Source: a virus. From it: a stretch of DNA of 39,982 bases. The position numbers and the translations under genes were made by a program. The DNA lies in the IMG/VR virus record IMGVR_UViG_3300042294_004070, positions 1 to 39,982 of that record. One strand, written 5' to 3'. The notes under the pieces were generated by a model. That model saw only the letters and a program-made list of their open reading frames with translations. It was not told where the DNA came from and made no database searches. This document shows, piece by piece, positions 1 through 39,982 of the stretch. Positions within the stretch are counted from its first letter, which is position 1. Every line of letters begins with the position of its first letter.

Positions 1-84
1 ACCTTCAAATTGTGGTAATTCACTTAATGCATTTACTAATGTTGATTTACCAACACTCATTGTTCCACAAAAACCTATTTTCAT
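1..84 (-). CDS. P-loop ATPase, N-terminal fragment (gene runs off the window)
   Basis: An ATG at 82-84 opens a frame that stays open to the window edge, giving 28 residues. They contain a textbook Walker A motif, G7-T-M-S-V-G12-K13-S14-T15, directly after a beta strand (KIGFCG), so the product binds a nucleotide triphosphate. The very early P-loop and the GTMSVGKST wording resemble small NadR/AAA-type phage ATPases or nucleotide kinases, but the rest of the protein lies outside the window and the exact family cannot be given. It is the last gene of the minus-strand series seen here and starts 33 bases after the stop of the 101-aa gene, beyond a weak terminator-like hairpin. Confidence 0.8.
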   Translation of the reverse strand, partial: MKIGFCGTMSVGKSTLVNALSELPQFEG

Positions 85-96
85 AATCTATAATAT

Positions 97-124
97 ACAA
101 AAGAAAGATTAGTTTTCCTAATCT
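97..124 (-). terminator. Weak intrinsic terminator-like hairpin
   Basis: On the minus strand a perfect 7-bp stem (AGATTAG / CTAATCT, 5-base loop) begins in the stop codon of the 101-aa gene and is followed by TTCTTTTG. The stem is AT-rich and the T run is interrupted, so termination is probably partial. Confidence 0.4.
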
Positions 125-423
125 GTAGTGAAATTTTGAAACCATGCTTTAAAATCCTCTATTAATTCTTTTAGAGTTATATTTTTATAACTGTCAGGCC
201 CATCAAAATCTATAATATCATTTAAATAATTAATTAAAGCATCATTAAATACTTGGGGTGAATCAAATAAATCATTAAAATATTTATATTTTAATTCTTT
301 TTTTAATTTATCAATATCAACATAGTCAAAACCATCGTCACCATCATCTCCACGAGATACAATATCAACCGGTTTATTTAACGGTGCATTGCCTAAGCCA
401 GTATTAACAGGTTGTGCTTTCAT
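118..423 (-). CDS. Short acidic protein that starts on the KAQPVNTG module motif
   Basis: The 101-aa product is of unknown function. It begins MKAQPVNTG, so its start codon sits exactly where the recurrent E-I-K-x-x-P-x-N-T-G motif begins in neighbouring proteins. It therefore looks like a module already in its 'mature' form, without a leader or upstream module. KAQPVN is identical to the motif inside the 334-aa nucleotidyltransferase-like protein at 4153-5157. The body is acidic and predicted helical in its second half (KELIEDFKAWFQNF), with an Asp/Gly-rich stretch around residues 24-33. The in-frame codon series upstream of the ATG reaches a stop after four codons, so a longer leader form is not possible here. 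There is no Shine-Dalgarno sequence. No homologous family is recognised. Confidence 0.75.
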   Translation of the reverse strand: MKAQPVNTGLGNAPLNKPVDIVSRGDDGDDGFDYVDIDKLKKELKYKYFNDLFDSPQVFNDALINYLNDIIDFDGPDSYKNITLKELIEDFKAWFQNFTTD

Positions 424-456
424 TAATGCATGAGTTTAAATAAGTATTTTGATTTC

Positions 457-1377
457 CTAAGATCCGGGATCAGGAATACCCCAAGTTATGTATATTTTTC
501 TGCCAGCTACATTATAAGGTTTAAGTGTATTTTCAAGATTAGGTCTAGTACCAAAAAATGTATAATCGTTTGAGGTTAAAACATTAGCAAACTTTAAAGG
601 AAGAGACATATTTACAACAAAAACAGACATTAATTCGTCTCCTAATACTATTACTTCAGGATTATATAATTTCCAATCTTTGATAAAGTCTTCATAAGTA
701 TAATCAGGATATGCTATGTCTTCTAAGTATATTGATTTTCTATCAAGTTTTTCCTCTCCACTATTCATTATGATATCAGTAAATACAGGATTAAGAGATG
801 CTATTTCTTGTTTATTATTTTTTACAAAAGAAAAAAACGGTGAATCTCCTCCTAACTTTATTCCCGTACTTTGAGGATTGATAGTAATTTCATCTAATTC
901 ATTATCTATTTCTTCTGTAGTAAAACTATTAGATCCTATTTTAGTAATCTCAAAACTTTCATTATAACCATTAATATTATGTGTAACAATAAATTTAAAA
1001 TGAAGGGGTAATTTTTGAAAAAATGCTAATGATTCTGCAGAGCTCGCATAAGATTCATCTCCATCCTCAACATCATTCATTTCTTCATATTCAAATATAT
1101 CATCTATTGTATGGGTTCCCTGGAGTGTATTTGTACGTTTTAATAAATTTAAAAGTTCGCTTATACTTCTAGCAAATCTTGAATTTATATCGTCACTATT
1201 GTTACCACCTACACGATAGATGAAATCAGCAAATAATGTTTTCTTAGTTAATAAGGTAAACGGGTTCAAACTATGAAATTGTCCTGTATTTCCAGGGTAG
1301 ATTTTTACGTCATTTAACTTGCTGTTTTCAGTAAGTTTGTTCTTAACTAGAAATTGCTTTAAATCAAATGAATCCAT
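457..1377 (-). CDS. Two-module putative capsid cargo protein with MDNFDLK-type leader
   Basis: The 306-aa protein starts with the leader MDSFDLKQFLVKNKLTENS, nearly the same as in the three genes at 22160-23552. At residues 21-32 it has a variant motif, L-N-D-V-K-I-Y-P-G-N-T-G. A degenerate second copy, L-D-E163-I-T-I-N-P-Q-S-T-G, lies mid-protein. The segment after it (SFVKNNKQEIA, then VAGRKIYITWGI near the C-terminus) is recognisably homologous to the second module of the 252-aa protein (SFIKQNQYEIA, VAGKKIMYINYNI). The protein is thus leader + module of about 140 aa + module of about 140 aa. If the motifs are prohead-protease sites it would mature into two polypeptides. No enzymatic motif is seen. 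It starts 5 bases beyond the stop of the 332-aa gene, so the two are probably co-transcribed. Confidence 0.8.
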   Translation of the reverse strand: MDSFDLKQFLVKNKLTENSKLNDVKIYPGNTGQFHSLNPFTLLTKKTLFADFIYRVGGNNSDDINSRFARSISELLNLLKRTNTLQGTHTIDDIFEYEEMNDVEDGDESYASSAESLAFFQKLPLHFKFIVTHNINGYNESFEITKIGSNSFTTEEIDNELDEITINPQSTGIKLGGDSPFFSFVKNNKQEIASLNPVFTDIIMNSGEEKLDRKSIYLEDIAYPDYTYEDFIKDWKLYNPEVIVLGDELMSVFVVNMSLPLKFANVLTSNDYTFFGTRPNLENTLKPYNVAGRKIYITWGIPDPGS

Positions 1378-1381
1378 TACT

Positions 1382-2380
1382 TTACTTCTTTTTAGCTTTT
1401 GGCTCAGGTTTTTTAGTCAAGGCAGCTTGTAATGCTTTAACCATGTTTTCTAAAGCGTTTTGCTCTTCAGGAGAAAATTCATAGTTGCCTTCTTTAAACT
1501 TAGCCATAGCATTTTGGAAGTAACCGGTTTCGGTTTTAGGTCTTCCTTTAGCACCAGGTACTGATGGTTCTTTACTGTATTTAGCTGGTTCAGTTACGAA
1601 ATCACCTGAAACTACAACACCAGCATCTTTCAAAGCAGAAACGATAGGTGCAGCACTAGCTGTATCTGATGATTGGAATTCCTCGTCGGCAATATGGGCT
1701 AAAGTACCATAAAAATCAATTGCTTTTGCTGTAAGAGGATCAGTATTAGGGTTAATAGGTTGACCAATTTTATCTTTATATTTTTGGAAATACTTAATTA
1801 CACGATCGAAACGAGTACTTTTCTTAAAACGGTCAGGTAAGTTAGCCATTTTTTCTTCCCAATCATCAGCTAATTTAGAAGGTTTAGCAATACGAGCCAT
1901 TTCATCTAAAGCCATTTCATCAACCATTTCTTCTTTCATAGTTTGGATAGGCTTCATATTACCTACATCATAGGTTTTATCAGGTCTTTGAGAAGGTGCT
2001 GTGTTAAAGTTTTTAGAATTAGGTCCAATAGGATCACCAACAGTATTAATAGCTTGAGAATCAGGAGATAACTCATCCATAGCTCGTTTAAGGGCAGCTA
2101 TTACTGTAGATTTAGAAACATTTTTAAGTTCTGAAAAGTCTAATGCAACTTTAAAAGCGCCATCTAATTCCGTAGGTTGATTAATAAAAGATAATTTTGC
2201 TACTACGTTAGGAGCATTTCCAATAGCTTTATTTAAGTTAGTTTCATCAGGAGTATTTATAGTTCCTTTAGCCATCTCTCTAACCATTTCTTTTACTTTC
2301 TTTTTGGTTAGTTTATTATCAACTGACTCAGTTAATAAAGGGTTATTTCTTAAATACTTGTGTAAATCAAAGTTATCCAT
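1382..2380 (-). CDS. Lysine-tailed putative internal head protein with MDNFDLH leader
   Basis: The 332-aa protein opens MDNFDLHKYLRNNPLLTES, related to the MDNFDLK leaders and containing L16-T17-E18, a fit to the T4 prohead-protease rule (L/I)-x-E. It lacks the E-I-K-P-N-T-G motif. The body is mostly helical and charged, with a Met/Glu-rich stretch (EEMVDEMALDEMAR) near the middle, a basic KGRPK segment near residue 280 and a C-terminal tail ending PEPKAKKK. A basic tail plus a cleavable leader is what one expects of a DNA-contacting internal or core protein of the head, but this is inference. A copy of the AATATTTATAA element lies 12 bases before the ATG. No database family is recognised. 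Confidence 0.75.
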   Translation of the reverse strand: MDNFDLHKYLRNNPLLTESVDNKLTKKKVKEMVREMAKGTINTPDETNLNKAIGNAPNVVAKLSFINQPTELDGAFKVALDFSELKNVSKSTVIAALKRAMDELSPDSQAINTVGDPIGPNSKNFNTAPSQRPDKTYDVGNMKPIQTMKEEMVDEMALDEMARIAKPSKLADDWEEKMANLPDRFKKSTRFDRVIKYFQKYKDKIGQPINPNTDPLTAKAIDFYGTLAHIADEEFQSSDTASAAPIVSALKDAGVVVSGDFVTEPAKYSKEPSVPGAKGRPKTETGYFQNAMAKFKEGNYEFSPEEQNALENMVKALQAALTKKPEPKAKKK

Positions 2381-2392
2381 TATAATATTTTG

Positions 2393-2403
2393 TTATAAAT
2401 ATT
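2393..2403 (-). promoter_or_regulatory. AATATTTATAA pre-start element
   Basis: Exact copy of the recurring 11-mer, 12 bases upstream of the ATG of the 332-aa gene and just after the stop of the 77-aa gene. Confidence 0.5.
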
Positions 2404-2419
2404 ACCTAATTACAGAAAA

Positions 2420-2653
2420 CTAAAACTTAGTTTTAAATCGTGGATCTTTCATAGGAGGGATACCAGTTCTATTTCGCAATGCTTCTTTATAGTTTTCCTC
2501 AGTATACTGGATTCCATGAATATAATATTCTTTTTTACCTTCAGGAGTGATTAAAGCAGGACCTTCCCAATTGTGAAGTTTACCTTCCCACACATAAGCA
2601 ACTGTACCATCTGCTTTTTTCAATTTCTTTGTAAATTCGTATTTTGTTGTCAT
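2420..2653 (-). CDS. Small MORN-like phage protein
   Basis: The 77-aa product contains the sequence W-E-G-K-L-H-N-W-E-G-P-A-L followed by a Glu-Tyr-Tyr-x-x-G strand pair. This matches the short repeat 'W-x-G-x-x-H-x-x-x-G-P-A-x-x-x-x-x-G-x-x-x-W/Y' seen in many phage and Bacteroidetes proteins, often described as MORN-like. Only one and a half repeats are present. The role is unknown; such repeats are usually regarded as interaction surfaces. It follows the FAD-dependent dehydrogenase with a one-base gap, so the two are surely co-transcribed and may be functionally linked. It has no cargo-type leader. Confidence 0.75.
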   Translation of the reverse strand: MTTKYEFTKKLKKADGTVAYVWEGKLHNWEGPALITPEGKKEYYIHGIQYTEENYKEALRNRTGIPPMKDPRFKTKF

Positions 2654-2654
2654 A

Positions 2655-4028
2655 TTATATAAAATTGATTATATCACCATCGTACCATGTTTCATCATGG
2701 TAATTTAAAATTGAGCTTTGCTCTAATAAAGATTCAGCAACATAAATTGCTTGTGCTCCAGAAACTGTAATTCCTCTTGCACTTAAAGCATCACCCACGA
2801 AATGTACGTTAGAAAATTTAGTTAAACTAAGATCTTTGTAACTTACTAAAGGTTCAGGTGAAAGATATTTTACTTCAGGAATATAAATACCCCAATCATC
2901 TTCTAGTGTTGGGAATACTTTCTTCATATCATCAATAAAATTAACAATATATTCAAAATATCCTTCAAACGCATCCATTACTTCTATTAATCCTAACCAA
3001 CTAATTTGGGTTGCACTTACACCATTACCTTCTGATGTTGTTGAAGGAGTACGAGATGGACTATAATATAAACCAGTTTCATTTGATTGTATTTTATTTA
3101 CAACATTACGCGACCATTTAAATGGGTCTTTAATGTTATTTAATTCCATAATAATACCAAAATTAGTCATCCCATTTAAATATTTAGGATCTTTTTTAGC
3201 ATGACCATTGTAAGTAACATCACCATAAGTTTCTTCCACAGCAACATAAGCGGCATTATTGTTTGTACAAAATGAACGTAATGATACTCCTTTATCTTCA
3301 AACTTACGATATAATTTAAAATCGTAGCTAATATCGATTAGTTTCTGGAAGTGATGTTGTGGTGCTTCAAATCGAACTCCAATTTGTACTGATTTAGGTT
3401 CATCGGGTAATGCGTATTCGTTTGCTAATTGTTGAGCAAAATCAATACCTGATTTGCCTACTGCAAAGATAAGTTCATCGTAATTATAATATTCTACTAA
3501 TTTAGGATTTTCACATACTGCTATTAAATCTTGTTTTTCAAAATCAATACTAATAACTTTAGTTTCCCATTGAAATTCAACACCTTTAGACACTAAATAA
3601 TCATACCAATTTTTAGCAATTTCGGATAAATAATCTGTACCTACGTGCCATACTGGGAATAATCGTAAACCAAAATGTGGTTTAATAAAATCGGGTTCAG
3701 CTACAGGATTTGAACATTGTACTTCTTCTGGTTTAGGATGGAAACGTTTAAAGTTAGTAATAACTTGATCCATTAGTTCCATTGCTTTATCCTCACCACA
3801 ATACTTAGATAATTGACCTCCAATTGCTGTATGGTAAGTCAATTTACCATCAGACCATCCTCCAGCACCTAACATACCTGTCATTACTTCCTCGGGTTTG
3901 CGATTGTATGGGTCTTTTCCCATATCAATAATAGTGATTAATTCGCCTGGGTAGTTGTTATCTACAAGTTTGGTTGCCGCATTGATACCCGCAACCCCTG
4001 CTCCTACAATTACAATTCTCTTATTCAT
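2655..4028 (-). CDS. FAD-dependent dehydrogenase (COG2509-like)
   Basis: The 457-aa protein is a complete flavoprotein. An N-terminal Rossmann motif G9-A-G11-V-A-G14 and an acidic end to the second strand (ITIID) bind FAD. A second dinucleotide-contact region near the C-terminus reads VHFVGDALSARGITVSGAQA, the usual G-D ... G-A motif closing the FAD site. The middle (IGVRFEAP, then RSFC254) resembles the uncharacterised FAD-dependent dehydrogenases of COG2509, whose substrate is unknown. The length is normal and nothing is broken. It lies just downstream of a strong terminator, so it has its own transcription signal, probably the ACATTTATAA variant 10 bases before the ATG. It also has one of the few SD-like stretches here (AGAGGAT). 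A metabolic enzyme among virion genes points to host reprogramming or redox protection, which is inference. Confidence 0.85.
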   Translation of the reverse strand: MNKRIVIVGAGVAGINAATKLVDNNYPGELITIIDMGKDPYNRKPEEVMTGMLGAGGWSDGKLTYHTAIGGQLSKYCGEDKAMELMDQVITNFKRFHPKPEEVQCSNPVAEPDFIKPHFGLRLFPVWHVGTDYLSEIAKNWYDYLVSKGVEFQWETKVISIDFEKQDLIAVCENPKLVEYYNYDELIFAVGKSGIDFAQQLANEYALPDEPKSVQIGVRFEAPQHHFQKLIDISYDFKLYRKFEDKGVSLRSFCTNNNAAYVAVEETYGDVTYNGHAKKDPKYLNGMTNFGIIMELNNIKDPFKWSRNVVNKIQSNETGLYYSPSRTPSTTSEGNGVSATQISWLGLIEVMDAFEGYFEYIVNFIDDMKKVFPTLEDDWGIYIPEVKYLSPEPLVSYKDLSLTKFSNVHFVGDALSARGITVSGAQAIYVAESLLEQSSILNYHDETWYDGDIINFI

Positions 4029-4038
4029 ATCCTCTGTG

Positions 4039-4049
4039 TTATAAATGTA
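4039..4049 (-). promoter_or_regulatory. Variant pre-start element of the FAD dehydrogenase gene
   Basis: TACATTTATAA, differing at two positions from the common 11-mer, sits in the 26 bases between the T run of the upstream terminator and the ATG at 4028. This is the only space available for a promoter of this gene. Confidence 0.4.
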
Positions 4050-4054
4050 CGTAT

Positions 4055-4083
4055 AAAAAAAGTGACCTCCAAATAGAGGCCAC
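4055..4083 (-). terminator. Intrinsic terminator upstream of the FAD dehydrogenase gene
   Basis: On the minus strand GTGGCCTC - TATTTG - GAGGTCAC forms an 8-bp stem with one G-U pair and a 6-base loop, followed directly by seven T. This is a classic rho-independent terminator. It ends transcription coming from the 334-aa gene or from the element at 4139. Confidence 0.85.
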
Positions 4084-4138
4084 AGATCTCAAAAAATTTT
4101 TATTTTTAAGTCGACTGGCTATGAATCAGTCTGTATGG
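4055..4138 (-). ncRNA. Possible small RNA between an AATATTTATAA element and a terminator
   Basis: The 124-base gap between the genes at 4153 and 4028 holds, in transcription order, an exact AATATTTATAA element (4139-4149), a small hairpin (GACTG at 4127-4131 pairing with CAGTC at 4113-4117, 9-base loop), an A/T-rich single-stranded stretch and the strong terminator. There is no start codon with a usable frame. If the element is a promoter, the product would be a structured RNA of about 75-80 nt. It may equally be an ordinary 3' untranslated region of the upstream gene. Confidence 0.3.
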
Positions 4139-4149
4139 TTATAAATATT
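4139..4149 (-). promoter_or_regulatory. AATATTTATAA element not next to a start codon
   Basis: Exact copy of the 11-mer located right after the stop of the 334-aa gene but 110 bases before the next start codon. It is the only exact copy that is not adjacent to an ATG, which argues for a transcriptional rather than a purely translational role. Confidence 0.45.
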
Positions 4150-4152
4150 AGG

Positions 4153-5157
4153 TTATGTAGTATAAATTACTATTTCTCCATTTTTATTAAAATAACCATC
4201 TTGTTTTTCTATCATAGTATAAAGAAATGAATGGCCATTAGAATCAGAAGTTAGTATAACACTAAATTCATCATTACTAATAATGGTAAACTTATCTTTT
4301 AATATTTTTTTAGCGGCAATATATTTAGGAATATTGTCTTGGATAGTTTCTATAGCCAACATAATTTCTTCTGCAAGAAAGTCTATGTCTTCAGGATTAT
4401 CAGATAACATTTCTGCTCTATCTCGAGCATAATCTTTTATATTTAAAGGATCATTTAATGTTAGAATATAATCAATTTCTTTTTTATCTTCATTAAAATA
4501 AAGCTTATAGTCTCCATTTAAAATATGATTAATATATTCGGCGTCGCGTATTGTGTTTTCATTCGCTTTAACATTAATAAAATTAAAAAATTGAATAGTA
4601 TCATAACTAATTTCACCATAATCTAAAATGTAGTCTTCTATAAAAGAAGTATCTATATCTATATATGGTTCATCAGTTATGGTTTTTTTTTTGGTAGGTT
4701 TAATTAATCTATTAACGGGTTGAGCTTTAATTTCACTAAAAATTTCTTTAATAATTTGTTTTAAATCTTTTTGTTTGTTCTTATATACAGGACTCCAAAT
4801 TTTATTTTCTTTAGCATGAACTATTTCATCTATAGGAGATAATTTTATAGTATGTCCTTGAATATTAGCGGTAACATATTTTGCTTTAGGATTGTGAAAA
4901 AAATCTAAACATGTTTTTATTTCGCGTATATGGTAAGTTTTTTTACTAGTCACCATACCCTTGTAAGGGAATTTTGTTTCATGTAAATCACCAAAAGAAA
5001 CGGGAGATATTATATCTAAATCTTTAACATCACGAGCAGGAATATGTTTTTGTAATATTAAAGCAAGACTTCCACCTAAGTAAAAATCGGGGTATTGTTT
5101 TTGTAAAGGAACAATATATTTAAGTAATACTTCTTTTATTTGTGATTTTTTAATCAT
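4153..5157 (-). CDS. Nucleotidyltransferase-like protein with internal EIKAQPVN motif
   Basis: The 334-aa protein has an N-terminal domain with the nucleotidyltransferase-fold signature G28-G29-S30-L-A-L followed by D46-L-D48, as in the MNT/AbiEii/CCA-type superfamily. A third acidic residue probably lies in the following strands (CLDFF). Such enzymes transfer NMP to proteins, RNA or antibiotics; the target here is unknown. At E142-I-K-A-Q-P-V-N the recurrent module motif separates this domain from a C-terminal acidic domain of about 190 aa that I do not recognise. The motif has lost its T-G (it continues R-L-I-K-P). Residues 7-9 (I-K-E) could also serve as an early protease site. It follows the 670-aa gene with a two-base gap. 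If packaged and cut at 142, it would deliver a free nucleotidyltransferase to the host. Confidence 0.75.
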   Translation of the reverse strand: MIKKSQIKEVLLKYIVPLQKQYPDFYLGGSLALILQKHIPARDVKDLDIISPVSFGDLHETKFPYKGMVTSKKTYHIREIKTCLDFFHNPKAKYVTANIQGHTIKLSPIDEIVHAKENKIWSPVYKNKQKDLKQIIKEIFSEIKAQPVNRLIKPTKKKTITDEPYIDIDTSFIEDYILDYGEISYDTIQFFNFINVKANENTIRDAEYINHILNGDYKLYFNEDKKEIDYILTLNDPLNIKDYARDRAEMLSDNPEDIDFLAEEIMLAIETIQDNIPKYIAAKKILKDKFTIISNDEFSVILTSDSNGHSFLYTMIEKQDGYFNKNGEIVIYTT

Positions 5158-5159
5158 TA

Positions 5160-7172
5160 TTATAAATCAGAGTATTTAATATATTTTCCTGTAGTTTTAT
5201 CAAAAGCGCCAAAAAGATTTCCATCATCATCCCAATCAGACCAAGTTACAGTTAATCCAGGTCCATCCTCCGATTTTACCACACTATCTCGTAGTTGGGG
5301 GTAATCATCTACTTGATCGTTACTACCGATATTAAGAGTATAAATTCTGCCTTTTAATTTTCTATAAATAGAATCAAAAAGTTCTAAGTCTTTAGAGGTC
5401 ATATATTCATTTTCTATATCATCTTCTATATTATCTCTATCAATAAAAGTATAGATTAAAGGTTCATCAGGGTTTCCTTCAGGTGTGTGTCCCGGATCAA
5501 AACCCATTAATTGTTTTTTAATCCATTCTTTTTCTTCTGGAGTAAGAGGAGGGGTGGTTCCTGTGTTTCCAGGTTGAACTTTAATTTCATCAACATTCCC
5601 ATCATTAGGTATTTTTAAAGCAGCTAAAATTTCATTAGCTGGTAGGTCTTTAATATGGTTAAATTTTAATTTAGTATAAGGGGAAACTAAATAAGTTTGT
5701 CCGGCCATCGGAGATCTTGTTTCTTTTCTAGCTATGATAATAGGAGTACCTTTATAGTTTCCTTCAATATAAAATGATTTGGCTTTATATTCAATTTCTA
5801 ATTTATTTATTTTTTCTATATCAGACAAATTATTAAATTCTTCATCAGATAATGATCCTCTATATACTAAACCAATAGATATTTTTGTAGGTGTTATATT
5901 TAGTTTGTTAAAAAAATATTCAGCATTCTTTTTAGTAGTAGGATTTAATTTTTCTTGGGCATAAACCCAAGGATATTTGCTACCTATTTCATTTCCACTA
6001 AGATTGTATTTTCCTAAAGTTATACCTAATTTTTTAATTTTACTACTTACTCCTGTGTTTTTAGGTTGAACTTTAATTTCAGTAAATACGTCTTTATCAT
6101 CTTCATCATTAGGGATATCTTTGTTAATTTTAGCATCATTAGCTTTTAAATTACGCTCAATATCCCTCATAGTATCCATTGCCCATTTTTCTTGAGTAGG
6201 TGTTAGTTTATTTTCAAGTGCATTTACAACAAAATTAACAAATTCAGTTTCATCATCTATTTTATACATTTCAGGAAAAAAAAGATCTCTTACTCTAGTA
6301 TCATTAATTTCACTTTTAATATATACTTTATTAATAGCATCAAACATAATTTTACCAAAACGTATATCATTGGGTTCATTAGATAATTTATCTACTTTAC
6401 TTACAATCTTTTTATTTTGTTCAGCATCGGCTCCAAATCCTTGTAAAGATAATATTTCATATAATCCTTTTACAATTTCGTGAACTAACATTGGAAAACA
6501 GATAGCTGTAGCATTAATTACAAGAGTTTCTGTTTCTTCATCATAGTAAGCTTCAGATTCACCTCCTTGTGATTTTTGACCTTGAGCTAATAGGGCTAGC
6601 ATCTGAGCAATAGCATTTTCATCATCATAAATACCAAATACAGATTTCATTAACTCATTGTAACGGTTAATCATATCATCACCTAGATCATCTAGATATT
6701 CTCTAAATAGTAGGAATGCAAAAGTGCCACGGATAGAGGCACCTTGAGTAATTCCGTTTATGATACGGCGTTTTTTCTCACCAGTTAAAGTAGGTTGAGG
6801 TAAATTAACATCAGGTTGTTCTTCCTCTTCTTCACCACCCGGAGCTCCTTTGGGAAGTTCACCTTTACCTATACTAGCATTGATTTTTATTTTTGAGTAC
6901 TTAATGATAGGATAAGCTTGGGTAACAATTTCTTTAGCTATTTCCTCAAGTAAATCAATATGAGGTTGTTCAGCTTCAATAAGTTCAGGAAGTAATGTAC
7001 TAGCTGTACTCATCATTTGTCTTAAATTTTTTCCTAGTTTTACTAATTCGTCTTTAGATTGTTTTTTTAATAAAGACATAGTTTCAGGAGAAAATATTTC
7101 CTCGTAATCTACCTCACTCAAACGTTGGATTTTTTCCTCAATTACTTGTTTAGCTAATTGTGTTAATTTCAT
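5160..7172 (-). CDS. Modular putative capsid polyprotein (three segments)
   Basis: The 670-aa protein consists of an N-terminal part (1-365) and two modules bordered by the recurrent motif: F-T-E365-I-K-V-Q-P-K-N-T-G and V-D-E529-I-K-V-Q-P-G-N-T-G. The N-terminal part is largely helical, with a poly-Glu stretch near residue 115 and a hydrophobic segment (INATAICFPMLVHEIVKG). The motif HEIVKG lacks the second His of a zincin, so I do not call it a protease. The last module (530-670: LTPEEKEWI ... SKDLELFDSI ... IKYSDL) is a clear homologue of residues 555-708 of the 833-aa protein at 17879-20380, with 49 bases of nearly identical DNA. The 366-529 module begins like other A-type modules (NTGVSSKIK). 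The gene overlaps the stop of the 665-aa gene by ATGA, so the two are translationally coupled. Confidence 0.8.
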   Translation of the reverse strand: MKLTQLAKQVIEEKIQRLSEVDYEEIFSPETMSLLKKQSKDELVKLGKNLRQMMSTASTLLPELIEAEQPHIDLLEEIAKEIVTQAYPIIKYSKIKINASIGKGELPKGAPGGEEEEEQPDVNLPQPTLTGEKKRRIINGITQGASIRGTFAFLLFREYLDDLGDDMINRYNELMKSVFGIYDDENAIAQMLALLAQGQKSQGGESEAYYDEETETLVINATAICFPMLVHEIVKGLYEILSLQGFGADAEQNKKIVSKVDKLSNEPNDIRFGKIMFDAINKVYIKSEINDTRVRDLFFPEMYKIDDETEFVNFVVNALENKLTPTQEKWAMDTMRDIERNLKANDAKINKDIPNDEDDKDVFTEIKVQPKNTGVSSKIKKLGITLGKYNLSGNEIGSKYPWVYAQEKLNPTTKKNAEYFFNKLNITPTKISIGLVYRGSLSDEEFNNLSDIEKINKLEIEYKAKSFYIEGNYKGTPIIIARKETRSPMAGQTYLVSPYTKLKFNHIKDLPANEILAALKIPNDGNVDEIKVQPGNTGTTPPLTPEEKEWIKKQLMGFDPGHTPEGNPDEPLIYTFIDRDNIEDDIENEYMTSKDLELFDSIYRKLKGRIYTLNIGSNDQVDDYPQLRDSVVKSEDGPGLTVTWSDWDDDGNLFGAFDKTTGKYIKYSDL
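5352..5400. repeat. Copy 1 of a 49-bp near-identical repeat inside the B module
   Basis: Identical to 18476-18524 except for one base (5366). It encodes the same part of the B module (around SKDLELFDSI.RKLK) in two different polyproteins, implying recent duplication or recombination. Confidence 0.85.
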
Positions 7173-9166
7173 TGGCGTAGTTTTTTAAAACGTTGAATTA
7201 TTTTTCCAATTATTTCTTGTGTATCTTCCTCACTAAGAGCTTTAGCTGGTCTTTTTTTAGGTGCTGATGGAGGAGGAATTAAAGGATTTTTAGTTCCAGG
7301 TTTAGGTTTAGTTGTTGGAGGAGCAACAGCTGGTTTAACCTCATTTTCTGTCTGTATACCTGCTAATTTTTGGAATTTTTTAACTAATTCGTTATTTTCT
7401 TCTAAGTTGTTCATATCAAATCTAATTTCGTCCCCATCCTCATCTAATAGTTTTAATCTATCATATTCGGTTTGAGGTAAATACCATGTTCTTTGTCCTG
7501 AAATTTTATATATGGGTCCAGCAGGTGTAGAATCATATTCTATTTCACGTCCATTTTTATAAATTTCTAAAGTATAGATATTGTCTTTAACTACTTTACC
7601 ATTTTCATCTATTAATGAAAATATATCTGAGTTGGTAGATGTAGGGCAAAGCATAAATACTTTATTGTTAATTTGTATCATTTGAGGTACACCCATGAAG
7701 AAATCACTATGTCTTTCTACACCGTTACCTTGTTCAAATAATTTATCAACTAATTCAAGATATAATTTACGTTCTTGAGTAGATAAATCATTGTATGTTT
7801 GTGCTGAAATAGGGGCAACACTTACTAAACGTAAGGGAGCCATTGTACTATTTTCAATATCTGGATTAGTACTATAACTGATGTCTTTAAAAGATATACT
7901 ATATAAGTTGTATACTTGTTTTTGAGATGAACTCATGAATTTTTCAGCCTCGGGAGGTAAAAATCCAAACTTTTTAATTTGCTTATCAATATAATTCTTA
8001 ACTACAGTATCAGAAAAATATTTTTCAATCTCATCAAATGTCAGGTATTCATCTTCAAATTCCGCTAGATATTTTTGTTGTAAATCATCTTTTAAATAAG
8101 GAATAAAAGGATATGGTAATGGTTCTTTAGGGTATCTAGTAAATCTAAAATCAGGATATCTTTTTAAAAGACCAACATTTGATTTTAATTCATCAAAAGT
8201 ACATATTCTACCAAAGTTAATACATTCATTTTTTAAATCTAAATCTAAAGATTTAAATATATTAGAATCAATTATATTTCTGTTACTAGCGTTTGCTTGA
8301 ACATATGTTTTTTTATCAGCATATGATAATTCAGCAAATTGTTCAAAAGATAATCTTTTACCTTTCATTGCCGCTTGAGCAATTTCCTCACTACTTGGAG
8401 GAATATATTTAAATATAGATTCTAATCCTTTTAATTTACTACCTAATTCAGCAGGTAATAATTTTATTACATCATCCCACGTTTTGGCGGGTTTATCTCC
8501 CATGTTAGTGGCATCCGTAACAGCATATTCTCCGTTTTCCATAGCATGTATTACTACAGCATGGTAAGGATCATCAAAACGACCTCCGTCTTTTCTATCA
8601 GGACGTGTTCTATCAAAAACAAAATAGAACATTCTACTTTTTCCACCTACACCCTGGAAGCGATATCCAGAGTACATACTTCCTTGAGTACGAGCTATAC
8701 ACCAAGAATAGTATTGGTTTCTACCATACTTAATACATTTATGTTCAGCATCACCTCTATATATTTCTAAATTATCTTTATCATATATTTTATCAGCATC
8801 GGCTTCAGCACTGTTAACTAATTCTTCTTTTTCTTTTTTAGCTTGAGCTTTAGAAAAAGCACCATCAATTAATTTTTCTAATTCATCAAATTTTTTATAT
8901 CTAGTAATTTCTAAATAAAAATTCTTTTTTAATGAATCATCAGATTTTAAATCTCTAGGTAATAACGCTAACACAGTTGGATCTTTATCTTCAACTTTTT
9001 TCTTTAATGCAGATTTGATTTGATCAAACCGTTTTACGTAGTAAAGAATCTGTTCATCATCTAAATTAGGTTTTTGTTGCTTGTATAAACCAAGCATTTG
9101 CTTAAGTATCTTATCAGAAAACTCAGATAATATAAACTCTTTTAATAATGAATGGAACTTAACCAT
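7169..9166 (-). CDS. Large putative cargo protein with cleavable-type leader and SWC motif
   Basis: The 665-aa protein begins MVKFHSLLKE, with L8-K9-E10 at the same place as the I8-A9-E10 cleavage site of T4 internal proteins. Residues about 140-215 carry a pattern I know from many large phage proteins: C-x-K-Y-G then W155-C156, then aromatic strands ending FYFVFDRTR and YHAVVIHA ... TDATN. Its function is unknown. The C-terminal part has a Pro/Lys-rich linker (PTTKPKPGTKNP, near residue 625) and a final basic helix (IIQRFKKLRQ). No catalytic motif is certain. A diverged pre-start element (ATATTTATTATAT) precedes the ATG. It is coupled to the following 670-aa gene by an ATGA overlap. Confidence 0.8.
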   Translation of the reverse strand: MVKFHSLLKEFILSEFSDKILKQMLGLYKQQKPNLDDEQILYYVKRFDQIKSALKKKVEDKDPTVLALLPRDLKSDDSLKKNFYLEITRYKKFDELEKLIDGAFSKAQAKKEKEELVNSAEADADKIYDKDNLEIYRGDAEHKCIKYGRNQYYSWCIARTQGSMYSGYRFQGVGGKSRMFYFVFDRTRPDRKDGGRFDDPYHAVVIHAMENGEYAVTDATNMGDKPAKTWDDVIKLLPAELGSKLKGLESIFKYIPPSSEEIAQAAMKGKRLSFEQFAELSYADKKTYVQANASNRNIIDSNIFKSLDLDLKNECINFGRICTFDELKSNVGLLKRYPDFRFTRYPKEPLPYPFIPYLKDDLQQKYLAEFEDEYLTFDEIEKYFSDTVVKNYIDKQIKKFGFLPPEAEKFMSSSQKQVYNLYSISFKDISYSTNPDIENSTMAPLRLVSVAPISAQTYNDLSTQERKLYLELVDKLFEQGNGVERHSDFFMGVPQMIQINNKVFMLCPTSTNSDIFSLIDENGKVVKDNIYTLEIYKNGREIEYDSTPAGPIYKISGQRTWYLPQTEYDRLKLLDEDGDEIRFDMNNLEENNELVKKFQKLAGIQTENEVKPAVAPPTTKPKPGTKNPLIPPPSAPKKRPAKALSEEDTQEIIGKIIQRFKKLRQ

Positions 9167-9180
9167 ATATAATAAATATG

Positions 9181-9441
9181 TTAAGACTTATGTATTTTAA
9201 GTTTTAATATACCTGTCCCTTTAATTACACGATGCCATTCGTGTCTAGGAATATGTATAGGTTGATTTATAGAGGTAGGTAACTGGTTTTCTAATTGCAA
9301 TTTCCAGTCAGTAGCGCCGATAATTTCAATTATCCTATGTTCATCATCACGATGCCACAAAAGTTCAATTGGATCGATATTATCGCAAAATTCGCGTATA
9401 ATATATTCGTCTGTAACTTCTATGTCGGTATAGGGTCTCAT
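9181..9441 (-). CDS. Small cupin-like phage protein
   Basis: The 86-aa protein reads like the short beta-barrel proteins common in T4-like phages: W-H-R-D-x-E-H-R near residue 30, then W-K-L-Q-L-x-N-x-L-P, then I-P-R-H-E-W-H-R-V-I-K-G-T-G. The repeated His/Glu and the I-P-x-x-x-x-H-R strand are typical of cupin-type folds, where they may bind a metal. The role in the phage is unknown. It has no cargo leader, which sets it apart from its upstream neighbours, but it overlaps the stop of the Cys-containing 79-aa gene by ATGA and so belongs to the same operon. Assignment to cupins is by pattern only. Confidence 0.7.
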   Translation of the reverse strand: MRPYTDIEVTDEYIIREFCDNIDPIELLWHRDDEHRIIEIIGATDWKLQLENQLPTSINQPIHIPRHEWHRVIKGTGILKLKIHKS

Positions 9442-9677
9442 TTGCCTTTAGGTATAAACCAATTTGAACACCACTTTGAAGGGTCTTTAATTGGGTTACC
9501 TTCATTATCTACTAATTCTTTAGTACCCATATATACTTGATATTGTTTATTTGAGCACATATGTTTTTCGTCTTCAATGTAATGGTACTTACAAACATGA
9601 CAACCAAATCCTATTGGTGAGTACATGTATGGAGGGTATTCTTTATCCTCGTTTAATATGTCTGAAAATTTTATCAT
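9438..9677 (-). CDS. Small four-cysteine protein with ILNE leader
   Basis: The 79-aa protein opens MIKFSDILNE, the shared 10-residue leader with L8-N9-E10, followed by a body with C26-x-x-C29, C41 and C70-S-N-W. Four cysteines in this spacing could bind one zinc ion. The function is unknown. The start overlaps the stop of the preceding 201-aa gene as TAATG, the same junction type used in this run of leader-bearing genes, which behaves like an array of cassettes. If the leader is removed after E10, a 69-aa mature protein would remain. Confidence 0.75.
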   Translation of the reverse strand: MIKFSDILNEDKEYPPYMYSPIGFGCHVCKYHYIEDEKHMCSNKQYQVYMGTKELVDNEGNPIKDPSKWCSNWFIPKGK

Positions 9678-10282
9678 TATCGTTGTAAATTAAATCTTGA
9701 TACTCTAGCTTTAGCTTCTACCTCATCATAAAATGAAGGTTCTTCAGGATATGCAAATATTTTATTTGCCCCCGGTACTGGGATTTCACTGTTAGTTACG
9801 ATACCAGAAAGTTTATCTCCTTTTATAGGAGTATACCCTGTTATTCCTTTAGACATTTTATCCATAACCATGTTATAAATTCTTTGTCTTTTGGTAGAAT
9901 CTCCAGTAACTTGTTCTTCATGACCTTTAATTCCTTTCCAAAATACGTACTCTGGTTTGTATGTAGCAATATATTCTTTAAGAGCTTTACCTACAGTTGC
10001 TAAAATTTTTCCAAAATTCTCACCACCTTCTTCAGTTTTAGGAGTAGTTTTAAATGCTTTAGGAAAAAAAGTTAATTCAGTTCCCCAGTTATATTTTTGG
10101 TCTTGTTTTTTACTTCGGCCGTTCCATTTACTATCAAATCGAACATAATATTCTTTTCCAGTATCGGTTGTAAACTCATAATCAACATAATTATTAAAAT
10201 TACCTTCTTTATGATAACTAGGAGAATACAGTGAATATGGTGAATCAGCTATTTCGTTTAATATGTCAATCAATTTTATCAT
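9677..10282 (-). CDS. Putative cargo protein with MIKLIDILNE leader
   Basis: The 201-aa protein starts MIKLIDILNE, identical over ten residues to two neighbouring genes that are otherwise unrelated. The body has a beta-rich first half (VDYEFTTDTGKEYYVRFD), a central helix (ILATVGKALKEYIATYKPEYVFWKG) and a segment TKRQRIYNMVMDKM. That segment resembles a stretch in other phage hypothetical proteins in which a long-lived R-x-R-I-Y-x-x-M motif follows an aromatic strand. No function is known. It is tightly packed: TAATG overlaps at both ends. Confidence 0.75.
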   Translation of the reverse strand: MIKLIDILNEIADSPYSLYSPSYHKEGNFNNYVDYEFTTDTGKEYYVRFDSKWNGRSKKQDQKYNWGTELTFFPKAFKTTPKTEEGGENFGKILATVGKALKEYIATYKPEYVFWKGIKGHEEQVTGDSTKRQRIYNMVMDKMSKGITGYTPIKGDKLSGIVTNSEIPVPGANKIFAYPEEPSFYDEVEAKARVSRFNLQR

Positions 10283-10923
10283 TATGAAAGTTTAAATATA
10301 ATTTCATTTACCAATTCTTCTGTTGTTTTTCTTTTCTTATTTAAATCAAATAAACCTATATTTTTTTTACCCTCATAATATTGTCTAATACTACTAATAG
10401 ATTGTTGTATATCATCATCCTTTATTCCTGCTTCTAACCCAGATTGTCCCATCTTATCTGCTCTATCTTGTCTACTTTTTTTCAAAAATTCAATATATGG
10501 TTTATCATCATTAGGAGATGGTGGAACACCTAAAACAAAAATGTTAGATAAATCCTTAAGTAAATCGGGATTTTTTATACTATCCCCACCAATGTCTAAA
10601 ACAACTTTTTTATTGCCATATTTTTGTAATAGTTTAGAAAGGACACATCTTTTATAAGCATCATTTGATGAGCCGTAGTTATGTCCATCTTTAGTTCTTA
10701 CAATATTTACCTCAACACCTTTTTCACCTTTACATGCATTTTCATACTCTTCACTACCTTCTCTTTCATCTACATTAACATATGGTATCCCTAATTTCTT
10801 TGCTAGTGCTTCGGCAGTTGTTGATTTCCCGGCACCTGCAGAGCCAACAAAAACAATTGGTTTACTTTCATACTGTTTAGCTTCAATTAAGCTTTCGTTT
10901 AATATGTCAATTAATTTTATCAT
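10282..10923 (-). CDS. P-loop kinase-like protein with MIKLIDILNE leader
   Basis: The 213-aa protein is a small nucleoside/shikimate-kinase-like P-loop enzyme carrying the cargo leader. After the leader (1-10) and a short linker comes PIVFVGSAGAGKST with Walker A at G27-S-A-G-A-G32-K33-S34-T35. Then a helix (AEALAKKLGIPYVNVDE) follows, and a Walker B-like strand (KKVVLDIGG). A lid-type basic stretch (KKSRQDRADK) lies in the second half. The substrate is unknown. The linker itself offers a second candidate site (S-L-I-E14). The fusion of an enzyme to a short leader also found on unrelated proteins is the best single hint that leaders are targeting signals rather than part of the folds. Confidence 0.8.
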   Translation of the reverse strand: MIKLIDILNESLIEAKQYESKPIVFVGSAGAGKSTTAEALAKKLGIPYVNVDEREGSEEYENACKGEKGVEVNIVRTKDGHNYGSSNDAYKRCVLSKLLQKYGNKKVVLDIGGDSIKNPDLLKDLSNIFVLGVPPSPNDDKPYIEFLKKSRQDRADKMGQSGLEAGIKDDDIQQSISSIRQYYEGKKNIGLFDLNKKRKTTEELVNEIIFKLS

Positions 10924-11531
10924 TGGTCGCGGTACATTTCATCATACATAATATCAAATAATTTTAAGTTTCCTTGTTTATCTAAACCTATGTTTTTACG
11001 GTGTATATCTAAATCATATGATTTTAATTTAGGTAAAGTTTTATATAGTTTATCAAGAAAATTGTATATTTTAGTTAATAATAGTATTAAATCTGTTTTT
11101 TTAAGTTGTTTTGCTTCTTTTAAAATACGATTATAAACATCGCTTTTATCTTTTTTTAATTCTATGTCTATCCCCGATACTATATCTTGGGAATAAACAT
11201 TCATTAGAGAATTACCTCCTCTAACCCATTCTATGCCCGCTTCATTTTTTGTAAAATCTTGTAATTCTTTTAATCCGGGTACAGGTGTTTGAACTTTTTC
11301 CATAATAACATACTTAGGACTATAATCATATATCTTAACAAAAAATTCAGGGTATTTACTCATCAACTCATATTGATCTTTTTTAGTTTTTGGGTTGGTA
11401 ATAGTATATTTTTTTATAACTTTATCAGGAGCAAATTTAAGATCGTATGTTTCTCCTTCTGCAGATTCTTCATCTCCTAATTTAGTTTTTTTCTGGATGT
11501 TTATTTCAAGTATGTCTAGAAATTTTATCAT
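10920..11531 (-). CDS. Protein-kinase-like protein with MIKFLDILE leader
   Basis: I place the start at the ATG at 11529-11531, not at the longer in-frame ATG at 11549. It gives the leader MIKFLDILE, aligned with its neighbours, and the same ATGA overlap with the preceding gene. The 203-aa product has the signature of a protein-kinase or aminoglycoside-kinase fold: a VIKKY strand for the ATP-anchoring Lys, a hinge-like strand YVIMEKV, a catalytic loop D-L-D-I-H-R-K-N-I-G-L-D and a metal-binding strand L-K-L-F-D-I, the DFG equivalent. The HRD aspartate is replaced by the D-x-H-x-x-N arrangement of APH/ABC1-type kinases. It is small for a kinase, so activity is uncertain. A packaged kinase could modify host proteins at infection, as T7 gp0.7 and T4 Alt do by other chemistry. 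Confidence 0.75.
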   Translation of the reverse strand: MIKFLDILEINIQKKTKLGDEESAEGETYDLKFAPDKVIKKYTITNPKTKKDQYELMSKYPEFFVKIYDYSPKYVIMEKVQTPVPGLKELQDFTKNEAGIEWVRGGNSLMNVYSQDIVSGIDIELKKDKSDVYNRILKEAKQLKKTDLILLLTKIYNFLDKLYKTLPKLKSYDLDIHRKNIGLDKQGNLKLFDIMYDEMYRDQ

Positions 11532-12142
11532 TTTGATTTTTTCCCCCATGTTTTACCTTTACCTGGTGCTTTACATTGTGCGGCTGTTGCTTTACAGGCA
11601 GGATATTTAGCTCGTTCTTCACCTTTCTTTCTACCACATGCTTTGTATCCACCTTTACCATCAGGGGCATTGCAATCTATCCAACCACCTTCTTTACCTT
11701 TAGGACCTTGACGTTTAAACCAAGTACGGAGAGTTTCTTTTTGTGCCTCGTTTAAATCTTCTTCTTTTAAATCTTTCCAAATATCACCCTGACGACATCT
11801 TTCGGCAGCACCGGATTTATAGGCACCATGTTCTTTGTATTTGCGATCGGCAATACGAAGACATCTATCTCGTTTTTTCTTTGCCTCTAATAATGATTCT
11901 CGTACTCCACTAAACCACCTTACAAGTACATCTAGTTGTCGTTGAGTAGTTTGATAATTATTTCTTTTAATAGTATTTAATACATCATCAATATACTTAT
12001 CTTTTCTATTTATATCAGCCCATCTTCTCCACTTATTCCAAGCCGCTTCTCCGGTTAAATTAACCCCCCCACTTTTAAAAGGTAAGGGAAATTTAGGAGC
12101 AGGAAGTGTAACCTCATTTAATATATCTATAAGTTTTATCAT
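11528..12142 (-). CDS. Putative cargo protein with basic Cys-containing C-terminal domain
   Basis: The 204-aa protein starts MIKLIDILNE. Its C-terminal 60 residues (GGWIDCNAPDGKGGYKACG, then KYPACKATAAQC and a basic tail TWGKKSK) are a small Cys/Lys-rich domain that I know from other large phage genomes and that looks nucleic-acid binding; its function is not established. A site D-L-N-E immediately before the domain linker, and L-L-E further up, would fit further cleavage by a T4-type protease. A second Cys-containing basic stretch (RDRCLRIADRKYKEHG) lies mid-protein. Genes on both sides overlap it by one to four bases. Confidence 0.75.
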   Translation of the reverse strand: MIKLIDILNEVTLPAPKFPLPFKSGGVNLTGEAAWNKWRRWADINRKDKYIDDVLNTIKRNNYQTTQRQLDVLVRWFSGVRESLLEAKKKRDRCLRIADRKYKEHGAYKSGAAERCRQGDIWKDLKEEDLNEAQKETLRTWFKRQGPKGKEGGWIDCNAPDGKGGYKACGRKKGEERAKYPACKATAAQCKAPGKGKTWGKKSK

Positions 12143-13020
12143 TACCAGAAACCGCTAAATGATGATTTTAAACCTAATAATTTAGCATATCTTGGTAAAC
12201 GACATGACCAATATGATGCTTTTGTTCTATCTTTTTTATTTGGGCAATCATGTCTTTTAGAAAAAGCAGCTCTTGCCTTTGAATTATTAATTTTAGCAGA
12301 TAAACCAGTAGTATCACCAAATGATATTTTCTTAACTTTACCTTTATCTCTTACATAAACGTAGAATTTTTTAGAACCACCACGTTTTGGTTTACCAATT
12401 GGGGGTGTTTTCTTTTTATCATCAGATTCATTAAGAGTTTTACCATATTTTTTAGCATAAAATTGTAAAGATTTATAGTAAGCTTCAGGGATGTCTTGGC
12501 CGCCTTTTGTTCTTACCATAATATTTACAACACCAGAAGGATCTTTCCTAAAGGCATGCATTAAAGCATTTGCATCATTAATACTATAAAACGGTTTATC
12601 TCCAGCCCAGATAAATAGATTATTAAATAAACTTGTCTCATCATGTATATCACGAGGACGTTCGTCTTCTTCTAATAACGGTAAATCTAAAGGTACCATT
12701 TTACCTTCAAAGTCATCGTATTTACCTAAATCGGTGTTTTCAAACAGCCATTTGTCTTTGCCTGAAAGTTTTATAACTCCTAATTCATGTAGAATACGAG
12801 TTTCTAAAATTAAAGAAACGTGTGATTTACTTCCTGCTCTAAAAATATTTTCAGTAACAGGGATTTGGTGTTCAACGTGATATCTAAGGTTTTCAGATAT
12901 AGGGGCAACAGTAACTTTAGACTCGTTAATTAATGGAGCTGTAGTTTTATCATTCTTGCAATTACAATCGTCTAATTTGTAAGACAATGTTTCTTTAATT
13001 AATTGGTATAATTTTTCCAT
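12142..13020 (-). CDS. Putative head-associated protein with FYVYV/YWSCR C-terminal domain
   Basis: The 292-aa protein starts MEKLYQLIKE, with I8-K9-E10 in the T4-like cleavage position. The C-terminal 75 residues (KKFYVYVRDKGKVKKISFGD ... FSKRHDCPNKKDRTKASYWSCR) form a domain that I recognise from many T4-like and other marine phages, usually attached to capsid, protease or structural polyproteins; its biochemical role is unknown. It is preceded by T-L-N-E-S and a Lys/Pro linker, so release by proteolysis would be easy. The N-terminal half has an acidic region (PLLEEDERPRD) and no clear motif. A CNC motif lies near residue 20. It overlaps the next gene as TAATG. Confidence 0.75.
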   Translation of the reverse strand: MEKLYQLIKETLSYKLDDCNCKNDKTTAPLINESKVTVAPISENLRYHVEHQIPVTENIFRAGSKSHVSLILETRILHELGVIKLSGKDKWLFENTDLGKYDDFEGKMVPLDLPLLEEDERPRDIHDETSLFNNLFIWAGDKPFYSINDANALMHAFRKDPSGVVNIMVRTKGGQDIPEAYYKSLQFYAKKYGKTLNESDDKKKTPPIGKPKRGGSKKFYVYVRDKGKVKKISFGDTTGLSAKINNSKARAAFSKRHDCPNKKDRTKASYWSCRLPRYAKLLGLKSSFSGFW

Positions 13021-13021
13021 T

Positions 13022-13567
13022 TTACTTTCTTATATAATTTAAACTTAATATAGGGTAATATTCTATTCCGGCTACACGAACACTATTTAGTTTATCAACT
13101 TTTAAATCTTTATATTGAGGTTGATTTAAAACTCCGGATTTAACATAAACAGTATCATTTAAGAATTTAGAATCATTCTTATTAATTACAATTACAGGAA
13201 CGTTTTTAATTTCAGGACGGCGTTTAGGTTGATAAATTATATTATTTCGCTTATTATAACGCTTAGCAGTTTCTATTGCTGTTTCTAAATCATCAAATAC
13301 GGCAGCAATGTCTAATTTCCAATTGGATGGATTATTATCTTTTCTTAAGATATCAGAAATACTACCTTTTTTGTTCTGAATTCCTTCTTCTTCTCTATAC
13401 TTTAAAACATACTTAATATAATTAGCAGGTTCAGTAGTATAGCTATAAAAAAATTTCTTTGTTGGTTTGTGTTCAATTTGAACAACAGCTACTTTTTGAG
13501 GTGCAGTTAATTCTTCATTTAGAATTCGTTGTAATATAGTCTCAACTAAAAGATTTTTAGTTATCAT
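13022..13567 (-). CDS. Unknown protein with LVE/LNE-type N-terminus
   Basis: The 181-aa protein has no recognised family. The first 20 residues (MITKNLLVETILQRILNEE) hold two fits to (L/I)-x-E, at E9 and E18, as in its neighbours, so it may be another leader-bearing cargo protein. The body alternates strands and basic helices (TAIETAKRYNKRNNIIYQPKRR). An exact AATATTTATAA element lies two bases before the ATG. It is the first gene of the run 13567-9181 that is joined by overlaps or one-base gaps. Confidence 0.7.
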   Translation of the reverse strand: MITKNLLVETILQRILNEELTAPQKVAVVQIEHKPTKKFFYSYTTEPANYIKYVLKYREEEGIQNKKGSISDILRKDNNPSNWKLDIAAVFDDLETAIETAKRYNKRNNIIYQPKRRPEIKNVPVIVINKNDSKFLNDTVYVKSGVLNQPQYKDLKVDKLNSVRVAGIEYYPILSLNYIRK

Positions 13568-13569
13568 AC

Positions 13570-13580
13570 TTATAAATATT
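13570..13580 (-). promoter_or_regulatory. AATATTTATAA pre-start element
   Basis: Exact 11-mer two bases upstream of the ATG of the 181-aa gene, after a gap that follows the metallophosphoesterase stop. Confidence 0.55.
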
Positions 13581-13593
13581 CAAAGATCTTACT

Positions 13594-14688
13594 TTAAATA
13601 TTATAGTATGTCTGATTTATTAAACCAGTTTCAGAATCCCACAAATATGCCTCAGCTGATTTACGAGCACCAATATATCCTTTTTTATGGTGCCAACTAT
13701 CTGTGCCTGAAAGTGAGCTCATGTGTCTAATAATTACGCCTTGGTATTCATTAGTTGATTTAAGTTGTGTCTCTTTTTTATGGTGTAAATGACCTAAATG
13801 AAATTCTCTATAAGAGGTCATAGCCCAATCTACAGGATTTTCTTGAGCCATAATCATAGGTAAATCAGTAGTTTTTTCATTGTTACCATGTGTTAAACCA
13901 ATTAAACATTTACCAAACACAAAATATTTACGAGGACTAGCTCCATTATCAACAGTTACATTTTCATCATTATGAAACCATCCTTGTAATGAATCACCTA
14001 AATAAAAACTGCGTTCATAATCGTGGTTACCAGGAATTACTTTAACCACTACTGGGGCTAATTGGGATAATTTTTGTATACCCTGTATGAGTAATTCTCT
14101 ACCTTTTCTAAATGTATTTTGCCATCTTGTATCTTCCTCTTGTGGTGTGCCTGATGTTGTACTGTTAAATGGGTGAGAACGATCTGAGTTAAAGAAATCG
14201 TTTGATATAGGGAATAAAATCTGTACTATATTAAAGTTTTTATATGTTTCGGCAAAATAATCAATACAATCATTGAATCGTTGAGTTGCGATATCAATAT
14301 TATAATTTTCACCAACTTCCTCATGCCATGCTACTTTACCAAAGTGTAAGTCAAAAATATTAACTTCTAACAATTTACCTTTACCTAATGTAAGGTTTTT
14401 AGGATTAATTTTAACAGTTGGAGATAATGCTTTTATATCTTCAATAAATTGTTTTCTTAGAATATTCAAGTCATAAGCAACTTGTTTTTTCTTTAACCAT
14501 ACTTTAACTTGAAATAAAGGAGTAGTTACAATAGCACCATCAGGTCCTTTTGCTCCAACTTCCCAAGTATTAACTACTTGTTTTTCAATTTCCCATTCTT
14601 CTAAAGATATACTATATACATTTAAAAGATCATCAACGGTTATAATTCTACTTACAACTTCAGATGTTAGAACTTTAGTTTCAGCCAT
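13594..14688 (-). CDS. Calcineurin-like metallophosphoesterase
   Basis: The 364-aa protein shows the metallophosphoesterase motifs in order: D113-L-H115, then N-D in PISNDFF (normally G-D), G220-N-H-D223, G-L-T-H-G, and G299-H-L-H302-H303. These residues hold two metal ions and cut phosphoester bonds. Family members include Mre11/SbcD nucleases, but no nuclease-specific cap is recognisable and the substrate is unknown. An N-terminal extension of about 105 residues precedes the catalytic fold, with helical segments and no motif. The first Asp-His pair is intact, so the enzyme should be active. Unlike its neighbours it has no cleavable-type leader, which suggests action in the infected cell rather than in the virion. 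No pre-start element is present. Confidence 0.85.
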   Translation of the reverse strand: MAETKVLTSEVVSRIITVDDLLNVYSISLEEWEIEKQVVNTWEVGAKGPDGAIVTTPLFQVKVWLKKKQVAYDLNILRKQFIEDIKALSPTVKINPKNLTLGKGKLLEVNIFDLHFGKVAWHEEVGENYNIDIATQRFNDCIDYFAETYKNFNIVQILFPISNDFFNSDRSHPFNSTTSGTPQEEDTRWQNTFRKGRELLIQGIQKLSQLAPVVVKVIPGNHDYERSFYLGDSLQGWFHNDENVTVDNGASPRKYFVFGKCLIGLTHGNNEKTTDLPMIMAQENPVDWAMTSYREFHLGHLHHKKETQLKSTNEYQGVIIRHMSSLSGTDSWHHKKGYIGARKSAEAYLWDSETGLINQTYYNI

Positions 14689-14736
14689 TATTTTTTATAC
14701 ATTAAAATACAAAACTTATTTTATACCTCCAAGCTT

Positions 14737-15318
14737 TTATGCTTCTTCTTCAGGAGTTTCTTCTTCAGGTGCAGGTGTTTCCTCAGGTGCCGGTTCAAAT
14801 TCATCTGGGTTAACATCTACACCTTCTGGTTCTCTACCTAATACTTCAGGGGAAGGACTTATAGCTTGTGAATCACCAGTAACGGGAGTAGCATCCGGTT
14901 CTTTACTTACCATTTTATCCTCTTCTGTTTTTTCACCACCATATTTTAAAATTCGAGCTAAAGATTCCATTGCTCTTTCTTCTTCTTGAATATTTAGCAA
15001 ATAATATTTTTTACCTTCAACTTGAGCAGTCCATGATTTATCACTATAAGTTAAATAAAAGTATTGGTTATTAGCTAATTTAATACGGAAAGTTGTAGGT
15101 TTAGGTGCTACCCATTCTACATCTTTAATAAATACACCATATTGATCAGTCATTAACTGTACTAGTACTTTATCTATTTCAGGAAAACGAGCAACAATAG
15201 GGAATTTTAAAACATTAGCACTTGGTTTTTCCTCTTGAGGTATAGGGGGAGGAGTAGCAGTGTCTGATGCTTTGGTATATGCTTGTCGAATTAAGTCTTT
15301 TATTTCAGCGCGTGTCAT
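14737..15318 (-). CDS. Small protein with strongly acidic C-terminal tail
   Basis: The 193-aa protein has a helical start, a Pro-rich linker (ATPPPIPQEE), a compact alpha/beta middle (residues about 38-120) and a disordered tail of about 60 residues that is almost only Glu, Pro and Asp (ending EEETPEEEA). Acidic, low-complexity tails are common in prohead core and scaffold proteins of T4-like phages, but no homologue is recognised. There is no E-I-K motif and no convincing (L/I)-x-E leader. It lies 10 bases after the stop of the 528-aa protein and is probably expressed with it. Confidence 0.7.
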   Translation of the reverse strand: MTRAEIKDLIRQAYTKASDTATPPPIPQEEKPSANVLKFPIVARFPEIDKVLVQLMTDQYGVFIKDVEWVAPKPTTFRIKLANNQYFYLTYSDKSWTAQVEGKKYYLLNIQEEERAMESLARILKYGGEKTEEDKMVSKEPDATPVTGDSQAISPSPEVLGREPEGVDVNPDEFEPAPEETPAPEEETPEEEA

Positions 15319-15328
15319 TGTTATTATT

Positions 15329-16915
15329 TTATATTCCTGTATTTTCAGGTTTAACTTTAATTTCTGATATTTTATCTGAGTGTGGATTTTTGATTAGATA
15401 ATTACCATTTTCATCTTGAGTAATACTTAAATTAAGGGGTAACATTTGTCTAGTACCTTTTTTAGTATTTATATCAACTAATTTAGAATTTTCTAATCCT
15501 TTTTTAAAGGCCATTACAACTTGTTGAGGCATTTTAGTATCAATTAATTTATTCAAATCAGAATATCCTATAGTAGTATTGTCTGTTTTTCTACCTCTTT
15601 TTATTTTATCTAAAGCAGTTTTAACTAGTGGATCAATATACATTTTACCACCATAATATTTAATATTCTCACCAAAAGTATCTTTTATACTTTTAAGGAA
15701 AGTAAATGTTTTAGGGACGTAGTTTTTACCTTTTTTTTTTTCTTCCTCTCCCAACATAGCATCTAGTGAAGGTTCTTTTTCTTCAAAATCTAGATAATGT
15801 TTAGCTTTTACTAAATAATCTTTAGTCAAATGAATTTTTTCTTGCCACCAATCAGGAAAGTCAATTTCAACATTCATCTTGTCATATTTGTCAAGCATTT
15901 TGTATAATTCAATAGCATACTTAGCTATACGATATACATTTGCTTTTAACATATGAGGCTCATCATCCTCGTGACCTAAGTCGATATCTTCATTTTTAGC
16001 TTTAACTCCACGACCTATTAAAACATCAGCGTATGTAGTTTCACCATCATCATTTAAGTCAGGAAAACCTTCTTTCATTGCTTGAGAGGTAGCAATAGGT
16101 CCTGCTTTTTTAGAAGGCATACCACTATCAATTAACGCATCATATATTTCACCACGTTTTTTCTTTTGAGCGGGAGTCATTTTTTTCTCAGAAACAACTT
16201 TACTTATTAATTCCTTTAATAAGTTTTCTTTAGTAATGTCTTTGGGAGTTTTTTTAGTAGTCATTTTATAATTAGTTATTCCAACGTTATTTAATACAGT
16301 AGATACTATTTTTTCTATATTTATTTTAGTTAAAGTATTTTTAGATAAAGAAAACATCAATGAGTTTTCATCTACTTTTTCAAAATCAAGTATAGAACGG
16401 CTAGGTTTAGTTTCAAAATACTTTTTAATTAATTGTACTTGATTATCTGTAGTATTTTTAGTCCATTCAAAATTAGGATCATTTAATTCCTCTCTGCGTT
16501 TATTAAGTAATGCTTTACGTTGGCCTGGATTGCCTGGAGGTTCTAGTAATCCTTTAATATATTTATCTAATTTAGGGTCTTGTGACCTAAATTGTTTTAG
16601 ATAAGATCCATAGTTATTAGGGTCCTGGAGACTTTCAATTGCTTTATTTAAATCTTCTTTGGATTTAAAAATAATTAAAGGATTTTGATCAAATAATTGG
16701 CGTTGCATTGATTGATCATCTTCACTTTCTTTTATGTCTAATTCACTAATATATTTATTAACTTCTCTTTGTATATCCGCAGGTAATTCCCCATAATTGT
16801 ATACAGCATACATTTTATTAAATCTTAGTTCATCCATCATAGATTCTTTTCTAGGTAAGGTTAAACTATCGTAAACATTTTTTACTTTAGGTTTATATAT
16901 AGGCATGTAATACAT
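15329..16915 (-). CDS. Putative structural/cargo polyprotein with EF-hand loop, ending on EIKVKPENTG
   Basis: The 528-aa protein contains a helical region K-K-M-T-P-A-Q-K-K-K-R-G ... S-Q-A-M-K-E-G followed by a perfect EF-hand/dockerin-type loop, D286-L-N288-D-D290-G-E-T-T-Y-A-D297. The next about 75 residues (HEDDEPHMLKANVYRIAKYA ... DWWQEKIHLTKDYL) form an all-helical domain of a type found in phage capsid-associated and prohead polyproteins. The last eleven residues are E518-I-K-V-K-P-E-N-T-G-I, preceded by I-S: a perfect (I)-x-E site immediately before the stop. The protein thus ends on the module motif, as if a following module had been lost. Two ATGs are possible (16915, 16906); the first is used here. 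Confidence 0.8.
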   Translation of the reverse strand: MYYMPIYKPKVKNVYDSLTLPRKESMMDELRFNKMYAVYNYGELPADIQREVNKYISELDIKESEDDQSMQRQLFDQNPLIIFKSKEDLNKAIESLQDPNNYGSYLKQFRSQDPKLDKYIKGLLEPPGNPGQRKALLNKRREELNDPNFEWTKNTTDNQVQLIKKYFETKPSRSILDFEKVDENSLMFSLSKNTLTKINIEKIVSTVLNNVGITNYKMTTKKTPKDITKENLLKELISKVVSEKKMTPAQKKKRGEIYDALIDSGMPSKKAGPIATSQAMKEGFPDLNDDGETTYADVLIGRGVKAKNEDIDLGHEDDEPHMLKANVYRIAKYAIELYKMLDKYDKMNVEIDFPDWWQEKIHLTKDYLVKAKHYLDFEEKEPSLDAMLGEEEKKKGKNYVPKTFTFLKSIKDTFGENIKYYGGKMYIDPLVKTALDKIKRGRKTDNTTIGYSDLNKLIDTKMPQQVVMAFKKGLENSKLVDINTKKGTRQMLPLNLSITQDENGNYLIKNPHSDKISEIKVKPENTGI

Positions 16916-16916
16916 C

Positions 16917-17282
16917 TTATTTTAAATAAGTTAGTTTATATAAAGTTGAATTAATTAATGTAACCACTTCATCAATTTGATTTTGTATATAACTGTCTTG
17001 AGGTAATTCTTCTTTTTCAGATTCAATAGTACTAGCAAGCGCTTTAAAATAGTTTTGAATTTCTTCACAGCTTTCATATTCCATCAAACCAAAATTAGAG
17101 TATCCTTTTATAATACCATACTTACCTTGATATGACTCAACTAATCCATCAATTAAATCAATTATATCATCATAATATTTATTTAATGCCTTGTGAGCAG
17201 CATAAGAAGGTGTTTGAAGGTGATAGACGTGAGCCTGAGTTCTGGAATGAAGTAAGTAAGAAATAAATTTGGCAAAGTCCAT
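16917..17282 (-). CDS. DUF5856-like helical protein
   Basis: The 121-aa all-helical protein reads L-L-H-S-R-T-Q-A-H-V-Y-H-L-Q-T, then S-Y-A-A-H-K-A-L-N-K-Y-Y-D-D-I, then V-E-S-Y-Q-G-K-Y-G. It has the His/Glu/Tyr pattern of a family common in T4-like cyanophages and relatives (DUF5856, as I recall it) and a length typical of it. The arrangement of His and acidic residues recalls ferritin/Dps-like four-helix bundles, but a metal or DNA role is unproven. It carries the exact AATATTTATAA element 5 bases before its ATG and is one base away from the 528-aa gene. Confidence 0.8.
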   Translation of the reverse strand: MDFAKFISYLLHSRTQAHVYHLQTPSYAAHKALNKYYDDIIDLIDGLVESYQGKYGIIKGYSNFGLMEYESCEEIQNYFKALASTIESEKEELPQDSYIQNQIDEVVTLINSTLYKLTYLK

Positions 17283-17287
17283 ATCCG

Positions 17288-17298
17288 TTATAAATATT
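17288..17298 (-). promoter_or_regulatory. AATATTTATAA pre-start element
   Basis: Exact 11-mer five bases upstream of the ATG at 17282, touching the last base of the stop codon of the zinc-ribbon gene. Confidence 0.55.
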
Positions 17299-17876
17299 TA
17301 CTTCTTCAAGGAAGACAAATACTCGATAGTTTTATGTAAATCATCTAATACTCGTTGCTTATTAGGCCCACCAACCCATTTTTCTATATGACCATCCTCA
17401 GAAATAAATCCTTGGTTTGATTCAGTTAAACTGTCTTCTATCCAAGCTTTAAATTCAGAAATAAAAGAATCAATTTCTTGGTTTTGAATTTTTCTTTCAT
17501 ATTCATCCCAAGCACCTATACGACGTAATTCAGTTTCAAAATCAATAACACAATTAAGACATTTTTTATGAATCATATAATAGTTTTTATCTCTATGAGT
17601 TACCATTAACTTATTACATGTAGGGCAAAATAAAGGCATAACGTGGGCTTTTTTAGCCTCATCCATCTTAGTGATATTTTGTTTTATACCATTTTTAATA
17701 GTCCATTTACGGCCATCCTCCTCCCAAACATCTCCCTCACTATGGAATTCTTGTTGTTTAGTATAACCAACCCCTACAGTAGTTTTATCACCGTATTTTT
17801 TAGTTAATAAATTTCTTAATCGTTGTACGTCTTTTTGTTTAAACTCTTTTTTTAAAACATTTTCTTTTTTATCCAT
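17298..17876 (-). CDS. Zinc-ribbon phage protein
   Basis: The 192-aa protein has two CxxC pairs, C84-P-T-C87 and C106-L-N-C109, spaced as in a zinc ribbon. In front is the conserved stretch E-G-D-V-W-E-E-D-G-R-K-W-T-I-K-N-G-I-K-Q. Behind the second pair comes the helix V-I-D-F-E-T-E-L-R-R, and the protein ends with a helical region. I recognise this arrangement from hypothetical proteins of T4-like phages; the function is unknown, and nucleic-acid or protein binding would be expected of a ribbon. It starts two bases from the stop of the 833-aa protein, so it is expressed with it. No cargo leader is convincing. Confidence 0.8.
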   Translation of the reverse strand: MDKKENVLKKEFKQKDVQRLRNLLTKKYGDKTTVGVGYTKQQEFHSEGDVWEEDGRKWTIKNGIKQNITKMDEAKKAHVMPLFCPTCNKLMVTHRDKNYYMIHKKCLNCVIDFETELRRIGAWDEYERKIQNQEIDSFISEFKAWIEDSLTESNQGFISEDGHIEKWVGGPNKQRVLDDLHKTIEYLSSLKK

Positions 17877-17878
17877 AA

Positions 17879-20380
17879 CTAGCTTATAGGGTTAACTTCT
17901 ATATTAAAATTTTTTTCTATATTTATATCCTCAATATATGGATGATTCATCTTAAAAGGAATACCTAAATCTTTTAATCTTTGTACCCATATATCATATC
18001 GTTCAGGATAATTTGAATTAGCCTCTAAATCCATTGATATTTCACCTTCATTATTTGTAAATATTTCAGTAAACATTAATGGGAAATTTTTAAGTTTTAT
18101 TATTCCTGGTAGGAAATTCTTAGGTGAAAGTTTCAAAAAATCATAGATATCAGAATATGATTTGATTTTAAGGTCATTAGGGAAAAATTCAAGATTTATT
18201 TTTCCTTTTATCCCCGTTTTTTTAGGTTGAACTTTGATTTCATCAACTTTACCAATTTTATCCAGATCAGAATATTGAAGATATTCTCCTGTATCTTTAT
18301 CAAATGCACCGTATTCTGAGCCATAGCTACCATCTAGTCTATCAGACATAGTAATAGTTAATTCTGGGTTATTATTGCTATATTCAGCTCTTACTACTGC
18401 ATCTCGAAGATCATAATCTTCAGGGTATTTTTTTATGTTAGGATCGTGCCCACGATTAAAGGTATAAATTTTATTTTTTAATTTTCTATGAATAGAATCA
18501 AAAAGTTCTAAGTCTTTAGAGGTCCTGTATTCGCCTTGTATCTCATCTTCTATCTCTTTTCTATTGACAAATTTGTATTCTAATGGAGCATCAGAATCTA
18601 AATCTGTGTTATTAGATGAGTAAAAGCGATCAATAGTATATGCTTGATTATCAATCCATTCTTTTTCTTCAGAGGTTAGAGCACCAGCCACTCCTGTGTT
18701 TTTAGGTTGGACTTTAATTTCATTAGTAGATTGCTCAATATTTAAAGTTATATACTTATTAACATCTATATCTGTAATTCCAAAATTACGTCCCTGAGTT
18801 AGAATTTTATCTATATATGGAATATTAAGATTATCTAGTTTATTTTTCCAAGCCTCAAGATACTCATATGGTGTGTCTGTATTAGTAAGTATGATGGTTA
18901 GTATAACTATAGATGAATCATCTCTATGTAATATACCTTGCATTTTAGGTAAATCTTTAGAACTTATCCACCCACCAAAGTGTCTTTCATTAACATCATT
19001 TATTGATTTTATATCTTTAGGGTAAAAAAAATAAGAAGGATCTAATTTAAAATTTACTTTTAATTTGCTACCTACTCCTGTATTTTTAGGTTGGAGTTTA
19101 ATTTCATCAAGTTGGTCTTGAGAATTTTCCCAGCAACGAAGTAATATGTTTCCTAACTGGTACGCTTCTTCCTCTAATCCTTTTAAATTGTCATCTTGAT
19201 TTACATTTTGTGTACCAATATTACCTAATCTTCCTTGCATATTTTGCATATGATGAATCATCTCATGAGCAAACGAACGGAGTATGTCCTTAGGGTGTCT
19301 ATCGGTTATATACAAAGTAATCGCGCAATTTTGTGGATCATAATATGCTGTTTTACCCAATACTTTAGAGGCATTAGCCTCATCGTCAACAAATTTTACT
19401 TTAGGTAAAGGACGAATTTCAATATCACTATCCATAAACTGAGTGAGTGATTTGATAAAAGGTATTAATTCATTTTGGGGTGTGTTATGGAGTGCTTTAC
19501 AACGAACTGCCTCATTTAATTGATTTTCTTTTAAATAAAAACGAGTTTCATTCGGTGTTTCCTCCATTTTAACATGAGGTATATTTTTCTTAAAAAATGC
19601 TTTATATAATTCATTTCGTTGATTAATACCTCTTAATCTAACTGCTTCACTACCTTTAGTTTTAGTTTCAGCTGGAGTGTAAAGTAAAATATCTAAATTA
19701 TTTTTAACTATATCTTTAGCTAATTCTTTCTTGATAATTGAAAATATAGTAGCCATTATTTTATATGGCTCATTTACATTAGTCATTTCATATGACTCAT
19801 TAGCGGTAAAATCTACTTTAACAATGTTTTTATCTAATTCATTATCATAATCATATTCAAAAATAACATCATAAAAAATATCCCCAGCCGAAAAATCATA
19901 TACTATAGTACCAAATAATTCATCTCCATCTAATTCTAAATCATCCAAACGTTTAACATAATTATAAGGGGTAGATGATAATTCTCCTACTTCATTTACA
20001 TCATTATTAAATTCTTTAACTAATTCAATAGCAAAAGCAGATAACCCGTAAGGGTCTTTTCTCATTTTAATACCACCCGGAGTTTTAAATTCTTTACCTG
20101 TTTTAACATCAGCATTATAACCACAAGTACCTTCATCAATTTTAGATAACTTATCGTAATATTTAGGATCTTCAAACAGATGATCCATAGCTATTTCTTT
20201 AGCGGCTGATTTATTAGTAGTATGTTCGGCTTCAACTTTAATACCTTTTTCAAGTTGTTTCTCTAATTTATCTTTTTCAACTCCATGCTTAGCGGCAATA
20301 TCATCTAAAGTTTTATTTTTAGCTAATCCGCCGGGTACTTTATTAAGTTCATTAAGTAAATTTTCTAGGGATAATTCCAT
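17879..20380 (-). CDS. Modular putative capsid polyprotein with zinc-metallopeptidase motif
   Basis: The 833-aa protein has five parts. Residues 1-11 (MELSLENLLNE) fit the cargo leader with L9-N-E11. Residues about 36-85 (KVEAEHTTNKSAAKEIAMDH ... DPKYYDKL) match a small helical domain widespread in phages (DUF5661-like). Residues about 300-425 contain a zincin motif H372-E373-M-I-H376 with a candidate third ligand in the Glu cluster 403-405, so this part may be an active zinc peptidase. Then three modules begin at motif copies L-D-E426, T-N-E554 and V-D-E714, each followed by I-K-x-Q-P-K-(N/K)-T-G. Modules 427-554 and 715-833 are homologous to each other; module 555-714 is homologous to the C-terminus of the 670-aa protein. 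No similar named protein is known to me. It carries an exact pre-start element two bases upstream. Confidence 0.8.
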   Translation of the reverse strand: MELSLENLLNELNKVPGGLAKNKTLDDIAAKHGVEKDKLEKQLEKGIKVEAEHTTNKSAAKEIAMDHLFEDPKYYDKLSKIDEGTCGYNADVKTGKEFKTPGGIKMRKDPYGLSAFAIELVKEFNNDVNEVGELSSTPYNYVKRLDDLELDGDELFGTIVYDFSAGDIFYDVIFEYDYDNELDKNIVKVDFTANESYEMTNVNEPYKIMATIFSIIKKELAKDIVKNNLDILLYTPAETKTKGSEAVRLRGINQRNELYKAFFKKNIPHVKMEETPNETRFYLKENQLNEAVRCKALHNTPQNELIPFIKSLTQFMDSDIEIRPLPKVKFVDDEANASKVLGKTAYYDPQNCAITLYITDRHPKDILRSFAHEMIHHMQNMQGRLGNIGTQNVNQDDNLKGLEEEAYQLGNILLRCWENSQDQLDEIKLQPKNTGVGSKLKVNFKLDPSYFFYPKDIKSINDVNERHFGGWISSKDLPKMQGILHRDDSSIVILTIILTNTDTPYEYLEAWKNKLDNLNIPYIDKILTQGRNFGITDIDVNKYITLNIEQSTNEIKVQPKNTGVAGALTSEEKEWIDNQAYTIDRFYSSNNTDLDSDAPLEYKFVNRKEIEDEIQGEYRTSKDLELFDSIHRKLKNKIYTFNRGHDPNIKKYPEDYDLRDAVVRAEYSNNNPELTITMSDRLDGSYGSEYGAFDKDTGEYLQYSDLDKIGKVDEIKVQPKKTGIKGKINLEFFPNDLKIKSYSDIYDFLKLSPKNFLPGIIKLKNFPLMFTEIFTNNEGEISMDLEANSNYPERYDIWVQRLKDLGIPFKMNHPYIEDINIEKNFNIEVNPIS
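18476..18524. repeat. Copy 2 of the 49-bp near-identical repeat
   Basis: Matches 5352-5400 with one mismatch (18490). It lies within the B-type module of the 833-aa protein. Confidence 0.85.
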
Positions 20381-20382
20381 AC

Positions 20383-20393
20383 TTATAAATATT
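20383..20393 (-). promoter_or_regulatory. AATATTTATAA pre-start element
   Basis: Exact 11-mer two bases upstream of the ATG at 20380. Its first two A lie in the TAA stop of the PD-(D/E)XK nuclease gene, so the intergenic region consists of little else. Confidence 0.55.
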
Positions 20394-21186
20394 ATACATC
20401 TAACTTAATAGATGTAGGGAATAATTCTGAGTATGGTTTTAAATCTGGATTTTTGAATTTAAATATTTCAAATAAGTTTTTAAATGCTTGGATGTTGTTT
20501 TCAAAGGTGTTGTTCATTTCTTTAAGTTGCCATCCCTCACCTTGAATTTTCTTACCTGATTTGTCAGCACCACGGGTAGCTGCTTTTAACCATAAGATAC
20601 CAGCGTTCTCAATCTTTTGATCGAATGATTCATTCCACATTTGTTTATAACAAGCAAGTTGCAAATCATAAGTATCATGTAATGAATTTGAGGTTTTAAT
20701 ATCTAGCAACCACAATTTGTCATTTAATTCTACTACCAAATCGATTGTACCTGCTACTTGTAATTCATCTGAAAGTAAGTGCCATTCAGAGGCAATCAAT
20801 GTTGGTTTATGTGTTTTCCAAAAGTCAGCAAATTTAAGAATCATTTTCCATACCTCAAGAGAATATTTAGCTTTACCATTATCATCTAACCATTGAATTT
20901 CTTCTCCAGCTAAGAAGTTCTCAACAGCATTGTGTACTTGAGTACCTTCATCTCCTGCTCTACGCATGATGATATCGGAGTTATGTCCTACATCTTTAAT
21001 CCAACTTTCAAAAAATTTATCTTTAGGGAAAGAGGACAGCACATATGTTACTGAAGGGTAAAAAACGCCTTCTTTGCGTTGGTAATAACGAGTATCTAAA
21101 ATGGTAATTTGCTTAGCATCATCAGTAAATTCAACGATGCGATTAAGTTTTTTGTCTTTTTTTACATTTTGATTTTGTTCTATCAT
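20392..21186 (-). CDS. PD-(D/E)XK nuclease (RecB/Cas4-like exonuclease)
   Basis: The 264-aa protein is a RecB-family nuclease. The core runs G-T-I-D149-L-V ... L-L-D162-I-K164-T-S, with the trailing helix carrying Q (LQLACYKQMW) as in RecB/Cas4 nucleases. An upstream helix contains the conserved G-T-x-V-H-x-A-V-E (residues about 81-89), motif I of the PDDEXK_1 group. Such enzymes digest DNA ends or single strands with Mg2+. The protein is complete at the usual size. It overlaps the primase stop by ATGA, so the pair is co-translated and probably acts in DNA replication or recombination. Confidence 0.88.
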   Translation of the reverse strand: MIEQNQNVKKDKKLNRIVEFTDDAKQITILDTRYYQRKEGVFYPSVTYVLSSFPKDKFFESWIKDVGHNSDIIMRRAGDEGTQVHNAVENFLAGEEIQWLDDNGKAKYSLEVWKMILKFADFWKTHKPTLIASEWHLLSDELQVAGTIDLVVELNDKLWLLDIKTSNSLHDTYDLQLACYKQMWNESFDQKIENAGILWLKAATRGADKSGKKIQGEGWQLKEMNNTFENNIQAFKNLFEIFKFKNPDLKPYSELFPTSIKLDV

Positions 21187-22100
21187 AACATTATTTTTTT
21201 CTTAAGTAATAAATCGTAAGTTAAAGCTGGGGTTTGTTGTATAATATTTGTAAATTCTAAAAATCCTAGTTCATTTGGGTCTTTATCAGCCATTTCAACT
21301 AAATAAACTTTTTTACCATAATCCATTAATGTTTTACAATGCTCTAAAGCAGACTTAATAGCATCTTTATCCAAAGCAATATATACTTTCTCTACAGATG
21401 AAGTTACTATCTTTTTCATTAATGTTTTAGAGATAATCTTACCAAATAAAGGTATAGCATTTCGTTTAATTGATATAGCATCGAATGCTCCCTCACACAA
21501 CACAATAGGTGACTTCCAGTTTACAAAAAATTCAAACCCAATTATATCTTTAGATACTGGAGGATTTAGTTTATTTGAGGATATAAATGAGCGAGAAACA
21601 AAATAATTTAAATTACCTAATTCATCGTAGCTAGGTATAATAACCATATTAGCATATCGTCCTTCCTCACAATAACCAACATTATATCTTAATATATCGG
21701 CTTTGGTTAATCCTCTATCTTTTAAGTACTTTAAAGCATGTTTACCAACAACATCTTTAGATGATACATCAGAAATAGGTTTAAATTCTTTAGGTAACTT
21801 TATAGTGTTACTTTGTATAACTGTTTCGGTATTATTAGATTTCACCAAGCTACCTAATTCAGCTATTTTATCAGATGATGCTCCTACTTGTTTAAATAAG
21901 GTAGATAATTTTTTACCTTTTTTATCACATACCCAGCAATGCCATGGGTTTTCACCTTTATTATTACCACTAAAATTAATTTCTAATTTTAGCTTATGGT
22001 GATTACAAAAGGGACATTTATATGCTTTATTATTTCGAGCAGTTTTATTACCACTACCTAGAACCGAGTCTACAAGCGATATTAAAAGTTGATCTATCAC
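21183..22100 (-). CDS. DNA primase with zinc finger and TOPRIM domain (T4 gp61-like role)
   Basis: The protein has an N-terminal zinc-binding domain (C29-P-F-C32 ... H-C55-W-V-C58 counting from the GTG at 22100). A TOPRIM domain follows, with P-I-V-L-C-E-G-A-F-D-A (catalytic Glu), Y-I-A-L-D-K-D-A (Asp pair) and K-D-P-N-E. It makes RNA primers for replication, with a replicative helicase as partner. No helicase domain is attached, as in T4 gp61. Start choice: the frame extends to a TTG at 22115, but that codon lies inside the T run of the terminator. The GTG at 22100 begins V-I-D-Q-L-L, a usual primase N-terminus. Nothing resembling the pre-start element lies between terminator and start. Confidence 0.85.
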   Translation of the reverse strand: MIDQLLISLVDSVLGSGNKTARNNKAYKCPFCNHHKLKLEINFSGNNKGENPWHCWVCDKKGKKLSTLFKQVGASSDKIAELGSLVKSNNTETVIQSNTIKLPKEFKPISDVSSKDVVGKHALKYLKDRGLTKADILRYNVGYCEEGRYANMVIIPSYDELGNLNYFVSRSFISSNKLNPPVSKDIIGFEFFVNWKSPIVLCEGAFDAISIKRNAIPLFGKIISKTLMKKIVTSSVEKVYIALDKDAIKSALEHCKTLMDYGKKVYLVEMADKDPNELGFLEFTNIIQQTPALTYDLLLKKKIML

Positions 22101-22112
22101 TTGGTGAATATA

Positions 22113-22142
22113 CAAAAAAAGGCTTGGTTTCCCAAGCCTTAG
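22113..22142 (-). terminator. Strong intrinsic terminator between leader-protein genes and primase
   Basis: On the minus strand AAGGCTTGG - GAAA - CCAAGCCTT forms a 9-bp GC-containing stem with a GAAA tetraloop, followed by a run of T. It lies 18 bases after the stop of the 94-aa gene. The T run reaches the first possible start codon of the primase frame. Confidence 0.88.
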
Positions 22143-22159
22143 TTAAAATATTTATTAAA

Positions 22160-22444
22160 TTAGTTAATATAATAATCACTTAAAATTCCTGATTTGGAAT
22201 AACTAGCAATAACATTTTTTAAGCTGTTATAATCATCTAAAGTATCAATTTGCATGTATTCTTTAGAGTCATCCCCATCTTCATCTATTTCTATGAAAAC
22301 CATTTTACCTTTTGCCTCTTCAAATGTAAAGTCTAATGCATTTTTTATCCCGGTATTTCCAGGGACGGCTTTAATTTCTTTTAAACGAGAATTTTCAGTT
22401 AATTTATTTTCTACTAAAAAATGTTTTAAGTCAAAATTATCCAT
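22160..22444 (-). CDS. Small leader protein, MDNFDLK family
   Basis: The 94-aa product is leader plus a short acidic module. Residues 1-19 are the MDNFDLKHFLVENKLTENS leader, which holds L10-V-E12 and L15-T-E17. L21-K-E23-I-K-A-V-P-G-N-T-G follows, a perfect (L)-x-E site at 23. The module after it is only about 62 aa (FIEIDEDGDDSKEYMQID). The function is unknown. It is the last of three tandem genes with the same leader and is followed by the strong terminator. A one-base-longer variant of the pre-start element (AATATTTAATAA) lies two bases upstream. Confidence 0.78.
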   Translation of the reverse strand: MDNFDLKHFLVENKLTENSRLKEIKAVPGNTGIKNALDFTFEEAKGKMVFIEIDEDGDDSKEYMQIDTLDDYNSLKNVIASYSKSGILSDYYIN

Positions 22445-22449
22445 AGTTA

Positions 22450-23208
22450 TTAAATATTATAATTAATATACATTATTTTTTTTCCTGCTACTGTTATTTC
22501 CTCTGGTTCATCACCATTTTCACCTCTAAAATTATCATCTACATCCTCAGGATAGCTAAATGATACTCCATACATATATTCTCCTCCACCTTCTACTTCA
22601 TCCTCCTCATCCTCAAGATCAATATTAACCCGTGCTATTGCTGATGGATTATTTAAAGTATCCATCTCAATATCTTCTAAACGGACTGCCCCCATCTTCT
22701 TAGCGATTTCATATTGGTTTTGTTTAATAAAAGATAATAAATCTATTTTCATTCCTGTATTTTTAGGGACGGCTTTAATTTCTTCTAAAGTATCAGGACT
22801 AACAATTTTATATCCATCTTTTAAAAGACTATTTAAATGAAATTGGGTTTCTAGTGTTTTATAGGGAAAAGAAACAGGGTCTGTATTATAGGGTTTACCT
22901 GTAGTTGTTGATCTTAAATCTACAAACCAATCATCAAATCCTTCTTCCTCAGACCCTTCATGGTCAAATTCCATGTCTTTTATAACATATGAGTCTTGTA
23001 TTGTAATATTATAATCTGTAGGTGAAGGCATATAATTACCTTTAAATTTTTGTTTGTCCCACATTTTAGGAGTAATGATATCACCAACTTTTAGGTCTAC
23101 GAATCTTGTAGTTCCTGTATTTCCAGGGGTGGTTTTAATTTCACCTAAACGAGAATTTTCAGTTAATTTGTTTTTTACTAAAAATTGCTTTAGGTCAAAA
23201 TTGTCCAT
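22450..23208 (-). CDS. Two-module leader protein, MDNFDLK family
   Basis: The 252-aa protein carries the same leader and two motif copies: L-G-E23-I-K-T-T-P-G-N-T-G and L-E-E143-I-K-A-V-P-K-N-T-G, both perfect (L)-x-E sites. Module 1 (24-143) starts TTRFVDL like the body of the next gene (TTRFITL). Module 2 (144-252) is homologous to the second half of the 306-aa protein at 457-1377. Module 2 is very acidic (DLEDEEDEVEGGGEY). No enzymatic motif is visible. An exact AATATTTATAA element precedes the start by two bases. Confidence 0.78.
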   Translation of the reverse strand: MDNFDLKQFLVKNKLTENSRLGEIKTTPGNTGTTRFVDLKVGDIITPKMWDKQKFKGNYMPSPTDYNITIQDSYVIKDMEFDHEGSEEEGFDDWFVDLRSTTTGKPYNTDPVSFPYKTLETQFHLNSLLKDGYKIVSPDTLEEIKAVPKNTGMKIDLLSFIKQNQYEIAKKMGAVRLEDIEMDTLNNPSAIARVNIDLEDEEDEVEGGGEYMYGVSFSYPEDVDDNFRGENGDEPEEITVAGKKIMYINYNI

Positions 23209-23210
23209 AA

Positions 23211-23221
23211 TTATAAATATT
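23211..23221 (-). promoter_or_regulatory. AATATTTATAA pre-start element
   Basis: Exact 11-mer two bases before the ATG at 23208, overlapping the TAA stop of the 110-aa gene. Confidence 0.55.
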
Positions 23222-23552
23222 ATTCCATTCCATAATCTCTAAGACCATCAAATGTTCTAGAAAATTCCTTTAAATAATCTGAAATAAATCTTAATTCTCT
23301 AAATTCATTATCAGGTATAGTATTTAATTTTACCAATTCATTTTCAGTTGATGATCCATCTTCCATTTTTTTAACTATTTGTTGAAGTTGTTCTAATTGG
23401 TTTAAAATATTAATTGAAAGAGAATGCATTTGTTCTAAAGTTATAAATCTTGTAGTTCCTGTATTTCCAGGGATGGCTTTAATTTCTTTTAAATGAGAAT
23501 TAGAAGTTATTTTATTCTCTACTAAAAAATGTTTCAAGTCAAAATTGTCCAT
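23220..23552 (-). CDS. Small leader protein, MDNFDLK family, helical body
   Basis: The 110-aa protein has the leader MDNFDLKHFLVENKITSNS and the motif L-K-E23-I-K-A-I-P-G-N-T-G-T-T-R-F. The body is a helical, partly coiled-coil segment (INILNQLEQLQQIVKKMED). It shares only the leader, motif and the first residues TTRF with the next gene, so the leader and bodies have separate histories. The function is unknown. An exact pre-start element lies two bases upstream. Confidence 0.78.
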   Translation of the reverse strand: MDNFDLKHFLVENKITSNSHLKEIKAIPGNTGTTRFITLEQMHSLSINILNQLEQLQQIVKKMEDGSSTENELVKLNTIPDNEFRELRFISDYLKEFSRTFDGLRDYGME

Positions 23553-23554
23553 AA

Positions 23555-23565
23555 TTATAAATATT
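23555..23565 (-). promoter_or_regulatory. AATATTTATAA pre-start element
   Basis: Exact 11-mer two bases before the ATG at 23552, overlapping the TAA stop of the GIY-YIG-like gene. Confidence 0.55.
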
Positions 23566-24004
23566 ATTCAAAGTCTTTGGTGAAAAACTTTCCAAGAATA
23601 TTGTCATTAAAGTATTCTAAAGGATGTTCTAACACCCCATATTTAAATAAGTACTTACATTCATAGTAAGTAAGAAGTTTTTTACTAGAAACAAACTGTA
23701 TGATCTCACGGGTAAAGTCCTCTTGTTTACCTTCTTTAATGAATTCTACAATTGGTTTTGCAGATCCGTAATACGTTTTCCAATCAGATTCCTTTTGAAC
23801 TACCTCGGTTGTAGGTTTACGTCCTCTTCCGGTATGTTCAGCCAGTTCTTTTTTGGTTAATTTACGTTTAACGTTGTGATATAGCGATTTTTTTCCAATA
23901 TACGATATCCCACTTGAATTGTGAGTAGTTATGTATATAAAACCGAATGTTCCTTGAGGCATATCCTCAATTGAGCTAATAACTTGTTCATTGTATAACC
24001 ACAT
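23564..24004 (-). CDS. GIY-YIG-like endonuclease
   Basis: The 146-aa protein shows the GIY-YIG core in the variant form G21-F-I-Y24 ... Y35-I-G37-K-K, then a basic segment, then W-K-T-Y-Y-G-S-A and a helix with F-T-R-E-I-I, and a Glu-containing helix Y-Y-E-C-K-Y. This arrangement is found in small phage endonucleases, several of which are free-standing homing-type enzymes. The cut site is unknown. It begins directly after the stop of the last tail gene (one-base gap) and sits at the border between tail genes and leader-protein genes, a usual place for a free-standing nuclease. No second half or DNA-binding repeat is present. Confidence 0.75.
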   Translation of the reverse strand: MWLYNEQVISSIEDMPQGTFGFIYITTHNSSGISYIGKKSLYHNVKRKLTKKELAEHTGRGRKPTTEVVQKESDWKTYYGSAKPIVEFIKEGKQEDFTREIIQFVSSKKLLTYYECKYLFKYGVLEHPLEYFNDNILGKFFTKDFE

Positions 24005-24005
24005 A

Positions 24006-24992
24006 TTATTTATCTATTTTGACATATATCGTCATATCTGTTGTTCTTGAGGATGGAAGCGGTTGAGATAATTTCCCTACAGCTAATAATTCTCTATTTT
24101 CACTATATAAACCAACAGTTGTAATGTACGGGGCAAAGAATGAACCGGTTGTAAAGTCATACGATTTGCCTGTGATTTGGTCTTCTATTACTGATGGGTT
24201 TTGAGTAAAGTTAAATTCATTTTCTCTCAAAGTACACTTAAATAATGTTTCATATATAGTGTACGAGGATGAAAATGAGCAAGTTACATTTGATGAAGTA
24301 ACAAAACTACTAAGAGTATCTATTCCTATGTCACCACCATATATTGAAGTTCCATATGTTGCTAGTCCATAGATATTACCTCCAGTTGTTTTACTTCCAG
24401 ATGAAGTTAAAACTATTAATCCGTGTTGATAAATTATATTACCTACAACTTCATTTCCCGGAGTAAGCATTACATTGCCTTCAGCATCATCTATAATACT
24501 TCCACTAGGGGTAGATAAATAAAATGATCCAGGTTTAATTTGATCACCAAATAAACTTTGAGGTATAGTTATTACTCCAACTACAGAATCTGAAGCTGTG
24601 GGAAAGTATCTAGATTGTGATAATGTAGATTGTAAGTAGTTGTAATTGTTAGTATTGTTTAGTCCACCTACTCTTACATCTCCCTCAGTATCAAGTCCAT
24701 AGACTATACTAGAGGTAGAAGCATTATCTCCTAAACTAGAAGATAAAAAATTAGAATAATAGAGGTGCTTTACAGAATCATAAATTAAACGTTGGTAGCT
24801 ACCTGTTGATACTTGCCCTGTAGTAGGGTCAGTTCCTGGGTTAAAGCTACCAGTTAAATTTTTTCCAAAAAATCGATCAATTAAAACAGTAGACCCTGTT
24901 AAGGCTGCTGACCCAGTAAAGGAAAATCCCTTGTTTACCTCAAATGGACTGAGGATTATATCCTGGACAGTTAGTGATTTGTAAGCACCCAT
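24006..24992 (-). CDS. Structural tail protein, paralogue A
   Basis: The 328-aa protein is Ser/Thr/Gly-rich, typical of extended beta structure in tail proteins. Its last 100 residues (R-E-N-E-F-N-F-T-Q-N-P-S ... T-T-V-G-L-Y-S-E-N-R-E-L-L-A-V-G-K-L-S-Q-P-L) align well with the next gene upstream, so the two arose by duplication. Homologous C-terminal blocks occur in tail or baseplate regions of other large phages, but I know no characterised member. Position downstream of the long tail protein suggests a baseplate-peripheral or fibre component. It starts 5 bases after its paralogue's stop. Confidence 0.75.
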   Translation of the reverse strand: MGAYKSLTVQDIILSPFEVNKGFSFTGSAALTGSTVLIDRFFGKNLTGSFNPGTDPTTGQVSTGSYQRLIYDSVKHLYYSNFLSSSLGDNASTSSIVYGLDTEGDVRVGGLNNTNNYNYLQSTLSQSRYFPTASDSVVGVITIPQSLFGDQIKPGSFYLSTPSGSIIDDAEGNVMLTPGNEVVGNIIYQHGLIVLTSSGSKTTGGNIYGLATYGTSIYGGDIGIDTLSSFVTSSNVTCSFSSSYTIYETLFKCTLRENEFNFTQNPSVIEDQITGKSYDFTTGSFFAPYITTVGLYSENRELLAVGKLSQPLPSSRTTDMTIYVKIDK

Positions 24993-24997
24993 TCATT

Positions 24998-26008
24998 TTA
25001 GAAATCTAACTTAACACGAACTAAAGCTTCTTTTGTAAAGTCTTTCTGGAGAGGTTTACTTAATTTAGCTACTGCTAACAATTCATTATTATCATTGTAC
25101 ATACCTACAGTTGTAACGTATGTCACAGGATTATTAATAAAATCTGAATATATAATATCACCAGTTGAGCCTGAAATAAAGCTAGGGTTTTCGGTATAGT
25201 TAAATTCACTGTTTCTTACACGAATAAACACATAATCAGAAGTGATAGTTTCTTGTGAATTAAGAGTACAAGATCCAGATCTAATTAATTCATACATTTT
25301 ACCGTTCAATAACTGGTCTGAGTTTCCACTAGAGGCAGTAATATTGGTTGCAATACCACCATCGGCAACAGGACAAGAAATAGCTCTAGTATTTAATAAA
25401 ATTACCCCAATATCAGGAAGCAAATAACCATATGATCCTGAACCTGGTGTGTATCCATTAGTGTATTTAGTATTTACTGTACCTGCAGATCCACTTACTA
25501 ATTGATAAACGCGACCTGAGTCTAGGAAAGTTACGGTAGATGTTACTTTGCTGTTATCAGTTAAGTATAATTTACCAGCACTGCTACTTAATAATAAAGT
25601 TAATGAACCGGGTAATAATGATTCTTTGTAACGAGATCTATCATATGAAATAGCATGAAATTCAGAAGCAGTATATCCACCAAATATAAAATCAGAATTT
25701 TCATCTCCCAAAACCAAAGTACGGTATTGACCATATACAGTTCTAGAATAAGAAGAAGCAGTTACAGATGAATTATATAATAAACTTCCACTTCCGTATT
25801 TGTTTCCATAAGCAATAGAAAACTGTACTTCAGAACCACTTAATGATGATCCAGTATTGTATACATCAAGGTAGTAATTAGTTGAGCTACCTTGGGTTGA
25901 TGAAGTATAGAATTGGCTTAATGTAGGTACATTTCCAGTCCACAATGTAGAGGAAATTGCATCAGCACTAATGACGAAATCTTCAGGATCTAAACGTTTA
26001 AATGACAT
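24998..26008 (-). CDS. Structural tail protein, paralogue B
   Basis: The 336-aa protein is the paralogue of the 328-aa product. The C-terminal third aligns closely (S-E-F-N-Y-T-E-N-P-S, T-T-V-G-M-Y-N-D-N-N-E-L-L-A-V-A-K-L-S-K-P-L). A middle segment pairs L-L-P-D-I-G-V-I-L-L-N with I-Y-Q-H-G-L-I-V-L-T of the other copy. The N-terminal part has diverged more. The composition is rich in Ser, Gly and Tyr. It follows the 217-aa structural gene with a 6-base gap and is probably co-transcribed with it. The exact tail position is unknown. Confidence 0.75.
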   Translation of the reverse strand: MSFKRLDPEDFVISADAISSTLWTGNVPTLSQFYTSSTQGSSTNYYLDVYNTGSSLSGSEVQFSIAYGNKYGSGSLLYNSSVTASSYSRTVYGQYRTLVLGDENSDFIFGGYTASEFHAISYDRSRYKESLLPGSLTLLLSSSAGKLYLTDNSKVTSTVTFLDSGRVYQLVSGSAGTVNTKYTNGYTPGSGSYGYLLPDIGVILLNTRAISCPVADGGIATNITASSGNSDQLLNGKMYELIRSGSCTLNSQETITSDYVFIRVRNSEFNYTENPSFISGSTGDIIYSDFINNPVTYVTTVGMYNDNNELLAVAKLSKPLQKDFTKEALVRVKLDF

Positions 26009-26014
26009 TTTCTA

Positions 26015-26668
26015 TTATGCTTTAGTTATTGTTACGGGGATTACTAAACGGGCTCCACTATCATTTCCAACTACAGTTAATGTAGCTTGAATTGAAGTTT
26101 GTGATCCAAATAAAGTATTTACAGTAGTACCTCTTAATTGGAATGAAGTACCAATTACAGTTTTAGATACATTAGTTCCTACAGTAGTTGTTGAATTAAG
26201 AGCAACAACAGCAGGAGTATTAATTCCTACTCCAGTAAAATTAGCTAATGTTCTAACATCAGAAATAGTAGCAGTATAACCACTAGTTTCAAATATATTA
26301 CCATTACCTAAGTAGTTTAATGTTTGTGGAGTAAGGGTTAATGTAGCACCTTGTTTCAATAATACAGTTGAAATTCCTAAATCCAATACAGGTAATTTAG
26401 CTGTGCCACGAGGCAAAGTAGCTAATTTGTATTTCATAATTTGGTTTTCATTAGGGAATGCTTCTAACAAAGGCATGTTATCAATTGCCTGTCCGTAAAA
26501 AGCAGATCCTGAGGGGTGAGTTGGGTTATACATTGTATAATCAATCTCATCATCGGATAATGCAAATTGAGTGATTGCGAATGAACCATCGCCGCGTGCT
26601 AGCAATTCTCTACCTTTGGTAGTTAATATTGCATCAACGGTTACAGCTGTATTATTTAAGTATGCCAT
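26015..26668 (-). CDS. Conserved phage structural protein (unknown position)
   Basis: The 217-aa protein opens M-A-Y-L-N-N-T-A-V-T-V-D-A-I-L-T-T-K-G-R, followed by E-L-L-A-R-G and F-A-L-S-D-D-E-I-D-Y. This N-terminal block recurs in tail regions of large environmental phages, always beside baseplate and fibre genes. The C-terminal half is a Thr/Val-rich beta domain (residues about 125-217) that could be an Ig-like fold. No biochemical role is established. It is preceded by the AATATTTATA element six bases before its ATG, so it heads a short unit with its two downstream paralogous neighbours. Confidence 0.78.
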   Translation of the reverse strand: MAYLNNTAVTVDAILTTKGRELLARGDGSFAITQFALSDDEIDYTMYNPTHPSGSAFYGQAIDNMPLLEAFPNENQIMKYKLATLPRGTAKLPVLDLGISTVLLKQGATLTLTPQTLNYLGNGNIFETSGYTATISDVRTLANFTGVGINTPAVVALNSTTTVGTNVSKTVIGTSFQLRGTTVNTLFGSQTSIQATLTVVGNDSGARLVIPVTITKA

Positions 26669-26674
26669 AATTTA

Positions 26675-26685
26675 TTATAAATATA
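26675..26685 (-). promoter_or_regulatory. Pre-start element, variant TATATTTATAA
   Basis: Ten of eleven bases match the consensus, six bases before the ATG at 26668, in a 34-base gap after the long tail gene. Confidence 0.5.
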
Positions 26686-26702
26686 TTTATTTTTTAAGTT
26701 TT

Positions 26703-29700
26703 TTATATTAGTCCTGCTTTTCTAGCTATTTCATATATATCAACATACGGATTAAAATTTAAAGGAACAACCAATCCAGTATTTGCTTTAGATATAGTTT
26801 CATATATAAAAATATTATTTTCATCAATTGATGAACTTATAGTAGCACTTCCTGAAGTATTTGATCCTACTGAGTTGGTTAGTAAATCAACTAATGAAAC
26901 CGAGGATGATTGGGGAAAAATAGTTTTTACCATTCCAAAATTGAAATTAGTATTTCCATTTAAAGCTATTTTACTTCCATTAATATCAATTAGACTTAAA
27001 ATATGAATTATTGAATCTGTTCCTGATTGGATGTAATCATATTGAGCAACATAATTTGTATATCTTTCAATTACAGGCTTGTTAGCATAGCTAATATCAC
27101 CAGTAGTAAATTTATTTATATTAGCACCATATAACTTACTTCCTTCATATCTTGGATTAATATGTCTTTTTAAAGTATAATTTGATTGTTGTACTTGAGC
27201 ATATATAGCGGATCCACTTGTTATAGCTTCTAAGTTAACAGGTGATGAAATACCATTTGAATAATCTACATCAAAATATTTATTTGATACTCTGTTTGAG
27301 TAAACATTACCATATATAGCATTATAATCATCAAATTCTCCTATATCACCTGGGAAGTTTTGTTGTGTATAAACTGTAGGATCTAAATAGTAAGTTGATT
27401 GAGCTGCTAAATTTTCAACACTTATTATCCATTGTGATAAACTAGATAAGGATACAGTTCGTTCAGACACACTTAAACTTTGGAAAACATACTCTACTGT
27501 ATATGAACTTTGTGCGTTTATATTGATGTTTTTAAGTGATAGTGTTTCGCTAAATATCTCTATTGAGGTACCTATAGTATTTAGTTGGATTGACCCTAAT
27601 ATACTGTTGGAGTTTTCTACAAAGTAAACATACAGTCTTGCATTACCGGCTTGTGCAGCCCATGCTCCTTCTAACACTATGTCTATATCACTTATTACAT
27701 TATATTCAGGTGTGTATGTGTATGTAGTTGTATTATAGATGGGAAGCGAGGTGGTTGTTATTTTAAAGGGTAGGGTACCTATTTTAAATTCACTGTTACT
27801 ACCACTTTCAAAAAAAGCTCCTGATATTGCTACTTGTAGATTTTGTATATCACTAATTGATTCTCTATATCTAGGTTCTAGTAAGGGGTTATTTAAAATT
27901 GATTGAGTAGTAACGGTTAATATAGTACCACTTAATTCACCATTATAAAATTCTCTATTATCATTATGAATAATATTAACAGATCCTGTTGGTCCATTAA
28001 ACGATTGAGTGAAACTACTTGTTTGGTTTAAGTACACTCCTCCATTATCACTGCTAAAACCATATATTGTATCGCTTCCAGAATAATGTTGTACTGATGC
28101 TGTATATTCAGGGCGAGACCAACTTACTTGAGGTTCTGGGTATTTAGGTCTTTCTAGTATGGTTGGTTTAATAATGATACCAGTTGAAATACTTGTACGA
28201 GCAGGAATAAAATCCTTAACCATTTTAAATAAAGCATTATCAAAATACTTTATTAAACGAACATAATCAGAATAATCATAAGATGATGAATACTTTTTAA
28301 AGTAAGCATCTCTTAAAGGTTTTAAATCAACATACGATTTATTAGATACTTGTCTTGGATCACCAATATATTCACCAATATTAAAATAACCTAACTGGTT
28401 AATTATGTCTTTATCAATTTCATTTTGAGGTGAAAATCCAACCTCTAGTAAATTGTTATTGTGAGATACACTACCTGTGGTAGGTGAGGCTTGAGATAAA
28501 GGTGCTAATGGAGATAATACATTACCTGTAGGAATATTATTGTCTTGTAGTTTAATTTTATTAGCTACTCGATTCAACATACCTACTCCAGGTTCATCAT
28601 AATAAACTGTTTCTACATTAGGATTAAATGAATATGATCCAGTATATGAAAATAAATTACTACTAGAGAATGAAGGTGTATTTGAATAGGCAGGATGAAT
28701 TGAACTTGTATTAGTATAAAGCTCAGCACCTAATGATGCTCTAAACAATAAAGTATCGTATGAACCACTTATATTGTTTCCTTCAATAGAAAGTGAATTC
28801 ATTACATAATCGTTGAATACACTTTCACTTAAATTAGTAGTATAATATCTAAATTCTTGGAATGAAGCAGAAATAGGGTTATAAGTTTTACCAGCTATAA
28901 CCGCACTACCTGAGCTACCTAAATATAATTCTCCAGTTGAGTTATTATCCCACCATTTAGATGATGTAAAACTAGCTGATGCTTGGAATCCTAATTTATT
29001 TCCCTCATATCCATCATATATGTTGTTTTTAGCATATACAGTATATGTTGAAGACGAGCCAGTAATACCATTTACTAAAATAGACCACCAACCACCATCA
29101 AAAAATGGTAAATATATACTTGCACTAGCAGCACTAGCACTATGGTAAAATTTTAAAGTAGCATATTCGTTATATGGATTAGCTATAGAGGCTGAATAAG
29201 ATCCAGTAGCGTATCCTGATCCTGTGTATTCAAGTAATATATTAAATTCTTTATTACTTGTATTAACTAATGATTGGCTATAAGGTATTCCTGAAGGAGG
29301 TAATCCGAAAGTTTTGAATCTAAATTCAACTGCTTTAGGAAATTTAGATGATGTTCCTAAGTTTTGCCAAGGAATATTTACATATCCTGATCCGCTAGTG
29401 GTAAAGGCATAGTTAAAATGATTTTCAAAATAATCCCAATCATTAACATTGGTTGTATTTTTACCACCAAATTCAGTAATTTGTAAAATAGTATCAGGAA
29501 CCCCAAAACATGTTAATAATGTTCTTAATCCTTCAATTGTACCTTTTTTCTTTAAAATATAAGGTAAATTGTGATAAAAACGCTTATAAATTAATTTTTG
29601 AGCATCATCAAAAGGAATCATTTCCGCAGATGAAGTAACATAATTATTAATTACTTCACTTCCTGTAGGGGGTAATAATGATCCATTAGAGGCAATACCT

Positions 29701-31154
29701 AAATATGAGGTAAATAAATCACTAGTAGAGAAACTACTTTGATAAATGTTTATACCGTATGAACGTAAAGCATCAGCAACTAAATCTTTTGATATACCAC
29801 CACTTAAACTATTATCACCATCTTGGCGGTTTTTAATAGCTTGGGTATATAACCAAACATCATCAAACATCTGAGCAACCATTTCAACGAATAATTGAAA
29901 TTGTTCGTTATCTGGGTCTTCTTGAATATATTGAGGAAATACGTTATATAGGTTATTTTGGTTTTGGTTATCATATGATGAAGCTGATGCTTCTTGAATA
30001 TTATACCAGTTAATGGCTTGATTTGATCCTGTTGAATATAAACTATAAGGTTTAGTGGCATCACTCTTAGGCCAAGTTGTTGAACTACTTTCAAAGTACA
30101 GATAATAATCATAACCATCAAAATTGGTTATTAATGTATCTATTTTATTTTGTATAATTGCTTTACTAGATGATACTTGAACAGTATTAGGTAAAGTATT
30201 TAATACTGTAATATCATTATTGTATGATTCAATTAATGATAATTTCTGTTTAAAATTATATAAACGTTGTCCTGCTGAGCTAAAAAATACAAAATTTTCG
30301 TATTCTGAATAATCTGTGTTTAGTTCAGCTCTTTTTTCAGATAGAATACTACTTAATTGGTTATTTAAAGTTGAATTAGAGGTAGTTAAACTATTATATG
30401 TTTTATATTCGGTTGAGTTATTTGCTTGATCCTTAACAGATATATCAAAATTAGGACCTTTTAAAAATATTCTATCATCAAATATCACTTGATCACTTAT
30501 AAATTCTACTTGATAAGCTAAAGGATCAGATACTTTTTCTACTACCCAAAATTGAGTTTTTAAACCATAAGTAGAAGCTAAAGGTTCATATAATTTGATT
30601 AATATAGTATTTCTACTATCGATTACATCTAAAGCAATATTAGTGGCTAATTCTAAATTATTATCACCAAAGTTTAAATAAAAACCGTTAAATACGGGAG
30701 ATGTATTAAGGTCAATACTAAAACTATCAAAGGCTTCTTGTATTTCATTATTTGTTAAACTAATATTATCGATTCGTAATTCAGTTCTATCATTAGAAAT
30801 ATCCTTAATGTAATACTGATTGAAAGCAGATGAATTAAGTTTATTTCTTAAAAAACTATAGTTAACATTATATATACCCGTGATATAAGCATTTGCCTCT
30901 AGATCACGAGCCGGGTCAATAAATAACTCTTTTATTTCATTATTATCAACACTAGTATTTTGAACCGTATAACTAGTTCTAATAGCTTGAATTAATACAT
31001 TATTTATATTATAGACAAAAGTTTCAATTACATCGGTTTCAACATTAAAACTAGTGTTAGTAGATACACTATTAACTAAACTACTATCAGTTGAATTTAA
31101 TAACTGATCTTGTTGATTGATTGGTGATATTTGAGTAATTATACTTTGTGCCAT
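26703..31154 (-). CDS. Long tail/baseplate protein with P2-gpI-like segment and LamG-like domain
   Basis: The 1483-aa protein is the largest in the window. Residues about 520-545 (Y-K-R-F-Y-H-N-L-P-Y-I-L-K-K-K-G-T, then L-L-T-C-F-G-V-P) match the core of tail protein I-type baseplate components, which link wedge and fibre. Residues about 600-790 look like a concanavalin/LamG-type beta sandwich (FKTFGLP ... GGWWSILVNG ... GELYLGSS ... QEFRYYTTNL), often used for glycan binding or assembly. The N-terminal 450 residues are Asn/Ser-rich with helices, and the C-terminal 450 are beta-rich. It probably builds the outer baseplate and anchors fibres. It overlaps the start of the upstream 177-aa gene's stop region with no gap. 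Confidence 0.8.
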   Translation of the reverse strand: MAQSIITQISPINQQDQLLNSTDSSLVNSVSTNTSFNVETDVIETFVYNINNVLIQAIRTSYTVQNTSVDNNEIKELFIDPARDLEANAYITGIYNVNYSFLRNKLNSSAFNQYYIKDISNDRTELRIDNISLTNNEIQEAFDSFSIDLNTSPVFNGFYLNFGDNNLELATNIALDVIDSRNTILIKLYEPLASTYGLKTQFWVVEKVSDPLAYQVEFISDQVIFDDRIFLKGPNFDISVKDQANNSTEYKTYNSLTTSNSTLNNQLSSILSEKRAELNTDYSEYENFVFFSSAGQRLYNFKQKLSLIESYNNDITVLNTLPNTVQVSSSKAIIQNKIDTLITNFDGYDYYLYFESSSTTWPKSDATKPYSLYSTGSNQAINWYNIQEASASSYDNQNQNNLYNVFPQYIQEDPDNEQFQLFVEMVAQMFDDVWLYTQAIKNRQDGDNSLSGGISKDLVADALRSYGINIYQSSFSTSDLFTSYLGIASNGSLLPPTGSEVINNYVTSSAEMIPFDDAQKLIYKRFYHNLPYILKKKGTIEGLRTLLTCFGVPDTILQITEFGGKNTTNVNDWDYFENHFNYAFTTSGSGYVNIPWQNLGTSSKFPKAVEFRFKTFGLPPSGIPYSQSLVNTSNKEFNILLEYTGSGYATGSYSASIANPYNEYATLKFYHSASAASASIYLPFFDGGWWSILVNGITGSSSTYTVYAKNNIYDGYEGNKLGFQASASFTSSKWWDNNSTGELYLGSSGSAVIAGKTYNPISASFQEFRYYTTNLSESVFNDYVMNSLSIEGNNISGSYDTLLFRASLGAELYTNTSSIHPAYSNTPSFSSSNLFSYTGSYSFNPNVETVYYDEPGVGMLNRVANKIKLQDNNIPTGNVLSPLAPLSQASPTTGSVSHNNNLLEVGFSPQNEIDKDIINQLGYFNIGEYIGDPRQVSNKSYVDLKPLRDAYFKKYSSSYDYSDYVRLIKYFDNALFKMVKDFIPARTSISTGIIIKPTILERPKYPEPQVSWSRPEYTASVQHYSGSDTIYGFSSDNGGVYLNQTSSFTQSFNGPTGSVNIIHNDNREFYNGELSGTILTVTTQSILNNPLLEPRYRESISDIQNLQVAISGAFFESGSNSEFKIGTLPFKITTTSLPIYNTTTYTYTPEYNVISDIDIVLEGAWAAQAGNARLYVYFVENSNSILGSIQLNTIGTSIEIFSETLSLKNININAQSSYTVEYVFQSLSVSERTVSLSSLSQWIISVENLAAQSTYYLDPTVYTQQNFPGDIGEFDDYNAIYGNVYSNRVSNKYFDVDYSNGISSPVNLEAITSGSAIYAQVQQSNYTLKRHINPRYEGSKLYGANINKFTTGDISYANKPVIERYTNYVAQYDYIQSGTDSIIHILSLIDINGSKIALNGNTNFNFGMVKTIFPQSSSVSLVDLLTNSVGSNTSGSATISSSIDENNIFIYETISKANTGLVVPLNFNPYVDIYEIARKAGLI

Positions 31155-31687
31155 TATACGGTTACTAATGATGCTTTATCTGTTCCTGCTCGTCTTCCAC
31201 CTGTTCCTCCACTACCACTACCTCCAGTAGTATCTCCAGATACAGTTGTATTAGTGGAAGTAATAGAAGGTGAACTTGATATTGGTCTTGCTGTAGTTGT
31301 TGCTCCTATTTGATTAATATTTGCATTTGATTCTTCAGTAGGATTTATAGCTTCGGTTTGAATAGTAATAACTTGTCGTTGTAAATCCAAATTTTCTTGT
31401 CTTAGTTGAGTGATTTCCTCTAATAACGCTTGTACTTCTTCACTTATAGCGTTTTCATCTATATAGTTACCGCTTTTATTAACTAAATATTGGTGAGAAT
31501 TAGTTTCACCTATTTTAGGTATTTGAAAAAATAAATTTTCATATGCTTGAAAAAATTGATTAACATCAATAGTTAAAGCTATAGATGCTGATGGAGCAGG
31601 ATTAAATTGGTTAAATTGGTTATTAATAACCTGCCCAAATTGGGTTTTATTATAAACGGTTTTGCTAATTATTATTTTTTCACTCAT
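31154..31687 (-). CDS. Small coiled-coil structural protein
   Basis: The 177-aa protein has a beta-rich N-terminus (residues 1-75), a clear heptad-type coiled coil at about 83-110 (EEVQALLEEITQLRQENLDL) and a low-complexity tail of Ser, Thr and Gly (TTGGSGSGGTGGRR). A trimeric coiled coil next to baseplate genes would suit a fibre connector or a whisker-like element. No homologue is recognised. It overlaps both neighbours by one base, so the three are coupled. Confidence 0.75.
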   Translation of the reverse strand: MSEKIIISKTVYNKTQFGQVINNQFNQFNPAPSASIALTIDVNQFFQAYENLFFQIPKIGETNSHQYLVNKSGNYIDENAISEEVQALLEEITQLRQENLDLQRQVITIQTEAINPTEESNANINQIGATTTARPISSSPSITSTNTTVSGDTTGGSGSGGTGGRRAGTDKASLVTV

Positions 31688-32799
31688 TATCCATTTATTA
31701 CCTTAAAGTAGTAACTATCATCAGAAACTACAGTTTGTCTATCAATTACGGTTTTAATCAAGAATTTATAATATCTCTCAGGTTCTAAACCATTCATGTA
31801 AATGGTAAAATAGTTACTTGTTGAATCGGCACTAATCTTAGTATAGGTAGTATCAAAATCAACTACATATTCATTAGTATCTAAATCTTTAATAGCATAA
31901 TATGATGCTGTAGGTAGGAAATAATTAGTGGTGTATATAGAGGCTGTTTGAAAAGTACGTGTAGGATATTTAGGACGAACATTTACTCTAATTTTAGCTA
32001 CACTCCCATTATTAAAATAACCAGAGTTATTAGGTAATGTAAGTTTAAAATCAGATGTAGATACTATACTTGCTGTTAATGATCCTGTTAATACAGTTGC
32101 AAAATCATTCCATTTAAACTCTAAACATGGAGGATAAATAGTGTGTGTATCTACAGAAAAATATTTTAATTCAAACGCTGATCCTGTACTAAATTCAAGT
32201 GAATCTTCTTTTTTAAGGATGAATCCATTATTATTAATAGTTCCGCTAACAAATAAATGTACAGCATTAGTTACATTTAAATCTATATCTTTAGATGTAA
32301 TATAATTAAAAGATTGAGATGTTACCGGGTTTAAAGTAGCTGATCCGGTATACCAGGTTCCTCCACCTGTTTGATTTAATGGGAATGAAGCTGTTACGTA
32401 TGTAGCAAAACTAGCACTTGTCCACGGAGAAGTACCAGCACTTAATCTATTAACCCAACTAACACCACTATCGTTAATAGGACTATCTAAATAGTGCCCT
32501 GTACCCATGTCCCAAGATCCTGAAATAGGATAAGCATATATGGTGTAATCTAAAGGAATGTTAGAAGCGTAGGCTAAAAATAATCGTAAATTTGCTTGCC
32601 AAGCGGTTCCTGTTATTTTATTACTAATAATATCAGTAATTTCAGTTTGTGAAAATTTTAGTACAGGACGGCTAGCATATACTGTTTGGTCATCAACAAT
32701 TGTTGAAATTTCTAAAATTTCATCCAGTCCAGTATTTGAACCAGAATATTGAGAATACAAAGTAGCATCCTTTTCAGGGAAAATTTTGTAGATAGCCAT
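31687..32799 (-). CDS. DNRLRE-like structural protein
   Basis: The 370-aa protein has the pattern of a DNRLRE domain in its first about 200 residues: F-P-E-K-D-A-T-L-Y-S, S-R-P-V-L-K-F, A-N-L-R-L-F-L-A-Y, and G-S-W-D-M-G-T-G-H-Y followed by G-V-S-W-V-N-R. DNRLRE domains are beta sandwiches of cell-surface proteins and some tails. The C-terminal part (I-R-V-N-V-R-P-K-Y-P-T-R-T-F ... E-P-E-R-Y-Y-K-F-L-I-K) looks like a fibronectin-type strand set. A role in host contact or wedge assembly is likely by position between gp6 and the long tail protein. It carries an exact pre-start element. Confidence 0.78.
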   Translation of the reverse strand: MAIYKIFPEKDATLYSQYSGSNTGLDEILEISTIVDDQTVYASRPVLKFSQTEITDIISNKITGTAWQANLRLFLAYASNIPLDYTIYAYPISGSWDMGTGHYLDSPINDSGVSWVNRLSAGTSPWTSASFATYVTASFPLNQTGGGTWYTGSATLNPVTSQSFNYITSKDIDLNVTNAVHLFVSGTINNNGFILKKEDSLEFSTGSAFELKYFSVDTHTIYPPCLEFKWNDFATVLTGSLTASIVSTSDFKLTLPNNSGYFNNGSVAKIRVNVRPKYPTRTFQTASIYTTNYFLPTASYYAIKDLDTNEYVVDFDTTYTKISADSTSNYFTIYMNGLEPERYYKFLIKTVIDRQTVVSDDSYYFKVING

Positions 32800-32802
32800 T
32801 TA

Positions 32803-32813
32803 TTATAAATATT
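32803..32813 (-). promoter_or_regulatory. AATATTTATAA pre-start element
   Basis: Exact 11-mer three bases before the ATG at 32799, between the gp6-like and DNRLRE-like genes. Confidence 0.55.
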
Positions 32814-32818
32814 TTGAA

Positions 32819-34678
32819 TTAAAAGGATACTACTCTTCCTTGAATATCACTATTAGGGTATTTTATTTCAAATACAGATGGATCAAGAGAAGGATATATA
32901 ATACCATTTTGGTTAGCTCCTACAATATCATATGCATATTGTGAGTAACCATTGATGATACCCGATTTATTTAATATTTCAATATTTTTTACAGATTGAA
33001 CTCCTTGAATTTTACTAAGTTCAACATAAAGGTCTTTTAATATAATAGGTTGGTTAATAGACCATTTATCAACATTAAAATAAGTTTTTAATGCTTCTAC
33101 ACAGTTAATTAATACCTCATTGCTATTAAAATTAGGAAGTACTATAATATCAAAATTTACACCTACATTTATAACATAAGCATCTCTAATACGAATAGAA
33201 TCATTAATCATTCTATATTCGTATAAGTAGGTTTGTAAATTACTTTTAACAGTGTTAGAAACAGTAGTTAAATTATTATTAGCATTATATCCTAAAACAT
33301 ATATATCTAATACTGAGGGTGTTTCTCCGGGTTGTAAGTTTTCAATTTTTACAGGTTCAGCATATGCTTTAGCAATAGAACCATAATTAGAAGGCATTGA
33401 TAGTGCTCTTACTAAATAATCAGCTTGGGTTACGTTACGTAATTGTGTTTGAAAAGACATTAATGAATTTTGTCTAATTTCCTCTAAATTATCACCATCT
33501 GATCCTCCTGAGGCGGCTTCAGTATTATTAACAGCAATAGTACTAAAAATATAATTTGCGGTAGTTTGGTTTAGATTATTATTGATAAATAATACATTAT
33601 TCGTGTTTATTAGCGCGTTTAACGTATTAGAATCTATGTTTGATGATACCCCGCCACCTACTAAATATCTTACAGTTAACGTGGTATTTGCAGGGGCAAT
33701 ACCATAAGTATCTGTTTGGAGGAAGTTAGTAGGATCAAAAGCTGTAAATAATTTACTTTGTTTATATGGTAATCCTAAACCAACATTATTTGAATTAGGT
33801 ATAATTATCTCATCAACATCTGATGTAGTTCCTGATCCAAATTGGATTTGCATATTACCTGTAGAGGTAAAGCGAGTAACAAAACGTCTTGGTGTTTTTC
33901 TTAATCTTAATAAATAAGGAGCATCGGTATCTTGGTAAGTATTAGGATCATTAGTATTAGTATTTTTAATACTTTCATAAATCATTTCTTGACCTAAATA
34001 AGGTACTTCATACCATGTATTACCATCAGTATCCGTAATATCTAATATTTGTAAAATATTATCATCAACTAAATTAACTGTTTGAAAAGATTCAGGAGTT
34101 CCGAATGTAAAACTAGTAGATTTAATTTGAGCCGATATAGCTTGTCTAGTTTTCTTTAAAAGAAAATACTGAGGATTTCCTCCGGATGTTTGGTATACTG
34201 TTATTTCAGTAGGATCAGTTGAACTAGAAACAGCAAAATTAATATTATCTTGAACTAAGAAAAAAATACTATTATTGGTTGATGATCTGATTTGAGTATT
34301 TTCAGTAAATTGTAAACAATAACTATAATCCGGTACATATACTGTATTATCTAATACAGAGGGTAATTGTTGGTAAAAATCAATATCAACAGTTGCTGCT
34401 TTAGTTACTTTAGGTCTGTAACCTAACATATAAGCTAAAGTATATATATTTTCAGATTGGCGAGCATATTGAATAAAGGTTTCTTGAATCTGATTGTCTA
34501 AGTAAAAAGACATAACATCTCCTACGTAAGCAGCCATCTCCATAAACATCATCCCGGGTGATGAAGGGCTGAAGTCGTTATAGGTTGTGGGGAAATAGGT
34601 TTTAGCATAATCAACCAATAAGTTTTTTAACCCTTGGAAATCCCTATTAAAATATTTTATATCTTTAGTCTCAGCCAT
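32819..34678 (-). CDS. 6: Baseplate wedge protein, T4 gp6-like (baseplate J family)
   Basis: The 619-aa protein begins with the hallmark of cyanophage/T4-type gp6: F-N-R-D-F-Q-G-L-K-N-L-L-V-D-Y, then Y-N-D-F-S-P-S-S-P-G, M-M-F-M-E-M-A-A-Y-V-G-D, Y-L-D-N-Q-I-Q-E-T-F, and L-A-Y-M-L-G-Y-R-P. The middle contains a baseplate-J-type core (TVRYLVGGG ... ASGGSDGDNLEEIRQN ... TQADYLVRALSMP), and the C-terminus ends in a V-G-V-N-F-D-I ferredoxin-like repeat. The gp6 dimer forms the iris that holds the wedges together and opens during sheath contraction. It overlaps the upstream gp25-like gene by eight bases, the same gene order as in many contractile tails (25-6). Confidence 0.92.
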   Translation of the reverse strand: MAETKDIKYFNRDFQGLKNLLVDYAKTYFPTTYNDFSPSSPGMMFMEMAAYVGDVMSFYLDNQIQETFIQYARQSENIYTLAYMLGYRPKVTKAATVDIDFYQQLPSVLDNTVYVPDYSYCLQFTENTQIRSSTNNSIFFLVQDNINFAVSSSTDPTEITVYQTSGGNPQYFLLKKTRQAISAQIKSTSFTFGTPESFQTVNLVDDNILQILDITDTDGNTWYEVPYLGQEMIYESIKNTNTNDPNTYQDTDAPYLLRLRKTPRRFVTRFTSTGNMQIQFGSGTTSDVDEIIIPNSNNVGLGLPYKQSKLFTAFDPTNFLQTDTYGIAPANTTLTVRYLVGGGVSSNIDSNTLNALINTNNVLFINNNLNQTTANYIFSTIAVNNTEAASGGSDGDNLEEIRQNSLMSFQTQLRNVTQADYLVRALSMPSNYGSIAKAYAEPVKIENLQPGETPSVLDIYVLGYNANNNLTTVSNTVKSNLQTYLYEYRMINDSIRIRDAYVINVGVNFDIIVLPNFNSNEVLINCVEALKTYFNVDKWSINQPIILKDLYVELSKIQGVQSVKNIEILNKSGIINGYSQYAYDIVGANQNGIIYPSLDPSVFEIKYPNSDIQGRVVSF

Positions 34679-35081
34679 TGCTTAAATTTATTTGTAAATT
34701 ATCAGTGATACCTGTGTTGATTATAGAATAGTTAATATCTACAAAAACAGTATTATAATCATAACTAGGTATAATTTGAACAATTGCTTTTATACTAGGA
34801 AAATAAGTAACAATATCATTTTCAATTTTAGAGGCTAAATCATTAATATCATCATTAACAATATGTTCAAATATATATTTTCTAATCCCAGCACCAAATG
34901 TAGGATAAAAGAGTCTTTCACCTGGGTTGGTTAGTAGGTAATTAATTAGATTATTCCTAATAGCATCTTTAGTAATATATGTGGAAGAAAATACCGAAGG
35001 GGCATTAAATGGTAAAGCCACACCTACCGCTTTACGGGGATATTGGTCTATTGGAAATATTTTCTTCGCACCAAAAGCCAT
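34671..35081 (-). CDS. 25: Baseplate wedge protein, T4 gp25-like (GPW/gp25 family)
   Basis: The 136-aa protein has the gp25 signature N52-P-G-E-R-L-F-Y-P-T-F-G-A-G-I-R-K-Y-I-F-E72 with the conserved helix-strand pattern on both sides. In T4, gp25 sits at the inner baseplate, binds gp6 and gp53, and starts the sheath. The length is normal (T4 gp25 is 132 aa). Despite the old 'lysozyme' label of this family no catalytic role is expected. It overlaps gp6 at its end and the preceding 122-aa gene by one base. Confidence 0.95.
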   Translation of the reverse strand: MAFGAKKIFPIDQYPRKAVGVALPFNAPSVFSSTYITKDAIRNNLINYLLTNPGERLFYPTFGAGIRKYIFEHIVNDDINDLASKIENDIVTYFPSIKAIVQIIPSYDYNTVFVDINYSIINTGITDNLQINLSNG

Positions 35082-35449
35082 TATTTAGTATTTATTAATC
35101 CCATAATTTGATCTAAACCTAAATCTCCAGGATGAAGTGTACCTTCAATTCCTGCTGATACTCCACTAGGTACATAAGTTCCTTGGGTTATTGGGTTTGA
35201 AGTATTCATAGAAATAGTTTCAGTTCCCGGTTTAAAATCACTCATCATCTGTGAGTATAATGATCTAGATTGGTTGATTTGTGAGGCGGTAGAAGTACCG
35301 GTGATGGCTTCAGTTACAGTTCCAAAACCTGTTCCAACGGGAGCCATTTTAGGTGCACGGACAGCTTCTAAAAGAATTTCTTTTAATTCTTCTTGAATAG
35401 CTTCTCTTACTGCATCTTTAATAATTTTTTTAAAATCTGTTGGTTTCAT
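35081..35449 (-). CDS. Small baseplate-region protein with amphipathic N-terminal helix
   Basis: The 122-aa protein starts with one long helix (FKKIIKDAVREAIQEELKEI, then LLEAVRAPK) and continues as a low-complexity Gly/Ser/Thr region (residues about 35-105). It ends with a short helix (LGLDQIMGLINTK). The helix is strongly amphipathic and suits docking into another baseplate subunit. The function is unknown. It lies directly before gp25 and shares one base with it. An exact AATATTTATAA element is six bases upstream. Confidence 0.72.
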   Translation of the reverse strand: MKPTDFKKIIKDAVREAIQEELKEILLEAVRAPKMAPVGTGFGTVTEAITGTSTASQINQSRSLYSQMMSDFKPGTETISMNTSNPITQGTYVPSGVSAGIEGTLHPGDLGLDQIMGLINTK

Positions 35450-35455
35450 TGTTTA

Positions 35456-35466
35456 TTATAAATATT
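35456..35466 (-). promoter_or_regulatory. AATATTTATAA pre-start element
   Basis: Exact 11-mer six bases before the ATG at 35449 and just after the stop of the 413-aa gene. Confidence 0.55.
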
Positions 35467-35469
35467 TAT

Positions 35470-36711
35470 TTAATCTGCTTTTAAATTATCTCTATCAATT
35501 ACTAATTTTAATTCATCAATTAATGTTTGGTTATCTAAAGTAAATGATAGTTGTGTTTCAATCAATTTAACTCCACTTTTATTTATTCCCAAAGCTCGTT
35601 TACGTACTAAGTTATTACTAAAAGATACCTCTTCTATTACAAATGTAAATCCTTTATAAGTAGAATCATTATTATCATTATTTAATTGTTTAGTAACATC
35701 TGTTAATGAAGTAGATACATTTAATAAATTAGCATTAGGATCACAAAGTAAGATTATAATATCTAATATAGCTAATAAATTTACAACTGTTTTAATATAT
35801 CCACTAGTAATAGTTAAAGGCATAGCGGCTGAATCAAAAATTGCTTTTAATTTAGCTAATCTTGGAGAGCCATCAGTTGTATATAATATAGATAATTTAG
35901 TTGATAATAAGTCGTTTAAAGTAGAAGTAATAATACCAGGAATACCGGGCGGGGCAGGTATAAATTTAGCGGCTAATGAGGTTGCTTTACTAGCAATATC
36001 TAAAGTTTCAACTAAAGTTAAACTAATATTATATGTGGATAATTGGGCATTTAACGAGGTATTAAACGAATCTAAACGGTTTCCTATACCATTTAAATTA
36101 TTTGTTAACCGGTTTCGTAAAATAATAACTTGATCTAATTTTTCTTTAGGAGGGCATAAATCTAATAAAGTTTTAGGATCAACAGTACCATTTACTATAT
36201 TTTTAATAAAATCAGGATCAGTACCTAGTCTATCAGCATTTTTTAATCCTAAGTCTTTAATATATGAAATTATTTGAGGTTGAAATTGATTAAATAGGGT
36301 TAATCCTAATTTTAAAATTAATTGTCCAAATTTAGCCGATCCTTTAGCTTTTTGATTTTCAGGTACAGATTGTTCGACAACTTTTAGATTTTGTTGTTCT
36401 CTAACTAATTCAATATTTTCTTTATCGCGTTGAGCTGCTTTTTCTTGTCTTCGTTGTTGTATTTGTTCAGGGGTTTCTTTAGGAGTAGGTAAAACTTTAT
36501 TTATAATAGTGGGAATTGTTTGAGAGATATAATATCCATTAATTATTTCATCTGCTATCATATCAAGATTAGATATAGATGGATCTCTTTGAAATAATAT
36601 ATTTAAATCAGAATCTAATAAAGTACCAATGGTTTTACCCATTCCAACACTTTTAAAAGTAATATAATTACCATTAGAAAGTTCATAATATGGTGGTTGT
36701 GGAGTTGGCAT
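35470..36711 (-). CDS. Baseplate-region protein, helical, unknown
   Basis: The 413-aa protein has a short beta-rich N-terminus (YYELSNGNYITF), a charged helix rich in Gln/Arg/Lys (residues about 75-125), and then a long helical region with hydrophobic stretches (TVVNLLAILDIIILLCD near residue 320). The C-terminus returns to beta strands (FTFVIEEVSFSNNL ... LIETQLSFTLDN). It could be a hub or tape-measure-associated protein, but it is too short for a tape measure and I find no diagnostic motif. It overlaps the spike gene's stop by one base. Confidence 0.72.
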   Translation of the reverse strand: MPTPQPPYYELSNGNYITFKSVGMGKTIGTLLDSDLNILFQRDPSISNLDMIADEIINGYYISQTIPTIINKVLPTPKETPEQIQQRRQEKAAQRDKENIELVREQQNLKVVEQSVPENQKAKGSAKFGQLILKLGLTLFNQFQPQIISYIKDLGLKNADRLGTDPDFIKNIVNGTVDPKTLLDLCPPKEKLDQVIILRNRLTNNLNGIGNRLDSFNTSLNAQLSTYNISLTLVETLDIASKATSLAAKFIPAPPGIPGIITSTLNDLLSTKLSILYTTDGSPRLAKLKAIFDSAAMPLTITSGYIKTVVNLLAILDIIILLCDPNANLLNVSTSLTDVTKQLNNDNNDSTYKGFTFVIEEVSFSNNLVRKRALGINKSGVKLIETQLSFTLDNQTLIDELKLVIDRDNLKAD

Positions 36712-37865
36712 TATACAGTATAAATATCGTCAGACAAGATATTAGAGGTATTAACTTTCCCTAAAGCATTTTTTAAAGTTTCAGCAGCAGCTACAATAGC
36801 GGCTAATTGTGTTCCCGAAGGTTGAGAAATTTGAGAAGAGCATATAGATGCAAAGGTATTTAATGCTGTTATTAGAGTGTCTAATTGAGCTTTTAAAGTA
36901 TTACCCAATACAACTTTTTCAGTAGCATTTTTACTACCTAAATATACTTTAGATGATTCTAATATAATATCACCTGGGGTGTCTAAATTTATAGAATCAT
37001 ATGCATTTAAATTGATAGATTTATTAGAACTAAATAAAATATGGTCATCATCAGTAGCAAATAATAATCTCCCAGACTTTAAAATAACTTGGGGTTTATT
37101 ATATTGAGAAGGAGTTATAGGGGGAGCAGAATAACTATTATACGATGATCGAATAAATCCATCTAACTCAGGTAATTTTTGTGTAGTAGTAAGATAAATA
37201 GATGATTTATCTCGGTTAATATTTTCTTCTATAGGTAAAAATCCAACAGATCCAGCATTAACGGGTTGACCATTACGTATAATGATAATAGGATCACCAT
37301 TTATGCCATCTTTAGACCAATTATTATAAAATGATCCACTTACAACAGTTGAACCAAATCTAATAGAATTACCAAATCTACCTTCAATTATTACATCACC
37401 CTCGTATTTAGTTAAGGGTTTAATATTTGATTGTTCAGTAAATGTATTTCCTAAATTTATATCTGTAGATCCATCTTGTACTCGCCTAACCGATCCTAAA
37501 GAGGTTTGTTGGTAATCCTGTTTTTGTGAATCCGGAATATTAGTATCAGAAAATATATTAGGAATAGCATTATGGTGAGGACTATTCCAAACATTTATAG
37601 GAGAAACATAATATGCACTTTGTCTATTTACATTATTCTGAGTATCAGGATTAGGTAAAAAGATAATGTATATTAATTCATTTTTTAAAGGGTAATTAGA
37701 AATATTAGAAAAATACGATTTAGCAAATCCTAAAGCACCATATTTATTATTTTTTATTTCTTTATATACAACGGTACCAATCCCGTTATAACCTCCTACA
37801 GTATTAAAATACGTACTGTTTTCATTTAAAACAATATCTACTACTACTGCTGGGATGTAATTCAT
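36711..37865 (-). CDS. Baseplate hub/tail spike protein (OB-fold plus beta-helix)
   Basis: The 384-aa protein has an OB-fold-like N-terminus (AVVVDIVLNE, IGTVVYKEI, NELIYIIFLPN) as in T4 gp5 and other central spikes. A strongly beta middle follows (Y-E-G-D-V-I-I-E-G-R-F-G-N-S-I-R-F-G-S) and then a repetitive beta segment (SINLNAYDSINLDTPGDI, then ILESSKVYLG) of the kind that forms the triple-stranded spike. A C-terminal helical region follows. The E-G-D ... G-R-F-G-N-S-I-R-F-G block is the phrase seen at spike base regions of many T4-related phages. No lysozyme domain is inserted, unlike T4 gp5. It is joined to the 114-aa gene by a one-base overlap. Confidence 0.85.
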   Translation of the reverse strand: MNYIPAVVVDIVLNENSTYFNTVGGYNGIGTVVYKEIKNNKYGALGFAKSYFSNISNYPLKNELIYIIFLPNPDTQNNVNRQSAYYVSPINVWNSPHHNAIPNIFSDTNIPDSQKQDYQQTSLGSVRRVQDGSTDINLGNTFTEQSNIKPLTKYEGDVIIEGRFGNSIRFGSTVVSGSFYNNWSKDGINGDPIIIIRNGQPVNAGSVGFLPIEENINRDKSSIYLTTTQKLPELDGFIRSSYNSYSAPPITPSQYNKPQVILKSGRLLFATDDDHILFSSNKSINLNAYDSINLDTPGDIILESSKVYLGSKNATEKVVLGNTLKAQLDTLITALNTFASICSSQISQPSGTQLAAIVAAAETLKNALGKVNTSNILSDDIYTV

Positions 37866-38209
37866 TATTTTTCAGGTTTTTGGATTTTATTTATTTCATC
37901 CATTAGTTGTTTTTTTTCCTCATCACTAATAGCTACAGATCCATCACCATTGGATGCACTATTTTGCATAGCGCGTTGAACAATAGCGGCTAATTTAATT
38001 AAATGTTCATCGTTTTTAATACCAATTTCCATGTATTCCTTAATTAAGGGAACAATTAACGTAGCATCACCAATATCATTAATAAGAGGTTTTAATTCAG
38101 CTATTAAAGCAGATACTTGTTGTTCTTTCTTTTTGGAATTATTATATATCTCCTCCATAATATTGGAGAATGATTTTTTACCAAAAACTTTAACATCAAA
38201 ATTAGACAT
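37865..38209 (-). CDS. Small helical baseplate-region protein
   Basis: The 114-aa protein starts M-S-N-F-D-V-K-V-F-G-K-K-S-F-S, followed by helices (EEIYNNSKKKEQQVSALIAE, L-I-N-D-I-G-D-A-T-L-I-V-P-L-I-K-E-Y). The pattern recurs upstream of spike genes in related environmental phages, without known function. It may be an assembly partner of the spike or hub. The leader-like M-x-N-F-D-x-K resembles the MDNFDLK leaders, but no (L/I)-x-E site follows at the same place, so I do not count it as cargo. A copy of the pre-start element lies 12 bases upstream. Confidence 0.72.
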   Translation of the reverse strand: MSNFDVKVFGKKSFSNIMEEIYNNSKKKEQQVSALIAELKPLINDIGDATLIVPLIKEYMEIGIKNDEHLIKLAAIVQRAMQNSASNGDGSVAISDEEKKQLMDEINKIQKPEK

Positions 38210-38221
38210 AATAAATATATA

Positions 38222-38232
38222 TTATAAATATA
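38222..38232 (-). promoter_or_regulatory. Pre-start element, variant TATATTTATAA
   Basis: Ten of eleven bases match, 12 bases before the ATG at 38209. It heads the baseplate unit directly behind the sigma-factor gene. Confidence 0.5.
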
Positions 38233-38239
38233 AAATTAA

Positions 38240-38965
38240 TTAAAATTTTACATAACCATGTTCCAAATAAAAAACATAACCTTCTTTAAATATAGAATGT
38301 AATTTTTTAGAAACTTTAGTAATGTGTGATGTTTTAATATCTACCATCTCACGAATATAAATGTATAATGCTTTTTTATTAAAAATATTCAAATTTTCAC
38401 GTTTACGAAATAATTCTAAAACAGCATCAGCAACTTGTGCATCTTCAGCTTTAGGAAACAATTCAAATAAATTTTCATTACAATATATTAAATACTCATC
38501 CATAAAATTAGAAAGTCGATCACTATGATTTCCCTCACCCTCAAATACTTCAGTTGTATATATCAATGACGAATTAGAATTATTAGTATTTTCATCATCA
38601 TTTTTAAAAATTTCAATATCTAAATGGTCTATTTTCTTCTTATAATTTTTAGTATTATTAAATATAAGATAACGTTTAGCAATTGTTCCAAAGTAAGAAT
38701 AAGCTTTAGCTCCTTTTTCTGGGTTAAATAGGTGCATTTTAGAGGTTAAAAATATAATAACCTCGTGTTGTAAATCTTCAATATTCTCTACTTCAGTATG
38801 ATAAAATTTAAACGTGTGAATAATATTTTCCGTTAATTTAAAAAACGAACGATATATTCTATCATTATATAGTTTTGAGCGGTACTCAAAATCTGTAGAG
38901 TTATTGTATTCAACAATAGCAGCTTCAGTATCTTTAGTAAAATAAGGTGTTGATTTTTTCTTCAT
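38240..38965 (-). CDS. 55: Late-transcription sigma factor, T4 gp55-like
   Basis: The 241-aa protein matches T4/cyanophage gp55: T-P-Y-F-T-K-D-T-E-A-A-I-V-E-Y-N at the N-terminus, then Y-R-S-F-F-K-L-T-E-N-I-I-H-T-F-K-F-Y, E-D-L-Q-H-E-V-I-I-F-L, F-N-P-E-K-G-A-K-A-Y-S-Y-F-G-T-I-A-K-R-Y-L, and N-Y-K-K-K. These correspond to sigma region 2, which binds core polymerase and melts the -10. The acidic mid-region (NDDENTNNSNSS) is a linker. With host RNA polymerase it would direct late genes such as the tail genes that follow. In T4 the target is TATAAATA. In this window the coding strand before many genes shows the inverse, TATTTATA. It overlaps the upstream small gene by ATGA. Confidence 0.92.
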   Translation of the reverse strand: MKKKSTPYFTKDTEAAIVEYNNSTDFEYRSKLYNDRIYRSFFKLTENIIHTFKFYHTEVENIEDLQHEVIIFLTSKMHLFNPEKGAKAYSYFGTIAKRYLIFNNTKNYKKKIDHLDIEIFKNDDENTNNSNSSLIYTTEVFEGEGNHSDRLSNFMDEYLIYCNENLFELFPKAEDAQVADAVLELFRKRENLNIFNKKALYIYIREMVDIKTSHITKVSKKLHSIFKEGYVFYLEHGYVKF

Positions 38966-39237
38966 TTTTTAATTTCAAATTTTTCTAACTCATTTGATAA
39001 ATTTTTAATTTCTTGAAAAAACCAACCAATTTCATCATCCGAACTAAAAGTACCTTTTTCATCAATTTTTTTAATATGATTATTACAGTACTTAATAGTT
39101 TCACTTAAACCATCAACGTATTTCTGTTGAGAAGAAACAATATCTTCTAATCTTTCGTTTTTCTTTAAAAGATTAACAGTCGTATACACAAATATACATG
39201 TTAATATAGTTACAATATTTAATAAAATTAAAGCCAT
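38962..39237 (-). CDS. Small membrane-anchored coiled-coil protein
   Basis: The 91-aa protein has one N-terminal membrane segment (residues about 2-24, LILLNIVTILTCIFVYTTV) followed by a charged helical region with coiled-coil character (LEDIVSSQQKYVDGLSETI). A segment K-G-T-F-S-S-D-D-E-I-G-W-F-F-Q-E-I-K, which I recognise from small proteins in related phages, comes next. The topology would be inner-membrane anchor with a cytoplasmic coil. The function is unknown. Position between an HD hydrolase and the late sigma factor suggests an early or middle gene. Confidence 0.75.
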   Translation of the reverse strand: MALILLNIVTILTCIFVYTTVNLLKKNERLEDIVSSQQKYVDGLSETIKYCNNHIKKIDEKGTFSSDDEIGWFFQEIKNLSNELEKFEIKK

Positions 39238-39239
39238 TT

Positions 39240-39982
39240 TTAAGAAAAGAAATCATCCATTAATCCTTTTAAACCTTCACTTTTAACACTAGATAAAGCT
39301 TTTTGTTTAATTGGTTGTTTTTTGTCTGTAGTTTCGGGAGCTTTAGAGGTATTAAAATTACCTTTTTTAGCCTCACCGTTATTTAATTTAGTAAGCCATT
39401 CCTGTTCAAATTCAATACGAGCAGCCATTAAATCAGCCTGATGTAAAATAAAAGGAAGAGCAGTACGTGGTTTCTGTTCAGGTAAATATGTAGATAAGTA
39501 TTTTTTATTACCTTCATCATATAGACCATCGTGAGTCTGGATAGCTATCATTTCATTAAAACTATATTGAATTCCATGAGTCTGGAGGAGGAATAAACCT
39601 CTATCGGGAACAGAGGCAAAAGGTAATCGGGTGTTAAAAGTATAATCTTCACCAAGTTTATCCTTGCGCCATTGATCTGTCTGAGGGATATAAGCTTCAT
39701 GTTCATGATCCCCCATTTTACCTAGGTCATGGTTTAACGCTGAAAAAATTAGTTCCTCACGAGTATAGGTAGAAGTATTAGCTCCCATTTTATCCCATAA
39801 ATTATGTAATTCAATAGCACAATTTATAACTCTAATAACGTGATCAACATATCCGCCTGGGAATGCATTATGGTATTCTTTTTTATGAGATGCAGGCATC
39901 ATAATTAATCTTTCAGAAAAGTTAGAATAAAAATTTAAAAGCTTTTCACCTCGTTCTCCCGAAATTTCAGTCTCAATAATAT
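39240..39982 (-). CDS. HD-domain phosphohydrolase (5' end outside the window)
   Basis: An ATG at 39902 is available, but the frame stays open to the window edge and the extra residues (SGERGEKLLNFYSNFSERLI) read like the natural helix preceding the domain, so the gene is treated as partial. The body carries an HD signature: Y-H-N-A-F-P-G-G-Y-V-D-H-V, then N-H-D-L-G-K-M-G-D (HD doublet at about 39726-39731), I-Q-T-H-D-G-L-Y-D and H-Q-A-D-L-M-A-A-R. These residues bind metals and hydrolyse nucleotide-type phosphoesters. The substrate is unknown. A basic C-terminal tail of about 50 residues follows. It lies two bases upstream of the membrane protein gene. Confidence 0.85.
   Translation of the reverse strand, partial: IIETEISGERGEKLLNFYSNFSERLIMMPASHKKEYHNAFPGGYVDHVIRVINCAIELHNLWDKMGANTSTYTREELIFSALNHDLGKMGDHEHEAYIPQTDQWRKDKLGEDYTFNTRLPFASVPDRGLFLLQTHGIQYSFNEMIAIQTHDGLYDEGNKKYLSTYLPEQKPRTALPFILHQADLMAARIEFEQEWLTKLNNGEAKKGNFNTSKAPETTDKKQPIKQKALSSVKSEGLKGLMDDFFS

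Follow-up and report, generated by a model that had tools for sequence, protein, structure and literature searches.

The stretch of DNA analysed here, referred to as the window, is a single linear virus record of 39,982 nucleotides (IMGVR_UViG_3300042294_004070:1-39982). It covers only part of the genome of a T4-type myophage, a relative of Flavobacterium phage immuto. Over 39.5 kb the window is 99.9% identical to a 70,303-base contig (G001), which beyond the window encodes a terminase, a gp20-type portal, an S77 prohead protease and a gp23-type capsid protein. The protease (L056:13771-14388; PF03420, E 3e-30; PHROG head maturation protease) adjoins the gp20 and gp23 homologues. A prohead-protease family search within the window gave no match, the window being a fragment. 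Among cultured phages, the nearest relatives are Flavobacterium phages (immuto), with a baseplate protein 47% identical over the full length and a similar gene order: primase, exonuclease, motif-region genes, terminase, portal, protease and capsid. Two other genes were seen in further stretches. In L210 a gene with paired Cys motifs (7333-8019), endonuclease-like by eye, lies between the prohead protease and scaffold genes, and L057 (6973-10303; 66973-70303 in G001) carries a tail-fibre-like gene with a very long collagen-like GGTGAQ/GGTGPQ repeat.

The genes under study form an array on the minus strand, and their proteins share the motif E-I-K-x-x-P-x-N-T-G, of which all copies given here are likewise on the minus strand. 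Three of the proteins consist of an N-terminal leader (residues 1-23) followed by one or two modules: the 110-aa protein (23220..23552; one module), the 252-aa protein (22450..23208; module 2, motif, module 3) and the 94-aa protein (22160..22444; module 4). In each, the motif starts at E23, the end of the leader: EIKAIPGNTG (23457..23486, HLKE), EIKTTPGNTG (23113..23142, RLGE) and EIKAVPGNTG (22349..22378, RLKE), respectively. The 252-aa protein has an additional, internal copy at E143 (EIKAVPKNTG, 22753..22782, TLEE). The 306-aa protein (457..1377) has the same architecture of a leader and two modules with the variants DVKIYPGNTG at D23 (1282..1311, after the leader; KLND) and EITINPQSTG at E163 (862..891, ELDE). 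A leaderless gene for a 101-aa protein (118..423) begins directly at the motif, as MKAQPVNTG (397-423, just outside the 457-23552 region).

In the larger proteins the modules are attached to carriers. The 833-aa protein (17879..20380) starts with an LLNE-type N-terminus, continues with DUF5661 (Pfam PF18905) and an HExxH segment, and ends with three motif-led modules at E426 (EIKLQPKNTG, 19076..19105, QLDE), E554 (EIKVQPKNTG, 18692..18721, STNE) and E714 (EIKVQPKKTG, 18212..18241, KVDE). Its residues 307-420 are common to immuto gene 183. The 670-aa protein (5160..7172) is composed of a carrier and modules 8 and 6, with motif copies at E365 (EIKVQPKNTG, 6051..6080, VFTE) and E529 (EIKVQPGNTG, 5559..5588, NVDE). 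The 334-aa protein (4153..5157; weak match to PHROG 33731) combines a nucleotidyltransferase-like N-terminus (GGSLAL...DLDI, by eye) with module 9, and its copy at E142 has lost the T-G (EIKAQPVNRL, 4705..4734, IFSE). In the 528-aa protein (15329..16915) the motif at E518 (EIKVKPENTG, 15335..15364, KISE) is followed by Ile and the stop codon, leaving what reads as an empty docking site. Almost no matches to the motif proteins were found in Pfam or PHROG, and the modules had no Pfam hits. The signs of catalytic domains are the DUF5661 and HExxH segment of the 833-aa protein and the nucleotidyltransferase-like pattern of the 334-aa protein, the latter recognised by eye only. The mean AlphaFold2 pLDDT was 33 for the 833-aa protein (two sequences) and 32 for the 252-aa protein (single sequence), values too low for either model to be used. 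The array region also contains a 457-aa FAD/NAD-dependent oxidoreductase-like protein (2655-4028; PF07992, E 1.7e-07).

Every motif copy listed in the earlier note was found at its given residue. The strict form EIKxxPxNTG occurs nine times in the 13,065 amino acids of the window, where 6.9e-5 matches are expected from composition and none was obtained in 2000 shuffles. In the window, 11 copies retain I/V-K-x-x-P-x-N/K-T-G; the residue in front of I/V-K is Glu in ten of them and Asp in one. It had been claimed that most of these positions are close to the rule of the T4 prohead protease gp21, which cleaves after L/I-x-E (PMC9026906). In its strict form the rule holds for seven of the 12 copies with Glu (LKE twice, LGE, LEE, LDE twice, ISE) and fails for VDE (twice), FTE, FSE and TNE. 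All internal window copies have Glu at P1, and their P3 is Leu or Ile in 4/9, Val in two, Phe in two and Thr in one. When 13 internal copies, counted by eye over the window, G001 and G005, are taken together, P3 is Leu, Ile or Val in nine (P = 3e-4). The description of the motif as a mark of module borders is supported, except that the copy in the 528-aa protein closes its protein and separates no two domains.

The N-terminal copies form the end of a leader, MDNFDLKxFLVENKLTxNSRLxE (also read as ...KLTENSRLxE), that is widespread and looks, from its sequence, like a T4-type capsid-targeting sequence, a point that the earlier note had missed. The leader pattern matches more than 100 IMG/VR stretches. 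It is carried by 113 distinct environmental-phage proteins, where one leader stands in front of many differing downstream sequences. A [LIV]-x-E tripeptide directly follows the leader (within eight residues) in 111 of the 113 proteins, against a shuffle mean of 24, with Leu at P3 in 77, Ile in 24 and Val in 10. The internal proteins of T4 carry capsid-targeting propeptides of 10-19 residues (PMC9026906), and it is the closeness of the leader and its [LIV]-x-E to the gp21 rule that makes the two alike. One of the two exceptions is a homologue of the 306-aa protein of the window and reads L-N-D; in T4 IPIII, Asp at that position of the targeting sequence retains targeting and blocks processing (PMC9026906). 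Most leader proteins outside the relatives of the window lack I-K-x-x-P-x-N-T-G afterwards. The leader is therefore a general one, and the extended motif is a peculiarity of the relatives of the window. About a dozen other IMG/VR proteins with the strict motif (e.g. L013, L020, L023, L024, L032 and L034) have flanks that match neither the leader nor the module families, and they were taken as chance matches. Positions 1-600 of the window differ by about 10% from the 70-kb contig, the remainder matching at 99.9%, and lack two leader genes of that contig (353 and 119 aa).

Another type of start, MIKLxDILxE followed by E-I-K-x-x-P, was found in L009, L192, L224, L261, L268, L269, L279 and L281; the search demanded E-I-K, so it gives no measure of how often the extension follows this leader. 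The window itself contains genes that begin with MIKLIDILNE or MIKFSDILNE ahead of unrelated domains (9438-12142), among them a P-loop kinase-like domain (10282-10923). As far as can be judged from their sequences, these starts look like a second family of capsid-targeting-like leaders.

Splitting of the proteins at the motif yielded 21 module clusters of 67 to 192 amino acids. With the motif removed, no significant similarity was found between them, the best hhalign probability being 8% with profiles of mostly one to four sequences each. Some modules are related copies, such as the second modules of the 833-aa and the 670-aa proteins (51%), and modules 1 and 3 of the 833-aa protein are weakly alike (27% over 105 amino acids, motif counted in). 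A 150-aa gene between the portal and the protease has a module placed after LYKEIKAIPGSTG; its relatives in L209 and L210 are without the module and stop near the same LEELFREI-type sequence. In G001, one internal motif copy retains leader-like remains, FSFMVTENSKLNEIK.

The DNA of the motif also acts as a site of module exchange between phages, a role that was overlooked in the earlier note and that explains much of the repetition of the motif. In two sister phages, G005 and L321, seven gains, losses or swaps of modules have their breakpoint inside or at the edge of motif DNA, as read from metagenome assemblies. G005 (28.9 kb) shares long blocks with G001 that are about 92-96% identical. In its first case, the 670-aa carrier is joined to module 9, which the window has on the 334-aa protein, in place of module 6. 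The left part is 98% identical to one parent and the right part 92% to the other, and the switch occurs within GATGAAATTAAAG (E529 of the 670-aa and E142 of the 334-aa protein). The partner also switches in the motif where module 2 is joined to module 4 (E143 of the 252-aa and E23 of the 94-aa protein) and where the leader of the 110-aa gene is joined to a different module, module 3 (again with E143 of the 252-aa protein as crossover point). At a fourth junction the leader of the 94-aa gene is joined to module 2, and at a fifth a 114-aa module has been gained or lost: the G005 counterpart of the 528-aa protein carries it right after the same motif. In total, the comparison of G005 with G001 gave 13 breakpoints, compiled by eye from blast blocks. 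Five of them fall at motif copies, and these copies occupy 2.4% of the contig when a 20-bp margin is added (P ~2e-4, hit chance doubled). In L321, module 8 (492 bp) is missing from the 670-aa protein with both ends at motif copies (E365 and E529), and the nucleotidyltransferase-like gene homologous to that of the 334-aa protein contains an extra 342-bp cassette bounded by motif copies. The flanks in L321 are more diverged, and the crossover base is therefore placed less sharply. An assembly artefact was considered and rejected as the origin of the swaps: the exact identity between the recombining copies of the first case is about 14 bp, which is shorter than an assembler misjoin usually requires, and neither arm is the same as the 70-kb contig. 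A gene for a GIY-YIG endonuclease of the SegE type (23564-24004; PF19835, E 2.7e-25) adjoins the cassette array, and another GIY-YIG gene is present in L321 (5134-5766).

Taken together, the array probably consists of exchangeable head-cargo cassettes, each bordered by a predicted prohead-protease site and a constrained mature N-terminus; packaging, cleavage and ejection are steps that we infer from sequence. The motif genes would encode internal head proteins of a T4-type phage, predicted to be ejected as cargo. Single-module proteins would be directed into the head by the 23-residue capsid-targeting-like leader with its [LIV]-x-E end, while the remaining modules would travel attached to carrier proteins, the gene of one of which lies within the head cluster. 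Each module would start at the motif, with the Glu as predicted P1 of the S77 prohead protease and I-K-x-x-P-x-N-T-G as the N-terminal start of the released module. Recombination between copies of the approximately 30-bp repeat at each border could then delete, add or swap whole modules in frame while the site is preserved. Tentatively, and with somewhat less confidence than in this general scheme, it can be proposed that a single element of 10 codons unites the protease cut site, an N-terminal signal that the released cargo requires and the crossover point, so that the cassettes would be plugged into an ejected arsenal.

A rival explanation is that the motif is a mere recombination scar or homology linker: copies of a leader end would have been scattered through duplication and fusion events, with the multi-module proteins acting uncut, in the manner of polyvalent proteins. 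The codons of the motif copies are strongly skewed relative to genome usage (ATT 18/20, ACA 15/20, GGA 16/20), and these shared unusual choices indicate that the copies share a common ancestry in their DNA and did not arise independently. This is what a scar would leave, as are the module breakpoints at the motif and the leader-like remains in G001. The amino acids, however, are constrained as well. Among 13 motif copies found via the leader alone, Lys and Pro are invariant and Glu, Ile and Gly show one change each, although the third-position diversity is 0.4-0.5 at the Glu, Ile, Pro and Gly codons. Amino acids that are kept while synonymous positions vary point to selection also at the protein level, and a Glu almost fixed ahead of I-K also speaks against a scar. 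Furthermore, leaderless homologues in the window, G001, G005 and L029 start with M-K-x-Q-P-x-N-T-G (MKLQPxNTG in the last three), and the window gene uses different codons at Thr and Gly. These genes retain the motif where a cut is impossible, so the part behind the cut matters without cleavage. An origin as a mere scar is thus considered unlikely. The earlier proposal that I-K-x-x-P-x-N-T-G is conserved beyond the needs of cleavage is supported by the leaderless genes and the silent variation, and the sequences favour a function of the mature N-terminus that goes beyond being cut, as a signal or a structural strand.

Instead of marking a tag, the conservation of the amino acids could stem from a first strand and turn that the modules have in common. 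Taken further, the motif would be neither tag nor cleavage site and would belong to one fast-diverging superfamily of small domains. Several modules look like short strand-helix domains by eye, and the weak likeness of modules 1 and 3 of the 833-aa protein fits such a common origin. Against it stand the 21 clusters without significant similarity (at the small profile sizes given above), their wide spread of lengths and the copy in the 528-aa protein with no module behind it, which make the superfamily rather improbable, more so than the scar. A sortase-like or other sorting signal, suggested by the resemblance of P-x-N-T-G to LPxTG, is highly improbable. The likeness is superficial: the L-P-x-T-G spacing is not kept, a C-terminal hydrophobic segment with a basic tail was not seen in the sequences inspected, and the position of the copies, internal or N-terminal and ahead of domain-length modules, contradicts it.

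The preferred reading, that of exchangeable head cargo, has parallels in known systems. The T4 internal proteins IPI-III and Alt, cut by gp21, likewise have a short N-terminal leader with an L/I-x-E end and variable cargo behind it, and the S77 prohead protease and T4-type head genes occur in the same phage group. The T4 internal proteins, however, have one leader each, whereas the present multi-module proteins contain the site repeatedly, with a fixed I-K-x-x-P-x-N-T-G behind it, and the site doubles as the exchange point. Head proteins of the giant phages SPN3US, phiKZ and 201phi2-1 are similarly cut several times after Glu; the extra cuts remove propeptides, but a shared motif after the cut and module shuffling are not described in the parts of that account consulted (PMC10052503). 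Polyvalent proteins are injected multi-domain proteins with many domain rearrangements, some of which are thought to process themselves via an embedded peptidase; in the sections consulted, a recurrent border motif was not found (Iyer et al. 2017, PMC5512222). Immuto (Immutovirus) shares the similar gene order, homologous carrier domains and the same leader (gene 179, NSRLLE followed by Val), but E-I-K-x-x-P-x-N-T-G was not seen in its translated genes. Among cultured phages, the leader was thus found in immuto and the motif was not found. Capsid-targeting leaders with prohead-protease maturation (T4), multiple cuts (giant phages) and multi-domain injected proteins (polyvalent proteins) are known kinds. 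What seems new is that a repeated element resembling a cut site, followed by a fixed sequence, serves as exchange point; neither a description of the motif nor this combination was found in open-access papers.

If the proposal is correct, the motif would offer a sequence handle on head-packaged, host-injected proteins of uncultured phages that are otherwise unrecognisable, and with the leader by itself over 100 candidate cargo proteins can already be picked out. It would also show how a phage may reshuffle its cargo in frame and still have that cargo released.

Follow-up and report, generated by a model that had tools for sequence, protein, structure and literature searches.

Leader genes and their surroundings

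The window (the whole stretch of DNA that was analysed, 39,982 bases; virus record IMGVR_UViG_3300042294_004070) belongs to a T4-like phage. Judged by the 619-aa baseplate protein, Flavobacterium phage immuto is its nearest named relative (46.7% identity). Three tandem genes with similar N-terminal peptides (hereafter, the trio and the leader) come after the baseplate and tail genes and lie between a SegE-like gene and the DNA primase gene. In each of them, the leader is followed by a short repeat (hereafter, the joint) and by one or two payload bodies:

21183..22115, minus strand: DNA primase (phrog_47, 6.3e-38), conserved downstream border of the putative cargo site
22113..22139, minus strand: terminator-like element (hairpin and T run) following the 94-aa gene, as seen by direct reading of the sequence
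22160..22444, minus strand: 94-aa leader gene (leader, joint, 62-aa acidic payload, hereafter body94); payload in 4 contigs only
22349..22378, minus strand: joint of the 94-aa gene, EIKAVPGNTG
22376..22444, minus strand: leader of the 94-aa gene, residues 1–23, ends L-K-E; also has L-V-E (10–12) and L-T-E (15–17)
22450..23208, minus strand: 252-aa leader gene (leader, joint, dom1, second joint, dom2)
22753..22782, minus strand: inner joint of the 252-aa gene, EIKAVPKNTG, with L-E before the joint; exchange point with contig G018
23113..23142, minus strand: leader joint of the 252-aa gene, EIKTTPGNTG
23140..23208, minus strand: leader of the 252-aa gene, residues 1–23, ends L-G-E
23220..23552, minus strand: 110-aa leader gene (leader, joint, 78-aa payload)
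23457..23486, minus strand: joint of the 110-aa gene, EIKAIPGNTG
23484..23552, minus strand: leader of the 110-aa gene, residues 1–23, ends L-K-E
23564..24004, minus strand: SegE-type GIY-YIG protein, 146 aa (Pfam PF19835, 2.7e-25), conserved upstream border of the putative cargo site

The PHROG name and the immuto annotation present the 146-aa gene as an NAD synthetase, an assignment that we rejected given its Pfam match (SegE_GIY-YIG). A second group of related genes lies at the other end of the window:

118..423, minus strand: 101-aa leaderless ORF that begins inside a joint (MKAQPVNTG); 99–100-aa homologues in contigs G010 and G018
457..1377, minus strand: 306-aa leader gene, with a leader joint (1282–1311) and an inner joint (862–891)
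1382..2380, minus strand: 332-aa gene with a divergent leader, MDNFDLHKYLRNNPLLTES

The trio, its fourth member of 306 aa and the 332-aa relative had been described by a sequence-only reading, and all were found where it placed them, with the four leader ORFs on the minus strand. The 19 leader residues that it regarded as common to the genes are similar rather than identical: residues 1–32 of the 252-, 110- and 306-aa genes are 72–88% identical to the 94-aa copy. Searching the window for the leader recovered four copies (E-values of 5e-21 to 4e-13), and a repeat search found one 124-nt family, also with four copies; therefore, the likeness of the leaders is not due to chance. At the position where the trio leaders end in L-x-E, the 306-aa leader has L-N-D and lacks the E, with the upstream L-T-E intact. 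The 332-aa gene matches the leader family exactly in its first six residues alone (MDNFDL), and has an L-T-E of its own (LLTES).

Two further features attributed to these genes turned out to be more widespread. The motif that follows the leader (residues 23–32, EIKxxPxNTG) is present in all four leader genes, but it is not leader-specific and recurs in other proteins of the window. Likewise, the pre-start DNA said to be the same in the trio is so for the 252- and 110-aa genes only, and we rejected it as a cassette-specific feature because the element is found phage-wide. TATTTATAA stands just 5' of many gene starts (e.g., 23209–23224 and 23553–23568); the 30-nt windows preceding gene starts account for 3.2% of the sequence and contain 10 of the 11 coding-strand copies of this element, and 11 of 43 genes have TATTTATA in the 40 nt before them. 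TATTTATAA is possibly a late promoter or start element.

Conservation of the leader peptide

A scan of viral sequences for the leader resulted in 129 confirmed stretches, from which 78 loci were kept. From these loci, immuto and the window, 104 distinct leader ORFs were extracted using a regular expression, and 103 were retained after one chance hit was dropped. A site of the form [LIVM]xE ends at residues 20–27 in 94 of the 103 leader ORFs (absent there from nine) compared to 11.6% of 1,914 body windows, and the strict form (L/I-x-E) does so in 85 of 103 compared to 7.5%; the scan did not require this site, because its patterns lie within residues 1–15, whereas the 32-residue confirmation may slightly favour it.

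Over 50 cluster representatives, residues 1–19 are conserved and variation begins at about the site. Codon identity at identical leader residues was 0.596 compared to 0.542 expected (five of 55 representatives, whose leaders did not align gap-free, were left out). Since this value is near expectation, selection on the peptide rather than recent copying maintains the leader, and its conservation across 50 body clusters is, judged by codon usage, at the protein level.

Some ORFs carry two leaders. The second is in frame in five cases (L041, L052, L076, L080 and L087), and separate genes are found in other contigs. LKE, IKE or LNE stands just before the second leader in all five fused ORFs (three distinct sequences), whereas the unfused pair of L045 has INK. 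In this small sample, an L/IxE ahead of the second leader fits cleavage between modules.

In the phage collection the leader was found in the four immuto records only, and the bacterial and archaeal genome scan returned one weak locus alone (L117, a MAG contig). The cultured Flavobacterium phage immuto has four leader genes (103806–104354, 117631–118632, 118632–118931 and 1803–2318), two of them immediately upstream of the terminase and portal genes.

Payload diversity, insertion and exchange

After removal of five nested second leaders and two fragments shorter than 60 aa, the 96 leader proteins fell into 55 body clusters, including 36 singletons. Each of the four window payloads is found in 3–4 viral contigs only, all of the same phage group. 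Among the relatives of the window, G010 (70 kbp) and G017 (32 kbp) are near-identical to it, and G018 (29 kbp) is a close relative whose common genes are mostly 94–99% identical.

To compare the trio locus, we used the best 80 of 265 loci from a primase scan. A SegE-like gene lies upstream of the primase in 79 of these 80; the exception is G018, which starts inside the site. Between the two genes, 71 of the 79 loci are empty (no same-strand ORF of at least 50 aa), three contain the trio and five contain other genes. These other genes number six: two are GIY-YIG nuclease-like by eye, and four have L/IxE-type N-termini of other leader classes. Given that most of the compared sites are empty, the trio is most simply an insertion.

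The second leader locus also varies. G010 has leader genes of 353 and 119 aa there, and the former has no counterpart between the 306- and 101-aa genes of the window, which stops short of the position of the latter. Most proteins common to the window and G010 are 98–100% identical, and the adjacent 101/99-aa pair is 80% identical.

The most detailed change was found in G018. In the window, the gene order is leader-dom1-joint-dom2 (252 aa) and leader-joint-body94 (94 aa), whereas G018 has leader-dom1-joint-body94 (217 aa) and leader-joint-dom2 (132 aa). Past the joint, the 217-aa gene matches body94 with 98.6% identity over 216 nt, compared to 43% for dom2; ahead of the joint, its identity is 90% over 60 nt with the 252-aa gene and 47% with the 94-aa leader. 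Over 330 nt, dom2 and the 132-aa gene of G018 have 97.6% identity. Based on these identities, the 252- and 94-aa genes appear to have traded payloads exactly at the joint, presumably by recombination. In addition, a 722-aa protein of G018 consists of a homologue of the 670-aa window protein joined at the joint to the C-terminal part of a 334-aa homologue, and the G018 homologue of the 528-aa protein continues for about 100 residues beyond the joint where the window protein ends; the exchange, the fusion and the longer tail all come from this single metagenomic contig, in which chimeric assembly at repeats is possible. Comparing the locus among relatives, as the sequence-only reading had proposed, thus revealed payload turnover, both in the largely empty site and in the G018 exchange, and the payloads are not conserved and syntenic in all relatives.

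The joint as a repeat shared by several proteins

The joint is a repeat of about 30 nt coding for E-IKxxPxNTG. The 252- and 306-aa proteins have their inner copies of the motif. Besides the leader genes, the 670-, 833- and 334-aa proteins contain it, the 528-aa protein has it C-terminally and the 101-aa ORF has it at its start:

4153..5157, minus strand: 334-aa protein, joint EIKAQPVN (4705–4734); C-terminal part fused to the 670-aa homologue in G018
5160..7172, minus strand: 670-aa protein, joints at 6051–6080 and 5559–5588, the second being the fusion point in G018
15329..16915, minus strand: 528-aa protein, ends one residue past a joint (15335–15364)
17879..20380, minus strand: 833-aa protein with leader MELSLENLLNE, DUF5661 and an HEMIHH motif; joints at 19076–19105, 18692–18721 and 18212–18241

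Codon identity among the joints was 0.80 compared to 0.51 expected. The joints are therefore more similar in their codons than the encoded protein accounts for, a pattern expected from recent DNA exchange. Judged by its residues, the joint may also encode a cut site.

Prohead protease and other leader types

A T4-type prohead protease (PF03420) was found in 10 of 20 leader-bearing records, which were chosen, mostly as the longest, among those behind the 78 loci. The ten include all five records of at least 150 kbp and the near-identical G010; the ten records lacking it are all at most 118 kbp, and are possibly fragments.

We also searched for N-terminal L/IxE without using the trio leader. In immuto, it ends at residues 8–14 in 13 of 20 proteins of the block from the SegE-like gene to the terminase (1.4 expected, reached in 0/300 controls), and in 14 of 33 proteins of the G010 block (3.0 expected, 0/1000 controls); we had already seen the immuto genes when setting the block borders, and used the same landmarks for G010. 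Among the early proteins of immuto, 15 of 132 have the motif at these residues, compared to 15.6 expected. When similar leaders were collapsed and composition was shuffled, immuto retained 10/17 compared to 2.1 expected (0/2000 shuffles), and G010 only 7/23 compared to 2.5 expected (14/2000 shuffles reach 7). Leader-block and head genes show this enrichment; early and tail genes do not. As a control, IPI, IPII and IPIII of T4 have L/IxE at residues 19, 10 and 10, and of 19 further T4 proteins examined from that stretch, 2 show it at residues 8–14.

Other leader types occur in the window and its relatives:

9438..12142, minus strand: five genes with a second leader type, MIK(L/F)xDILNE; the 209-aa one (10920–11549) has MGEKIKMIKFLDILE and no L-N-E

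Relatives of the DUF5661 region of the 833-aa protein (L156, L159, L163, L164, L168, L190 and others, from other phages) start with CTS-like sequences, for example MKSFNQFINED or MNELSNYLVETFLLTEA. Within the 665-aa protein (window 7169–9166), VKKFQKLAGIQTENE at residues ~595–610 resembles the N-terminal RMQKLAGIITE of immuto, L262 and L268.

Nature of the payloads

Searches of Pfam, PHROG and PADLOC returned no family accounting for the trio payloads, which match no catalytic domain. Among the 55 cluster members searched, there was no match to an anti-defence family and no convincing one to a defence family in Pfam, PHROGs or PADLOC, and none to a family described as IPI, IPII or IPIII in Pfam or PHROGs. 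The PADLOC matches comprised seven families with one member each (best E-value of 2.3e-4, a type II restriction enzyme) and were not taken as evidence. After residue 23, the trio proteins have a pI of 4.2–5.0, compared to 9.0–9.7 in the T4 internal proteins; bodies in 13 of the 55 clusters are above pI 7.

One clear payload was identified outside the window: a sigma-70-type factor carrying the leader (L077, 6001–6600; 1.9e-14), which is, based on this match, a candidate injected transcription factor. A 507-aa gene of G018 (L097 11380–12903; compare 11528–12142 in the window) has the leader MIKLIDILNE and an insertion of about 300 residues. This insertion contains an ART-PolyVal-like stretch (E-value of 1.6e-5, below the Pfam cut-off).

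An AF2 model of the 252-aa protein had a mean pLDDT of 58, with values <50 at residues 1–34 and 142–153 and moderate confidence in dom2 only, and had no match in the PDB with an E-value of at most 0.001. We set the model aside except for showing a low-confidence leader and inner joint.

Proposed function of the leader and joint

The leader, its cleavage-type motif, the protease gene, the diversity of payloads, and the insertion and exchange points, all of which can be read from the sequences, suggest that the leader is probably a capsid-targeting propeptide of a T4-like Bacteroidota phage. The predicted steps are core binding, packaging, cleavage and ejection: the leader would bind the scaffold core while the prohead grows, and any protein behind it would thereby be packed in the head; the prohead protease would cut after L/I-x-E at about residue 23, freeing the payload; and the payload would exit with the DNA at infection. 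As an accessory cargo cassette, the trio would have been inserted between the genes for the SegE-like protein and the primase. Payloads would be gained, lost and exchanged through recombination at the ~30-nt joint, and the joint would also link two payloads behind one leader.

A different destination seems improbable to us. The leader could sort proteins to another virion part or to the assembly membrane (tail lumen, baseplate or head-tail joint), with L/I-x-E having another reason; this would suit a trio that follows baseplate and tail genes, and the AF2 leader, a single short low-confidence helix, shows no binding partner. However, N-terminal L/IxE is enriched in the leader block and head genes and not in tail blocks, and two immuto leader genes stand directly upstream of the terminase and portal. 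Far less credible still is ordinary gene duplication followed by divergence, with the leader as a non-functional remnant: some bodies are related, since the 306-aa homologue of G010 and the 252-aa protein are 29% alike over residues 1–193, but this explanation is contradicted by the identity step at the joint (98.6% to 43% between two candidate partners) and by protein-level constraint on the leader across 50 body clusters. As for what a capsid-targeted payload would do, the sequence-only reading proposed anti-defence proteins, which we consider rather doubtful. This role is favoured by payloads that are small, rare in the viral collection and of high turnover, and by the precedent of T4 IPI (given in passages of PMC9026906); moreover, acidic payloads could be DNA mimics. 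Set against these points, the payloads match no anti-defence family and none convincingly in defence, and the leader-bearing protein found elsewhere is a sigma factor, which makes host takeover at least as likely.

For the joint, one reading that could well hold, though we stop short of calling it probable, is a mere flexible linker and gene-conversion tract that stays uncut, so that two-payload proteins remain fused. Four of the five joints in the 670- and 833-aa proteins have F, V or T, not L/I, three before the cut position, and recent DNA exchange, as indicated by the joint codons, suffices to account for their conservation. Nevertheless, E precedes IK in every window joint carrying that position except the 306-aa leader joint (D), all four leader joints have L two before that E/D residue, and the fused two-leader ORFs keep L/IxE before the second leader where the unfused pair does not. 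More tentatively, one short DNA repeat might perform two jobs, as a prohead-protease cut site and as a homologous joint for swapping, losing and stringing together capsid cargo modules. If so, new injected polyproteins would be built by recombination alone, with each module freed by cleavage inside the head.

If the capsid-targeting reading is right, the leader would serve as a sequence tag for listing injected phage proteins directly from genomic and metagenomic data, in a phage group that is large and little studied. A single scan would have provided 55 candidate effector clusters, nearly all without known function, and the joint would allow cargo exchanges among close relatives to be read from the sequence. 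Because the cultured phage immuto carries four leader genes, packaging and cleavage are directly testable.

Comparison with known systems

Among the matches listed in a search of the capsid-targeting literature, no title named a Bacteroidota phage capsid leader, and a search for literature joining capsid targeting sequence (CTS) with metagenomes found none. Phage polyvalent proteins, as described in passages of Iyer et al. 2017 (PMC5512222), are likewise multidomain and thought to be injected, and the 507-aa gene of G018 includes a stretch like their ART-PolyVal domain; unlike them, the payloads here are small, stand behind one leader, and have a fixed sequence joint as the module border. Polyvalent proteins unite several disparate catalytic domains in a single chain; of the window proteins, the 833-aa one has DUF5661 and the HEMIHH motif, and the trio payloads have no catalytic-domain match. 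The giant phage SPN3US (passages of PMC5694885) also has several cleaved inner-head ejection proteins, including two diverged paralogues with identical N-termini, whereas its propeptides are mostly >100 residues long and use another cleavage motif.

The closest likeness is with the internal proteins of T4 (IPI, IPII and IPIII) and their CTS, in line with the suggestion of the sequence-only reading that the locus resembles a T-even address label with exchangeable payloads. According to passages of PMC9026906, 10–19-residue propeptides target these proteins to the core, and gp21 cleaves after L/I-X-E. Both systems have a short N-terminal peptide on unrelated proteins (here, 55 body clusters), L/I-x-E at the end of that peptide in most leader ORFs, a gp21-type protease in the same phage (here, in half of the 20 records), and polymorphic payloads; the site, the protease, leader conservation, the number of clusters and their turnover thus agree with the comparison as far as sequences can indicate. 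The differences are that the leader here is about 23 residues long instead of 10–19 (the inner L-V-E at residue 12 would fit) and not recognisably related in sequence, that the trio is acidic where T4 internal proteins are basic, that the payload set is much larger and more modular, with internal joints, and that the locus lies between the baseplate region and the primase. The locus thus departs from the T4 proteins in two features, length and basic charge, and we do not claim homology; the best reading is that the leader would work like the T4 CTS system.
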